47,169 nt of DNA, taken from positions 1-47,169 of the forward strand of contig JAPLTF010000042.1 in the NCBI GenBank assembly GCA_026398275.1. The letters run 5' to 3'. Source of the DNA: Verrucomicrobiota bacterium. Lineage in GTDB: Bacteria > Verrucomicrobiota > Verrucomicrobiia > Chthoniobacterales > Terrimicrobiaceae. Position numbers and translations under genes: made by a program. Below, piece after piece: positions 1-47,169 of the stretch. Numbering within the stretch: position 1 is the stretch's first letter; each line of letters begins with the position of its first letter. The notes under the pieces are model-generated. The model was not told the DNA's origin. It saw only the letters and a list, made by a program, of their open reading frames with translations, and did not search any database.

Positions 1-702
1 CATCTCATCACCACGGCCGACCAACTCTTCTCGCGCATGGGGCTTCATCATGAGCGCAAAACTCTCTGGGAAAACGCCCCGGTCGCGATTCGCGCCACCG
101 ATGACTGCCGCTTGGCGAGGGCCTCGCTCGCTCTGCTCGATGGCGATTGGAAGTCCGTGCGCTCTCTGCTCAAGGAGCCCCTGCTGAGCATCGCCGAAGG
201 GGCGAGCACGGCGTGGTTTTTATTCAAGGAATCGTTCTTCGGCGAGTTCGCGGAACTTTGCGGCAAAGGGGATTTCAAGGCCGCGCTCGACATCCTCGCG
301 CGCGGATCGGAAGCCGCGCCGCAGTTCGGCCTCGGCCGCCAGGAAGAGCGGCAGAACGTGGACTTCCTTTTCTACCGTTACCAACTCTGCAAACAGCAGG
401 GTTGGGATTACCTGGCCGCCGCCTTTGCCAACATGATCCTGCTCGAACCCGAGTATCCAGGCTCGCCCGAGGCCCTCTACGTCCTGCGCGTGGCGCTGGC
501 GGAAAACGATCCGACTACCGAGGCGCGCCGAGCAAAAATCGAGGCATGGAACCGCGACGCCGATCCCGAGTGGCGGAAACACCAACCCCTACGCTGGGCG
601 CTCTCCCGCGCCGTGCTAGACGGCTCGCTCGAGGGTTGGGAGGCGCTGCGGTCGAATACGATCTTCGGCACCCGCGCCCAATTTGAGTTTAGAAAAGCCT
701 GA
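1..702 (+). CDS. TPR-like protein, C-terminal part (5' end outside window)
   Basis: The frame is open from base 1, so this is the 3' part of a longer gene; the first internal Met is at 37. The visible 233 residues are soluble and helical, rich in Ala, Leu and Trp, with spaced helix pairs like tetratricopeptide repeats (for example around LARASLALLDGDWKSV and the later YLAAAFANMILLEPEYPG). Such C-terminal helical regions are common in large verrucomicrobial proteins with an N-terminal DUF5107 domain, but that domain is not in view, so the link is a guess. The TGA overlaps the ATG of the O-acetylesterase by one base (TGATG), which points to translational coupling and a shared operon of carbohydrate genes. 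No enzymatic motif is visible. Confidence 0.6.
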   Translation, partial: HLITTADQLFSRMGLHHERKTLWENAPVAIRATDDCRLARASLALLDGDWKSVRSLLKEPLLSIAEGASTAWFLFKESFFGEFAELCGKGDFKAALDILARGSEAAPQFGLGRQEERQNVDFLFYRYQLCKQQGWDYLAAAFANMILLEPEYPGSPEALYVLRVALAENDPTTEARRAKIEAWNRDADPEWRKHQPLRWALSRAVLDGSLEGWEALRSNTIFGTRAQFEFRKA

Positions 703-2561
703 TGATCGCCCTCCCTTCCATTTTTCAGGGTCACATGGTCCTTCAGCGCGAGTTGCTGATCCCGTTGCGCGGCCATGCGACGGCGGACTCGGTGGTGAAG
801 GTCACGCTGGCTGGCCGGATCGCGACGACGCGATCGGATGAAGAGGGTTTGTGGCAGGTCAGTTTGGCTGCGTTACCGGCCGGCGGACCGCATGAACTGA
901 TCGTCGAGTGCGGGGATGAACAATTCCGGATCACTGATGTGCTCATCGGCGATGTCTGGATCTGTTCGGGCCAATCCAACATGCAATGGCCGTTGGGTAT
1001 GTGCACGGACGGGGCAGACGAATCAGGAGATTTGCCAGCATTGCGTTTCCTGAAAGTGGAATTACTTCCGGCACTGCATCCCGCCGATGGGTGGTCCTGC
1101 GCACCACAGTGGCAGAGTTGCTCACCCAAGAACATCCAGCGAATCAGTGGCATTGGTTATTACTTTGCCAAACGCCTTTTGGAAGCTGATCCCACTGTGC
1201 CGATCGGGCTCGTCATCGCAGCGGTGGGAGGAACGCGCATCGAGCAATGGATGAGCGACGAAGCGCTTGCTGCCGCAGGTGTTGAAAAATCCGCTGACCC
1301 TGTGGAGCCGGAGTTCGAGGAGCAGCTTGCGGCATTCATCGCCGGGCTCGATCGCAAGGATCTTGCTGAGATTCCCGAGCCTGCACGCAGCTTCGCCTTG
1401 CCTGAAACGGATTGCGAGGATTGGCCCGTGATGGAGTTGCCCTGTTACTGGCAGGAGGCGGGGCACAAGTTCAATGGCGCTTTCTGGTTCCGCCGCGAGG
1501 TGGAAATCCCGCGGGAGTGGGCGGGTCGCCCGATCGAGTTGCATCTCGGCGCGTGCGACAAGCATGAGCGAACCTATTTCAACGGTGAGGAGATCGGCCG
1601 CACCGACATCGTCGAAGATCCCGATGTCTGGGCTGCCCCGCGCCGATACACCATTCCTGCCGGCAAGGTGCGCGCGGGAAAAAGCGTGATCGCGGTGCGC
1701 GTGTTCAGCCATGTGTTCGGCGGTGGCATGACCGGCCCGGCGGAGGCGATGAAGATCGGCCACGAAGGTTGTGGAACGATCCCTCTTTACGGTCCATGGC
1801 ATTATCAGGTGGAGTCGAATTTCGGCAACGCCGTCGCGCCCCATAACAACAAACCTTCCCGACTTTGGAATGGCATGGTGGCTCCCTTGCGATCGTTCCC
1901 GGCACGGGGCATTCTTTGGTATCAGGGCGAATCGAATGCCGATGATCCCGCGCTCTACGGCCGCTTGTTTCCGGCGATGATCCGCGATTGGCGCGCGAAA
2001 TGGGGCAGGCGAGAGATGCCGTTTTTCTTTGTCCAGTTGCCCGGCTACGGGCCGGGAAGCACCTGGCCCGAACTCCGTGCCGCACAGGCCGCCGCGCTGG
2101 AGCTTCCCGCGACCGCAATGGCCGTGGCGATTGACCAGGGCGACCTGAACGACATTCACCCGCCCGACAAGCGGGAGGTTGGCGTGCGCCTCGCGCTGCT
2201 GGCCCTCAAGCGTGTTTACGGTCAGGCAGAGGTTGCCTGCGAAGGACCGGTGGTCTCGGAGGTTCTGAGAACCGCTCCTGATAAGATCACGATTTGCTTC
2301 GCCAATGCCGAGGGTCTGCGCTCGAACGATGGAGATGCGATCGACGGCTTTGAAGCGGCTGGCACGGACGAGGTTTTTGCGCCCTTGCCAGCGGCGATGA
2401 TCGACGGCGACCGGGTTATGCTGCGCGATGTGCCGACGGATGCCTCGTGCATCCGCTTTGGCTGGCAAGCCTTTCCAACAACGCATCTCCTCAACCGGCA
2501 CGGACTACCGGCAGCGCCGTTCCACCTTACGATCCACACTTCCACACATCCCTACTCATGA
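702..2561 (+). CDS. Sialate O-acetylesterase (SGNH-like, SASA family)
   Basis: Predicted to remove O-acetyl groups from sialic acids or other acetylated sugars. The block GDVWICSGQSNMQWPL (about residues 84-99) carries the nucleophilic Ser in GQSNM. WYQGESNA (about 405) is the oxyanion block, and DLNDIHPPDK (about 482) supplies the Asp/His pair. Between the first two lies a jelly-roll insert (about 245-345, with FWFRREVEIP and ERTYFNGEEIG) like a GH2 sugar-binding domain, which is usual for the 600-700 aa members. There is no signal peptide, so it probably acts on imported glycans or in the cytoplasm. It is coupled to the preceding gene by TGATG and to the following GH2 gene by ATGA. Family assignment is firm; the exact acetylated substrate is unknown. 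Confidence 0.9.
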   Translation: MIALPSIFQGHMVLQRELLIPLRGHATADSVVKVTLAGRIATTRSDEEGLWQVSLAALPAGGPHELIVECGDEQFRITDVLIGDVWICSGQSNMQWPLGMCTDGADESGDLPALRFLKVELLPALHPADGWSCAPQWQSCSPKNIQRISGIGYYFAKRLLEADPTVPIGLVIAAVGGTRIEQWMSDEALAAAGVEKSADPVEPEFEEQLAAFIAGLDRKDLAEIPEPARSFALPETDCEDWPVMELPCYWQEAGHKFNGAFWFRREVEIPREWAGRPIELHLGACDKHERTYFNGEEIGRTDIVEDPDVWAAPRRYTIPAGKVRAGKSVIAVRVFSHVFGGGMTGPAEAMKIGHEGCGTIPLYGPWHYQVESNFGNAVAPHNNKPSRLWNGMVAPLRSFPARGILWYQGESNADDPALYGRLFPAMIRDWRAKWGRREMPFFFVQLPGYGPGSTWPELRAAQAAALELPATAMAVAIDQGDLNDIHPPDKREVGVRLALLALKRVYGQAEVACEGPVVSEVLRTAPDKITICFANAEGLRSNDGDAIDGFEAAGTDEVFAPLPAAMIDGDRVMLRDVPTDASCIRFGWQAFPTTHLLNRHGLPAAPFHLTIHTSTHPYS

Positions 2562-5056
2562 ACCAATCGATCGATCTCAACGGCACCTGGCAATTGCGCT
2601 GGTATGACGGCGGTGAACGCGGCGAACGTCTCGGAAGGCTGCTTCGTGACGAAGTTGAATGGGAGCGGGCCTGGCCCGCCAAGGTTCCCGGCAGCGTGCA
2701 TGAGACCTTGCTTGAATTGGGGCGCATCCCCGATCCTCACTTGGGCACTAATGTGCTCGCCTGCCGCTGGGTCGAGGAGATGATCTGGTATTACCGCCGG
2801 ACTTTCGAGGCTCCGCGCCTGCGTAGGGGAGAGCGCGCGTGGCTGGTGTTCGATGCCATGGATCTGGCCGCGCAGATCTATGTCAATGGCAAGGAGGCAG
2901 GGTGCCATGCCAACGCCTTTTATCCCTCTCGCCTCGAGGTCACCGACCTGTTGGTTTCCGGCACGAACCATCTTCTTGTCCGCATCGAGAGCGGGCTGTT
3001 CCACGCCATGCACCGTTCCGCTGCCGGTCTCAATGTGCGCGAACATCATCAGTTGACCAAGATGCCGTGGCTGCGCCAGACGATGAGCCAGCACGGCTGG
3101 GACTGGTCGCCCCGCCTGCTCAATGTCGGCCTGCGTGGAGGCGTGCGTCTTGAGATCGCCTCCGGCGTGAACTGGGAAGGAGCTTCGCTGCTGAGTGAAT
3201 TGTCTGAAGACCTCGGCGAAGGCACGGTGACGGCGCGGATTTTTACGCACAACCTCGGCGAGAAACCATGCCAGGGGGAAGTGACGCTGACCATCGAGGA
3301 AACAGGTGAAACCTGTCGCACCATAGTGGACCTCCAGCCAGGCACCAATAGCCTGAAGGCGGTGCTTGGGGTGTCCAAACCGAAGCTTTGGTGGCCGGTC
3401 GGCCACGGCAAACAAAGCCGCTACTCGGCCATCGTCACCCTGCGGGTTGGCGACAGAGAAATCGGATCAGCCACACGCCGGTTCGGGTTCCGCCATGTGC
3501 GGATCAATCAGGATCCGCATCCTCAAGAGGGGCGGTATTTCATCGTCGAGATCAACCGCAAGCCGATCTTCTGCAAGGGGGGCAACTATGTGCCCGTGGA
3601 TCTGATCCATAGCCGCGCGGACGGTAGCCGCCATGCCGCGCTGGTGGAACGCGCATTGGAGTCGAACTGCAATTTCCTGCGGATCTGGGGCGGCGGCGTT
3701 TATGAAAGCGACGACTTCTACGAGATCTGCGATGCAAAAGGCATTCTCGTCTGGCAGGAATTCGTGTTTGCCTGCGCCAAATACCCGGTCTTCGACGAGG
3801 CGTTCCTGGCTGATGTCACCCGAGAGGCGACGCACCAGGTGCGGCGGCTGGCGCATCACCCGAGCCTGGTGATCTGGTGCGGCAACAACGAGATGGAAGT
3901 CGGTTGCTACAACTGGGGCTACGACAAGGGCGTGGCCTATCCCGATTACGCGCTCTTTCATCTCGTCCTACCGCGCGTGCTCAAGGCCGAGGATCCGACG
4001 CGCTACTACCAGCCAAGCTCCCCGATTTCGCCCGGACACGAGGCTCCAAACGCCGACCATATCGGGGATCAGCACCCGTGGAGCATCGGTTTTGGCGACA
4101 ATGATTTCAGGAAATACCGCGACATGATTTCCCGTTTCCCGAATGAAGGCGGCATCCTCGGGCCGAACAGCCTGCCGACGGTGCGCGCTGCGATCGCGGG
4201 TGACCCGGACAAACCTCACGGATTCGCATGGGAGCTTCACGACAACGCCACGGTCTCCTGGGATGACACGCCACCTTATGCACCCGATCTCATGATCGAG
4301 CAGTGGCTCGGCAAGCGGGTGAAGGAAATGACGATTGAAGATTATGTCTATTGGGCCGGTGTCGTGCAGGGCTCGGGATTGGCCGAATACATCAAAAACT
4401 TCCGTCGCCGCATGTTCGACAGCTCGGCTGCCATCTTCTGGATGTATAATGACATCTGGCCCTGCTCGCGCAGTTGGACGATCGTCGATTATTACCTGCG
4501 CCGCACCCCGGCCTTCTGGCCCGTCCGCCGCGCCTTCGCGCCGGTCACGGTGGTGGTAACCCGCGAGGAAAAGAGCGTGAAGGTTTACGGGGTCAACGAA
4601 GGCGAGCAAACCACCGCCACGCTTCGTTGCGGTCTAATGGCGCTAAACGGAAAGTATCCGCTCGATGAAAATAAATCCGTCGCGCTGCCGGCCAATGCCA
4701 GCACCCTGCTCGCCGAGTTTCCGGCCGCCCGCTGGGACAAGCTCGGCATCAAGACGCATGTGGCCTTCGCAGTGCTCGCCAACGATGCCGGCGAGATCGC
4801 GCGCGATGCTCTGATCCTGCCTCTCTTTCGCGAGATGGAATGGCCAAAAGCAAAGGTGAGCGTCACCAGAAAAGGCGGCAACGCCGTCTTCACCAGCGAC
4901 ACCTTCGCCTGGCGGGTCTGTCTCGACCTCGACGGCGAGCAGGCGCTGCCGGACAACTTCTTCGATATCTATCCCGGCATCCCGACCGTGCTGCCGTGGC
5001 CCGAGAAATTCGTCAAGCCAAAGATCCTCCGCATCGGCAACCCACAGGGGAAGTGA
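2558..5056 (+). CDS. GH2 beta-mannosidase
   Basis: 832 aa from the ATG at 2558, which overlaps the upstream stop as ATGA; an upstream in-frame ATG at 2447 lies inside the previous gene and is unlikely. It opens with the GH2 sugar-binding domain (LNGTWQLRWYD, then YYRRTFEAP and VFDAMDLAAQIYVNG), followed by immunoglobulin-like domains and a TIM barrel. CKGGNYVPVDL and NFLRIWGGGVYESDDFYE are typical beta-mannosidase blocks. VIWCGNNEMEVG contains the likely acid/base Glu445 and FPNEGGILG the likely nucleophile Glu530. The length matches bacterial beta-mannosidases. No signal peptide is visible, so action is probably cytoplasmic on short manno-oligosaccharides or the Man-beta-1,4-GlcNAc of N-glycan cores. 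The GH38 alpha-mannosidase at 41333 would complement it. Confidence 0.92.
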   Translation: MNQSIDLNGTWQLRWYDGGERGERLGRLLRDEVEWERAWPAKVPGSVHETLLELGRIPDPHLGTNVLACRWVEEMIWYYRRTFEAPRLRRGERAWLVFDAMDLAAQIYVNGKEAGCHANAFYPSRLEVTDLLVSGTNHLLVRIESGLFHAMHRSAAGLNVREHHQLTKMPWLRQTMSQHGWDWSPRLLNVGLRGGVRLEIASGVNWEGASLLSELSEDLGEGTVTARIFTHNLGEKPCQGEVTLTIEETGETCRTIVDLQPGTNSLKAVLGVSKPKLWWPVGHGKQSRYSAIVTLRVGDREIGSATRRFGFRHVRINQDPHPQEGRYFIVEINRKPIFCKGGNYVPVDLIHSRADGSRHAALVERALESNCNFLRIWGGGVYESDDFYEICDAKGILVWQEFVFACAKYPVFDEAFLADVTREATHQVRRLAHHPSLVIWCGNNEMEVGCYNWGYDKGVAYPDYALFHLVLPRVLKAEDPTRYYQPSSPISPGHEAPNADHIGDQHPWSIGFGDNDFRKYRDMISRFPNEGGILGPNSLPTVRAAIAGDPDKPHGFAWELHDNATVSWDDTPPYAPDLMIEQWLGKRVKEMTIEDYVYWAGVVQGSGLAEYIKNFRRRMFDSSAAIFWMYNDIWPCSRSWTIVDYYLRRTPAFWPVRRAFAPVTVVVTREEKSVKVYGVNEGEQTTATLRCGLMALNGKYPLDENKSVALPANASTLLAEFPAARWDKLGIKTHVAFAVLANDAGEIARDALILPLFREMEWPKAKVSVTRKGGNAVFTSDTFAWRVCLDLDGEQALPDNFFDIYPGIPTVLPWPEKFVKPKILRIGNPQGK

Positions 5057-5087
5057 AGCAACAACTCCAACCGAAGACTGCGATATC

Positions 5088-7127
5088 ATGAATCTTTCAC
5101 CGAATAAACTCCGCTACCGCCAAATCCACCTCGACTTCCACACCTCGCCGCACATTCCCGGCATCGGAGAGAAGTTCGACAAGAAGCACTGGCAGGAGAC
5201 ATTGAAAGAGGCGGCGGTCGATTCGATCACGCTCTTCTCCAAATGCCATCACGGCTGGAGCTACCATCCGACTAAAGTCGGGAAAACGCACCCGCACCTT
5301 TCCTTCGACCTGCTGCGCGCCCAATACGACGCCACCAAGGAAGCGGGAATCAACGCCCCGATCTACCTTTCCGCGGGCACCGACAATCTCATGTCCGACG
5401 CGCATCCCGACTGGCGCGAGCTAGACAAGGGAGGTGCCTACGTCGGCTGGGAGAACGGCGCCTTTCGGGCGAGCTTCCATATGATGGATTTCCACAGCCC
5501 CTATCTTGACTATCTCTGCGAGCAGATCCGCGAAGCGGTGCGCCTGTTCCCGGATTGTGACGGAGTCTTTCTCGACATCATTGCGCAGTATCAGTCGTGC
5601 AGTAAATGGAGCATCGAGTTCATGAAGGCTAACGGGCTCGATCCGCAAAAGGCGGAAGACAGTGCAGAATCCTCACGTCTCGCGCTGAAGAAATATTATC
5701 AACGCACCACCGAGGCCGCGAAATCCCTGCGCGCCGATATGCCCATTTTCCACAATAGCGGACACATCAGGCGCGGGCGGCACGATATTCTCCGCTATTT
5801 CAGCCACCTCGAACTGGAGTCACTCCCCACCGGCGGCTGGGGTTACGACCATTTCCCGATGTCGGCCAAGTATGCGTGCAACCTGCCGCTCGACTTCCTC
5901 GGGATGACCGGAAAATTCCACACGACATGGGGCGAATTCGGCGGCTACAAGCACCCGAACGCCCTGCGCTACGAGTGCGCGGCGATGCTGGCCTATGGCG
6001 CGAAGTGCAGCGTCGGCGACCAGCTTCACCCGAACGGCACACTCGACCCCTCGACCTACGAAATCATCGGCGAGGCCTACCGCGAGGTGGAGGCCAAGGA
6101 GCCGTGGTGCGACGGCGCGGAGCAAGTCTTCGATCTCGCCATCCTCTCCAGCGAGGCGGAGAGCCACACGCACCGCGATGCACCCTCCGACGAGGGCGCG
6201 TGCCGGGTTCTTTTGGAAAGCCATTTTCTTTTCGGCCTGATCGACCGCACGATGGACTTCGCCCGCTACAAGGCGCTCGTCCTGCCGGATGACATCCGTA
6301 TCGACGAAGAGTTGAAGGCCAAACTTGACGCCTACCTTGCCCAAGGCGGCAGGCTCATCCTCTCGGGCGACAGCGGGCTCTGCAAGGACCGCGCGGAATT
6401 CGCGTTCGATCTCGGGGCCGAATACGACGGGCTCAGCCCTTGTTATCCGCCGGACAACGAGCCCAACCGCGGCCACGACTACCTGCTCCCCGTGCCGAAA
6501 TTGCGGGTGCCCTTCGTCAACATGCCGCAGGTGATGTATGAGCGCTCGCACCGCATCCGCGTGACGGATGGCGAATCGCTCGGGCAGATCTTCGACCCGT
6601 ATTTCAACCGCACCTGGGATCACTTCTGCAGCCACCAGCACACGCCGAACCAAGAGCAGCCCACCGGCTTCGACTGCGGCGTGCGCCATGGCGCGATCCT
6701 ATATTTCGCGCACCCGGTCTTCCGCCACTACCGCGCCTACGGAGCCGTGGCCTATCGCGAGTTCATCGCGAAGGCGATCCGCGCGTTCCTCGGCGACGCG
6801 CTGAGCGTCAGCACCAACCTTCCCTCAACGGCACGCCTCTCGCTCACGGCGCAGCCGAAGGAAAACCGCCACATCCTCCACCTCCTCTACGCGCCGACCG
6901 TCAGCCGCGGTGGGGTGATACAGCTCTCCGGCGGCAAGAGCGTGGAAGTCATCGAAGAGCTTCCGCCGCTGCACGATGTCGAGGTCACGCTCCGCCCGCC
7001 CACAACCGTCGTCTCCGCCCGTCTCGTCCCAAGCAGCGAGGACTTGCCGCTTGAGCGCCAGGGAGACCGGGTGACAATCCGCCTGCCCAAGTTCTCCTGC
7101 CACGCCATGGTCGAATTCCGATACTGA
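5088..7127 (+). CDS. TIM-barrel glycosidase with beta-galactosidase trimerisation-like domain (GHL6-like)
   Basis: 679 aa, no signal peptide. Residues about 1-330 form a fucosidase/alpha-amylase-like barrel: YRQIHLDFHTSP at the start, SITLFSKCHHGWSYHPTKVG, DGVFLDIIAQYQSC (candidate catalytic Asp) and MTGKFHTTWGEFGGYKHP. Residues about 350-540 resemble the glutamine-amidotransferase-like middle domain of GH42 beta-galactosidases (ARYKALVLPDDIRIDEELKAKL, GGRLILSGDSG). The C-terminus is a beta-sandwich. I recall this architecture as hypothetical glycosyl hydrolase 6 with fucosidase-like or galactosidase annotation; substrate is unknown. It follows the GH2 gene by 31 bp. A truncated paralogue lies at 43811, sharing the first 80 or so residues, including the CHHG and HP-L-SFD motifs. 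Confidence 0.75.
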   Translation: MNLSPNKLRYRQIHLDFHTSPHIPGIGEKFDKKHWQETLKEAAVDSITLFSKCHHGWSYHPTKVGKTHPHLSFDLLRAQYDATKEAGINAPIYLSAGTDNLMSDAHPDWRELDKGGAYVGWENGAFRASFHMMDFHSPYLDYLCEQIREAVRLFPDCDGVFLDIIAQYQSCSKWSIEFMKANGLDPQKAEDSAESSRLALKKYYQRTTEAAKSLRADMPIFHNSGHIRRGRHDILRYFSHLELESLPTGGWGYDHFPMSAKYACNLPLDFLGMTGKFHTTWGEFGGYKHPNALRYECAAMLAYGAKCSVGDQLHPNGTLDPSTYEIIGEAYREVEAKEPWCDGAEQVFDLAILSSEAESHTHRDAPSDEGACRVLLESHFLFGLIDRTMDFARYKALVLPDDIRIDEELKAKLDAYLAQGGRLILSGDSGLCKDRAEFAFDLGAEYDGLSPCYPPDNEPNRGHDYLLPVPKLRVPFVNMPQVMYERSHRIRVTDGESLGQIFDPYFNRTWDHFCSHQHTPNQEQPTGFDCGVRHGAILYFAHPVFRHYRAYGAVAYREFIAKAIRAFLGDALSVSTNLPSTARLSLTAQPKENRHILHLLYAPTVSRGGVIQLSGGKSVEVIEELPPLHDVEVTLRPPTTVVSARLVPSSEDLPLERQGDRVTIRLPKFSCHAMVEFRY

Positions 7128-7252
7128 CGGGAGTAGATTCGCCCAGCTAAACGGGCTGCTCATGGCCTGCCTGGATCATGCTCGGACGGATCGCCTTCAA
7201 TGACTGCCCTTGGAGGACAGCGGCTGCCGCCGATCTTCCGAGCCGCCGGAAA

Positions 7253-8131
7253 TCAAACCTCAAGCGGTTGGCCGGTGCCGTGAGCAGGCCGGTGCCCTGG
7301 GTCGCGAGTGTTGTCCTCCGGGCATACAAGGCAGGTTTGTCGATTCCTGGCTCCCAGTTTTCGCAACTTTCCCGTCAGCACGTCGAATTTCACTTCCTCG
7401 GGACCGTGTTCGGCGAGGGTGGCCTTGAGCAGTTCGACGCTTGCATCGATGGCAGGGTCACCCTTGAAGGGGGATATGATGAGGGGCCGTCCGATTTTTA
7501 TCGAAGCGACAAACTTTTTCGCCCAACCGGCAGCATCCTCATAGTCAGGGGCGGCAACTGGCATCAGTTTTCCAGAACCGTGGAGCATCTGAACCTTGGA
7601 GGCGGACGGCATCCCGGGAAGTGAAAGCGCCGCGTCTTTCCAAAGGTGGTCAAAAAGAAGGCCCCCGCAGTTTCGTGGGATCGATGGCAGCAGCATTTCC
7701 ATCTCGGCTTTCTGCGTATTTGTGGAAGCAAATCTGGGCGCTCTCGTTGGATCGGACTGGCGGACGAGGGAGGGTGCGGAAAGCAAGACCAGCGGGCTGG
7801 CATTGGCGGAGCAGACTTCGGAAACGCCTTCCAGAATCTCATGGTAGAGTCGGCTCCAGTGCCAGATTTCGCGGCCGATAAAGAATACGGGGAGCCCCCT
7901 GACATGCTTCGAGCGGGAAGCGGCCGGGTAAAATCTCCCGTTGGGGCTCTGCCAGACAACGCCCTCGGTGCCGAGGTCGCGCAGGATCCGGAATACCGTC
8001 GAGGGGTGAAGCTGAAACTCTTTACCGAGAATCTCCAGCGTGGGCAGGCAATCCTCGGACGACAACCCTGCAACCATGTCGACCAGTCGGGCGCGGGCGT
8101 GGCGGGCGTGCAGGGTGGGCTTGCGCGGCAT
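7253..8131 (-). CDS. Winged-helix transcriptional regulator with LacI-like sensor region
   Basis: 292 aa from the ATG at 8131 (MPRKPTLHARHARARLVDMV); a longer frame from 8191 would run into the divergent promoter. The N-terminus reads as a GntR-like winged helix: TLEILGKEFQLHPSTVFRILRDLG is the recognition-helix region and GVVWQSPNGRFYP the wing. The remaining 200 residues alternate beta strands and helices in the manner of periplasmic-binding-protein/LacI sensors, but are divergent. It is transcribed divergently from the sugar nucleotidyltransferase gene, with an inverted repeat in the 84-bp gap, so I infer that it controls that operon and itself. The last 30 residues, polar and rich in Pro and Gly, may be an unstructured tail. 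Ligand unknown. Confidence 0.75.
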   Translation of the reverse strand: MPRKPTLHARHARARLVDMVAGLSSEDCLPTLEILGKEFQLHPSTVFRILRDLGTEGVVWQSPNGRFYPAASRSKHVRGLPVFFIGREIWHWSRLYHEILEGVSEVCSANASPLVLLSAPSLVRQSDPTRAPRFASTNTQKAEMEMLLPSIPRNCGGLLFDHLWKDAALSLPGMPSASKVQMLHGSGKLMPVAAPDYEDAAGWAKKFVASIKIGRPLIISPFKGDPAIDASVELLKATLAEHGPEEVKFDVLTGKLRKLGARNRQTCLVCPEDNTRDPGHRPAHGTGQPLEV

Positions 8132-8161
8132 GAAGATACCACTGCCAGGTCGGCGTTCTAT

Positions 8162-8187
8162 TTGCAATAAGAAAGCACTTTGCACAA
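8162..8187. promoter_or_regulatory. Inverted repeat in the divergent regulator/nucleotidyltransferase promoter
   Basis: The gap between the two divergent starts (8132-8215) contains TTGCAATAAGAAAGC followed by ACTTTGCACAA. TGCAA and TTGCA form the outer arms, and AAAG/CTTT near the centre form inner arms. The position and dyad symmetry fit an operator for the adjacent winged-helix/LacI-like regulator. This is read from sequence; binding is inferred. Confidence 0.4.
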
Positions 8188-8215
8188 TCACCCTGCCGAT
8201 GTGAAATTAACGGAT

Positions 8216-9136
8216 ATGAGTCTGACATTACTGGTCCTGGCTGCGGGAATGGGCAGCCGATACGGGGGACTGAAACAGATCGACCCGGTTGGCCCGTCTG
8301 GGGAATTCGTTCTCGATTACTCCGTTCACGATGCGCTCTGGGCGGGCTTTGACCGGGTTGTCTTTGTGATCCGGCGGGACTTCGAGGAGGAATTCCGGCG
8401 GGTGGTAATTTCCCGATACGAGAAGACGATGGATGTCGATGTCGTCTATCAGGAACGGAAGGATTTGCCGGAACCCCACGTTTGTCCCCCGGGGCGGGAA
8501 AAACCATGGGGCACCGGACATGCAATCTGGGCTGCCAGGCGGGCGATTGAGACTCCCTTTTTGGTCGTCAACGCGGACGATTTCTACGGCATGGAGGCAT
8601 TCTCGAGAATAGCCCTGTTTCTCAAGGGAGCTGGAGGCAAGGGTGGTCTCGGGATGGGCATGGTGGCGTATCCGCTGCGCAACACGCTTTCCGAGCATGG
8701 GGCCGTCTCGCGAGGGATTTGTGATGTGACTCCGGACAATCTTCTCAAGAGCGTCGAGGAGCATACGGGGATCGTTCGCAAAGACGGACACATCGAGGGA
8801 ACCGACACAAGCGGGGCTGTCCGGGCACTGACAGGCAGCGAGCCGGTTTCCATGAATTTCTGGGCGTTCACGCCGGAAGTATTTTCTCAGTTGGAGAAAT
8901 GCCTCTGCTCATTTCTCGACTCGGGGGGGAAAGAGAACCCGAAGTCGGAGTTCTATATCCCGAGCGCGGTGAGTGAAATCATCGCTTCGGGTGCGGCTCC
9001 GGCTTCGGTGATTCCCACGACGGGACGCTGGTTCGGCGTGACCTACCGTGAGGACCGGGAGGCGGTCACTGCAACTTTCTCGGAACTCGTCAGGCAAGGC
9101 CTCTACAAAACCCCGCTCTGGAGCCACGCATCATGA
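8216..9136 (+). CDS. Sugar-1-phosphate nucleotidyltransferase
   Basis: 306 aa from the ATG at 8216 (MSLTLLVLAAGMGSRYGG); the in-frame ATG at 8180 would overlap the operator region. The N-terminal signature LVLAAGMGSRYGGLKQIDP binds the nucleotide, GTGHAIWAAR follows, and VVNADDFYG holds the metal-binding Asp pair. The fold is the NTP_transferase Rossmann domain without an acyltransferase extension. It transfers a nucleotidyl group to a sugar 1-phosphate. Immediately downstream (stop/start ATGA overlap) is an N-acetylhexosamine-kinase-like gene, then an epimerase. This is the arrangement of a salvage route in which the kinase makes the sugar 1-phosphate and this enzyme activates it. The nucleotide and sugar cannot be read from the sequence. 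Confidence 0.88.
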   Translation: MSLTLLVLAAGMGSRYGGLKQIDPVGPSGEFVLDYSVHDALWAGFDRVVFVIRRDFEEEFRRVVISRYEKTMDVDVVYQERKDLPEPHVCPPGREKPWGTGHAIWAARRAIETPFLVVNADDFYGMEAFSRIALFLKGAGGKGGLGMGMVAYPLRNTLSEHGAVSRGICDVTPDNLLKSVEEHTGIVRKDGHIEGTDTSGAVRALTGSEPVSMNFWAFTPEVFSQLEKCLCSFLDSGGKENPKSEFYIPSAVSEIIASGAAPASVIPTTGRWFGVTYREDREAVTATFSELVRQGLYKTPLWSHAS

Positions 9137-10231
9137 ACACAAATCTCTCCACCGTCTTTCAGAATTTCCAGATTCTCGGATCCCTGCTGGAAAGCGCCCC
9201 CTACGGCAACGGGCATATCAACGACACTATAGTTGCGGCGTTCAGCCAGGCTGGAACACGGGTGCGATATATTTTCCAGCGTATCAACGGGCGGATTTTC
9301 ACAAATCCGGAAACGCTGATGGATAATATCCTTCGCGTGACCAGCGAGGCCCAGCATCAGTTGGTCAAGGCGGGTGTGCCGGATGCTTCGCGGCGGGCGC
9401 TGAGTGTGATTCCCGCAAGTGACGGAAAGCCATTCCACAAAGACGGGGAAGGCCGATATTGGAGGTGCTACCCGTTCATCGAAGGCGCCCGGACCTACGA
9501 CATTATTCAGAACCCCCGACAGGCCTATGAGGCGGCACGGGCTTTCGGTGAGTTTCAGAGGCATATCGCCGGGCTGGAAGGGCCACGCCTCCACGAAACG
9601 ATCCCGAATTTCCACAACACGCGAAGCCGGCTTGAACGTCTCAAGGAAGTGGCTGCGGTCGATCCGCATCGACGGCTCGCCTCTGCAGCCCCGGAGTGGA
9701 AGTTCATTCTTGAGCGGGAGAGACTGGTCGATGTCCTGCTTAACTTACAGGCAGAGGGACTCATCCCGGAGCGAGTGACCCACAACGACACGAAGCTCAA
9801 CAACGTCATGATCGACGATTCGACGGAGACAGGGATTTGCGTGATCGATCTCGATACAGTGATGCCCGGGCTGGCGCTCTACGACTTCGGGGACATGGTG
9901 CGCACGGCCACGAGCCCGGCTGCGGAGGACGAGACCGATCTCTCCAAAGTCCGCATGCAGATGCCGATGTTTCAGGCCCTGGTCCGGGGATATCTCTCAA
10001 CAGCGGGGGCATTTCTCAACGACGCGGAAAAGGCTCATCTCGCGTTTTCCGGGAAACTCATCGCTCTGGAGATCGGAATCCGGTTTTTGACCGACTATCT
10101 GGAGGGAGACATCTATTTCAAAACCAACCAACCACAACCTCGACCGATGCCGGACCCAACTGGCACTGGTGAAGAGCATCGAGGAGCAGGAAGAAGCGAT
10201 GAACGCTTTTGTCCGGGAGGGTGCACGATGA
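9133..10231 (+). CDS. N-acetylhexosamine 1-kinase-like phosphotransferase (APH fold), with frameshift
   Basis: An anomeric kinase of the aminoglycoside-phosphotransferase fold. PYGNGHINDTIV is the glycine loop, HNDTKLNNVMID (about residue 217) the catalytic loop and VIDLDTVMPG plus YDFGDMVR the metal block, all as in NahK. After IYFKTN (10114-10131) the reading frame runs on into the epimerase as one 680-codon frame, but this is not the native end. In the +1 frame from 10133 the sequence continues as HNLDRCRTQLALVKS and ends AMNAFVREGAR at the TGA 10229-10231, the expected NahK-like C-terminus. A 1-base or 4-base indel in the (AACC)3 run at 10122-10133 explains it. The restored stop overlaps the epimerase ATG as ATGA. 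The indel could be real, phase-variable or a sequencing error. Confidence 0.82.
10122..10133. repeat. (AACC)3 tetranucleotide run at the kinase frameshift
   Basis: Three tandem AACC units, followed two bases later by another AACC. Gain or loss of one unit changes frame by one base, which is the shift needed to reconnect the two halves of the kinase. Confidence 0.8.
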
Positions 10232-11175
10232 AGGTTCTTGTCACGGGCGGCAGCGGATTCATCGGCAGCCATGTCGTCGAGCATTACCAGGATGTGGCGG
10301 AAGTGGTCGTTCTTGACGACCTGCGCACGGGGCACCGGAAAAATCTCGAGGGTCTGAAGTGCCGCTTTGTTGAAGGCTCCATTCTGGACCGTGCGCTTGT
10401 GGACGAGGTCATGCAGGGAGTGGATTACGTGATCCACCTGGCAGCCCTCGTGAGCGTGCCCGAATCCATGTCCATGCCTGGGGAAACCGTGAACATCAAT
10501 GTTCATGGGCTCCTGAATGTCCTCGAATCCGCCAGGAGCCATGGAGTTAAAAAACTCTGCTTCGCGAGTTCCGCAGCAGTTTACGGCGAGAATCCGATCC
10601 AGCCCAAAGTGGAAACGATGGCCCCTGATCCCAGGAGTCCCTATGCGATCACCAAGCTCGACGGTGAGTATTACTGCGGGCTTTACGCCCGTGAAGGTTG
10701 GCTTTCGACAGCTTGCCTCAGGTTCTTCAATGTCTTCGGCCCTAGGCAGGACCCGAATAGTGCCTACGCTGCCGCAGTGCCCATTTTCCTGCATCGCGCC
10801 AGGAACAACGAGCCGATCACGATTTATGGCGATGGGGGCCAGACGCGCGACTTTATCTACGTCAAGGATATCGTCGGGGCGCTCGCATTCGCTGCCGAAA
10901 CTCCTGAAGCGCAAGGGGTCTTCAACGCGGGGTATGGATCGGCATTAACGATTGGCGAGCTGGTGCAGGAAATTCTCAAACTAACTGGTTCTCATTCCGA
11001 AATCCTACATGCGCCGGTCCGTCCAGGCGACATCCGCCACTCCACGTCGGATCCCCATAAGCTGATGCAAGCCGGGTGGAAGCCCCGATTTGATGTTCCC
11101 TCAGGACTGAAGCACCTAGCGATGCCTGCTGGGGTCGCGCCTATTTTATGGCCTGCTTCGTCTCATGGACTCTAG
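10228..11175 (+). CDS. NAD-dependent UDP-glucose 4-epimerase-like protein
   Basis: 315 aa from the ATG at 10228, which overlaps the restored stop of the kinase. MKVLVTGGSGFIGSHVVEH is the Rossmann GxxGxxG motif; the catalytic Ser and the YxxxK motif (YAITKLDGEYYC) are in the expected places. VIHLAALVSVPES, CLRFFNVFGPRQDP and TRDFIYVKDIVGA are extended-SDR epimerase blocks. It would interconvert UDP-Glc/Gal or UDP-GlcNAc/GalNAc for the kinase and nucleotidyltransferase upstream. The last 20 residues (after SGLKHLA) do not look like the usual helix that ends this family, so the C-terminus may be altered by an indel near 11120. In this window the gene is in frame with the kinase because of the upstream frameshift, giving a false fusion. 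Confidence 0.88.
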   Translation: MKVLVTGGSGFIGSHVVEHYQDVAEVVVLDDLRTGHRKNLEGLKCRFVEGSILDRALVDEVMQGVDYVIHLAALVSVPESMSMPGETVNINVHGLLNVLESARSHGVKKLCFASSAAVYGENPIQPKVETMAPDPRSPYAITKLDGEYYCGLYAREGWLSTACLRFFNVFGPRQDPNSAYAAAVPIFLHRARNNEPITIYGDGGQTRDFIYVKDIVGALAFAAETPEAQGVFNAGYGSALTIGELVQEILKLTGSHSEILHAPVRPGDIRHSTSDPHKLMQAGWKPRFDVPSGLKHLAMPAGVAPILWPASSHGL

Positions 11176-11199
11176 TATACATCGAGTCCTGCACACTTC

Positions 11200-11844
11200 A
11201 TGACAACCTGCCGACGTTTTTTTGGCGCGACCGCCGTCTTGGCGGCCGTATTGGCGGCAATGGCCTGGTTTCAAGATGCGATTTCCAGGCCGGACATGTC
11301 GGGATTCGATCCACAGGAGATGGGCCGCTTGGAATCTGCCATGTGGCGGAGCTACTACGAAGGACACTGGCTTCAACTCGCGCGCCAAACGATGAAGGGG
11401 GCCTGTGGGCAGTATCGGTTTTCGTGGTGGGACGGAGCTCGTTCGTCTCTGCACGCGGCGCGGGCGGCGCTGTTCTTCCGCAAAAATACCGATGACCCGA
11501 GGTGCCTGCCGGAGTTGGAGCAATACTACGCAATTATTTCAAAAGCGACTGGCCAGCATTTTGATGTCCGCGCGGCAGCCGCACTGGAATTGAAATGGTG
11601 GAAAGAAAGGCGCCGCAGCGTCACCCCAAAAGACTACGCCAGGACCATCGCTCGGGCGACGGCACTTGTTTACGGGATGCCGGAGGAGACGCTGCTGCCC
11701 GCAGCCAGGATGCGGGCGGAGGCGATGGCCTACCGCGACGCCCGGCGGGACGGAAAAATGACCGACGCCGACTGGCAGGAAATCGCCCGCCAACTTATGA
11801 TGGCTTATGCCACGCTGAAGGAGGCCGTGACAAATGGCCGGTGA
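11200..11844 (+). CDS. Membrane-anchored protein of unknown function
   Basis: 214 aa. One N-terminal hydrophobic segment (FFGATAVLAAVLAAMAWF, about 7-24) suggests an inner-membrane anchor with the rest in the periplasm. The remainder is helical, rich in Arg, Ala and Trp (FFRKNTDDPRCLPELEQYY, LELKWWKERRRS), with no motif I recognise. The stop overlaps the next gene by 11 bases, so it is very likely co-translated with the DUF2236/MpaB protein, and pairs with it in function. Nothing links it to the carbohydrate operons. Confidence 0.6.
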   Translation: MTTCRRFFGATAVLAAVLAAMAWFQDAISRPDMSGFDPQEMGRLESAMWRSYYEGHWLQLARQTMKGACGQYRFSWWDGARSSLHAARAALFFRKNTDDPRCLPELEQYYAIISKATGQHFDVRAAAALELKWWKERRRSVTPKDYARTIARATALVYGMPEETLLPAARMRAEAMAYRDARRDGKMTDADWQEIARQLMMAYATLKEAVTNGR

Positions 11845-12664
11845 GTTCATTCCCTTCGGCCCGGACTCCATGATGTGGAGGATCAACCGGGAGCGGGTTG
11901 TGCTCCTTGCCGGCCCGGCGGCGGCAGTCCTGCAAGTGGCGCATCCGCAGGTCGCCATGGGAGTCGCGGCGCACAGCAAGTTTCGCACGGACTCGGTGGG
12001 CCGCCTTCACAGAACATTGGAATCCGTATATTCCGTGGCTTTCGGCACGAGCGAGGAGGTCGAACGCGTGCGTGATGGTGTGGCCCGCGCGCACCGACCC
12101 GTGCAAGGCGAGGGGTATTCTGCATTTGATCAGGACACCCAACTCTGGGTGCTCGCCACGCTCATTATGGGCAGCGTGAACATGTATCAGCGGTTTGTCG
12201 GAAAACTCACCGTGCCTGAACTTGATCGGTTTCTCGAAGAAAACGCTCGCTTTGGCGAGGTCTTCGGACTCGATCCGGGGATGCTGCCGAAATCTTGGAG
12301 CGGATTCGAGCGATACTACGCGGAAACGCTCAGCGGCCCACTGCTCGGCTCCCATCCCCTGTGCGCCGAGGTGGCCAACGCCGTGATCAAACCACAAGCC
12401 CCGTGGTTCATGAGCGTCCTCTCCCCTGCATTCCGCGCGATGGCCATCGAATATCTCCCGCCAACACTCCGCGAGCATCTCCGGATTGATTCCGGCCCAT
12501 TGACTGGAATTCTCTGGTCAACGCTCGACAGGATCCTGCCGTCACTGATCCGCTTCGCGCCGGAAAATCTGCGCTACGCTCCCCGGTATCTTCACGCACG
12601 GAGGATGGGCTTACTTGGCGTTCCGGTTGCGAAAGATCAGCGGAGGAGTGAACACGGCGCTTGA
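11834..12664 (+). CDS. DUF2236 / MpaB-like oxygenase family protein
   Basis: 276 aa. The family is defined by a helical fold related to latex-clearing protein, in which a haem-binding His is expected. GPDSMMWRINRERVVLLAGPAAAVLQVAHPQVAMGVAAHS matches the conserved N-terminal block (short sections: AGPAAAVLQVAHPQVA with His, then RLHRTLESVYSVAFGT). QLWVLATLIMGSVNMYQRF is the central helix. Family members act as oxygenases or have unknown roles. It overlaps the preceding membrane-anchored gene. After its stop, another frame (12630-12707) reads SGGVNTALDDARRLVREILG and then stops; this could be the true C-terminus displaced by a frameshift, or chance. Confidence 0.8.
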   Translation: MAGEFIPFGPDSMMWRINRERVVLLAGPAAAVLQVAHPQVAMGVAAHSKFRTDSVGRLHRTLESVYSVAFGTSEEVERVRDGVARAHRPVQGEGYSAFDQDTQLWVLATLIMGSVNMYQRFVGKLTVPELDRFLEENARFGEVFGLDPGMLPKSWSGFERYYAETLSGPLLGSHPLCAEVANAVIKPQAPWFMSVLSPAFRAMAIEYLPPTLREHLRIDSGPLTGILWSTLDRILPSLIRFAPENLRYAPRYLHARRMGLLGVPVAKDQRRSEHGA

Positions 12665-12805
12665 TGACGCACGGCGGCTTGTGCGGGAAATCCTCGGTGA
12701 GGATTGATCGGGGCAATATCGCTCCCTCCATTGCCAGGCAAGAGAGGCCACGGGGCGATAAACGCGGAATCCGTGGCGGCCCATGAATTACTCGGCTGAC
12801 AAATC

Positions 12806-12881
12806 TTCGCTTCTCGCGTGATATTCACGGGATCGATTGGCTGAGATTCGCTCAACGCGTGATATTTCGGGAGGTCGATTG
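12806..12881. repeat. Imperfect tandem repeat, period 41 bp
   Basis: Two copies begin TTCGCT and share CGCGTGATATT and a closing TCGATTG: 12806-12839 and 12847-12881. They end at, or just before, the TTG start proposed for the small gene at 12879. Confidence 0.6.
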
Positions 12882-13127
12882 ACAGAGCCCAACCTGATTC
12901 CGGAAAGCACCGCCGAGGAGATCATCGGCGAACTCCAAGCCCTGTTCGCCCGCCACAACGCCGGAACCGCCCTCAGCGCAAAGGCCGTGTTTAAGCCGAC
13001 CAAGGAATTCCACACGGCCCGCCACACGCTGTATTCGGCAGAGGAGAATATGGAGATCGATAAAGTCGTGCCGGTCGCGGCGAGCGTGAAGACGAAGCTC
13101 GGGAGTAGCGGGACGGGGGAGGAATAG
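12879..13127 (+). CDS. Small hypothetical protein with TTG start
   Basis: 82 aa from a TTG at 12879 that is preceded by GGGAGG at 12869-12874, with a 4-base spacer. This is one of the few strong Shine-Dalgarno sequences in the window. An in-frame TTG at 12837 would add 14 residues. The protein is polar, with an amphipathic N-terminal helix (STAEEIIGELQALFARHN), and has no motif I recognise. It is separated from both neighbours. The reading frame may be a gene remnant. Confidence 0.4.
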   Translation: MTEPNLIPESTAEEIIGELQALFARHNAGTALSAKAVFKPTKEFHTARHTLYSAEENMEIDKVVPVAASVKTKLGSSGTGEE

Positions 13128-13266
13128 CTCAGTGAAATGTTGGCGAAAAATGGTGCAGTCCCAGCGTGCATTCTCCCCTTAATATCAGATTGCAGCGAAA
13201 GGCAGTGGCTCGCAGAGGGCTTTCAGGTTCTCAACGGGTATTCCTCTCGGTATTTCGCAGCCCGCG

Positions 13267-13977
13267 TCACTTCGTCAGCAGATCTGTGGCAAGCTCCTCG
13301 TCGCCCAACGCGCGGTCGAACACCTTCACTGATTTGATCTCCATTCCGTAGTTGGCCGGGGCGCCTACCAGGAACGGCTGAGCAACCTTCTTGATCGAAG
13401 GGAGGATTAACTTTTGCGCTGTTTTATGGGTTTCCAACTGCGTGCCGTCGTTTCCATAGATCGAAAGCGAGGCGATCTCCCCCTGTTTCCACCGCAAAAC
13501 GAAGATTCTCCACATATTGTCTTCCAGCGTTGCAGCACACCCCTCGGTGAGAATTCCCGCCGTTGTGCCGTCAGGACTCAGGTTGTATTTCATATGCCTC
13601 TCGGGATCGATGATCAACGCCGCCGACCGGTCGTTGGTGGCGAAGAACCAGCGCCCCATCACGGGGGTGAACAGGTTTGGAACTCCGGGGTTGGCAAACT
13701 TCGCCCGCAAAATCCAGGTGAACTCCTCGGTCGAGAAGAGCGGGTCCCCCTCGGCATAGGGGATCTCGATGGCCCGCTCGTTAGGGAGCACGACCGATTT
13801 ATTGCTCTCGCCCGCGGGCAGCGGTGGAATCTCCCGGTGTTTGGAGCTTTTGTCCACGGCCACACCGTCACCGGCCTGAATGTTCAAGACGGGTTCCGGA
13901 GCGGATTGGGCGTTGGCAGTGCCCACGGCAATCGAGGCGCAGGCGAGGCAGGTTAGGATGATCTGAGCGGTTTTCAT
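13267..13977 (-). CDS. Secreted LamG / concanavalin A-like protein
   Basis: 236 aa with a signal peptide (MKTAQIILTCLACASIAVG, cleavage probably after TANAQ). The mature part is a beta-sandwich of the laminin-G/concanavalin type: FTWILRAKFANPG, NMWRIFVLRWKQGEIASLSIYGNDG, and a closing KSVKVFDRALGDEELATDLL, the usual final strand of LamG_3 domains. It probably binds glycans outside the cell or in the periplasm, though no catalytic residue is evident. It is the last gene of the minus-strand operon and starts 63 bp after the GH3 gene. No ribosome-binding site is visible before its ATG. Confidence 0.7.
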   Translation of the reverse strand: MKTAQIILTCLACASIAVGTANAQSAPEPVLNIQAGDGVAVDKSSKHREIPPLPAGESNKSVVLPNERAIEIPYAEGDPLFSTEEFTWILRAKFANPGVPNLFTPVMGRWFFATNDRSAALIIDPERHMKYNLSPDGTTAGILTEGCAATLEDNMWRIFVLRWKQGEIASLSIYGNDGTQLETHKTAQKLILPSIKKVAQPFLVGAPANYGMEIKSVKVFDRALGDEELATDLLTK

Positions 13978-14040
13978 GATAGTTAGCGTTGTTTGATGGT
14001 TGATGTTTGGTTGTGGGGAAACTGCTATTTCTCCTTATTT

Positions 14041-16029
14041 TTACTCTCCAGCGTATTGGATCCTCCCGGTCAGCCGGATATCGCGCGAGGAGGCTCCAAC
14101 TTCGATGACAAATTCGCCCGGTTCGATCCTCCAACGTTTGGCGGTGACATCATAGAATGCGAAGGCTCGTTCCGGGAGTTCGATCCGCACCGTCTGCGAT
14201 TCGCCTGCCGCCAACTCGACACGGGTGAAACCCTTGAGCTCACGCACGGGCCGAGGCACCGTAGACTGGGGATCTCCGACATAGACTTGCACCACTTCCC
14301 CGCCAGCCACCGCGCCACTGTTCGTGACCGTGCAGCAAACCGCCACTCCCGTATCGCTTCGCTCAATGGTGAGGCCGCCGTAGGTGAAGGTGGTGTACGA
14401 CAATCCGTGGCCGAAGGCAAAGAGCGGCGCCGTCCCGTTCCGGTCGTAGTGGCGATAGCCTACAAACACGCACTCCTTGTAGTGGACCTGGAAGAACGGA
14501 CGGCACTGGCTGCAATAGTCCGGATCGGTATACAACGACTCGCCATCGGGCAGGTAAGCGCCGTATGCCGGCGCATCGCGCCAAGTGCGTTCAATGCTGA
14601 TTGGCAGCTTGCCGGATGGATTGCAGCGGCCGAACAGGATTTCGGCAATGGCCACAGAGCCGATCTCCCCCGGATACCAGCCGTGCACAACCGCCTTCAC
14701 CGGATCGATCCAGTCCGCCATTGCGACCCCGCCGCCTCCCACGATGACCACGATGGTGTTCGGATTTGCCGCAGCGCATTTCCGGATCAATTCCACCTGC
14801 TTCCACGGCAATCCAAATGGACGATCGGCTCCCTCTTGTTCTGTCGCGGCATCGAAGCCGACGCAGACCAGCACCGCATCCGACTGCGCGAGCGTATCCT
14901 CATCGCGCGAGACGTTTACGTTTGGCGCAAGCTCGAGGACTGAACCAAGAATGCTGCGGGGGTCGATGGCCTCTACTTTGGCAGCGCCGCCGCCGCTGGT
15001 CGGCGTCGGAAAGGCGCACGGCCCCAGCACGCTCAGACGCCGCATCCCCAAATCCAGCGGCAGCAGCGGCCCTTCGTTCTTCAACAGCACCGTTCCCTTG
15101 CGTGCCACGTCAAGGGCCGTGCGCAGGTGCCCGGGGCCGCGTCGCTGACCGCTCGCCGACGCGGACGATTGGGCCTCCTCAATCGCGAAGGTCCACGCGA
15201 GGATCGCTAGGACTTTGCGGTCCAGTTCCTCCAAATCCAACGCCCCATCGCCCGCGAGAGCGAGCAGGCGTTCGCGCGTGAACACTTTTGCAACACCCAT
15301 CTCAAGCGAGAGGCCGCTCCCAAAACTCGCCATCGTATTCCATGTCCCCCCCCAGTCGCTCATGACCACGCCGGTGAACCCCCATTCTTCCTGCAGTATT
15401 CCGCGTATGAGCGCGCGGCATTCGGCGGCATACTCTCCATTGAGCAGGTTATAGCCGGTCATCACTGCGCCCACGCCCGCCTGCGTGACCACGCGCTCAA
15501 ACGCGGCAAGATAAACCTCGCGCAACGTGCGTTCGTCCATGATGGAATCGCTGACAGACCGATGCCAGTCGGTGTTGTTCGCAGCAAAGTGCTTCACGGT
15601 GGCGGACACCCCCTGCGCCTGCACGGCTTTCACATACTCGACCGCAAGTTCGCCTGCAAGGATCGGGTCTTCTCCGAGGTACTCGAAATTGCGTCCGCAG
15701 TTCGCGACTCGATAGAGATTGATTCCCGGCCCCAGCAGCACGTCGATTTCGGCCGCCCTGAATTCCGCCCCCACCGCGCTCCCGTACTCGTACGCGGCGG
15801 CGCGGTCCCACGTCGCCGCCAGAGCAATGAAGGCCGGGAATGCGGTCGCAGGGATGAATGCATTTCGCAGGCCCATGGACGCGTCCGCCATGCGCAACCG
15901 TCGCACGGCCAGGCGCGGCACGCCCTTGGTCCAGAACGAGTCGACTCCCGAGATGAGATCGACCTTCTCCTCAATCGTCATCTGCGCAAGAACCTCGCAG
16001 GCTTTTGTTATATGTAGTGAAATATCCAT
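14041..16029 (-). CDS. GH3 beta-glucosidase-like hydrolase
   Basis: 662 aa. It has the two-domain GH3 plan: a TIM barrel (about 1-300) with KHFAANN (from 146) and VVMSDWGG, whose Asp225 is the predicted nucleophile, then the alpha/beta sandwich domain (about 310-520; VLLKNEGPLLPLDL, HGWYPGEIGSVAIAEILFG, PSGKLPISI) and a fibronectin-like C-terminus (FAFGHGLSYTTFTYGG). It removes terminal beta-linked glucose or xylose in characterised relatives; the exact sugar is uncertain. No signal peptide is present, so it is probably cytoplasmic, unlike the lipoprotein upstream. It starts 15 bp after the stop of the large GH42-like lipoprotein, in the same operon. Confidence 0.92.
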   Translation of the reverse strand: MDISLHITKACEVLAQMTIEEKVDLISGVDSFWTKGVPRLAVRRLRMADASMGLRNAFIPATAFPAFIALAATWDRAAAYEYGSAVGAEFRAAEIDVLLGPGINLYRVANCGRNFEYLGEDPILAGELAVEYVKAVQAQGVSATVKHFAANNTDWHRSVSDSIMDERTLREVYLAAFERVVTQAGVGAVMTGYNLLNGEYAAECRALIRGILQEEWGFTGVVMSDWGGTWNTMASFGSGLSLEMGVAKVFTRERLLALAGDGALDLEELDRKVLAILAWTFAIEEAQSSASASGQRRGPGHLRTALDVARKGTVLLKNEGPLLPLDLGMRRLSVLGPCAFPTPTSGGGAAKVEAIDPRSILGSVLELAPNVNVSRDEDTLAQSDAVLVCVGFDAATEQEGADRPFGLPWKQVELIRKCAAANPNTIVVIVGGGGVAMADWIDPVKAVVHGWYPGEIGSVAIAEILFGRCNPSGKLPISIERTWRDAPAYGAYLPDGESLYTDPDYCSQCRPFFQVHYKECVFVGYRHYDRNGTAPLFAFGHGLSYTTFTYGGLTIERSDTGVAVCCTVTNSGAVAGGEVVQVYVGDPQSTVPRPVRELKGFTRVELAAGESQTVRIELPERAFAFYDVTAKRWRIEPGEFVIEVGASSRDIRLTGRIQYAGE

Positions 16030-16044
16030 ACTTTCTCGGGAGGG

Positions 16045-19000
16045 CTATCGGTCGGCGCTCTTCCCGCTCAGGACGATATTATCTATGCGGACATTGCCGG
16101 GAGCCTGGAGATTATTAGTTCCCCCGAAGAGGTAAATTTGGAAAGTGACTGGAGCGCACAGCTTTTGCAGTGAGACGACCGGGTTGAGATCGACGCTGTA
16201 GGCATCGAACTCCTCGTTGGTGTTGCCGCTGCGGTCACGCAGTTCCCCGCCCCCGACGCGCTCGGATCGCCCATCAACCTCGGCGAACACGGCGTATTGC
16301 CTGGGCGAGTTTCCGTTACTCCGCTCGACCATGAACTCCAACCGCTCGAGGGCAACGGTTTTCCCGGCAGCCGGCGACACCTTGAATCCGAGCCATGCTC
16401 CATTCCGGACCGCAGCCTCCTCAGTGTCTGCGCCGAGCGCGGCTGCGTTGAGGAAAAGCGACTGTGGCGGAACCCCGTTGCCGCTGATGTCGAGATGCCC
16501 GTCGGCTATGGCCGGGCCGGTCAAAAGGCCGGAGGATTTGCCCGCTGGAAACTTCACCAGCGGCCGCAGATCCTTGGGCTTCGGCTTGGTGGCGGGATCA
16601 GCGGAGAAATCGAACTGCACCAGTGTTCCCGGCTTGATCACCGCCGCGTTGCCGGGAGTGCTGCCGGGCAGCGTCTCCTTGTCGCCCAAGGCGAAGATGT
16701 AGGTCTGATAGGCTTTGAGATCGAGCAGGTGTTCCTTAGCGTAAGCCTGCGAGGGAAGCGCCCCGTTCACCTCGGAGAGCGCCGCGGGAGTTTTCAGGGA
16801 AATCAGCACGCTGCCGCTCAATTGCGGGTGGACCATGAGGAACTTCTCGTTGGCCGCCACGGCATACTGGATCGGGGCGATACGCCATGCGCCCGCGAGC
16901 TGCGCGAGCGCGGCAATCGTGCTGCGGCGCAGCGAGTGGGTACCCGCGAAGATACTGGTCCAACCGTCGTGCTTGCGTTCGGCGAACCCGCACAGATCGC
17001 TCGCCGGATAATTGGCGAGGCGACGGGCTTTGGCGTCTTGCACGACCAGGCCGAGCTGAGGGTCCAGCTTCAGCCCCTCGGACTCGCTGCGCAGGATCCC
17101 TTGGTCGATCTCATCCCTGCTCTCGACGGCAAGGCGCAGGCTTCTGCTGCCTCCCTTCACACGCACCGCGAGCAGGTTGGCACCTTTTTTGAGCTTGAGC
17201 GGGAAGACGAAGTTGTCGGAGGAAATGCCGGGAAACTCATTTCCAAATCCGGCGGTGTCGAGGAGTTTCTCGCCGTTGAGATACCAGGTCATCCACCAGT
17301 CGGCGCCTGCGCCGATGAGCACCTCGCATTCCTCGGGGGATTCGATCCGGGTGAAGGCCCACGCGACCTCCTCGGCCCCCACCAGTCCCAGAGGCGAGAA
17401 ATCCAGCATGCCCCGCTTGCGCTGGATCGGGCAGGCGGTTTTGGTGGTGCCGCCAAGTTCCATTTGCGCCGGAATTTCCGCTGGAGCGCCCGTATCGGCT
17501 GAGCTCGCTGGAAACGGCCCGAAGGCGGTCCACTCCACGGGCAGCGCGAAGGCGGGCGCAGGCTGGCCGGGAATCAGCGGTTCCGTCGCTGCGGAAGCAC
17601 TCGGAGACTTGGCCGCGGACGCGGGAGCCACATCCATGCCGATGATTTGGCTGAGGTGGGCAGCATCCTTTTTCTGGAGGTTGAACCCGGTGCCTTGAAG
17701 GAAGCAGAGGACGTTGTTGTTCGCTTTCAGCTTCTCGATGGCGGCGGCGGTGGCATCGTCGATCTCAAGGAGATTATTGAAGATGTAGAGCTTGGCGGGT
17801 GGGACTTTGCCGGCCTTCAAATCCTCGAGGTAGTAGTAACCGTAGGGCACTCCCGAGAGATCGAGTTCCGAACGCTGTCCGCTGGACCAGGTCATGTGCA
17901 GGTCGCCAAGCGCGCCTTTGAGATAATCGGTGGAGCGCTCGTCGTAGATGACAGCCACCTCGGCGCCGGTGGGATCGCCTGCCGCCGTGCGAGCCTGCTC
18001 CAGCGAATTCCGCAGCACCGACATCTCGTTCTGGACGAGCGGATCCTGGTGGGTTGCAGCCCCCTCGACGGGATCGAGGAAGACCCTGTGCCCACCGAGC
18101 ACGATCCGCCCCGCCTCGCGCAGCCAGGCGTTGCGGAGTTCCTCGGGCGTGGAAGCGCGGCCCACCATCCGGGCGCTCACATTGTAGCCGGGGCCAATTT
18201 TGTGATTCTCGTAGTTCTTGTTTTTCCAGGTCCGGTAATCGAGATCGAACAGGATCGGCTTGCCGTTGATACGGAAGGAATCCAGGACGGCGAGGGTGCC
18301 GCCGGGGCTGGCGGGGGCGAGACGCTGGTTGTAGCGCACCGGTCCATTGACGAAGTCGATCTCCTTCGACTGCATGAGCCGGACATTGGCGGTCATGTTC
18401 GCCCGCGCGCCGTTGTCACCGGAGCTGGTGCCGACGAGGACCGGGCGCGTAGCGGATTCATGGATCATGCGGGCGATGTCCTCGGCGAGCGCGACGCGGC
18501 CGTCGGCGATGAATTCCTTCCAGTTGCGCTGGCGCGCCTCGGTTTCCGGATCGTGAAAGCGCGGACTGCCGATCAAGGAATCGGCGGGCGGCGGAGCAGC
18601 CTGATCAAAGGAATCGATTATCTGATTCCACGCGGCGGAGAGCGCCTCGGGCGTTCCATATTTTTTCTTCAGCCACGCCTGCCATGCCAGCACGGCCGGC
18701 TTGCTGTAATCGCTCCAGGCGCGCGCGTCCGTGGCCTTGGCGGCATTCGGCCCCTCCCATAGATAGAACTGGGCGTCCTGCGCGCCGCCGATCAGGTAAC
18801 CGGCCACCTGGTCGCCGCCGTGCGCGCTTTCCACCGTCTTGATAAATTCGTTAATTGCCGGGCGCAGATCCTCGCGCAGCTTTTGCGAGTAGAACGACCA
18901 GGCGAGCACCTCGCGCTTCTTGGGGTCGGGGTCGTTTCCCGCGCGTTGAAAATGGAAGCTCACCACGAACCCTTCCCCGCGGTCGTTGCGCAGGGCCTCG

Positions 19001-19470
19001 TCGGGATTCTCGGTGATCCACTCGGGATAGGTATCGAATTGAAGCCAGAGAATGATCCGGGCGGTCGGATGCTGTTGCTTGACGTAGTTGAGCATCTCGC
19101 GGACCGACTCGCGGTCGTAGGAATCGCGGCCATTCCAGAAAGTGGAAATGGGATACGGCTGGCCGGCGGCCTTCTGCGGGAGAAATCGGCGCATCGCCCC
19201 GTGCCAACCGAAATTGACCCCCAGCACGACGGTGTCCATTCCCGCCTGCTTGAGCACGGTTAGATCGAGCTTGTCCTTGGTTTGATGGATATTGCCCCAG
19301 TCGCAGCCAATCACGTTCGGAAGCGCCCCCGACTGCGTTGGCGGCGCGGTCTTCTCTTCCGCGGCATGATCGAGGCTTTTGATGACGGCGGCCGGCCGGG
19401 AGCACCCGGAAGCAATGCAGGCCAGGAAGGCAAGTAAGACGACAAAGAGACTGCAGTTTAGACGGATCAT
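16045..19470 (-). CDS. Large GH42-like lipoprotein with C-terminal beta-sandwich domains
   Basis: 1141 aa. The N-terminus is a lipoprotein signal (FVVLLAFLACIASGC, lipidated Cys23). Residues about 50-560 form a TIM barrel like GH42 beta-galactosidases: AGMDTVVLGVNFGWHG, ARIILWLQFDTYPEW. Where the family carries the acid/base Glu, this protein has GYLIGGAQDAQFYLWEG with Gln231-Asp232; where the nucleophile Glu is expected it has KPILFDLDYRTW (Asp409, Asp411). After a low-complexity Ala/Pro/Ser linker (about 620-650) come a GH2-like jelly roll (WWMTWYLNGEKLLDTAGFG) and a second, C-terminal beta sandwich. Its start overlaps the upstream small gene by ATGA. Function is unproven; it has a paralogue at 20804. 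Confidence 0.75.
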   Translation of the reverse strand: MIRLNCSLFVVLLAFLACIASGCSRPAAVIKSLDHAAEEKTAPPTQSGALPNVIGCDWGNIHQTKDKLDLTVLKQAGMDTVVLGVNFGWHGAMRRFLPQKAAGQPYPISTFWNGRDSYDRESVREMLNYVKQQHPTARIILWLQFDTYPEWITENPDEALRNDRGEGFVVSFHFQRAGNDPDPKKREVLAWSFYSQKLREDLRPAINEFIKTVESAHGGDQVAGYLIGGAQDAQFYLWEGPNAAKATDARAWSDYSKPAVLAWQAWLKKKYGTPEALSAAWNQIIDSFDQAAPPPADSLIGSPRFHDPETEARQRNWKEFIADGRVALAEDIARMIHESATRPVLVGTSSGDNGARANMTANVRLMQSKEIDFVNGPVRYNQRLAPASPGGTLAVLDSFRINGKPILFDLDYRTWKNKNYENHKIGPGYNVSARMVGRASTPEELRNAWLREAGRIVLGGHRVFLDPVEGAATHQDPLVQNEMSVLRNSLEQARTAAGDPTGAEVAVIYDERSTDYLKGALGDLHMTWSSGQRSELDLSGVPYGYYYLEDLKAGKVPPAKLYIFNNLLEIDDATAAAIEKLKANNNVLCFLQGTGFNLQKKDAAHLSQIIGMDVAPASAAKSPSASAATEPLIPGQPAPAFALPVEWTAFGPFPASSADTGAPAEIPAQMELGGTTKTACPIQRKRGMLDFSPLGLVGAEEVAWAFTRIESPEECEVLIGAGADWWMTWYLNGEKLLDTAGFGNEFPGISSDNFVFPLKLKKGANLLAVRVKGGSRSLRLAVESRDEIDQGILRSESEGLKLDPQLGLVVQDAKARRLANYPASDLCGFAERKHDGWTSIFAGTHSLRRSTIAALAQLAGAWRIAPIQYAVAANEKFLMVHPQLSGSVLISLKTPAALSEVNGALPSQAYAKEHLLDLKAYQTYIFALGDKETLPGSTPGNAAVIKPGTLVQFDFSADPATKPKPKDLRPLVKFPAGKSSGLLTGPAIADGHLDISGNGVPPQSLFLNAAALGADTEEAAVRNGAWLGFKVSPAAGKTVALERLEFMVERSNGNSPRQYAVFAEVDGRSERVGGGELRDRSGNTNEEFDAYSVDLNPVVSLQKLCAPVTFQIYLFGGTNNLQAPGNVRIDNIVLSGKSADR

Positions 19471-19847
19471 CTGGCTTCCAGAGTGTTAGTTTTAGTCAAT
19501 TTGTCCATCGCCTCCAGCGACACGCCGGTCACCTTGCTCTCGGCGTTTGCTCCCTCGAAGCTAATCACCAGCTTCTGGGGCGACTTGCCCCCATCCGGAT
19601 TCGTCACCATCACCTCCGAATAAACCCAGGTTGTCCCGCGCTCCTCGTCCGGTGCCCCAAGGGCATTTTTCAAATCCGCACTGGTCGAAAACGCGACGAA
19701 TTCGCGCACGGTGCTCTGGGTCCAGTCGCGCAATCGCCAGCCCTCCAGCCCCGATCCCTGCAACATGGGCACCCCTGCCAAAAGCAGCAAAACGAGAGCC
19801 ATGGCGGTTTTCTGGAGCGGAAAGGTGTATATTTTCATAAAGCTCAT
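19467..19847 (-). CDS. BamE/SmpA-like small exported protein
   Basis: 126 aa from the ATG at 19847, which overlaps the pseudopilin stop as ATGA; ATGs at 19838 and 19856 are alternatives. A signal-peptide-like segment (TAMALVLLLLAGVPMLQG) is followed by a short domain, ADLKNALGAPDEERGTTWVYSE and KLVISFEGANAESKVTGVSLE. The pattern of an initial helix, then LGxPD, then a WxY strand and a final beta hairpin resembles BamE/SmpA, though I see no lipobox. It may assist assembly of outer-membrane or secreted components made by this operon. It lies between the pseudopilin and the GH42-like lipoprotein, coupled to both by overlapping stop and start codons. Confidence 0.5.
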   Translation of the reverse strand: MSFMKIYTFPLQKTAMALVLLLLAGVPMLQGSGLEGWRLRDWTQSTVREFVAFSTSADLKNALGAPDEERGTTWVYSEVMVTNPDGGKSPQKLVISFEGANAESKVTGVSLEAMDKLTKTNTLEAR

Positions 19848-20578
19848 CGAAACCACATCGTGGTGTTTGTGACTGGCCCGGAGACCGAGCCGTCAAGAAA
19901 GAGCCAGAGGCGCTTGCCGCCGAAGGACCCCGTGGCGGGAAGCAGCTTCACATTGGATTGAATGGACCCCCAGGACTGCTGGTCGGCGGTGGTGATGATC
20001 GCCGCGCGCCTGGCTTTGCCGGAGAGGCCATGCATCCGTTTGGGTTGATTGGCGGCCACAGCCGCATCGGCCATGGTCATCGTCCAGTCCCCCCAGAGCG
20101 GGTAGTCCTCCAACTGGTTGGTGCTTGACGCCTCGACCTTGACGAATTGCGCGAGCGGCTGGGTCAGATTGTTCTGGACATCGCTTGAAAGCGCCGGGTT
20201 TTTCAGGCCTTTGCACACCGTGAGTTTGCCGTCGGCTGGCTGCCCGAGGTAGGGGGCAAGATAGAGCCCGAAATGCGCGGTGTCCGTGGTTTTTGCCGGG
20301 TTGCGGGCCCACCCGTAAATGGCGACGACGGAAGGCCCGGGAAGCTTGCCCTCGTTCTCCCCGGCATAGAGGTTCATCGCGACGCCCAAGCTCCGGAGCG
20401 TGCCGGTGGTCGCAACTTGTTTTGCCTTGATTTGCGCCGTGGTGAGCGCCGGCGAGAGGAGCGCGGCAAGAACCGCCACGATGGCGATCACGACCAATAA
20501 CTCGATGAGCGTGAAGCCATCGGCCCGGCCTATAGGCCCGAACTCAGGTGCTTTGTTGGCTGATTCAGATGCTAACAT
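19844..20578 (-). CDS. Type II pseudopilin-like protein (prepilin N-terminal methylation, H-X9-DG type)
   Basis: 244 aa from the ATG at 20578; the frame could extend to 20674, but that would overlap the operator. GRADGFTLIELLVVIAIVAVLAALLSP (about 27-53) is the prepilin cleavage and methylation motif (G then FTLIE) plus transmembrane helix. LFLDGSVSGPV near the end is the closing DG motif of the planctomycete/verrucomicrobial H-X9-DG family. It would be inserted in the inner membrane and assembled or exported by a type II system. It heads the minus-strand operon and is preceded by a two-copy direct-repeat operator (20684-20709). Why a pseudopilin heads a glycosidase operon is unclear; a surface-delivery role is inferred. 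Confidence 0.85.
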   Translation of the reverse strand: MLASESANKAPEFGPIGRADGFTLIELLVVIAIVAVLAALLSPALTTAQIKAKQVATTGTLRSLGVAMNLYAGENEGKLPGPSVVAIYGWARNPAKTTDTAHFGLYLAPYLGQPADGKLTVCKGLKNPALSSDVQNNLTQPLAQFVKVEASSTNQLEDYPLWGDWTMTMADAAVAANQPKRMHGLSGKARRAAIITTADQQSWGSIQSNVKLLPATGSFGGKRLWLFLDGSVSGPVTNTTMWFR

Positions 20579-20618
20579 GGCCTTGGTTGCGAGCGAGTTT
20601 GGATGGAATGGAGACGGG
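20576..20618 (-). repeat. Shared 5' leader, copy 1
   Basis: The 43 bases ending at the pseudopilin ATG match those upstream of the second GH42-like gene (23554-23595). On the minus strand both end in CAACCAAGGCCATG, with similar sequence 5' of it. See the copy at 23554. Confidence 0.65.
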
Positions 20619-20683
20619 GGCGGGTTCGAACCAACTCTCTCGTCCTTCCGCTTCCACTGCAAGGCGATCGGCATTCAAATAAG

Positions 20684-20709
20684 CGACATTGCTTTCAAAA
20701 AACGGACAT
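20684..20709 (-). promoter_or_regulatory. Two-unit direct-repeat operator, site A
   Basis: Minus strand: ATGTCC (20709-20704), then GTTTTTTGAAAGCA, then ATGTCG (20689-20684), period 20 bp. It lies about 105 bp before the pseudopilin ATG. The 35 or so bases 5' of it match those 5' of site B. Confidence 0.75.
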
Positions 20710-20803
20710 GGGGGCGTTTTCGGCGGTTGGATCCGGGCCACGTCTGACGGGTGAAATGAATCTTTTAATCGGAACGCGGCTGAATCTTCGGAGAATGAGG
20801 AGA

Positions 20804-23536
20804 TCATTGATCTCGCTCGGTTTGCAGGAAATAAACGCGGTCTTTTTCCAGTTCGAGAGTGTGCACCGAGGAGGATGGCGACACCACCGTTCCGGGCGGC
20901 ATTTCCCTCAGGGCCGCCGGGGACCGCAGATCCAACTCCACCTTGCCCCCGACCATCGGTTGCACCATGACAAAATCTCCCGCCGCGACAACGGCATTGC
21001 CGGGCGGAGTCATGCGCCATGCCCCAGCCCAGGCGGCGAGACGGCTGATTGCCTGTCGCGAGAGGTTGTAAGCCCCCACGAAAACAACTTGGCCGCCCGA
21101 TGCGGGGCGGATCGCCGCCGCTGCGACTTTGCCGGAGGCCGGATAACGCGCCAGCACCGTGGCTGAAGGATCGTCAACGGCCAGCGAAAAACCCGCGATT
21201 TCCTTGATGCGCTCGGCATTCCAAGATTGAGCAGGCTTGTTCCAGCGGTCACCGGCGAGCAGCGGATGCCCGGCATCAAGTGGTCCCTTTTGCACCTCAC
21301 TGGTCGCGGTCTCGAGAGGCCGCAACTTCAACCCAAGCACATCATCCACAAAGGCCTCGCGCCCGGTGCGGAGTTGGACATGCCCGGTGCCTTGGAGCAC
21401 GACGATCGTTGCGCCCGCTTTGCGCAGCGCCTTGATGCGCGCGCCCGTCGCTTCGTCGATGTCCAGCAGGTTCTGCAGCACCACGAGTTTGGCGGGCGGC
21501 ACGAGCCCCTGGCGAAAATCGGCGGCGTAGTAATAGCGCACCGGAACGCCCGAGGCATGCGCCTCGTTCCACTGTTCAATCATTCCCCCCATGTGGAACT
21601 GCGGCAAAGCCGAGCGCGCCCAATCGACCGCCTCCTCGTCGAAAACAAATGCAACTTCTGGAACCGGTGGTTTTGGTGCTTTTTTCGTGATGTTTAGAGC
21701 CTGCTTGATGCTGTCCCAGGCGGATGAGACAAAGCTTTTCTCCGGCGGTTTCTCTGAACTGGCAACTCGCTCATCGCCGAGCTTTTTGATTCGCGCGATC
21801 TCCTCGCGAATCTCGGGATTGGCCCATTCCTCTGTGGGGCCGAAATTCATCAGCGTGGCACCATTGTTCCCGGCCGCCCAGAGGCGGGCGAATTCGCGCC
21901 GCCACATGTCGCGTTGCATGGCCATGTCCTTCGCTCGGCCAACGCTGTCGTCGTTGAAGCTGACGCCTTGGCCGGCAGTGGTGGCCCCCTTCGGACGCCC
22001 CGTCCAGAGGCGATGGTCCATGTCGGCGAGGAAAATTTTCCCGTTGACCGTGTAGGAGTCGAGCAGGGCGTTCATACCACCCACGGCGGGCGGGATTCGC
22101 ACTCCGTAGCCGGGTTGATGGAAGCCGGCGTCGATGTGCGGCGACCGCAGCAGGCGTGAAACCACGGTATTGTCGCGACGGTGCCCCCCATCTCCGACAC
22201 CCCAAGCCGCCACAAACACAGGCCGCGAGGCAGACTCCTTCACGGCGCGGCTAAGTCCCTCGATAAAGTCGGCGCGTCCCTCGGCGAGAAACCGTTTGAA
22301 GTCATACGACCGCCGTTCGTTGACGGGATTGTGGAAACCCGCGCCACCGCAGAGTTCGGCCGCAGGTGGCGGCGCTACTTCATCAAAGGATGTCAACTGG
22401 GTGCCCCAAGCCTGATTGAGAGTTGTCACATCGCCACGATAGCGAGCCGCCGCCCATTTTCGGAATGCAGCCCGCGCAACGGGCGAGTAGTCTCCCCATC
22501 TGGAGGGATTGGTGGCCAGCACACCATCCGGCGGCGACCACGAATAGAGTTGGTCGTCCTGCCCTCCCTTTAGCGAGTAGCCAACCACTCGGTCCGCATA
22601 CGGGCTGGCCTCCACTTCGCGGACGACTTCGCGCACAGCATCGACCGACTCTTTCCGAAATCGTTCCGACATGTAGGAGATCCCATACTGCTCCGGCTTC
22701 CCTCCAGCGGGTTGCGGTGGGCCGTCACGAAAATCCTGAAAATGAGCGGTGCGGATCAGAGACTGCCCGGCGTCGTTTCGGATGACATCGTCGGATGGCT
22801 GTGCATCGGGCGAGACTTTCATTAAACCGCCAACTGGCCCGCTGAGGGCACGCTCCGGATCGGCGAATCCCATTTCGGGGTAATTATCCACCGTCAGGGC
22901 CACGAGAAATCTGGCCTTGGGGTTGGCCTCAGCCGCACGGGCCAGGACTGGTATCACCGAGCCCCTGTTGTATTGGCCAGGGCCGGTCCAAAATGGAGGC
23001 ATATAGGCCACAGGTTCCACATAGCCGACCCGCGGCGAATGAGCTCCGACATTCAGGCTCACTTCAACCAAATCCAAGCCCAGTTTGTCATAGACATTGT
23101 CCACATACCTTCCCCAGAACCCCCAGCGCCCAGCCATGATGTTGAGGGGGTTCCCGGCACTGACGACCATCGGCCGACCATCACCGTCGCGCTCGATCCC
23201 GGAAGACGGAACTTCGCCGACCGCAGGTGGCTTGACTGCGCGGTCCGACACCCGCCGGCAACCCGTGTGAAGCAGGCAAAGGACGGCAAGGCATGCAAGA
23301 GTGAACGAGCCAAGACAACTCGGGAAGAGTGACCCCGATCCGCGCGTCAGCGCGAGGAATGGAGGGCGGTCGCCCCCGGGCGCCTTGGCGAGCAGCCCGA
23401 GGGCGGGCTGCCTCCCTTTATCTATCGTCTGTCGAGCCGCCTCCCTGCGCCCGGCATTCTTACGCACGGATTTCTGTGCTGTTTCATAAATGGGTCTTGA
23501 AGACCGGAATGGGAGTCGTGCGTATTGTGGCGGCAT
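20804..23536 (-). CDS. GH42-like lipoprotein, paralogue of the 16045 gene
   Basis: 910 aa from the only in-frame ATG, at 23536. The hydrophobic lipoprotein signal (FTLACLAVLCLLHTGC) begins only about 75 residues in, too far for a signal peptide, so the true start is probably a non-ATG codon or has been lost. The TIM barrel follows: YNRGSVIPVLARAAEA, RFLVALTVDNYPE, GYSLKGGQDDQLYSW and KIFLADMDHRLW align with the same blocks in the 1141-residue paralogue, with Asp at both expected Glu positions. The shorter C-terminus lacks the final beta sandwich. The stretch between 23337 and 23379, just before the signal, is a dispersed repeat also seen at 28330. Function unproven. Confidence 0.7.
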   Translation of the reverse strand: MPPQYARLPFRSSRPIYETAQKSVRKNAGRREAARQTIDKGRQPALGLLAKAPGGDRPPFLALTRGSGSLFPSCLGSFTLACLAVLCLLHTGCRRVSDRAVKPPAVGEVPSSGIERDGDGRPMVVSAGNPLNIMAGRWGFWGRYVDNVYDKLGLDLVEVSLNVGAHSPRVGYVEPVAYMPPFWTGPGQYNRGSVIPVLARAAEANPKARFLVALTVDNYPEMGFADPERALSGPVGGLMKVSPDAQPSDDVIRNDAGQSLIRTAHFQDFRDGPPQPAGGKPEQYGISYMSERFRKESVDAVREVVREVEASPYADRVVGYSLKGGQDDQLYSWSPPDGVLATNPSRWGDYSPVARAAFRKWAAARYRGDVTTLNQAWGTQLTSFDEVAPPPAAELCGGAGFHNPVNERRSYDFKRFLAEGRADFIEGLSRAVKESASRPVFVAAWGVGDGGHRRDNTVVSRLLRSPHIDAGFHQPGYGVRIPPAVGGMNALLDSYTVNGKIFLADMDHRLWTGRPKGATTAGQGVSFNDDSVGRAKDMAMQRDMWRREFARLWAAGNNGATLMNFGPTEEWANPEIREEIARIKKLGDERVASSEKPPEKSFVSSAWDSIKQALNITKKAPKPPVPEVAFVFDEEAVDWARSALPQFHMGGMIEQWNEAHASGVPVRYYYAADFRQGLVPPAKLVVLQNLLDIDEATGARIKALRKAGATIVVLQGTGHVQLRTGREAFVDDVLGLKLRPLETATSEVQKGPLDAGHPLLAGDRWNKPAQSWNAERIKEIAGFSLAVDDPSATVLARYPASGKVAAAAIRPASGGQVVFVGAYNLSRQAISRLAAWAGAWRMTPPGNAVVAAGDFVMVQPMVGGKVELDLRSPAALREMPPGTVVSPSSSVHTLELEKDRVYFLQTERDQ
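23337..23379. repeat. 43-bp dispersed repeat, copy 1
   Basis: Begins GATCCGCGCGTCAGCG and contains GGAATGGAGGGCGGTCGCCC. 40 of 43 bases match the copy at 28330-28372. GGGCG-GT-CGCCC forms a small hairpin. It sits at the 5' end of the second GH42-like gene. Confidence 0.75.
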
Positions 23537-23553
23537 ATTTCGGTATTAATGAT

Positions 23554-23595
23554 CATGGCCTTGGTTGTGAGCGAAATTGGCTGGATGGTAACGGG
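23554..23595 (-). repeat. Shared 5' leader, copy 2
   Basis: Minus strand ends CAACCAAGGCCATG as in copy 1 (20576-20618); the upstream sequence is also similar. The ATG opens a short out-of-frame reading frame here (MIINTEICRHN...), not the GH42-like gene, so the gene that once followed this leader seems to be gone. Confidence 0.6.
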
Positions 23596-23626
23596 TGCCG
23601 CGGAACCCCCAAGAACCGCGGCACCC
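23593..23626 (-). terminator. Perfect 11-bp stem-loop after the PEP-CTERM gene
   Basis: GGGTGCCGCGG (23593-23603) pairs with CCGCGGCACCC (23616-23626) around a 12-base loop. It lies about 105 bp beyond the stop of the PEP-CTERM gene and 5' of the GH42-like gene. No U-run follows on either strand, so it could be a terminator that acts by structure, an mRNA 3' stabiliser or a repetitive palindrome. Confidence 0.5.
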
Positions 23627-23731
23627 TACCCCAAACTCACGCGCCCCCAAAGCCGGCCCCCACCGGTAGGACGCATGAGAAATATTTGCCTGCCAGTTCT
23701 GCCGGCTGAGGATTGGGTTTAAGTGCTGCGG

Positions 23732-26700
23732 CTATTCGCGGCGCCGGCGGCGCAGGACCATGACGGTCGTGAGGCTGAAAGCCAAGAGCGCCCAGGTCGT
23801 GGGCTCGGGGACGACGGTAAGCATACCGGTCGCATCGTTGAACGATGCCGTATAGCCCAAGGCAAGGCCGCTGAAGTTTTTTGTCCCGAACGACGAGCTG
23901 TAGGACTCGAAGTCAAAGATCTTCACGGAGCCGAGCGTGTTGAAGCTGCCCCCGAAATTCACATTGAGGGTGCCTCCGAAGGTGACCGCTTGGCTGTTCC
24001 CCCGACCAAGTGCGAGATCGTAGCTACCAGCAGTCCAGGCGTTGACTTCGAAGTTCGAGATCGAGTTGAGTGTGAGCGTCAGGTTGTTATCGAATGTCAT
24101 GGTCCCGGGGCTGTTGCCGATGGCCAGCGTGCCGCTGCCTATCGACACTGCACCTATGACGGTTCCATTGCCGGTCAGGGATTGCCCGGTGGCAAGCGTG
24201 AAGCCGGAAACAGCGGAGATATCCAGCGTCGCGTTGTTGTTGATGACCGAGGAGTTGGCCAGACTGCCGGAGCTACTGAGCAGAAGCGTTCCTGCGCTGA
24301 TCGTCGTCGTGCCGGTGTAGGTATTGTTGCCGGAGAGAGTGAGGGTGCCGCTGCCGGACTTGGTGAGACCACCGCCTGAGCCGGAGATGACCCCGGCATA
24401 GGTCGTGCTGGCATTGTTCGCCCCGGTTGTCAGGGTTCTGTTGCCCAGGATCACGTTGCCGGAGGTTGATGTCGAGCCAGCGAGGGAGCCAATCGAGAGG
24501 TTGTTAGCATTAAGATCCAAGGCGGTCGTGCGTGTTCCGTCTCCAGTAAGGGTAACCGCCGAATTGTTGCCAAGGGCGGTTGAGGAACCGGCCCTGACAC
24601 TAACGCCATTTTCGATTGTCGTAGGACCCGTGTAGGTGTTGCTGCCGGAAAGCGTAAAGGTAAGGTTTCCCGTGCCGCCCGGGGCAAACGTCTGCGTAGA
24701 GCCAGCCATTGTCAACGCCCCGCTGCCGCTAATCGTTCCGCCGAAGGTCGCGTTGCCGTTTGCAACGTTGAGGGCAAGGAAGTTTGCGTTCGGGCCGGTC
24801 CCATTGCCAGCGAGAACGATCGCACGAGTGGCGGAGTTAAATCCAGTTGTATCAATCCGGAGTATGCCGCCGGTGCTGCCAGAGCCGAGGTTCAACGCTC
24901 CGCTGGTCGCACCCAGGTTCGTATCGGCATTCACGGCAAGCAAGTTATTGTTCGAGACAAATGTGCCGCCGCTGTAGCTATTGCTAGTCGAGGTGAGACT
25001 AACTCGACGGGTTGCAGGGCTTTGATTGTGGACGACACTTCCATTGCCGCTGATCGTATTGGCATAGGTTACATTAAAAGTCTGCGCATTGAATGCGAGT
25101 GTGCCGTTGTTGATGATGGCGCTGGAACTGGAGATAGCAGGAGTGCCAGCACCTCCCGAGCTGAGAACCAGGGTGCCCGAGCTGATCGTGGTGTTGCCGG
25201 TATAGGTGCTGATGCCCGAGAGCGTGAGTGTGCCGCCACCGTCTTTGGTGACCGTGCCCGTGCTGGTGGTGATGTTGCCGCTGACGATTGTGTTGCCGCT
25301 GCCGCCAAAGGTCAGGTCCTGCGTGCCGGTGATGCCGCCTGCTCCGAGGGTGAGCGTGTTGGCGTCGGAGTTGATCCGGGTCGCACCGGCCAGTGTGATG
25401 ACTCCGGCGTAGGAATTGTTGCCGCTAAGGTTACGCATGGCACCGCCACTGGAGATGCCCGAGCCGGTCAGCGAGAGCGCCTCCGCGCCGATCGCGATGC
25501 CACCCGAGAGTTGCAGGGCGGCACCGTCGGAGACGGCCGTGCCGTCAGCCGTGGAGCCGAGTGCCGTCGCTTTGGCAGCGGTCAAGGCCCCGGTGCTGAT
25601 GGTCGTGGTGCCGGTGTAGGTGCTGCTCCCCGTGCCACCGAGGACAACTGTGCCATTGCCGATCTTGCTCAGGCCGTTCGTCGCCGTGCCGGTAATGTTA
25701 CCCGTGAAGTTGACCGTGCCGTTGGTTGCTGCGGTGAATCGATAGGTGGCATTGGAACCCGAGGCCAGGTTGACGGTTCCCGAGAAGGTGGAGGTGTCCG
25801 CCGTATTACCGCCGAGGGTGCTGGTGTTACTTGCTGCACCCTGGTTCATGTTGATCGCCCGTGCGATCGTGTAGGCCCCGTCGATCAGGACCTGCGCATT
25901 GTCCCCGTTTACATTATTGCTACCAACACTCAGCTGCCCCGTTCCCGCGCCCAGAACGCCGGCAGCTCCTCCAACTCCTGCACTGTCGTTGCCTCGCAAC
26001 AGCAATGTGCCGCGATCAGCAAACAGGTTACTTGATACTCCATTGTTGAAATCGTTGGTTGCGTTAGCCAGCACAACGGTGCCATTGGAGCTGAGAAGAG
26101 TCACAAAAGTCCCGGTAGATCCTGTTATCTTTCCATTGATGGTAAGGGTGTTGCCTGCGCTAGCGGTAAACCTTGCATCTTGCGCCAAGGTGATCGTTCC
26201 ATTCAGGGTCGCATTGCTGACACGCGATTGAATCGTCTTTGTCTGGCTCTGGCCATTGCGAACGAAGGTGATGTCATTGCCGTAGGTGCCGCTTACGGTG
26301 TCTAAGTTCAAGGTTAATGAAGAGGTGGAGGCAGTTCCGGTATTGTCACCGAGAGTCAGGGCTCCGGAGCCCAGTGCAGCAGTATTTGCCAAGTTTAAAA
26401 AACCATCGCGGACGACGACTCCGCCTGTGAAGCTGTTAGTGCCGGAAAGCAGCAAAACGCCACCGGTTCCAGCTTTGATGATTCCAAAATTGCCGGTGAT
26501 ATTCCCGCTGACGGTCAACTGCATGTTGCCAGTCCCGATGCCAGTGTTGGAGACCGACCAGGTCTGGGTGCCATTAAGGGTGACGCTCTCGCTGATGCTA
26601 TGCGTGCGGGCCGTTGTGCTGCCCGGGGTGACGGTGATGCCGCCGGTGCCGATGGTCAGGTCTCCGGCGCCGTTGGCGATGGTGAAGTTGGCGTCACGGT

Positions 26701-26965
26701 TGATGTTGATGCCGGCAAAGTTGACTGCGGTGTTGATCGTCGCGGTGCTGCCACCGGTGCCGAAAGTGACCGTTGAGGTGCCGCTGGTCAGATCTGGCGA
26801 ACTGTCGGAATCCCAGTTCGCGGCGGTGTCGATGTTGGTGTTACCGCCGCCGGCGTCCCAAGTGGTGCCGGCCGAGGCCGATTGGGCGGCGAATGCGGTG
26901 AGGGCGATGGCGCAGCCGAGGGGCCGCAGCAGGGAGAGGGTTTGGCGGGAATGCAGCATTTTCAT
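23732..26965 (-). CDS. Secreted autotransporter-type beta-strand-repeat protein with PEP-CTERM tail
   Basis: 1077 aa from the ATG at 26965 (NMKMLHSRQTLSLLRPLGC); the frame extends to 27157, but that would overlap the operator. A signal peptide (LRPLGCAIALTAFAAQSASA) is followed by about 1000 residues of Gly/Asn/Thr/Ser-rich beta-strand repeats, such as GSGTLTLSGNNTYTGTTTIS recurring with variations. The C-terminus VPEPTTWALLAFSLTTVMV then RRRRRE is a classic PEP-CTERM signal: PEP motif, hydrophobic helix, basic tail. It is presumably processed by an exosortase and displayed at the surface or in an exopolysaccharide matrix. The exosortase is not in the window. The direct-repeat operator (27046-27071) precedes it. 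Codon choice in the repeats creates long false frames on the opposite strand. Confidence 0.88.
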   Translation of the reverse strand: MKMLHSRQTLSLLRPLGCAIALTAFAAQSASAGTTWDAGGGNTNIDTAANWDSDSSPDLTSGTSTVTFGTGGSTATINTAVNFAGININRDANFTIANGAGDLTIGTGGITVTPGSTTARTHSISESVTLNGTQTWSVSNTGIGTGNMQLTVSGNITGNFGIIKAGTGGVLLLSGTNSFTGGVVVRDGFLNLANTAALGSGALTLGDNTGTASTSSLTLNLDTVSGTYGNDITFVRNGQSQTKTIQSRVSNATLNGTITLAQDARFTASAGNTLTINGKITGSTGTFVTLLSSNGTVVLANATNDFNNGVSSNLFADRGTLLLRGNDSAGVGGAAGVLGAGTGQLSVGSNNVNGDNAQVLIDGAYTIARAINMNQGAASNTSTLGGNTADTSTFSGTVNLASGSNATYRFTAATNGTVNFTGNITGTATNGLSKIGNGTVVLGGTGSSTYTGTTTISTGALTAAKATALGSTADGTAVSDGAALQLSGGIAIGAEALSLTGSGISSGGAMRNLSGNNSYAGVITLAGATRINSDANTLTLGAGGITGTQDLTFGGSGNTIVSGNITTSTGTVTKDGGGTLTLSGISTYTGNTTISSGTLVLSSGGAGTPAISSSSAIINNGTLAFNAQTFNVTYANTISGNGSVVHNQSPATRRVSLTSTSNSYSGGTFVSNNNLLAVNADTNLGATSGALNLGSGSTGGILRIDTTGFNSATRAIVLAGNGTGPNANFLALNVANGNATFGGTISGSGALTMAGSTQTFAPGGTGNLTFTLSGSNTYTGPTTIENGVSVRAGSSTALGNNSAVTLTGDGTRTTALDLNANNLSIGSLAGSTSTSGNVILGNRTLTTGANNASTTYAGVISGSGGGLTKSGSGTLTLSGNNTYTGTTTISAGTLLLSSSGSLANSSVINNNATLDISAVSGFTLATGQSLTGNGTVIGAVSIGSGTLAIGNSPGTMTFDNNLTLTLNSISNFEVNAWTAGSYDLALGRGNSQAVTFGGTLNVNFGGSFNTLGSVKIFDFESYSSSFGTKNFSGLALGYTASFNDATGMLTVVPEPTTWALLAFSLTTVMVLRRRRRE

Positions 26966-27045
26966 ATTTGTTTTTGGGTTGAGGTTCGACAAGTCCACTT
27001 TTTCATCTTTCCGCATCCTTGCAATTCCGCCTGCTTGCAAAAACG

Positions 27046-27071
27046 AGACATCGCTTTCAAAAAACAGACAT
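27046..27071 (-). promoter_or_regulatory. Two-unit direct-repeat operator, site B
   Basis: Minus strand: ATGTCT (27071-27066), GTTTTTTGAAAGCG, ATGTCT (27051-27046), period 20 bp, about 80 bp before the PEP-CTERM gene start at 26965. The sequence 5' of it (CAAAAACGCCCCC) matches that 5' of site A. Confidence 0.75.
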
Positions 27072-27175
27072 TTGGGGGCGTTTTTGATGGTTTGGACCGG
27101 GTCATGCCTGTTGGGCGGCGTCCCGTTCTGGGTGTTCGAAGGCCCCAGCTCCCACATAGACCTCGATCGTTCGTT

Positions 27176-27328
27176 TCACAGCGAGGCGGGGGATTTCCTG
27201 ATTCTGACCCGCTTTGGCAGCCGTTCCTGGTCGAGAAGAAGCCCGTGGTCGTCGCGACGCATGTCCGCCAGATCGCCCAACGGCTCTCCAAAGCCCAACA
27301 TAAAAAGCGCCATCGCATAGGCTCCCAT
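27176..27328 (-). CDS. Possible small protein downstream of the AraC gene
   Basis: 50 aa starting MGAYAMALFMLGFGEPLGD and ending SPASL, 15 bp after the AraC stop, on the same strand, with GAGG about 7 bases upstream. The N-terminal half is hydrophobic, the C-terminal half basic (RRDDHGLLLDQERLPKRVRI). Not recognised; may be a remnant of a larger gene. Confidence 0.3.
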   Translation of the reverse strand: MGAYAMALFMLGFGEPLGDLADMRRDDHGLLLDQERLPKRVRIRKSPASL

Positions 27329-27343
27329 GGCAGCCTCGTTCCG

Positions 27344-28225
27344 TCAGCGGACGACTGTGCGTGCGGCATAAACGCTGGGCGAGACGCCTTGGCTTTTCTT
27401 GAAGGCCGATGTGAAATGCGAGGCCGATGAGAATCCGCAGTCGTAGGCAAGCACCTTGATCGGGGTTGCTGGTTCCTTGTCGAGGATCGCTCGTGCAGCC
27501 TCCAGGCGCAGCCGCAGGACATAGCTGTGTGGGGGCTCACCGTCATGCTGGATGAAAATCCGCGTGAGATGCCGGAAACTGACCCCGGCCTGAAGGGCCA
27601 GTGCGCGGGCATTCAAGGAATGGCCCAGATTGGTTTTGATGAAGCCGGTGGCGCGCTCGTAAATGAGCTGCGCCCTTGTTGATCCAGCAGTCTTCGTCTC
27701 TGGAGGCTTCGGAATCCCGCACACCGCGTCCAGCACCTCGCCAATCAGGACCATGAGCAGCGAAGAGCAGAGCCCCGGCGTGAAGGCCGAACTGCGTTTG
27801 GAGACCGCCAGGTCCACCAATTGCCGGAGATGCGACGTGACGGCGCGATTTGCGACCACCAGCGGGGCGCGGCCGCGCGCGAATGGAAGGGCCACTTCGG
27901 CCCCGGACGGATCTTTGGCGCTGATCTGGATCCCCAACATAAAACCGCCCCGCGTTTCCCAGTTGTGGGGGGTGTGCGGCGGAATGACCAGCGCCTGTGC
28001 CGGCTTGAGCGCGATGCGCGAGTCATTCACGGTAAAATCGAAACGTGCGGAGAGCGGAAGCTCGATCTGGGTCTCGTCGTGCTGGTGGGTGCCGGGACTG
28101 CCGCTATTGTCATACATGCCGGGTCCCAGATGACATTGCATGCAGCGCAGGCGCAAGGCACCGATGGTGATTTCCCGGCTGCTGATCACGGCGTTGAGCA
28201 GGCGCTCGTTGACGGCGGCAACCAT
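27344..28225 (-). CDS. AraC-family transcriptional regulator
   Basis: 293 aa from the ATG at 28225 (MVAAVNERLLNAVIS); the frame extends to 28336, but that would cover a candidate control site. An N-terminal cupin sensor domain (GTHQHDETQIELPLSARF; PAQALVIPPHTPHNWETRG) is followed by a double helix-turn-helix: LNARALALQAGVSFRHLTRIF and the closing IKVLAYDCGFSSASHFTSAF with KKSQGVSPSVYAA. It probably senses a sugar. It is flanked by genes preceded by the 20-bp direct-repeat sites A, B and C, and AraC proteins bind such asymmetric repeats spaced by two helical turns. I infer, without proof, that it activates these genes. A lone ATGTCC (28266) lies 40 bp before its start. Confidence 0.9.
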   Translation of the reverse strand: MVAAVNERLLNAVISSREITIGALRLRCMQCHLGPGMYDNSGSPGTHQHDETQIELPLSARFDFTVNDSRIALKPAQALVIPPHTPHNWETRGGFMLGIQISAKDPSGAEVALPFARGRAPLVVANRAVTSHLRQLVDLAVSKRSSAFTPGLCSSLLMVLIGEVLDAVCGIPKPPETKTAGSTRAQLIYERATGFIKTNLGHSLNARALALQAGVSFRHLTRIFIQHDGEPPHSYVLRLRLEAARAILDKEPATPIKVLAYDCGFSSASHFTSAFKKSQGVSPSVYAARTVVR

Positions 28226-28329
28226 GGATTTTCTCCAGAGGCGGGGATGGGTTGCTTTGGAAACAATGTCCACTTTTTGGAATGTGCTCAGGGTTGTCCG
28301 ACGTGTCAATCCCCCACCCGCTATCCCCA

Positions 28330-28372
28330 GATCCACGCGTCAGAGCGAGGAATGGAGGGCGGTCACCCCCGG
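28330..28372. repeat. 43-bp dispersed repeat, copy 2
   Basis: Begins GATCCACGCGTCAGAG and contains GGAATGGAGGGCGGTCACCC. Three mismatches to copy 1 at 23337-23379. It lies next to the AraC promoter. Confidence 0.75.
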
Positions 28373-28610
28373 CATCCGCTCTGCCCGCCGCCCTGGCGAG
28401 CATACACAATTTGTGAAGCGCCAAAGGCGCGTTCATCCCAAAGCCCAGTCCGAAGGGCTGGGAATCCAAAATAGAACGAATCTGCGGCCTGTAAGGACGC
28501 GATGACGCCGAATCGACAGTAAATCATGCGCGGCAAACAGAATAGCGGACGTTAGTTCGGCATTCGAGGAGAGCCCTGCCTTCCGCGACAACGGGGCGCA
28601 GTAGCCGAAA

Positions 28611-28636
28611 ATGTCCTGTTTTTGAAAGCGATGTCC
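28611..28636 (+). promoter_or_regulatory. Two-unit direct-repeat operator, site C
   Basis: ATGTCC (28611), TGTTTTTGAAAGCG, ATGTCC (28631), period 20 bp, with a further ATGTCG at 28655. About 102 bp before the sialidase ATG, in the same orientation as the gene. Confidence 0.75.
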
Positions 28637-28738
28637 TGTTTTCGCAGGCAGGCGATGTCGCATTGAATACGGCAGGAGGCGATAAATGGGATGGGCAGAC
28701 GGCACCACACAGAGCGCCTTGCCAACGACCTGAATATC

Positions 28739-30634
28739 ATGACAACAACAAGCAAGACATCTGATCCGGGCGACCTGCGCCGGACGCAATCCGGTATCGA
28801 GATCCCCAGCGAGGGGTATTGTGATCAGCCCTATGTCGTCGAGACCAACGACGGCGCCTGGCTCTGCGTCATGACCACGGGCACCGGCCACGAGGGGGAC
28901 CCGGGCCAGCACCCGATCACCCTGCGCAGCCATGACAAGGGCCAGACCTGGGGCGAGAAGGCGAGCCTCGAGCCGACCGACGGGCCCGAGGCCTCGTATG
29001 CGGTCCTGCTGAAGGTCCCTTCAGGGAGGGTTTACGCGTTCTACAACTACAACACCGACCGGGTGCCCGAGGTGAAAACCGAGGAGGGGGCAGGATTTCC
29101 TTCCTTCAAGCGGGTGGATTCGCTGGGCGACTATGTTTTCAAATTCTCCGACGATGGCGGGCTCACTTGGTCGGACAAGCGTTTCACCATTCCGGTGCGC
29201 GAGTTCGCCTGCGACCGGAACAACGTCTATGGCGGCAAGATCCGCTTCTTCTGGAATGTCGGCCGTCCCTGCATCCGCGCCAACGGCGAGGTGATCATCC
29301 CGCTGCACAAGGTCGGCGCGATGGGGGTTGGATTTTTTGCGCAGAGCGAGGGAGCCCTCATTGCCTCGTCGAATATTCTCACAGAGTCCGATCCGGAGAA
29401 AATCGTGTTTGAGACATTGCCCGACGGCGAGCACGGACTGACCACACCTCCCGGAGGCGGGCGCATCGCCGAGGAGCACAGCATTGTCGAGCTGAGCGAC
29501 GGCTCGCTTTACTGTGTTTACCGCAGCGTCGATGGCTGGCCGGTCTGCAGCTACAGCCGGGACGGCGGGCGCAGTTGGGAGGCACCGCATTACAAGACCT
29601 ACACTCCCGGCGGACGGCGCATGAAAAATCCGCGCGCGGCGAACTTTGTCTGGAAGTGTTCCAACGGCCGCTACCTTTACTGGTTCCACAACCACGGCGG
29701 CGAATTCATCCGGTGGCTCGGCGGCCATTCCTCAATGCCCAACGGCCTCTCGGTGAACCACTTTAGAACCCCCTATGACGACCGCAACCCGGTCTGGCTC
29801 TGCGCGGGCCAGGAAGTCGATGGGCCAAACGGCAAACTCATCGAGTGGAGCCAGCCGGAAATCCTGCTCTACGACGACGATCCCTACATCCGCATCAGTT
29901 ATCCCGACCTGATCGAAAAGGATGGAAGGTTCTGGGTCACCGAAACCCAGAAGGCGACCGCCCGGATTCATGCGGTTGCCCCGGCGCTGATCGAGGGTTT
30001 GTTCGGTCAATTGGAACCATCGGAAAAAGCCCCCTCGATGGAGGTTGCCGGTCTGTTGCGCAAAGAATCCCGCAGTGCCGGAGTGGCATGGTCGATGCCG
30101 ATGCCCACCCTTCCGCTGCTGACCACCCGCGACTTCGGCAGTGATGATCAACGCGGAAAAGACCTGCGCACCGGTTGCACGCTGGAGTTGGTGATCGATG
30201 GGATTCCGGCTCCGGGCACCACGCTTTTCGACAGCCGCAATCGCGAGGGCGCGGGCATTTTGGTGCGTGCCATGGAAGCGGCCAGGATCGAGTTCGTGAT
30301 TTCCGACTCACGCACGAATTCCAGCTGGTCGAGCGATGCGGGATGCCTTGTCGAGGGAGAGTTGAACCATGTCTCCATCATCGTCGATGGCGGTCCAAAG
30401 CTGATTCTGTTCGTCATCAACGGCGTGCTCTGCGACGGCGGCGATGAAAGGCAGTTCGGCTGGGGACGCTACAACCCGAACCTGCGCGAACTCAATGGCG
30501 CCGACGAAGCCGAGGTGGATGCCTGCGTGCGGGAAGTCGCTATCTACGACCGCGCGCTGCGTGTGAGCGAGGCCGTGCAAAGCAGCTGCCAAGTGACACG
30601 CCCACCCAACGCCGAGTCGTTGGCTCTTTCTTGA
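28739..30634 (+). CDS. BNR-repeat exo-sialidase-like protein
   Basis: 631 aa from the ATG at 28739 (MTTTSKTSDP); an ATG at 28691 is less likely because it leaves little room for a promoter. Three Asp-box motifs identify the six-bladed propeller: SHDKGQTW (64-71), SDDGGLTW and SRDGGRSW. EEHSIVELSDGSLYCVYRS is the usual Glu-containing strand. Residues about 470-631 form a LamG-like jelly roll (CTLELVIDGIPAPGTTLFD, VAIYDRALRVSE). No signal peptide, so it may act on imported glycans. It cleaves terminal sialic acids in relatives; a different acidic sugar is possible. It is the first gene of the long operon, preceded by operator C. Confidence 0.85.
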   Translation: MTTTSKTSDPGDLRRTQSGIEIPSEGYCDQPYVVETNDGAWLCVMTTGTGHEGDPGQHPITLRSHDKGQTWGEKASLEPTDGPEASYAVLLKVPSGRVYAFYNYNTDRVPEVKTEEGAGFPSFKRVDSLGDYVFKFSDDGGLTWSDKRFTIPVREFACDRNNVYGGKIRFFWNVGRPCIRANGEVIIPLHKVGAMGVGFFAQSEGALIASSNILTESDPEKIVFETLPDGEHGLTTPPGGGRIAEEHSIVELSDGSLYCVYRSVDGWPVCSYSRDGGRSWEAPHYKTYTPGGRRMKNPRAANFVWKCSNGRYLYWFHNHGGEFIRWLGGHSSMPNGLSVNHFRTPYDDRNPVWLCAGQEVDGPNGKLIEWSQPEILLYDDDPYIRISYPDLIEKDGRFWVTETQKATARIHAVAPALIEGLFGQLEPSEKAPSMEVAGLLRKESRSAGVAWSMPMPTLPLLTTRDFGSDDQRGKDLRTGCTLELVIDGIPAPGTTLFDSRNREGAGILVRAMEAARIEFVISDSRTNSSWSSDAGCLVEGELNHVSIIVDGGPKLILFVINGVLCDGGDERQFGWGRYNPNLRELNGADEAEVDACVREVAIYDRALRVSEAVQSSCQVTRPPNAESLALS

Positions 30635-30730
30635 GTTCATTGACCGTTTTTTACAACTCCCCTGAATTTCGGGAACGTTGGCTAATGCCTATGCTTCAGG
30701 ATTCAGCCCAACAACAAACCAACCTTTTAT

Positions 30731-31438
30731 ATGTCACTGAATCGCTCCACCATTAATAGGAGTTTGCGCACCGCCATCAAGGTCGCGGAACATTTCCACT
30801 TCTCTCTGCCGCCCTACGCGCACTGGACACTCGACCAGTGGGAAAATACCGGATCAGAGCACGACGAGATTCGCGATTGCATGCTCGGGTGGGATGCCAC
30901 CGACTTCGGCAGCGGTGATTTTATTAACATCGGGCGTGTCCTTTTCACCCTGCGCAACGGCCGCTCCAATGACCCGCGCTACCCGAAGGCCTACGCCGAG
31001 AAGCTGCTCGTTGATCCGGAAAATCAGCGCGCTCCCGCCCATTTCCACCGCTCCAAGCGGGAAGACATCATTTGCCGCCACGGCGGAAATATCCTCGTTC
31101 AACTCACCAAAGCCACGCCGGAGGGCGGATGGTCGGATGAGAAATTCCCGATCCAGGTCAACGCCTGCACGCGAATCCTCCAACCCCGCGAGATCGTGCG
31201 TCTCAAGCCCGGTGAGAGCCTGACCATACCGCCCGGAACAATTCACCAGTTCTGGGCGGAGGAAGGAACAGGATGGGAATTCGAGGGCGGTCGCTACTCG
31301 CTCAGCAGCGAGATTTCCAGCGTCTGCGATGACCGGAACGACAACGTCTTCTTCGAAGAATGGGCGATCCGTTTTCCTGAGATTGTCGAGGACGAAGCCC
31401 GCGAATTCTATCTCTGTCAGGAATACCCAAAGGTCTGA
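30731..31438 (+). CDS. D-lyxose ketol-isomerase (D-mannose isomerase-like cupin)
   Basis: 235 aa, matching the family in length. The metal site of the cupin barrel is visible as APAHFHRSKRED (His104, His106, Glu111) and PPGTIHQFW (His172). DINIG-like and EISSVCDDRNDNVFFE blocks are also characteristic. Known members interconvert D-lyxose and D-xylulose, and D-mannose and D-fructose. With a GH38 alpha-mannosidase, a GH2 beta-mannosidase and a PfkB kinase nearby, a role in mannose-to-fructose conversion is likely here. It starts 96 bp after the sialidase, the largest gap in the operon, which leaves room for an internal promoter; none is clear. No ribosome-binding site. Confidence 0.88.
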   Translation: MSLNRSTINRSLRTAIKVAEHFHFSLPPYAHWTLDQWENTGSEHDEIRDCMLGWDATDFGSGDFINIGRVLFTLRNGRSNDPRYPKAYAEKLLVDPENQRAPAHFHRSKREDIICRHGGNILVQLTKATPEGGWSDEKFPIQVNACTRILQPREIVRLKPGESLTIPPGTIHQFWAEEGTGWEFEGGRYSLSSEISSVCDDRNDNVFFEEWAIRFPEIVEDEAREFYLCQEYPKV

Positions 31439-31458
31439 ACCCACGGGACCGATATTTC

Positions 31459-32934
31459 GTGAACACATTTCCCGTAACCAATCAAACCATCCGTCAAATG
31501 GCCTCCGGGGCGGGAGCCTCCTGGCATTCGATCCTGCGTCCGTCCGTCGGTCATGGCGGCAGCGCCTTCGGGGGCACGCCACCTGTGGTCTCGCGCCATG
31601 AACCCCTCTGGAAAACGCTCGAGGAGGCGGCCTGCTGGTATGGCCTCAAATTCATCCGTGCGGAATTCGAGTGGCGCCAGTTCGAGCCGGAACAAGGACA
31701 ATACACTTGGGAAACCGGCGAGATGAAGGTGCTGCACCGCATCCTTGGCTGGGCTCAACGTCACGGCGCGGATGTGCTCCTGCAGCAGCAATGGTCGGGT
31801 ATCGGTTGGAATGCCTTTCCGGAATTTCGCGGCGATCCGGCGCTGGAAACCTACTCGGCGGCCTTCGATCTCGACGCCTTCGCCGCCGGATGGGTGGCGC
31901 TCTTGGAGGAGTTGGTGACCAAGCGCGGCTTCACCTGCATCCGCTGGGTTTGCCTGATCAACGAGCCGGGTTGGTGGTGGTGGCATCTTCCGCAAACGGT
32001 TCTCGCACGCGAAGGCGTGGCCAAATCCCAGCAGGAATATCTCGCGCGCGCCGCCGAGGCGGTCCGAAAGGCCATGGACACCGCGGGTTTCGACAAGATC
32101 GGGATCATGGGTCCCGACGAGGCGGACCTTTTCAACTATGAGGATATCCGGGAGATGCCGTGGTTTCCCCATGTGCAGGATGTCGATTTTCACTGCTACC
32201 GCGCCCTGTTGGAGCGCGATGCGGGAACCAAGCCCGGTTACACGATCGATGAGGCAACCACGATCATGAGCCGCTATGCAGAGCAGGCCCGATCCGCAGG
32301 CAAGGGATTCTACCTCACCGAATACGGCACGATGGCCAACGGCGTCGGCTTCGACAACCCGGGTCCCTTTCACCCCGAGTCCCTTTTGCGCGACTGCTCG
32401 CTGCTCCTTCGGGCCATCCTGAGCGGTGCCGACGGAGCCAGTCGCTGGAGCTTCACCAACCGCGGCGATGTGGACGGTCAATGGCAGATGGTCGAGACCT
32501 GGGACCGCCAGTTCAAGGAGTGGAAAACCGGGACGGAGAAGTTCACTCCGGTGGCTTCGACTTTGGGCCAATTCATGCGCCACATGCCGCAGCGGGCTTT
32601 CGTTCACGAGATCACAGGAAAAGCCGTGAAGGGGCTGGATGTGGTCGCTCTATCCGATCCGCAAGATCGGGCGGGAATGAATGCCTTCCTCGTCAACAGT
32701 TCGGAAGCGCCGGTGGAAGTTTGCCTCAGCGTTCCCGTCGTAGACGACTGGTCCTGTCTGACCGTCCAGCCGTCAAATCATCCCGCCGACGAGACCAGGC
32801 AATTTGCCGCCACGGACAGCATAGGGATCACCTTGCCAAAGGATAGCGTTTGCATCCTCACCAATCGGCCACTCGATCCCGACGGCCCGGGGCGACTGGG
32901 AATCAATCTATTCCGACAGGATTTCCATTCATGA
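31459..32934 (+). CDS. Clan GH-A glycoside hydrolase (GH5-like)
   Basis: 491 aa from a GTG at 31459; an internal ATG at 31498 is possible. A TIM barrel with WYGLKFIRAEFEWRQFEPEQG (start of the barrel), CLINEPGWWWW (likely acid/base Glu169) and GKGFYLTEYGTM (likely nucleophile Glu288). These two positions define clan A retaining glycosidases. The final 90 residues form a beta-sandwich. No signal peptide. Substrate unknown; mannan or beta-glucan oligosaccharides are possible. Its stop overlaps the start of the MFS carrier (ATGA), so the two are coupled, which suits a carrier of the enzyme's substrate. Confidence 0.78.
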   Translation: MNTFPVTNQTIRQMASGAGASWHSILRPSVGHGGSAFGGTPPVVSRHEPLWKTLEEAACWYGLKFIRAEFEWRQFEPEQGQYTWETGEMKVLHRILGWAQRHGADVLLQQQWSGIGWNAFPEFRGDPALETYSAAFDLDAFAAGWVALLEELVTKRGFTCIRWVCLINEPGWWWWHLPQTVLAREGVAKSQQEYLARAAEAVRKAMDTAGFDKIGIMGPDEADLFNYEDIREMPWFPHVQDVDFHCYRALLERDAGTKPGYTIDEATTIMSRYAEQARSAGKGFYLTEYGTMANGVGFDNPGPFHPESLLRDCSLLLRAILSGADGASRWSFTNRGDVDGQWQMVETWDRQFKEWKTGTEKFTPVASTLGQFMRHMPQRAFVHEITGKAVKGLDVVALSDPQDRAGMNAFLVNSSEAPVEVCLSVPVVDDWSCLTVQPSNHPADETRQFAATDSIGITLPKDSVCILTNRPLDPDGPGRLGINLFRQDFHS

Positions 32935-34334
32935 ACCCGCTCGAACAAATGCCGGAAAAACCGAAGCACTTCCGGGCGGGGAGTCTGGTTTACACCCGCA
33001 TGGGGCTCTTTGCGGTGTGCGCCTGGCTGCTGTGGGGGGATTTCGCCTTCAATCTCATGGAGATTGTGGCGGGCAGCTTCATTCCCCTCAAGCTGAAACA
33101 CCTCGACGCACCCAACTGGATGCTGGGCTTGTTTGTGACGACGGTTCCCTCGCTGCTTGGAATAACGTTCGCGCCGGTGATCAGCGTGGCCAGCGACCGA
33201 ACGCGCTCGCGCTGGGGGCGCCGGATTCCCTACCTGGCGGCGGCGACGCCGTTTGTGTGCCTGTTTCTTCTCCTGCTGGGATTCAGCGAAGACCTCGGAG
33301 CTTGGTTGCAAAATGTCCTTTTCGTCAATGCGACCCCCACAGTGGTGGCGCTGTGGCTGGCTGGCGCGCTTGTGGTGGCATTCCAGTTTTTCAACGTGTT
33401 CATCACAAGCCTCTATTTTTGCCTGTTCAACGATGTCGTTCCACAGGAATTTCTTTCGCGCTTTCTGGCCCTGTTCCGGATGATAGGGATCGTGGCCACG
33501 GCGGGCTTCCAATATTTCCTGTTTGGGATGGCGGAGTCCCATATGAAGGAGATTTTCGCCGGTAGTGCGCTGCTCTACGGACTGGCGTTTTTTCTCATGT
33601 GCGTCTTCGTGAAGGAAGGGACGTATGATCCACCACCCTCCACAACCGGGCCGCGACACGGGTTGCTCCATCAGATCCAGACTTACGCTAGGGAGTGCTT
33701 CACGAACCGCCTGTATTGGTATTTCTTTCTGGCCAACACGTTTTGGGGGCTGGGATTCGCCGTGGTTTCGTTCCGGGTTTTTTTCGCCCAGTCCGTCGGA
33801 CTCAATCTTGACCAATTCGGGAAGCTGATGGGAGGAGTGGGCATCGCCTCGGCCGTCCTGCTTTATCCTGCGGCGGCGCTAGCCGACCGCTGGCATCCCC
33901 TGCGGGTGATGATCCTGGGCATCGGCCTCTTGGTGTTGGTCGTGCCTCTTCAACTGGTTTTTGTGTTCATGGACATTCCGGCTCCCCTTGCCACGCGGAT
34001 TTACACGGGGCTGTTCATTCTGCACATCACGGTGCAGGTGCTTTTCAATGCGGCGCAGTTGCCGATGTTCATGCGGGTTCTGCCGAAGGATCGGTTTGGG
34101 CAATTCAACTCGGCCAACGGGATCATCGCCTCAGCCTCCATGATCGTCGCCGGCGTTGTGAGCGGGGCCTGGCTGGACTGGCTCGACCTGCGCATTTCCG
34201 AACCGCTCTACCATTACCGCTATCTGCCGATCTGGGTTTCCACCTGTCTTGTCCTGTGTCTCGTATTCCTGATCCTCCTCTACAAGGAGTGGAAAAAACA
34301 CGGCGGAGACAAAAACTACGAACCCCCGAAATGA
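32931..34334 (+). CDS. MFS sugar transporter (GPH/sugar:cation type)
   Basis: 467 aa from the ATG at 32931 (MNPLEQMPEKPKHFR), which overlaps the preceding stop. There are about 12 hydrophobic segments, for example LFAVCAWLLWGDFAFNLMEIV, VALWLAGALVVAFQFFNVF and VLVVPLQLVFVFMDI. The loop SDRTRSRWGRRIPYL between helices 2 and 3 is the diagnostic MFS motif of disaccharide and oligosaccharide symporters. It acts in the inner membrane, importing sugars released outside or in the periplasm. It is the only transporter in the window and is embedded in the glycan operon, so it is the likely importer for the cytoplasmic enzymes here. Exact cargo unknown. Confidence 0.88.
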   Translation: MNPLEQMPEKPKHFRAGSLVYTRMGLFAVCAWLLWGDFAFNLMEIVAGSFIPLKLKHLDAPNWMLGLFVTTVPSLLGITFAPVISVASDRTRSRWGRRIPYLAAATPFVCLFLLLLGFSEDLGAWLQNVLFVNATPTVVALWLAGALVVAFQFFNVFITSLYFCLFNDVVPQEFLSRFLALFRMIGIVATAGFQYFLFGMAESHMKEIFAGSALLYGLAFFLMCVFVKEGTYDPPPSTTGPRHGLLHQIQTYARECFTNRLYWYFFLANTFWGLGFAVVSFRVFFAQSVGLNLDQFGKLMGGVGIASAVLLYPAAALADRWHPLRVMILGIGLLVLVVPLQLVFVFMDIPAPLATRIYTGLFILHITVQVLFNAAQLPMFMRVLPKDRFGQFNSANGIIASASMIVAGVVSGAWLDWLDLRISEPLYHYRYLPIWVSTCLVLCLVFLILLYKEWKKHGGDKNYEPPK

Positions 34335-34356
34335 GGGCCGTTATCCGCTAACATTC

Positions 34357-34821
34357 ATGAACGCCAACACCTGCAAACCTGGCACCCAGCGCCTGAGCAT
34401 CGAGCAACTCCAGAAATGGGAAGCTCTGAAATTCGGGATGTTCATCCATTATGGCATGAGCACTTACACCGGATCTGAACTCCCCGATGGCAGCCACCCT
34501 TCCACCCTCTACGCGCCCGACAATCTCGATGTGGACCAATGGGTCTCGGTCGCCCGCGTGTCATTGGCCTTCACCACGCGCGAGTATCAGGATTTTCAAA
34601 GCGCGCAGATCGAGGAACTGCTCACCCACTACGGAAAGGTCGGCGAAGTCTGGATCGACATTCCGACTGTTCTGCCGCGCTTCTACCGCCAGGAACTCTA
34701 CCATCAAATTTCCAGTCTCCAGCCCGATGCCGGCCCCGACAAGCACGGCTTGATTCCGCCGAAATACGTGGGAGCTCTGCAGCGCCTCCGCGCCAATCTC
34801 GATCGCTTGAATGTGCCATGA
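34357..34821 (+). pseudogene. GH29 alpha-L-fucosidase with two internal deletions
   Basis: 154 aa, against 400-500 for the family. The parts present are unmistakable: LQKWEALKFGMFIHYGMSTYTG and TLYAPDNLDVDQWVSVAR (N-terminus), TTREYQDFQSAQIEELLTHYG, GEVWIDIPTVLPRFYRQELY (centre, with the likely nucleophile Asp), and GPDKHGLIPPKYVGALQRLR (C-terminus). Missing are the stretch after VSVAR (with the Thr/His motif and substrate-binding His) and the stretch between LQPD and GPDKHG. Both deletions preserve the frame, so the gene still reads from start to stop and still overlaps the next start as ATGA. The product should lack the barrel strands needed for activity. It is a decayed gene unless the deletions are assembly errors. 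Confidence 0.85.
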
Positions 34822-35936
34822 AAATCACCAAGCTCGAAACCTTCCACATCCGGCCGCGCTGGTTGTTTCTGAAAATCCACACCGACGCCGGTATCGTCGG
34901 CTGGGGCGAACCGGTGCTTGAAGGCCGCGCCCGCACGGTCGAGACTGCGGTGCATGAACTGGGCCGCATCCTCATCGGCGAGGACCCGACGCGCATCGAG
35001 CACCTTTGGCAGCGATGCTATCGCGGTGGTTTTTATCGCGGCGGGCCGATCCTGACCTCGGCGCTTTCCGGCATCGAGCAAGCGCTCTGGGACATTTCCG
35101 GCAAGTCGCTCGGCGTGCCGGTCCACCGTTTGCTCGGGGGCCGCGTGCGCGACAAAGTCCGCCTCTACGGCTGGCTCAACATCGCCGGGACAGGCGACTA
35201 CGTTTCGGAAGTAGCGAAAGCGGTGGGCGACCGGGAGTTCACGGCTTACAAGTTTGTGCCCGTGCCAGCCTGCGAGCCGATCGAGACGCCGCGCTTTATC
35301 GACGATGTGGCCGAGACCGTCGCCAACCTGCGCAAGACTCTTGGCAATGACATCGACATGGCGCTCGATTTCCATGGCCGTTGCACGCCGGCCGTGGCGA
35401 AGCAGCTTTGCCGCGCGCTCGAACCGTTTCGCCCGATGTTCATCGAAGAGCCTGTGTTGCCGACCAACCCGCGGGCGATGAGGGAAATCAAGGAGTCCAC
35501 GACCATCCCGATCGCCGCCGGTGAGCGTCTTTTCACGCGCTGGGATTTCAGCGACCTGCTGCAAGCGCAAGCCGTCTCAATCATCCAACCCGACCTGTCG
35601 CATGTCGGAGGCATCTTCGAGGCGCGCAAAATTGCCGCGATGGCCGAGATCCACGATATCGTCATCGCCCCACATTGCCCGCTCGGCCCGATCGCTCTGG
35701 CCTCCTGCCTGCAACTCGACGCCTGCACACCGAATTTCCTCTGCCAGGAGCACCTCACGCTCGGCGAGGGGATTCTCAAGGAACCGATCCAGGTCGAGAA
35801 GGGCCATGCGCTCATTCCCGACAAGCCAGGACTCGGCGTCGAGGTGGATGAGGCGAAACTCGAGAAACTTGTTTTCGACGGGATCTGGGAGACGCCGCAA
35901 TTCACCCGCCAAGACGGCTCGGTCACTGAGTGGTGA
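34818..35936 (+). CDS. Enolase-superfamily sugar-acid dehydratase (D-galactonate dehydratase-like)
   Basis: 372 aa from the ATG at 34818. N-terminal capping domain: MKITKLETFHIRPRWLFLKI and YRGGFYRGGPILTSALSGIE. Barrel residues of the MR/DgoD subgroup: AYKFVPV (general base Lys), MALDFHGRC (Asp and His), FIEEPVLP (metal Glu), GERLFTRWDF (metal Glu), IAPHCPLGPIALAS (catalytic His). The DFHGR block is typical of galactonate dehydratase. It dehydrates a sugar acid to a 2-keto-3-deoxy acid; galactonate or fuconate are the candidates. The following PfkB kinase would phosphorylate the product. The coupling to the fucosidase remnant upstream favours a fucose or galactose branch, by inference. Confidence 0.88.
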   Translation: MKITKLETFHIRPRWLFLKIHTDAGIVGWGEPVLEGRARTVETAVHELGRILIGEDPTRIEHLWQRCYRGGFYRGGPILTSALSGIEQALWDISGKSLGVPVHRLLGGRVRDKVRLYGWLNIAGTGDYVSEVAKAVGDREFTAYKFVPVPACEPIETPRFIDDVAETVANLRKTLGNDIDMALDFHGRCTPAVAKQLCRALEPFRPMFIEEPVLPTNPRAMREIKESTTIPIAAGERLFTRWDFSDLLQAQAVSIIQPDLSHVGGIFEARKIAAMAEIHDIVIAPHCPLGPIALASCLQLDACTPNFLCQEHLTLGEGILKEPIQVEKGHALIPDKPGLGVEVDEAKLEKLVFDGIWETPQFTRQDGSVTEW

Positions 35937-35948
35937 AATTCAAAAACC

Positions 35949-37040
35949 ATGAAAACCATCGTTACCTTCGGTGAAATCATGGGGCGGCTCTGCCCGTCCG
36001 GCCACCTGCGTTTCGTGCAAGCCATGCCCGGCACGCTCGAACTCACCTTCGCGGGCGCGGAGGCCAACGTCGCCGCCTCGCTCGCCATTTTCGGGGCGGA
36101 CGCCCGCTTCGTCACCGCCCTGCCGAACAATGTGCTCGGCGACTCCTGCGTGCGCACCTTGCGCGGGCTCGGCGTGGATGCTTCGTCCATCATCCGCATC
36201 AAGAGCGGGCGCCTCGGTCTTTATTTCGTCGAGAAAGGCGCGAACCAGCGTCCGAGCAATGTCGTTTACGACCGCGCGCACAGCGCGATCGCCGAGGCCG
36301 GTGCGGCGGACTTCGACTGGGCTTCCATTTTCCACGGTGCCGGCTGGCTGCACACCACGGGCATCACGCCGGCGCTCTCGCGCAAGGCCTTCGAGTCCTG
36401 CCTCGCCGCGGTCCGTGCCGCCAAGGCGGCCGGGATGACGGTTTCCTGCGACCTGAACTTCCGCAAAAAGCTCTGGGACTGGGAGCCGGGGACGAAGTCC
36501 ACCGAACTGGCCCGCCGCTGCATGAGCGAAATCCTGCCGCATGTGGATGTCTGCATCGCCAACGAGGAGGATGCCGCCGATGTGCTAGGCATCCACGCCG
36601 AAGGCAGCGACATCCATGGCGGCCAGCTCGCCATCGCGCACTACCCGCAAGTCGCCAGGGAAATCATCCGGCAGTTCCCCAACATCCGGCAGGTCGCCAT
36701 CACGCTGCGCGAAAGCCTCTCCGCCTCGCACAACAACTGGGGCGCGATGCTCTATCACGCCACCTCCGATCAAGCGTTCTTCGCCCCGCTCCAGGACGGC
36801 AGCTACGCCCCCTACGAGATCCGCAACATCGTGGACCGCGTCGGCGGCGGCGACAGCTTCGGGGCCGGATTGGTCTTCGCGCTCAACACGCCCGAACTCT
36901 CCGCTCCGGAACAGGCGATCCGTTTTGCCGTGGCCGCCTCGTGCCTCGCGCACTCGATCGAAGGCGACTTCAACTTTTCCTCACGTGCCGAAGTCGAGGC
37001 GCTCATGGGCGGCAACGCCTCCGGGAGGGTGGTGCGATGA
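35949..37040 (+). CDS. PfkB-family sugar-acid kinase (2-keto-3-deoxygluconate kinase-like)
   Basis: 363 aa. Starts MKTIVTFGEIMGRLCPSGHLRF; GLGVDASSIIRI and the signature DRVGGGDSFGAGLVF (catalytic Asp in GGGDSFGAG, about residue 302) identify the ribokinase fold. CDLNFRKKLWDW with Asn-Phe-Arg and CIANEEDAADVLGI are the usual KdgK and ribokinase ATP-side blocks. It should phosphorylate the 2-keto-3-deoxy acid from the dehydratase upstream; the known product would be cleaved by an aldolase that is not in this window. It overlaps the next gene by 4 bases (ATGA). Confidence 0.85.
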   Translation: MKTIVTFGEIMGRLCPSGHLRFVQAMPGTLELTFAGAEANVAASLAIFGADARFVTALPNNVLGDSCVRTLRGLGVDASSIIRIKSGRLGLYFVEKGANQRPSNVVYDRAHSAIAEAGAADFDWASIFHGAGWLHTTGITPALSRKAFESCLAAVRAAKAAGMTVSCDLNFRKKLWDWEPGTKSTELARRCMSEILPHVDVCIANEEDAADVLGIHAEGSDIHGGQLAIAHYPQVAREIIRQFPNIRQVAITLRESLSASHNNWGAMLYHATSDQAFFAPLQDGSYAPYEIRNIVDRVGGGDSFGAGLVFALNTPELSAPEQAIRFAVAASCLAHSIEGDFNFSSRAEVEALMGGNASGRVVR

Positions 37041-38008
37041 GCTTGCCAAAGGTTCTTATCACCAACCACGTTCCCGACGCCCATCTCGAGCCTTTGCTCG
37101 GGCTCGCGGAAATCATCAAGGGTCCTTCCGGTGGGCCAATGTGCTCGCGAGAGGAAGTGCTGGCGCTCGCGCCGGAACTCTCCGCCATCATCAACCAGCA
37201 TGAACTCGCCGTGGACCGCGAGTTGCTCGCCGCCGCGCCGAAGCTGCGAATCGTGGCCAATGTCGCAATCGGCTACAACAACCTCGACATCGCCGCGCTC
37301 GATGAGGCCGGCGTCTGGGGTGCCAACTGCCCGGGCGTCTTTGCGGAATCGGCGGCCGACCACACGCTGGCGCTGCTGCTGGCGGTGGCCCGCCGCGTGA
37401 CCGATGCCGATGCCTACGTGCGTTCCGGCCAATGGGCGAAGGATGGTTTCCAACCCGGCCCTTGGGATGGAATGCTGTTAGGAGGCAAAACCATCGGGAT
37501 CGTCGGCTTCGGGCAAATCGGCCGGGCGGTTGCCAAGCGGGCCGAGGCCTTCGGCATGCGGATTATCTTCCATGACGCCACCGGTCACGACGACCCGCGC
37601 TATCGTTCGCTCGAAACCTTGCTGGCGGAAGCCGACGTGGTCAGTCTGCACGTGCCGCTGCTGCCGGAAACCCATCACCTCTTCAACGCACAAACCATCG
37701 CGCTCATGAAGCGCGGTGCGATCATCCTCAATCTGGCGCGCGGTCCGGTGGTGGATGAGAACGCTCTTGCCGCCGCACTCGCCAGCGGGCATCTTGGCGG
37801 CGCCGGCATGGATGTCGCCGAGAACGAACCGCAGATCCATCCCGGCCTCCTCGCACAAAAGAATGTCGTCTTCTCACCGCACATCGGCGGTGGCACGGTG
37901 GAAAGCCGCAAGCAGGCGCGCCTCACCTGCGCCCGCAATGTTGCCGAAGTCCTCCATGGCCGCCCGCCGATCAACCCAGTGAATCGCCTACGCATCCGTC
38001 AAAATTAA
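37037..38008 (+). CDS. D-isomer-specific 2-hydroxyacid dehydrogenase
   Basis: 323 aa from the ATG at 37037 (MSLPKVLITNHVPDA). GIVGFGQIGRAV is the NAD-binding loop. The catalytic triad is seen as NLARGPVVDE (Arg), DVAENEP (Glu) and SPHIGGGTVESR (His). The substrate side holds ANVAIGYNNLDIAALDEAG. It would reduce a 2-keto acid such as glyoxylate, hydroxypyruvate or a keto sugar acid. Coupled to the PfkB kinase, so a role in the sugar-acid branch is inferred. Confidence 0.88.
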   Translation: MSLPKVLITNHVPDAHLEPLLGLAEIIKGPSGGPMCSREEVLALAPELSAIINQHELAVDRELLAAAPKLRIVANVAIGYNNLDIAALDEAGVWGANCPGVFAESAADHTLALLLAVARRVTDADAYVRSGQWAKDGFQPGPWDGMLLGGKTIGIVGFGQIGRAVAKRAEAFGMRIIFHDATGHDDPRYRSLETLLAEADVVSLHVPLLPETHHLFNAQTIALMKRGAIILNLARGPVVDENALAAALASGHLGGAGMDVAENEPQIHPGLLAQKNVVFSPHIGGGTVESRKQARLTCARNVAEVLHGRPPINPVNRLRIRQN

Positions 38009-38017
38009 TCCACACTT

Positions 38018-38908
38018 ATGAACACCATCACTGCAAAACAACTCCACAACTGGTGCCGGGTTCCGGCAGCTGAACTTGAAACTCATCCCGACCGCAAAGT
38101 GCCTTTCCGCATTGCTGCCGATTCGGCGGCAATGGGTGCCCTCATGGCCCGCGAGCTTGCGGACCTCATCGTGGGCAACAACGCAAAAAACCTGCCGACC
38201 CGCGCGATCATACCCTGTGGTCCAGCCTGCTGGTATAAGCCATTTGCCGAAGTCGTGAACCGTGAGCAGATCAGCTTGCGCGATGTCACGGTTTTCCACA
38301 TGGACGAATGCCTCGACTGGCAGGGCCGCGAGTTGCCGCGCATGCATCCGTATAGTTTCCGGGGATTCATGGAGCGCGAGTTCTATGGTCCGATCAACCC
38401 CGGGTTGCTCACGCCGGAGGAAAACCGCTGGTGGCCGAACGCGACGAATTTCCAGAAAATTGCCGATGAGATCGCCCGCGCGCCGATCGACATCACCTAC
38501 GGCGGTTGGGGGCAGGACGGCCACATCGCCTACAACCAGGCGCGGCGCCACCCCTTCAGTTCGCTCTCGCTCGAGGATCTGCGCAACTGCAGCGTGCGCG
38601 TGCAGGACAACAATCTCGATACCATCATCGCCCTCGCCCAGCGCACCTTCGGCTGCGCCTACCAGTTTGTGCCGCCGATGAGCGTGACCCTTGGCATCAA
38701 GGAATGCCTCTCGGCCAAAAAGGTGCGGCTCTTCAGCGACACCGGCGCATGGAAACAAACCGCACTGCGCGTGGCGCTCTTCAGCGAACCGACGCCGGAG
38801 TATCCGATGACCCTTCTGCAAGAGCATCCCGACGCCCTCGTCACGGCCACCTTGGAAACCGCCACGCATCCGGTGAGTATCCATCCCGAGTGGGATCTCG
38901 GGCTTTAA
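38018..38908 (+). CDS. NagB-family glucosamine-6-phosphate deaminase-like protein
   Basis: 296 aa. AADSAAMGALMARELADLI and VTVFHMDECLDW (catalytic Asp and neighbours) are family blocks. YGGWGQDGHIAYNQARRH is the conserved Gly-rich, Asp/His-containing catalytic loop, in place of GIGxDGHIAFNEP. Family enzymes convert glucosamine 6-phosphate to fructose 6-phosphate plus ammonia; here the substitution of the Phe-Asn-Glu tail by Tyr-Asn-Gln may change specificity. It fits an amino-sugar catabolic role alongside the GlcNAc-handling genes at 8216-11175. Spacing of 9 bp from the dehydrogenase and 14 bp to the next gene. Confidence 0.72.
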   Translation: MNTITAKQLHNWCRVPAAELETHPDRKVPFRIAADSAAMGALMARELADLIVGNNAKNLPTRAIIPCGPACWYKPFAEVVNREQISLRDVTVFHMDECLDWQGRELPRMHPYSFRGFMEREFYGPINPGLLTPEENRWWPNATNFQKIADEIARAPIDITYGGWGQDGHIAYNQARRHPFSSLSLEDLRNCSVRVQDNNLDTIIALAQRTFGCAYQFVPPMSVTLGIKECLSAKKVRLFSDTGAWKQTALRVALFSEPTPEYPMTLLQEHPDALVTATLETATHPVSIHPEWDLGL

Positions 38909-38922
38909 TCGATACGGGCACC

Positions 38923-39942
38923 ATGACACCCACCCGAAAATACGATGCCATGATCGGCACCGGAGGCATCGGCACCGGGACCTTCTTCGCGTTGAGCGGC
39001 AACCACACGCTCGGCCGCGAGGAGAGCCGGGGTGGACAATTCCTCGACCGTCGCGACTACTGCAAGCTGCATATCATCAGCCACTATGTGCAGCGCCTGG
39101 TGGGTGGGGATTTCAAAATCCTGCCGGTGGGCAGAGTCGGCGACGATGCTGCCGGACGCAGGCTGGTGGAAGAAATGCGCGCCGAGGGCCTCGATGTCTC
39201 GCACACCGTCATCATGCTCGGCGAGCAGACGCTCGATTGCATTTGCCTCCTCTATCCCGATGGCTCGGGCGGGAACCTCACGGTCACTGACTCCGCCAGC
39301 GGACGCGTGACTGCGGGAGATATTCAAAAAGCCGCGCCGCAATTTACCCGATACGCCGGGCGCGGCATTGCGCTGGCGGTGCCTGAGGTTCCGCTGGCCG
39401 CGCGCCTGGAACTGCTCGACCTCGCGCATCAACACGGCTTCCTGCGTGCGTCGTCGTTTTCTTCCGAGGAAATGGCAGCCGTGCGCGACACCTCTCTACT
39501 CTCGCGGGTGGACCTTCTGGCCATCAATCTCGACGAGGCCGCTAGCCTCGCGGAAACCAGCGCCGAAGGGGAACAGGCGGCCATCGTCCAAAAGATCGCC
39601 GCCCATCTCGGGCCGCAATTCCCGCAGCTGAAGCTTTCCATCACCGCCGGAGCGATTGGCAGTTGGACCGTTGATGGCGGCGCGCTCCATTTCATCGCCA
39701 CGCCGAAGGTCGAGGTTCAAAGCGCGGCGGGTGCGGGCGACGCGCATTTCTCCGGTATCCTTGCCGGTCTCGCTGCAGGTCTTGCCCTCGCCGATGCCCA
39801 GTGGATCGGCATTCTCGCCGGAGCCATGTCGGTCACCAGCGCCCACACGATCCACCCCGACATCGATCGCCACGCGTTGCGCGACTTTGCCGCCAGCCAT
39901 GGCCTCACCCTGCCTGCCACCGTTCAAGAATTTCTCCAATAA
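38923..39942 (+). CDS. PfkB-family carbohydrate kinase
   Basis: 339 aa from the ATG at 38923 (MTPTRKYDAMIGTGGIGTG); the frame extends upstream inside the NagB-like gene, which is chance. The C-terminal signature SAAGAGDAHFSGILAGLAAG (catalytic Asp about residue 269) and the N-terminal GGxGxG block identify the fold. LLAINLDEAASLAETSAEGE is the ATP-side helix. With the isomerase at 30731 it may act as fructokinase for mannose use, but a KDG-type or nucleoside-type substrate is also possible. Confidence 0.75.
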   Translation: MTPTRKYDAMIGTGGIGTGTFFALSGNHTLGREESRGGQFLDRRDYCKLHIISHYVQRLVGGDFKILPVGRVGDDAAGRRLVEEMRAEGLDVSHTVIMLGEQTLDCICLLYPDGSGGNLTVTDSASGRVTAGDIQKAAPQFTRYAGRGIALAVPEVPLAARLELLDLAHQHGFLRASSFSSEEMAAVRDTSLLSRVDLLAINLDEAASLAETSAEGEQAAIVQKIAAHLGPQFPQLKLSITAGAIGSWTVDGGALHFIATPKVEVQSAAGAGDAHFSGILAGLAAGLALADAQWIGILAGAMSVTSAHTIHPDIDRHALRDFAASHGLTLPATVQEFLQ

Positions 39943-39957
39943 ACCAAATACACCACC

Positions 39958-40269
39958 ATGCCTGTCACCATGCGCATCCTCCAGCAGTTCGATGTCCGTA
40001 AGGAAAAAGAATTCCTCGAACTCGAACGCCGCTTCGCCGCCCTCGAACACTCCCGCCCCGACCTCCCGCAAGGCAAACGCATGAAGCCGATCTCCGGCAG
40101 CGAGCCATGCAACACGCTCGTCTGGCAGGGCGAGTTCGCCAGCCTCGACGAGGCCCGCAAGGCGCTCGATGCCTTCGCCGCCGATGACACCCACGAGGAA
40201 CTTTTCGCCAAGCAGTCGGAGTTTTTCAAATCCGTCAAAATCGAGTTTTACGAAAACCTCGACTACTGA
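39958..40269 (+). CDS. Small NIPSNAP/EthD-like dimeric alpha-beta barrel protein
   Basis: 103 aa. Pattern beta-alpha-beta-beta-alpha-beta: MRILQQFDVRKEKEFLELERRF, then TLVWQGEFASLDEARKALDAF, then VKIEFYENLDY. This fits a ferredoxin-like dimer of the NIPSNAP or EthD kind, which I recognise only by pattern. No catalytic residue is evident. It lies 15 bp after the kinase and 4 bp before the amidohydrolase, so it is probably a partner of one of them. No ribosome-binding site before the start (AATACACCACCATG). Confidence 0.5.
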   Translation: MPVTMRILQQFDVRKEKEFLELERRFAALEHSRPDLPQGKRMKPISGSEPCNTLVWQGEFASLDEARKALDAFAADDTHEELFAKQSEFFKSVKIEFYENLDY

Positions 40270-40273
40270 AGCC

Positions 40274-41317
40274 ATGCAGCGGGTCATCGACATCCACACC
40301 CATGTGTTTCCGCACTATGCCGACCTCGCTGTCGCGGCGATGGACCGCAGCGGGATCGAACTCTCCGTTGTGCTGGCATGGCACGATGGCTTCGGAGAGG
40401 GACTGCAACGCCACCTCGATGCCTTCGCCAAATACCCGGGACGATTCATCACCTTCGGCAATGTCGATTTCAGCCGCATCAATGAGCCGGACTTTGCCAA
40501 GACCGCTGCCGCGCACATGGAGCGCGATTTTGCCGCAGGCATGCGCGGGCTGAAAGTTTACAAGGCCCTCGGCCTCGATTACCGCCGCCCCGATGGCCGC
40601 TACTGGCGGCCGAACGATCCCGAGCTCGACCCGATCTGGGCGAAGGCCGGAGAGTTGGGATTGCCGGTGCTCATCCACAGCGCCGACCCGCCATGCTTCT
40701 GGGAACCGGTGAACGAATTCAATTTCTGGAACGGCGTCCTCCACGGCGAATACGCCTGGTGGACCTATTACAACAAAGGCATGCCGTCAGCGCACGAACT
40801 GCTCGCCGATCGCATTGAAATGGTGGCGCGCCACGATGGCACCACGTTCATCTTCCCGCATTGCGCGGAAAAAGCCGACTCCCTCGACTGCGCCGCCGAG
40901 GACCTCGATGCGCACCCGAACATCGTCTATGATTTCTCGGCCCGCGTCCCGGAACTCGCGCGCAGCGCCCGCCGCGCCGCCCACACCCGCGAGTTTTTCA
41001 CCGCCTATGCCGAGCGCATCTTTTTCGGCACCGATGTGATCTTTGACGACACCAATGTCCCGACCGGCCAACAGGCGCAGATCCTCTATCAACCCGGCGA
41101 GATCCCGCTCAACGGTGCTGAACCGAGGGAGCGCTACATCGAGACGACCGCAGCCTTCAACATCTCCAACATCGAGTTGATCACCTCGTCGAAGATCCAA
41201 ACATCGCCGCCATTCAGACGCAGCATCGCGCCATTTGAAATCCACGGCCTCGGCCTGCCCGAGGACATCGCTGCAAAACTCCTCCATCAAAACGCCGTGC
41301 GCCTGCTGGGCCTGTAG
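40274..41317 (+). CDS. Amidohydrolase-family metal-dependent hydrolase
   Basis: 347 aa from the ATG at 40274 (MQRVIDIHTHVFP). The HxH of DIHTHVF (His8, His10), LIHSADP, FIFPHCAEKAD and FFGTDVIFD (Asp) are the four metal-ligand blocks of the amidohydrolase superfamily TIM barrel. GLKVYKALGLDYRR supplies the region of the carboxylated Lys. Relatives include sugar lactonases and decarboxylases, so in an operon with a sugar-acid dehydratase a lactonase role is conceivable. Neither substrate nor reaction can be read. Confidence 0.75.
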   Translation: MQRVIDIHTHVFPHYADLAVAAMDRSGIELSVVLAWHDGFGEGLQRHLDAFAKYPGRFITFGNVDFSRINEPDFAKTAAAHMERDFAAGMRGLKVYKALGLDYRRPDGRYWRPNDPELDPIWAKAGELGLPVLIHSADPPCFWEPVNEFNFWNGVLHGEYAWWTYYNKGMPSAHELLADRIEMVARHDGTTFIFPHCAEKADSLDCAAEDLDAHPNIVYDFSARVPELARSARRAAHTREFFTAYAERIFFGTDVIFDDTNVPTGQQAQILYQPGEIPLNGAEPRERYIETTAAFNISNIELITSSKIQTSPPFRRSIAPFEIHGLGLPEDIAAKLLHQNAVRLLGL

Positions 41318-41332
41318 AGCTTTTAAAACACC

Positions 41333-43804
41333 ATGAAGAAAACCATCCACCTCATCGGCAACGCCCACCTCGATCCGGTCTGGCTCTGGGACCGGCGCGA
41401 AGGGCTCAACGAAGGCCTCACCACCGTCCGCACCATGCTCGACCTGATGGACGAGTTTCCCGAAATGACATTCATTCGCGGCGAGTCGGCGATCTATCAG
41501 CATGTCGAGAAATACGATCCGGTGAGCTTTGCACGCATCAAAAAGATGGTCAAAGCCGGGCGCTGGGATGTCGTGGGCGGCACTTACATCCAGCCCGATA
41601 CCAACCTACCCGGCACCGAGACGCTTGTGCGCCAGTATGCCCACGGGCAGCGCTATTTCAAATCGCGCTTCGGCAAGGCCGTCACCGCCGGCTGGCAGGC
41701 CGATTCGTTCGGCCACACGGCGGGTCTGCCGGAAATCCTTGCGGCGAGCGGCATCAACTTCTTTGCCTTCAGCAGGCCAAACTCCAAAATCATTCCCCTC
41801 GCGGAACCGGCATTCTGGTGGGTGGGTGATGGCGGTGCGCGGATTCTGGCACAGCGTTCGGCCACGGGCTCTTACCAGAACGAACGCTATAACATGCGCG
41901 AGCATTTGGACTATATCCTGGAGGTTCACGCCAGGAGCAGACTGGAAAACATCGCCTGCTTCTATGGCCTGGGAAATCACGGCGGCGGGCCTTCGCGCCG
42001 ACATTTGCTGGAAATCCGCGAATGGGCGGCCAAGCATCCCGAGGTGAAGGTCACCCACTCGGGGCTGCACAAACTCAATGACGCGCTGCGCAAGGAGATC
42101 GCCCGCAAAGGCGAGGATCTGATCCCGACCCACAAGGGCGAGCTCAATTCCTGCCTGCGCGGTTGTTATTCCTCCGTGGCGAAATTCAAATTCCCCTACC
42201 GCCGCAGCGAGGCCTTGCTCGCCCGCGCCGAGGCGACCGATGCGATTGTTGCCGCCTCGCAGAAGCGTCCGGCCGCCGATCTCTCGAAGACCTGGGAGGT
42301 GATGATCTTCAATTCCTTCCACGACATCCTGCCAGGCTCGAGCATCGAGCGGGCAATGGACGACCAGATCGCCTCGCTCGGCGGCATCCTCCACGATGCG
42401 GCGGAAACGGAGTTCGACGCGCTCAACGCGCTCGCCGCCGAGATCGACACCACGCTTACCCGCAAGCCTCCGAAGGATCATCCCTCGGCGGTGACCTCGC
42501 TCGTTTGGAATCCACATCCCTTCCGCTACGACGGCCCGATCGAGTTGGAGACCAGCCTCGATTACCGTCCCTTGTTGGAAAATTACACCAACCGCGATGA
42601 AGAGGTGCCGATCGAAGTGCTGGGCGCGGACCGCAAGCCGGTTCCTTTTCAAATCATCCGCAACGAACACTCGAGTATGAAAGAGTTTCCATGGCGCAAG
42701 CGCGTGGTCTTGCCGGTGAGCCTTCCTGCCTTCGGTTGGAATGTGGTGGAGCTCGGATGGGTCGAGGGCGCCAAGCCGCTTGTCGTAAAAAACCCGGTGA
42801 AGGCGAAGCCTAGTTCCATCGCCAATGCACTCTGGCGCGTCGAGGCGAAGAAGGGGGAAAGCGGCGTGCAGTTCTTCCATCAGGGAAAAAAGTTTTTCGC
42901 AGGCGATGGTTTGCAAGCCGTGCTCTTCGACGATCCATGGGGTTCTTGGGGCGGGATGCAGGAGGAGCCCGATTCCTTCCTGCTCAAAAAGGTGCGCGAA
43001 CATTGGAAGATCAGCGAAGTCGAGTTGCTCGAAGAAGGCCCCGAACGCGCCGCGCTCTGGGTGCGCTTCGCCGGCAAGAAATCCCGCATCGACCTCACCT
43101 TCCATGTGTCGCGCGACCGCGATGTGGTGGATGTCTCGGCGCGTGTGCTGATCGATGATCGCTCGGTCCGACTCAAGTTGGTTTTCCCTGGGGGCGATCA
43201 GGTGGACTACGAAGTGCCCGCAAGCGTGGTGCGGCGCGGTCCTGCCGGGGAGGTCCCCGGTGCCCGCTGGACGCGGGTCCATGGCAAGAACGGCGGCATG
43301 GGGTTTGCCAGCGACGCCTTGTATAATTTCGACAGCGAGAAAGGCGAGTTCCGCGCCACGGTGGCCCGCGCCTCGCGCTACGCCAACGATGTGGAGACTC
43401 CCGCCAATGCCGAACTCTGGCGTCCTGCGGTCGATTGCGGGGAACTGAAATTCCGCTTCCTCGTCACCGATGCCAAGGCCGACCTGCCGCGACTTGCCGC
43501 CGAACTCGAACAAGCCCCCGTGGTGCTCACGGTGCCGCCGGGCAAGGGGAAACAGAAGCGCACAGGTTCATTGCTGGAGCTCACGCCTTCATCTGTGCGA
43601 CTCCTTGCGCTCAAGCGCGCCGAGGATGGACGCGGATTCATCCTGCGCGCTCAAGCAGCCCCGGGCAAAGCGGTGAAAGTTTCCATGCTCTGGCTCGGCA
43701 AGAAGATCCAACTCGGCGAATTGAACGGCGGCGAGATCGCGACCTGGAAACTGCAAGAATCAAAGACCGGATGGAATGCCGCCCGTCAATCCGTTACTGG
43801 CTAA
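41333..43804 (+). CDS. GH38 alpha-mannosidase
   Basis: 823 aa, a normal GH38 length. NAHLDPVWLW gives the zinc ligands His12 and Asp14, and GWQADSFGHTAGLP gives the nucleophile Asp124. FHDILPGSS carries the further zinc His. The central three-helix bundle (RRSEALLARAEATDAIV) and the C-terminal beta-sandwiches are in place. No signal peptide: it probably trims alpha-linked mannose from imported N-glycan-type oligosaccharides. Product mannose could go to the isomerase at 30731. Last full-length gene of the long operon. Confidence 0.92.
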   Translation: MKKTIHLIGNAHLDPVWLWDRREGLNEGLTTVRTMLDLMDEFPEMTFIRGESAIYQHVEKYDPVSFARIKKMVKAGRWDVVGGTYIQPDTNLPGTETLVRQYAHGQRYFKSRFGKAVTAGWQADSFGHTAGLPEILAASGINFFAFSRPNSKIIPLAEPAFWWVGDGGARILAQRSATGSYQNERYNMREHLDYILEVHARSRLENIACFYGLGNHGGGPSRRHLLEIREWAAKHPEVKVTHSGLHKLNDALRKEIARKGEDLIPTHKGELNSCLRGCYSSVAKFKFPYRRSEALLARAEATDAIVAASQKRPAADLSKTWEVMIFNSFHDILPGSSIERAMDDQIASLGGILHDAAETEFDALNALAAEIDTTLTRKPPKDHPSAVTSLVWNPHPFRYDGPIELETSLDYRPLLENYTNRDEEVPIEVLGADRKPVPFQIIRNEHSSMKEFPWRKRVVLPVSLPAFGWNVVELGWVEGAKPLVVKNPVKAKPSSIANALWRVEAKKGESGVQFFHQGKKFFAGDGLQAVLFDDPWGSWGGMQEEPDSFLLKKVREHWKISEVELLEEGPERAALWVRFAGKKSRIDLTFHVSRDRDVVDVSARVLIDDRSVRLKLVFPGGDQVDYEVPASVVRRGPAGEVPGARWTRVHGKNGGMGFASDALYNFDSEKGEFRATVARASRYANDVETPANAELWRPAVDCGELKFRFLVTDAKADLPRLAAELEQAPVVLTVPPGKGKQKRTGSLLELTPSSVRLLALKRAEDGRGFILRAQAAPGKAVKVSMLWLGKKIQLGELNGGEIATWKLQESKTGWNAARQSVTG

Positions 43805-43810
43805 CCATTC

Positions 43811-44221
43811 ATGACAGCACACCGCCAAATCCACATTGATTTCCACACGCCCGCCGGAGTGACCGTCGGCGACAAGTTTAATGCCGTCGAATTCTTCGAC
43901 ACGCTCGAATCGGCGATGGTCAATTCCATTGCGATCTTCGCCAAGTGCCACCACGGCTATTCCTACTTCGACACGAAGGTCGGCACGCGTCATCCGGGGC
44001 TGAGCTTCGACATGCTCGGGCAGGCGGTTGCGGAGGCCGCCAGCCTGCAACGAGGCTGCTCGGTGCTTGCGCCTTGCCACCGACAAAAATCTGCTGCGCC
44101 ATTTTATGTAAACTATATTTCTGAGCAGCGCCTTACCTCCGAAATGTCCATTTTTCGAAGGAGATGTCCATTATTTGATTATGAATGCCGTTGCTTCTGG
44201 ACTGAAGATGAAGTCGATTGA
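43811..44221 (+). pseudogene. Truncated paralogue of the 5088 glycosidase
   Basis: The first 75 or so residues match the 5088 gene: HRQIHIDFHTPAGVTVGDKF, SIAIFAKCHHGYSYFDTKVG, RHPGLSFDML. Similarity ends near 44045 (VAEAAS). From there the frame reads unrelated residues to a TGA at 44219, and another frame reads LATDKNLLRHFM to a stop at about 44108, possibly the tail of a different gene. So the remaining 600 residues are deleted. The gene begins 6 bp after the GH38 stop, as an operon member would. Operator site E lies in the unrelated portion, so its reading frame there is meaningless. Confidence 0.82.
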
Positions 44222-44266
44222 TGCTGTCGGCACAAATACCGACTTTTACCATCACACCACCATCCA
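44046..44266. other. Gap holding deletion scar and promoter of the 44267 gene
   Basis: About 220 bp from the end of glycosidase similarity to the next gene. It contains the deletion junction and operator site E. Base composition from 44100 is AT-rich relative to neighbours, as expected of a promoter. Confidence 0.6.
44144..44169 (+). promoter_or_regulatory. Two-unit direct-repeat operator, site E
   Basis: ATGTCC (44144), ATTTTTCGAAGGAG, ATGTCC (44164), period 20 bp. About 97 bp before the 44267 start codon, in the same orientation as the gene. The second unit continues ATTATTTGA, as at site A. Confidence 0.72.
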
Positions 44267-45022
44267 ATGAAAAATTGCCTTCTTGTTATTTGTGCCATTG
44301 CCACGGTTACCCATGCTTCGGCGGGAACACCTGTTTATTCGGAAAACTTTGATGCCTACAGCGCGGACTCGGATTTGATCGGCCAGCACGAATGGAAGCG
44401 TGCTGGTCTTAAAAATTCACCTACAATCTCGATTCCTGCCAAGGGCATCAACTCATCGCTTGCCGTTGCTAAAAACGCGACCGCCACGGGCGATCCCACC
44501 GGCGCGATCCTGAAGGTGGAGCCATTTCATCTCCAGGCTGCAGGCAGATTCACTTACGAGTTTGATGTCCAACGCGACGCCTATATTCCCGGCACCGCGC
44601 TCGTAGGGTTTGGCAGTTCCTCCTCGAAAGCGCCGGCTTATGCGGGCATCTTCCAAGCCACATTCCATGTTCGGTCGGAGAACTACGGCGAAGGGGCTTC
44701 GCTCTGCACGGGGACGGATAGCTCAAACTTCATCGCGGTCCCTGGCAACTGGTATCGTATCAAGGTGGAAGTGGATCTGGCTTCCAAAGCCCTTGTCGCA
44801 GTCTCAGTCAAGGATCTGAGCGGCGGGGATCCGAGAATCAGCGCCTCGGATTTTCAGCCGCTTTTCGTGGGCAAGGAGGGGAAAAATAAAGGACTGGAGC
44901 ACTTCTTTGATTCCGATCCCGCCGCGTGGGACGCGGTTTTCGTCCGCACAGGGGAGCAGGATGCAGCGGGTAGCGGCTGGATCGACAACATCGAGGCGTC
45001 GGTCTCATCGGCAGCGAATTGA
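44267..45022 (+). CDS. Secreted beta-sandwich protein of unknown function
   Basis: 251 aa with a signal peptide (MKNCLLVICAIATVTHASA). The mature chain is a concanavalin/jelly-roll type beta-sandwich: YSENFDAYSADSDLIGQHEW, FTYEFDVQRDAYIPGTALVGF, NWYRIKVEVDLASKALVAVS, and a closing SGWIDNIEASVSS typical of LamG-like or PEP-CTERM-associated domains, though no PEP tail follows. It may bind glycans at the cell surface. Preceded by operator E, which makes it a likely member of the AraC regulon; it is separate from the long operon upstream. Confidence 0.65.
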   Translation: MKNCLLVICAIATVTHASAGTPVYSENFDAYSADSDLIGQHEWKRAGLKNSPTISIPAKGINSSLAVAKNATATGDPTGAILKVEPFHLQAAGRFTYEFDVQRDAYIPGTALVGFGSSSSKAPAYAGIFQATFHVRSENYGEGASLCTGTDSSNFIAVPGNWYRIKVEVDLASKALVAVSVKDLSGGDPRISASDFQPLFVGKEGKNKGLEHFFDSDPAAWDAVFVRTGEQDAAGSGWIDNIEASVSSAAN

Positions 45023-45076
45023 GCATCAGCGCGCTTTTGGCTTCAGAGCTTTAAAATCCGTTTGCGCTCCCCTGCC

Positions 45077-47167
45077 ATGACTCGATTTCTGCTGCCTTGT
45101 TTACTCGGCTCACTCTTCTTACTGGCCCCCGGCCTGCGCGCCGGGGAGGCTGCCCCTTTGCTCAAAAACGGGAGTTTTGAGCTGGGGGAGGAGGGGTGGA
45201 AACTGGGCAAGGGCCATCTGATCGAGCAGGCGGGCGGGCGCAGCAGCACGCGGGCCCTGTTTTTCGAGCGCACAGACAAGGCCGACACTGCCTTCGCCTA
45301 TCAAGAGATCAAGTTGGTGCCCGGCGCCAAATACCGCTTCAGCGCCTGGATGCGCTATGTCAGGCCCGAGGGGGATCTCAAGGGAGCAACCCTGGGGGTC
45401 GAGCATTACGCCGACGGGAAATTCCTCAAGGCCACTTACTCTCCGGGACTTGTCTCTGCCGGGGATTGGAAAAAGGTCGAATCGGACACCATCGTTCCCG
45501 AGAATGCCACCTTGAGCCGATTTGTGCTGATGCTCCGCAAGGAGCAACTCGGGAAAGTCTGGTTTGACGATGTTGAGATCACCACTGCCGAGTCTTTGAT
45601 CCAGCTCAATCTCATTCAGCCGGCGACCTCGACCATCACTCCGGAAAAGGGCCGCGTCCGCTTCAATGTCTATTGCGAGGATGCCAACCTCGACAAGCGC
45701 ACCGACCAGATGACTCTCCGGGTCGAAGCGGTTGCGGAAGGGAAGCCCCTGAAAACCGTCACCGTTCCGATTAGTAGGCACCGGGCGGAAGCGGATCTCA
45801 GCGGCCTTGCCACAGGGCAGGTCGATCTGAAGTTGTCGCTCATCGATTCGCAAACCAATCAGGTTCTGTCGGAAAAAACCGTTCCACTCACCGTGGCGGC
45901 GGCCGACCGCCCGGTGCCGCCCAATGCCTGCCTGATTGATGAGCAAGGCCGCGCCATCGTGAACGGCAAACCTTTCCTGCCCGTCGGGCTCTACATCGAC
46001 AATTTCGTGAAGGCGGACCTGGATCGCATCGGCGCGAGCCCGTTCAACTGCCTGATGCCTTACCACGTGATGAGCGGGCGTTTTGATCTCAAAGAGAAGG
46101 CGTCTGTTGCAACGATCCGCGAGTGCCTCGACTACAGCCACCAGAAAGGCCTAAAAATCATATTCGGCACCCAGTGGGTCTACGAAGGCATCCGAACCCC
46201 GGTGACATCATGGATGGGTGCCTCGGGGGAGACTGAAGTGATCGCCAATGTGGTGGAGACCTTCCAGGATCATCCATCCCTGCTCGCGTGGTATCTCTGC
46301 GACGAGTTGCCCGTCTCCATGAAGGAGCGGCTGGAAAATCGCCGAGCATTGGTCAACCGGTTGGATCCCTTCCATCCAACTTGGTCGGTCTTTTATCAGT
46401 CCGATGATCTCCCCTTTTACGGCGGCGGCGTCGATGTAATCGGCGTGGATCTTTATCCGATCCGGTTTGCCGAAAACCTGAACATGAAGGGGGTCGCCAA
46501 ACAGATGGATGCAGTGGATCTCACCGGCCTGCCCGCCTGGGTTGTCCCCCAGGCGCATAACAACGGGATATTCGAGGCTAAGAATGCCGAGGATTTCAAA
46601 CGCTTCCTCGACCCCACCGAGGAGCAGATGCGCAGCATGGCCCTCTACATGGCCGCGCGCGGAGCCAAGGGCTTCATTTTCTATGCCGGCAACCTGCTGG
46701 CCGCAACGGAGGAGGTCTTCTACGCCCCCGGCCGCAACCGCATCAAGGGCGCCCTCGCCCCGCAAACCGAAGCGGACTTTGCACGCCGCTGGGCCGAGCT
46801 TTCTCGGGTCGGCGCCGTGCTGCGCGAACTCGAACCCTTCCTCCTCGCAGACAAGCCCGCCCCGGAACTCAAATTGGAAGTCGAGAAAGGCGAGGTCGTA
46901 GCCCGCGAGTTCCGCGATGCGGAGGGCAATGTACGCATCCTCATTGCCGGCGTCGGCCCCGGCGAAAGCCAAGCGGTCATCACCACCACCGCTCAGCCGC
47001 CGCTCAAATCTTCCGACACTTTCTGGAGCCAGCTTCTCTCCTTCTTCTCCAAACCCGCGCCACAGCCGCTCCAATCCCGCTACGGCAAATGCCTCCCGCT
47101 CGGCGACAATAAATACCGGTTCACCGGCACCGGCATCTGTTCGGATATCCTTGCAGGGGGAAAATAG
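45077..47167 (+). CDS. Secreted carbohydrate-binding and GH-like protein
   Basis: 696 aa from the ATG at 45077 (MTRFLLPCLLGSLFLL); ATG at 45062 is an alternative. Signal peptide to about residue 22. Residues about 28-170 look like a CBM4/9-type beta-sandwich (LLKNGSFELGEEGW, YRFSAWMRYV, KVWFDDVEITTA), 170-280 like an Ig-like domain, and 290-600 a TIM barrel: GRAIVNGKPFLPVGLYIDN, LLAWYLCDELP (likely acid/base Glu), DVIGVDLYP, PAWVVPQAHNN. Where the second catalytic Glu might be, a Gln is seen (VVPQAHN). It resembles the GH5/GH2-like family common in verrucomicrobia, with activity uncertain. Complete; ends 2 bases before the window end. Confidence 0.7.
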   Translation: MTRFLLPCLLGSLFLLAPGLRAGEAAPLLKNGSFELGEEGWKLGKGHLIEQAGGRSSTRALFFERTDKADTAFAYQEIKLVPGAKYRFSAWMRYVRPEGDLKGATLGVEHYADGKFLKATYSPGLVSAGDWKKVESDTIVPENATLSRFVLMLRKEQLGKVWFDDVEITTAESLIQLNLIQPATSTITPEKGRVRFNVYCEDANLDKRTDQMTLRVEAVAEGKPLKTVTVPISRHRAEADLSGLATGQVDLKLSLIDSQTNQVLSEKTVPLTVAAADRPVPPNACLIDEQGRAIVNGKPFLPVGLYIDNFVKADLDRIGASPFNCLMPYHVMSGRFDLKEKASVATIRECLDYSHQKGLKIIFGTQWVYEGIRTPVTSWMGASGETEVIANVVETFQDHPSLLAWYLCDELPVSMKERLENRRALVNRLDPFHPTWSVFYQSDDLPFYGGGVDVIGVDLYPIRFAENLNMKGVAKQMDAVDLTGLPAWVVPQAHNNGIFEAKNAEDFKRFLDPTEEQMRSMALYMAARGAKGFIFYAGNLLAATEEVFYAPGRNRIKGALAPQTEADFARRWAELSRVGAVLRELEPFLLADKPAPELKLEVEKGEVVAREFRDAEGNVRILIAGVGPGESQAVITTTAQPPLKSSDTFWSQLLSFFSKPAPQPLQSRYGKCLPLGDNKYRFTGTGICSDILAGGK

Positions 47168-47169
47168 AG

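Follow-up and report, generated by a model that had tools for sequence, protein, structure and literature searches.

The closest described counterpart of the kinase studied here is the N-acetylhexosamine 1-kinase NahK of Bifidobacterium longum (PDB IDs: 4ocu and 4wh1). An intact paralogue in the same genome resembles NahK in sequence and predicted fold over its full length, whereas the copy under study lacks the C-terminal helices in frame; its substrate is predicted from sequence. The kinase adjoins an epimerase gene, a feature shared with the NahK-GalT-GalE gene cluster (PMC8106489), but the transferase of the present cluster resembles NTP_transf and GlmU types, and its identity as a GalT is putative. 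Two further kinds of system bear on the disrupted reading frame of this kinase. Singleton frameshifted genes and recent indel pseudogenes (PMC3711429) share with it a frame transition confined to one genome, intact homologues and no conserved site; here, in contrast, the shifted frame is that of the next gene, so that a fusion results instead of a truncation. Phase-variable tetranucleotide-repeat genes of host-adapted bacteria likewise carry a tract at a frame transition, but the present tract has three copies, is absent from relatives and has the wrong spacing arithmetic. The lesion is best read as a recent frameshifting indel in a gene of the NahK family, and many such cases have been described.

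The window, a DNA stretch of 47,169 nucleotides, is contig C47 of a 4.66-Mb draft genome from an uncultured verrucomicrobial bacterium, in 117 contigs (98.7% complete, 3.84% estimated contamination). Its kinase has its nearest named relatives in Chthoniobacterales and other Verrucomicrobia metagenome genomes. A reverse-strand HTH-type regulator is followed on the forward strand by a nucleotidyl transferase, a NahK-like kinase and a GalE-like epimerase, with the following features:

7147–7311, reverse strand: C-terminal part of the regulator, TLATQGTGLLTAPANRLRFDFRRLGRSAAAAVL..., shifted to a different frame (homologue comparison)
7253–8191, reverse strand: divergent HTH-type regulator, frame-broken (homologue comparison)
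8216–9136, forward strand: sugar-nucleotide (NTP) transferase that begins the cluster, seemingly intact (weak NTP_transf_3/GlmU-type matches)
9133–10122, forward strand: NahK-like anomeric sugar kinase (APH fold), residues 1–330, frame intact up to ...EGDIYFK (Pfam APH, 4ocu match)
10122–10134, forward strand: (AACC)3 tract, AACCAACCAACC(A), three AACC copies (sequence reading, homologue spacing comparison)
10123–10227, forward strand: accidental 35-residue linker of the fused frame, TNQPQPRPMPDPTGTGEEHRGAGRSDERFCPGGCT (ORF translation; no homologue counterpart)
10133–10231, forward strand: displaced C-terminal tail of the kinase with its own TGA, +1 frame (G003 comparison; NahK 4ocu alignment via the intact paralogue)
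10228–11175, forward strand: NAD-dependent sugar-nucleotide epimerase (GalE-like) with its own ATG (Pfam Epimerase, E=1.2e-62)

The transferase is 68% identical to the gene at the same place upstream of the kinase in genome G001. A second transferase copy, 55% identical, is present in the same genome on contig C78 (L120, G000:C78:19240–20136). This contig carries no kinase match, and the stop within L120 sits at the C-terminal end of the match and looks like a normal stop.

The body of the kinase belongs to a NahK-like family by its domain (Pfam APH, E=1.7e-19), and its catalytic part is similar to N-acetylhexosamine 1-kinase 4ocu (E=2.4e-67); by sequence, its solved relatives are N-acetylhexosamine 1-kinases only. 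The intact paralogue, which lies on contig C36, matches NahK with an E value of 1.1e-75, and its tail aligns up to NahK residue 371. In the predicted model of this paralogue (pLDDT 94), which superimposes on the NahK structures with TM scores of 0.88–0.95 over the full length, the tail forms two confidently predicted helices (336–353 and 355–366). The activity of NahK-like kinases, C1 phosphorylation of GlcNAc/GalNAc, is putative here. Across 36 aligned homologues, the tail has three invariant residues (N337, R340 and Q344) and four nearly invariant ones (H336, D339, R342 and V348). The corresponding family motif, FK-x5-HN-x2-R-x3-Q, is absent from the open reading frame of the window kinase and is found only in the +1 frame. 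There, in agreement with the original prediction, the C-terminus is intact on direct reading: it runs as HNLDRCRTQLALVKSIEEQEEAMNAFVREGAR-stop from 10133 to 10228, and its TGA (10229–10231) overlaps the ATG of the epimerase (10228–10230). Relative to G003, the nearest relative, 29 of the 32 displaced residues are identical, and 12 of the 16 differences fall at third codon positions. A kinase that lacks the two C-terminal helices would probably be inactive or unstable.

The position and size of the lesion follow from a spacing that is conserved in the family. FK and HN (or QN) are separated by five residues (15 nt) in about 90 homologues that range from Verrucomicrobia to Acidobacteria; in the window, this spacer (10123–10132) is 10 nt long, a net loss of five bases. 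The same difference is seen against G003, whose DNA is 78% identical and whose kinase is 81.5% identical: the sole gap in 1,925 aligned bp is one of five bases, and it lies at the spacer. Homologues are intact, the lesion is private to one genome, and conserved residues are lost from the frame. From these sequence comparisons, the lesion is read as a frameshift specific to this lineage, in which one of the genome's two full kinase copies lost a net five bases (probability roughly 0.65).

Beyond the lesion, the fused frame reads ...LEGDIYFK TNQPQPRPMPDPTG... and, as had been predicted, the kinase frame continues through (AACC)3 into the epimerase: a single open frame spans 9133–11175 and encodes 680 aa of kinase, linker and epimerase. 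The proposal that a frameshift has created a false kinase–epimerase fusion is supported, and none of the approximately 90 homologues has the same frame or such a fusion. In the linker, the two tail helices are replaced by 35 residues of out-of-frame tail sequence that precede the epimerase methionine; no counterpart of the linker is present in any homologue. The ATGA junction is common to C36, G001, G003, G007 and other relatives. In these relatives, ribosomes would end the kinase at the TGA and start the epimerase one base back. In the window, the five-base loss would place ribosomes in the epimerase frame before the junction, and they would read on into the epimerase as a fusion. Because the kinase stop and the epimerase start overlap as ATGA, the frame that is entered coincides exactly with the epimerase frame. 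The epimerase matches the GalE model below the curated cut-off and is 86–91% identical to its relatives. On direct reading, an SD-like sequence, GGAGGGTGCACGATG, precedes its ATG, with GGAGG at 10216–10220. The epimerase would still be made as the C-terminal half of the fusion; its own ATG, with the GGAGG site, probably serves as a second start. The likely outcome is a lost kinase and a kept epimerase. The locus illustrates how, in ATGA-coupled genes, a single frameshift can fuse the two genes and yet keep the downstream gene translated.

Could the fusion instead be a new bifunctional protein, expressed and kept, with a kinase that works without its tail? Its frame is open over 680 aa, and two Opitutae-type genomes encode in-frame fusions of this kinase family with an amino-sugar enzyme encoded downstream: at L034:2911–6039 and L036:2836–5988, a NahK-like kinase is fused to a glucosamine-6-phosphate deaminase (NagB) and a PIG-L-like domain in proteins of ~1,020–1,050 aa. 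(A possible internal start is observed at the join in L036.) These fusions have another partner, occur in two genomes and keep the HN tail, which the window fusion has lost; their retention of the tail underlines that the join in the window is disruptive. Openness of the frame is no evidence of function either. The frame upstream of the epimerase has stops in G001, G003 and C36. In 29 of 90 homologues, the equivalent shifted frame happens by chance to stay open as far as the junction, so the in-frame join is likely to be a chance result. With no such fusion in ~90 homologues and a linker that consists of out-of-frame tail sequence, a working bifunctional enzyme is improbable, and we regard it as equally improbable that the ATGA overlap and the five-base loss fused two coupled genes in one step into an expressed and useful product, the birth of a gene fusion. 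Programmed +1 ribosomal frameshifting at the spacer, which would yield both a full kinase and the fusion, agrees with the continued conservation of the tail frame and with the plausibility of both products as proteins. Nevertheless, the site is not conserved, all other homologues encode the tail in frame, and a shift at this position would leave the spacer at least one residue short. On direct reading, AAA ACC AAC CAA CCA contains no +1 slippery motif familiar to us, and programmed frameshifting is the least probable of the readings considered.

The AACC tract had itself been put forward as a possible cause of the break, acting through slipped-strand mispairing in (AACC)n as an on–off switch of amino-sugar salvage. 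A three-copy tetranucleotide tract does lie exactly at the frame transition, and part of the predicted arithmetic stands: loss of one AACC copy brings the frame back, with a spacer of two residues. Gain of one copy does not restore the gene. The spacer measures 6 nt (in frame, two residues) with two copies, 10 nt with three, 14 nt (out of frame) with four and 18 nt (in frame, six residues) with five; no copy number gives 15 nt, and thus the conserved five-residue spacer is unreachable by slippage. Nor is the offset one repeat unit (+/-4), as had been supposed, since comparison with each homologue gives a net difference of −5 nt. No (AACC) array was found in the ~90 homologues examined. Because the spacing arithmetic fails and homologues lack the array, AACC slippage is rejected, and the role of the repeat as a cause or switch is not borne out. 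The three copies also contrast with the tetranucleotide tract of around 63 bp studied in PMC6889271. Tetranucleotide arrays of 12 nt are present in the window 5 times, against 0.8 expected under a Markov-1 model; the presence of four others (31537, 33354, 41817 and 45229), which are possibly codon-driven, also counts against a switch. To our knowledge, contingency genes do not typically encode cytosolic sugar kinases. Phase variation is therefore highly improbable, and the (AACC)3 tract most likely arose as a by-product of the 5-nt loss instead of causing it. As a guess, the ancestral sequence may have been ACC AAC CGG CCC AAC CAC; removal of GGCCC from between two CC pairs would leave what is read today. 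The locus shows that a short tandem repeat where a frame breaks can mimic a contingency locus, and that the conserved spacing of the family rules a switch out.

The main rival to a recent loss of function is an assembly or consensus error, in which the true chromosome would have a 15-nt spacer and the five bases would have been lost in assembling a draft that holds related copies of the locus. The draft is fragmented into 117 contigs with 3.84% estimated contamination, and related locus copies exist on contigs C36 and C7. The kinase is otherwise under strong purifying selection. Relative to G003, dN/dS is 0.097 for the kinase body and 0.046 for the tail, compared with 0.112 for the bodies of the intact G003 and C36 copies; neither body nor tail gives a dN/dS signal of relaxed selection against G003, with synonymous sites near saturation. 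Body and tail are thus conserved as in intact copies, which implies that the lesion is either very recent or an artefact of assembly. For singleton frameshifts validated by BLASTp, sequencing error is the expected cause in most cases (Antonov et al. 2013, PMC3711429). Against an error, a change of five bases outside a homopolymer is untypical of base calling, the C36 copy shares just 76% identity, and the spacer segment is missing from the C7 remnant. On overall inspection of the stretches examined, no obvious breaks are seen in the genes around the C36 copy or in the window's remaining large ORFs, and the adjacent regulator has an unrelated, larger deletion. The combination of a 5-nt change outside a homopolymer and an independent lesion in the regulator favours a real event. 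An assembly error is unlikely, though far less so than phase variation, a bifunctional fusion or programmed frameshifting, and a real loss of this kinase copy in the chromosome is probable.

The surroundings of the window kinase are consistent with such a loss. An intact kinase–epimerase pair is found elsewhere in the genome (C36:42631–44606, 76% identical in DNA), and the redundancy that this paralogue provides would make loss of the window kinase tolerable. The consequence here is biologically ordinary: one kinase copy would be lost and the other kept. In the regulator, ~44–59 nt are missing after CPEDN relative to homologues, near 7305–7311, and the frame is shifted; its conserved C-terminus carries on in another frame (7147–7311). 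The homologues used in this comparison are only about 43–50% identical. A further remnant of the locus lies on contig C7 of the same assembly, which derives from the same organism or from a close relative in the bin. Here (L115, G000:C7, 8903–10401), five collinear fragments match window 7208–11681 at 83–92% identity, namely 7208–7294, 8146–8239, 9090–9360, 10288–10348 and 11634–11681, with large deletions between them. Together, the broken regulator, the C36 paralogue and the C7 remnant point to a cluster in decay, and the sequences suggest that this amino-sugar kinase cluster is both redundant and decaying. Short overlaps at some of the junctions in the C7 remnant suggest microhomology deletions.

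Finally, in the kinase tree the window, C36 and G003 copies group together weakly, and the tree therefore gives no order of duplication. Two nearby kinase copies, one with YFH-IKRPGHNV and the other with YFK-THYPKQN, are also observed in the Kiritimatiellae-type genomes L063, L068, L070, L071 and L072.

Follow-up and report, generated by a model that had tools for sequence, protein, structure and literature searches.

The window analysed here, the whole 47,169-nucleotide stretch of DNA, carries four tandem-repeat sites, treated below as candidate operators A to D, together with a gene for an AraC/XylS-type regulator and genes for pilin-like, surface, secreted and sugar-catabolic proteins. Their positions are:

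14041..16029 (-), GH3 beta-glucosidase-like gene (Pfam), next downstream of the large-protein gene
16045..19470 (-), gene for a large protein without a Pfam family
19467..19856 (-), gene for a small protein, next on the strand after the pseudopilin gene; likely secreted, as judged by eye
19844..20578 (-), pseudopilin gene, probably starting at ATGTTAGC, 91 bp past operator A
20670..20709 (-), operator A, a pair of 20-bp direct repeats upstream of the pseudopilin gene
23732..26965 (-), autotransporter-type beta-strand repeat (PATR) protein with a PEP-CTERM tail, likely start 66 bp past operator B
27032..27071 (-), operator B, two units upstream of the PATR/PEP-CTERM gene
27344..28336 (-), AraC/XylS-type regulator, cupin-like N-terminal domain and HTH_18, true start probably near 28270
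28611..28650 (+), operator C, two units upstream of the BNR-led genes
28691..30634 (+), BNR (sialidase-like) protein, first catabolic gene, likely start ATGACAACAACA, 88 bp past operator C
30731..43804 (+), catabolic genes (Pfam, NCBIfam): D-lyxose isomerase, one without assignment, MFS transporter, MR_MLE dehydratase, PfkB kinase, 2-hydroxyacid dehydrogenase, NagB-like, second PfkB, amidohydrolase and GH38
44144..44183 (+), operator D, two units upstream of the lectin-fold gene
44267..45022 (+), secreted beta-sandwich protein, its model fold concanavalin-A-like (L-type lectin)
45062..47167 (+), CBM_4_9 protein, after the lectin-fold gene, an order kept in the related genome G017

The repeated unit is 20 bp long and resembles ATGTCYNNTTTTYGMARGCR. 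The initial annotation had described four sites at these positions and strands, each facing its gene from 80-105 bp before the start, and a sequence check bears this out: all four sites are intergenic, in a window of which intergenic DNA makes up 8.7% on our own gene set, and the distances to the likely starts are 105, 80, 102 and 97 bp from the 26-bp sites as then defined (131, 106, 128 and 123 bp from the 5' ends of the sites). The 26-bp extent itself proved too short, as the second copy also has most of the T-run and GA part and each site is thus a 40-bp tandem. Similarly, the description of ATGTC(C/T) occurring twice per site, 20 bp apart, holds generally but not for the second unit of operator A, which reads ATGTCG. 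Operator C lies, in addition, inside the 5' intergenic region of araC. No consistent -10/-35 element was established when the DNA upstream of the genes was read by eye.

With up to three mismatches allowed, ATGTCYNNTTTTYGAANGNNATGTC matches nothing in the window but these four sites and has no match in 100 dinucleotide shuffles, whereas the looser ATGTC-N15-ATGTC with two mismatches does no better than chance (26 matches in the window against a shuffle mean of 30), so that significance depends on the perfect ATGTC pair and the T-run core. Random placement across the genome, which had been named beforehand as the outcome that would speak against a regulon, is ruled out, since 4.66 Mb holds five clear sites and four of them are at this locus. 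The fifth (C16:1048-1107) comprises three tandem units and sits in a partial copy, now decayed, of the region around site B. The genome scan also gave one match with three mismatches, on C38, which looks like chance.

The regulator has a double helix-turn-helix at residues 246-325 (HTH_18, 72.3 bits against a cut-off of 33.6) and a cupin-like N-terminal domain that is recognised marginally (AraC_binding, 22.6 bits against 21.1). It matches PDB 3oio_A with an E-value of 8e-12, and the helix-turn-helix part of its structural model matches 3oio, with a TM score of 0.81 (of target), and also MarA. Over its whole length the model matches ToxT and Rns (E about 1e-9) with a TM score of only about 0.3, and its alignment with the sensor domains of AraC, RhaR and BgaR reaches a TM score of only about 0.5 of target. 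Tandem direct-repeat operators of the kind expected for the AraC/XylS family are present as 20-bp units at the four sites in the window, and we infer that this protein would be their reader.

Downstream of operator A, the pseudopilin, whose open frame reaches 20674, scores over the cut-offs of Pfam N_methyl (30.9 bits) and TIGR02532, while its matches to GspG-like models lie below cut-off. The Pfam scan gave no family for the small protein that follows, and the large protein (16045..19470) is 32% identical to the GH42-like protein at 20804-23536. The operator B protein scores 77.5 bits for PATR and is over cut-off for TIGR02601 and TIGR02595. For the operator D protein, the model has a mean pLDDT of 74 and lectins were matched by both Foldseek and VIA-align; distant homologues in the genomes G005, G008 and G009 end with VPEP-type tails. 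A BLAST search masked for low complexity matches it only to the lectin-fold proteins of G017 and G005 C5. Unmasked, it matches G009 and G008 C69 at 7e-8 and G005 C156 at only 0.16, and the G005 C156 protein matches that of G009 at 3e-78, all E-values from a tiny database.

The run behind operator C had been called a sialidase-led catabolic operon. A BNR-led run is indeed present, but the sialidase label is weak: the BNR protein is over cut-off for BNR_2 (59.3 bits), matches no NCBIfam family, and its similarity to the exo-alpha-sialidase 7lbu in the PDB is marginal (E 6e-4), with no stretch passing alone. Of a sialic-acid pathway, the Pfam scan of 30 window proteins revealed neither a NanA-type lyase nor a ROK-type kinase, and the NagB-like assignment falls below the NCBIfam cut-off. 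A YhcH-type gene is present in G017 C66. Strand and spacing suggest that the genes at 30731..43804 would form one operon.

The related genome G017 (GenBank JAPLTI01, Verrucomicrobia) belongs to a different genus of the same family. Its AraC orthologue is 51-52% identical, and its operators precede a BNR paralogue and the orthologous genes for the pseudopilin, the PATR protein and the lectin-fold protein. Specifically, the counterparts of A, B and D are L030 3579-3618 (before the pseudopilin orthologue), L059 4146-4185 and L030 11708-11747, and for C there is a strong site before the BNR paralogue on C66 (L060 438-477). Operators agree with those of G017 at 25-27 of 40 bases and flanks at 5-14 of 40. 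Protein identity is 74% for the pseudopilin, 86% for the large protein, 58% for the PATR protein and 55% for the operator D protein, so the divergence is not peculiar to AraC. When a matrix built from the four G017 sites alone was scored on 20-bp-spaced pairs in the window, A to D were the four best pairs (31.6, 28.9, 28.4 and 15.9, the next being 13.0), with A ranking second; 40 simulated windows gave a mean of 5.9 and a highest score of 17.9, slightly above operator C, which ranks fourth at 15.9. Among spacings of 16-26 bp, 20 bp was best. All four G017 operators have AACAG in the first unit, where those of the window have AAGC-type or AGGA ends, a common shift of the kind that a single, diverging regulator acting on them all should produce. 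Counting against the regulon, the site at the G017 BNR gene that lies beside araC is no more than a degenerate one (22.6). A 21-bp-spaced pair facing the G017 araC, seen by eye at about L030 7150-7190, was not counted as a site.

Across the order, a relaxed operator pattern is found in 5 of 213 genomes (the reversed-pattern control gave one match), and a profile of the AraC clade (E<=1e-30, best 10 candidates per genome scored) finds the same five. Sites of these five genomes supplied the relaxed pattern, so that finding it in them is circular and its absence from the other 208 is the only test. The initial annotation had tied the sites to the araC gene, and this link is upheld by the coincidence and by the recurrence of the target classes: 18 of the 19 accepted sites in the five genomes lie upstream of one of five gene classes (BNR 6, lectin-fold 6, PATR 3, pseudopilin 2, GH-like 1) and one upstream of another gene, several of the 19 being orthologous copies. 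Two matches on G008 C69, which were not used for the pattern, agree at 26 of 26 bases with sites of G009, of the same genus, and are thus orthologous copies as well; the AraC there was found by the profile search and is absent from the earlier first-look list (best 10 scored in each). On G005 C5 a site is present, and no AraC was seen on its 9-kb contig.

Some accepted sites are weaker. Two on G005 C156 (11.8, 10.4) and the lectin-fold site of G009 (12.3) lie below the simulation maxima (15.9, 13.9) and were accepted for their likeness to each other. Pairs that are spaced differently likewise score above simulation (L026, 15.2 at 22 bp; L031, 16.3 at 19 bp, within a PATR frame), so that the simulation understates chance near 15-17. 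A pair beside the G009 araC (L032 9140, 11.2) and one near a PATR gene (L027 15217, 16.7) were not counted. A strict pattern with three mismatches matches 18 of 213 genomes, mostly once each. In a class-level sample of 384 genomes, which is without G017, the operator search matched five, namely four of the five known genomes and the distant G472 (reversed control, one match), and the AraC search at 1e-40 returned the window genome only (best 5 candidates per genome scored); the G472 match, in a single place, was taken as chance. A genome-contig scan placed 20 of 24 stretches outside G017, of which L066, L071, L075 and L080 resemble good tandem repeats. The idea of a universal AraC half-site was rejected, as the retrieved flanks of these 20 loci, searched with a small home-made HMM of 7 sequences, showed an AraC-like frame at a single locus (L076, weak), and the 20 stretches are left as chance or other systems.

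We propose that the AraC-type protein of 27344-28336 has A to D as its operators and through them would co-activate the catabolic genes and three surface or secreted modules. On sequence evidence we consider this highly probable; the one-regulator interpretation of the initial annotation is supported, with AraC binding and the direction of control as predictions. A dimer of the regulator would sit on the tandem 20-bp units, one subunit on each, with its first helix-turn-helix probably on the ATGTC box and its second on the variable A-rich 3' box (GAAAGC-type in the window, TTAAAC-type in G017). The cupin-like domain may bind a sugar freed from the target glycan, upon which the regulator would recruit RNA polymerase, most likely as an activator given that the site always has the same orientation and lies 66-91 bp before the start codon. 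The BNR protein, sugar isomerase, sugar-acid dehydratase, kinases, MFS importer and GH38 would then be switched on jointly with the pseudopilin, PATR/PEP-CTERM protein and lectin-fold protein, and these last three may bind or hold glycan at the cell surface.

It is unlikely, although it deserves weighing, that a different regulator (another AraC, a two-component system or a LacI elsewhere) reads the sites and that araC is a linked passenger. AraC-like candidates are numerous in the genome (60 at first look, the best 10 scored), the G017 locus contains a LacI gene, and the clade AraC is adjoined by another AraC-family gene in G009 and, by eye, in G008 C69. Against this, pattern and clade coincide in the same genomes, the Pfam scan of 30 window proteins recognised no regulator other than the AraC, and AraC-type regulators elsewhere use direct repeats with a spacing of about 21 bp. 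Far less probable is that a dispersed repeat or a duplicated promoter gave rise to the sites and nothing reads them in trans. A and B do share 73% identity across 115 bp (blastn), which makes these two promoters partly paralogous and non-independent, and the three-unit C16 site lies in a duplicate of the B region. However, C and D align little with A and B outside the units, G017 keeps the units in flanks near chance identity, no more copies occur in the genome beyond the five clear sites, and target classes recur in five genomes; a tandem-repeat or mobile-element origin is likewise disfavoured for C, D and the G017 sites. It is scarcely credible that the units belong to the core promoter of an alternative sigma factor or to an RNA leader element: their fixed orientation and their location 42-93 bp ahead of the likely start codon would suit this, but the units repeat in exact 20-bp register, up to three times, which is not known as a usual layout for sigma factors, Rfam gave no match at gathering score for structured RNA in the window, and the distribution tracks one AraC clade.

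Direct-repeat AraC regulons are already known, and the regulon proposed here may be compared with three systems. Hybrid two-component regulators of Bacteroides, with an AraC-type DNA-binding domain, control local regulons for polysaccharide use through direct-repeat operators about 21 bp apart (PMC3878776), features that the proposed window regulon would share. In contrast, the AraC of the window is a 330-aa one-component protein with only helix-turn-helix and cupin-type Pfam families and no kinase domain found, the spacing is 20 bp, SusC/SusD are absent among the 30 window proteins scanned (Pfam), and its partners are pseudopilin, PEP-CTERM and lectin-fold proteins. In Bacillales, Bacteroides and Enterococcus, rhamnose catabolism is under one-component AraC regulators, which likewise control the use of a sugar through a direct-repeat motif, with 21-bp periodicity (PMC3870299), whereas the window has other targets and 20-bp spacing, a comparison of layout and not of motifs letter by letter. 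In Akkermansiaceae, also Verrucomicrobiota, the four-gene locus MUL2, with PilM (MUL2B) and an archaeal-type pilin (MUL2A), encodes a type IV-like pilus for glycan attachment and so links a pilin-type protein to glycan use (PMC13174399). Unlike it, the window pseudopilin has a TIGR02532 N-terminus and follows an operator common to catabolic genes, and no PilM-type family was found among the 30 proteins scanned with Pfam.

What would be new is the predicted placing of orphan pseudopilin and PEP-CTERM proteins under a regulator of glycan catabolism. Shared control of sugar-breakdown enzymes and surface proteins hints that those proteins help to catch the sugar, and an operator common to the catabolic genes, kept while its flanks drift, gives the three surface modules a testable function in glycan capture. 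The genome encodes 43 prepilin-type N-termini and 34 PEP-CTERM tails, and 12 of the 34 tails lie within 5 kb of a pilin, where about 3 are expected. Tentatively, and with a good deal of doubt, we suggest that Verrucomicrobiota of this family might have a counterpart of the Bacteroides Sus/PUL systems, with an outer-surface capture layer built from substrate-specific pseudopilins, L-type-lectin-fold proteins and PEP-CTERM beta-strand-repeat proteins, in sets that would each be linked to one glycan pathway by a one-component AraC regulator of their own. If so, the clustered pilin N-termini and PEP-CTERM tails would represent many such sets, and the operator matrix together with the co-occurrence rule could be used to find more of them.

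The window is the whole of contig C47 (47,169 bp) in a 4.66 Mb genome (G000) of 117 contigs. The four direct-repeat sites described in the initial annotation are present in its sequence at the places claimed, but each is longer than had been noted, being composed of two head-to-tail 20-bp units resembling ATGTCYNNTTTTYGMARGCR.

Candidate operators of the window and the genes behind them
20670-20709, minus strand: operator A, two 20-bp units; a pseudopilin gene (N_methyl; TIGR02532), then genes for a small protein, a large protein with no Pfam family and a GH3 protein
27032-27071, minus strand: operator B, two 20-bp units; an autotransporter-type beta-strand-repeat (PATR) protein with a PEP-CTERM tail
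28611-28650, plus strand: operator C, two 20-bp units; a BNR protein at the head of a catabolic gene run (D-lyxose isomerase, MFS, MR_MLE, two PfkB, 2-hydroxyacid dehydrogenase, NagB-like, amidohydrolase, GH38)
44144-44183, plus strand: operator D, two 20-bp units; a beta-sandwich protein and a CBM-bearing protein

A Pfam scan of the window proteins bore out the AraC/XylS-type regulator gene placed between B and C (27344-28336, minus strand); we infer that its product binds A to D, which are probably its operators. A relaxed exact pattern, ATGTCNNNTTYTNNNAANNNNYGTCY, matched 13 places in 5 of the 213 genomes of the order (G000, G005, G008, G009 and G017), with 1 match for the reversed control, and a profile of the AraC clade (E<=1e-30, at most the best 10 candidates per genome being scored) found matches in the same 5 of 213. 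Agreement of this degree would arise by chance with a probability of about 1.5e-5 in the family (26 genomes) and 3e-10 across the order, both figures ignoring relatedness. Because ATGTCNNNTTYTNNNAANNNNYGTCY was drawn from sites in carrier genomes, the real test is only its absence from the other 208. Two places lie outside the pattern's source set (G008, contig C69, at 13353 and 27754), before a lectin-fold gene and a BNR gene and flanking a clade AraC gene. Since they equal sites of G009, a genome of the same genus, in 26 of 26 bases, they confirm conservation and not independent recurrence, which slightly lowered our confidence in the AraC regulon. In a class-wide sample of 384 genomes ATGTCNNNTTYTNNNAANNNNYGTCY occurred in 5, namely four known carriers and another genome with a single match, and a stricter pattern searched in 84,980 species yielded 24 stretches, of which G017 (GenBank JAPLTI01) accounts for 4, the window's own genome possibly lying outside that sample. 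Similar 20-bp tandem ATGTCC..TTTT repeats were seen in Petralouisia, two Chitinophaga species and a Ruminococcus (loci L071, L075, L080 and L066), in whose fetched flanks no AraC-like gene was found.

The comparison with G017, from another genus of the family, is closer, its AraC orthologue being 51-52% identical to that of the window. In a strict scan of the 213 genomes, several sites at <=2 mismatches were found only in G017 and the window genome (G008 had one); at 3 mismatches 18 of 213 had a match, mostly one each.

Clear sites in G017
Contig C161: before the pseudopilin orthologue
Contig C161: before the lectin-fold orthologue
Contig C38: before a PATR orthologue, the gene end running off the contig
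Contig C66: before a BNR paralogue, then MR_MLE and 2-hydroxyacid dehydrogenase orthologues

The true BNR orthologue of G017, which adjoins araC, has a degenerate site only. Ungapped, 25-27 of 40 operator bases are kept between the two genomes, against 5-12 of 40 in the upstream 40 bp and 11-14 of 40 in the downstream 40 bp. The 3' box of the first unit has changed concertedly across the four G017 operators; AraC (51%) has diverged further than the compared enzymes (67-94%), with the D (55%) and PATR (58%) proteins diverging nearly as far. With a matrix from the G017 sites alone, A to D were the top-ranked pairs in the window, site C scoring 15.9, slightly below the single top value of 40 simulations (17.9).

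The AraC proteins of G005, G008 and G009 are only 27-31% identical to that of the window, and their loci also carry 20-bp tandem pairs, whose scores were judged against 15 first-order simulations per locus.

Tandem pairs in distant genomes, with matrix score and simulation maximum
G008, contig C48, before a gene with PATR and PEP-CTERM matches: 28.4; maximum 13.9
G009, before two BNR genes: 20.2 and 17.4; maximum 13.9
G009, before a homologue of window gene 16045: 14.8; maximum 13.9
G009, before a lectin-fold gene: 12.3, below the maximum of 13.9
G005, contig C156: 11.8 and 10.4, below the maximum of 15.9; resembling G009 sites in sequence and place
G005, contig C5 (no clade AraC seen there), before a lectin-fold gene: 17.1; maximum 10.5
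G008, contig C35 (no clade AraC seen there), before a secreted protein: 21.0; maximum 13.0

Off-spacing pairs also beat simulation (15.2 at 22 bp in locus L026; 16.3 at 19 bp within a coding frame in L031), so a score of about 15-17 should not be trusted by itself. The C35 site may belong to another regulator, since a different AraC-type gene, about 20% identical, lies near the operator-bearing secreted gene (locus L061, 6463-7350).

The targets recur with these sites. In relatives, each of the 5 BNR proteins whose gene has an accepted site passes the BNR_2 cut-off, at 44-67% identity to the window protein. Homology to D is distant (22-25%) for the lectin-fold proteins in G005, G008 and G009, that of G005 C156 matching D directly at E 0.16 only and otherwise being linked via its relatives. 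These lectin-fold proteins carry VPEP-type tails which, in the three scanned, match PEP-CTERM subfamily models below cut-off. A structure model of the D protein (44267-45022), built using 5 relatives and with a mean pLDDT of 74, aligns across some 180-190 residues with lectins, ERGIC-53 and calreticulin (Z about 13-14), the top two rows (Z 14.6-14.8) being a phage fibre domain; the model suggests a lectin-like fold, which alone is no proof that sugar is bound. The genes running divergently from the BNR genes code for repeat proteins (L032 18314-19999; L027 15068-18034; L097 19018-19998) whose N-terminal part looks, by eye, protease-like; that of L027 has TIGR02601 and PEP-CTERM over cut-off, and L027 15217 is a possible additional operator.

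Across 19 accepted sites, which exclude a relic on contig C16 of the window genome, the degenerate G017 site, an araC-facing G017 pair, an araC-adjacent G009 pair and L027 15217, unit 1 keeps ATGTC, T10 and A16 in 19/19 and unit 2 keeps G3 and C5 in 19/19, a constancy that is partly selection, as the sites were picked by matrix and pattern and several are orthologous copies. Unit 2 stands 42-93 bp from the likely start, and the targets are BNR (6), lectin-fold (6), PATR (3), pseudopilin (2), GH-like (1) and other secreted (1). In an alignment of six clade AraC proteins, with recognition-helix positions that we presume to follow MarA, the first helix keeps R-(H/Q)-x-(T/H)-R and the second is more variable; HTH1 would thus read ATGTC and HTH2 the variable 3' box.

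Genome-wide, the unit pattern at <=1 mismatch has 9 places, all within A to D or one three-unit site on C16. C16:990-5910 is a mosaic duplicate of window parts (B promoter region 78%, araC 3' end 98%, end of gene 45062 96%, a paralogue of 5109-7114 at 86%), and because the likeness ends at C16:990, ahead of where the PATR gene would start, we treat the three-unit site as a probable relic. Window 27146-27335, between araC and operator B, seems from its 97% identity to part of the C16 hipA-type region (locus L008, 1293-2911) to be a deletion remnant of such a region; the C16 gene matches HipA_C at 153 bits, its HipB-like neighbour falling under cut-off. On C16 (L008 2994-3748) the araC 3' end adjoins the 3' end of a 45062-type gene (window counterparts 27331-27635 and 46717-47169), and the window contig terminates within this shared repeated stretch, which may be the reason for the assembly break. 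A 47-bp element with 91% identical copies near the starts of a GH42-like gene and araC (23333-23379 and 28326-28372) is possibly an interspersed repeat, and 9133-11175 joins an APH-type kinase and a sugar epimerase family in a single open frame, either a fusion or two genes merged by frame artefact.

Two earlier papers (PMC3878776, PMC3870299) describe AraC-type regulators that govern sugar genes through direct repeats spaced about 21 bp, and the window regulator seems to be of this kind; another describes a pilus-based glycan-attachment system in Akkermansiaceae (PMC13174399). Among the matches listed in the open-licence PMC literature, none was a regulon uniting pseudopilin, PEP-CTERM and glycan catabolism. 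The genome has 43 pilin-type and 34 PEP-CTERM matches, 12 of the 34 lying within 5 kb of a pilin where about 3 would be expected under uniform placing. What makes the regulon interesting is its target set and what that set may mean for the numerous pilin-type and PEP-CTERM proteins of this organism.
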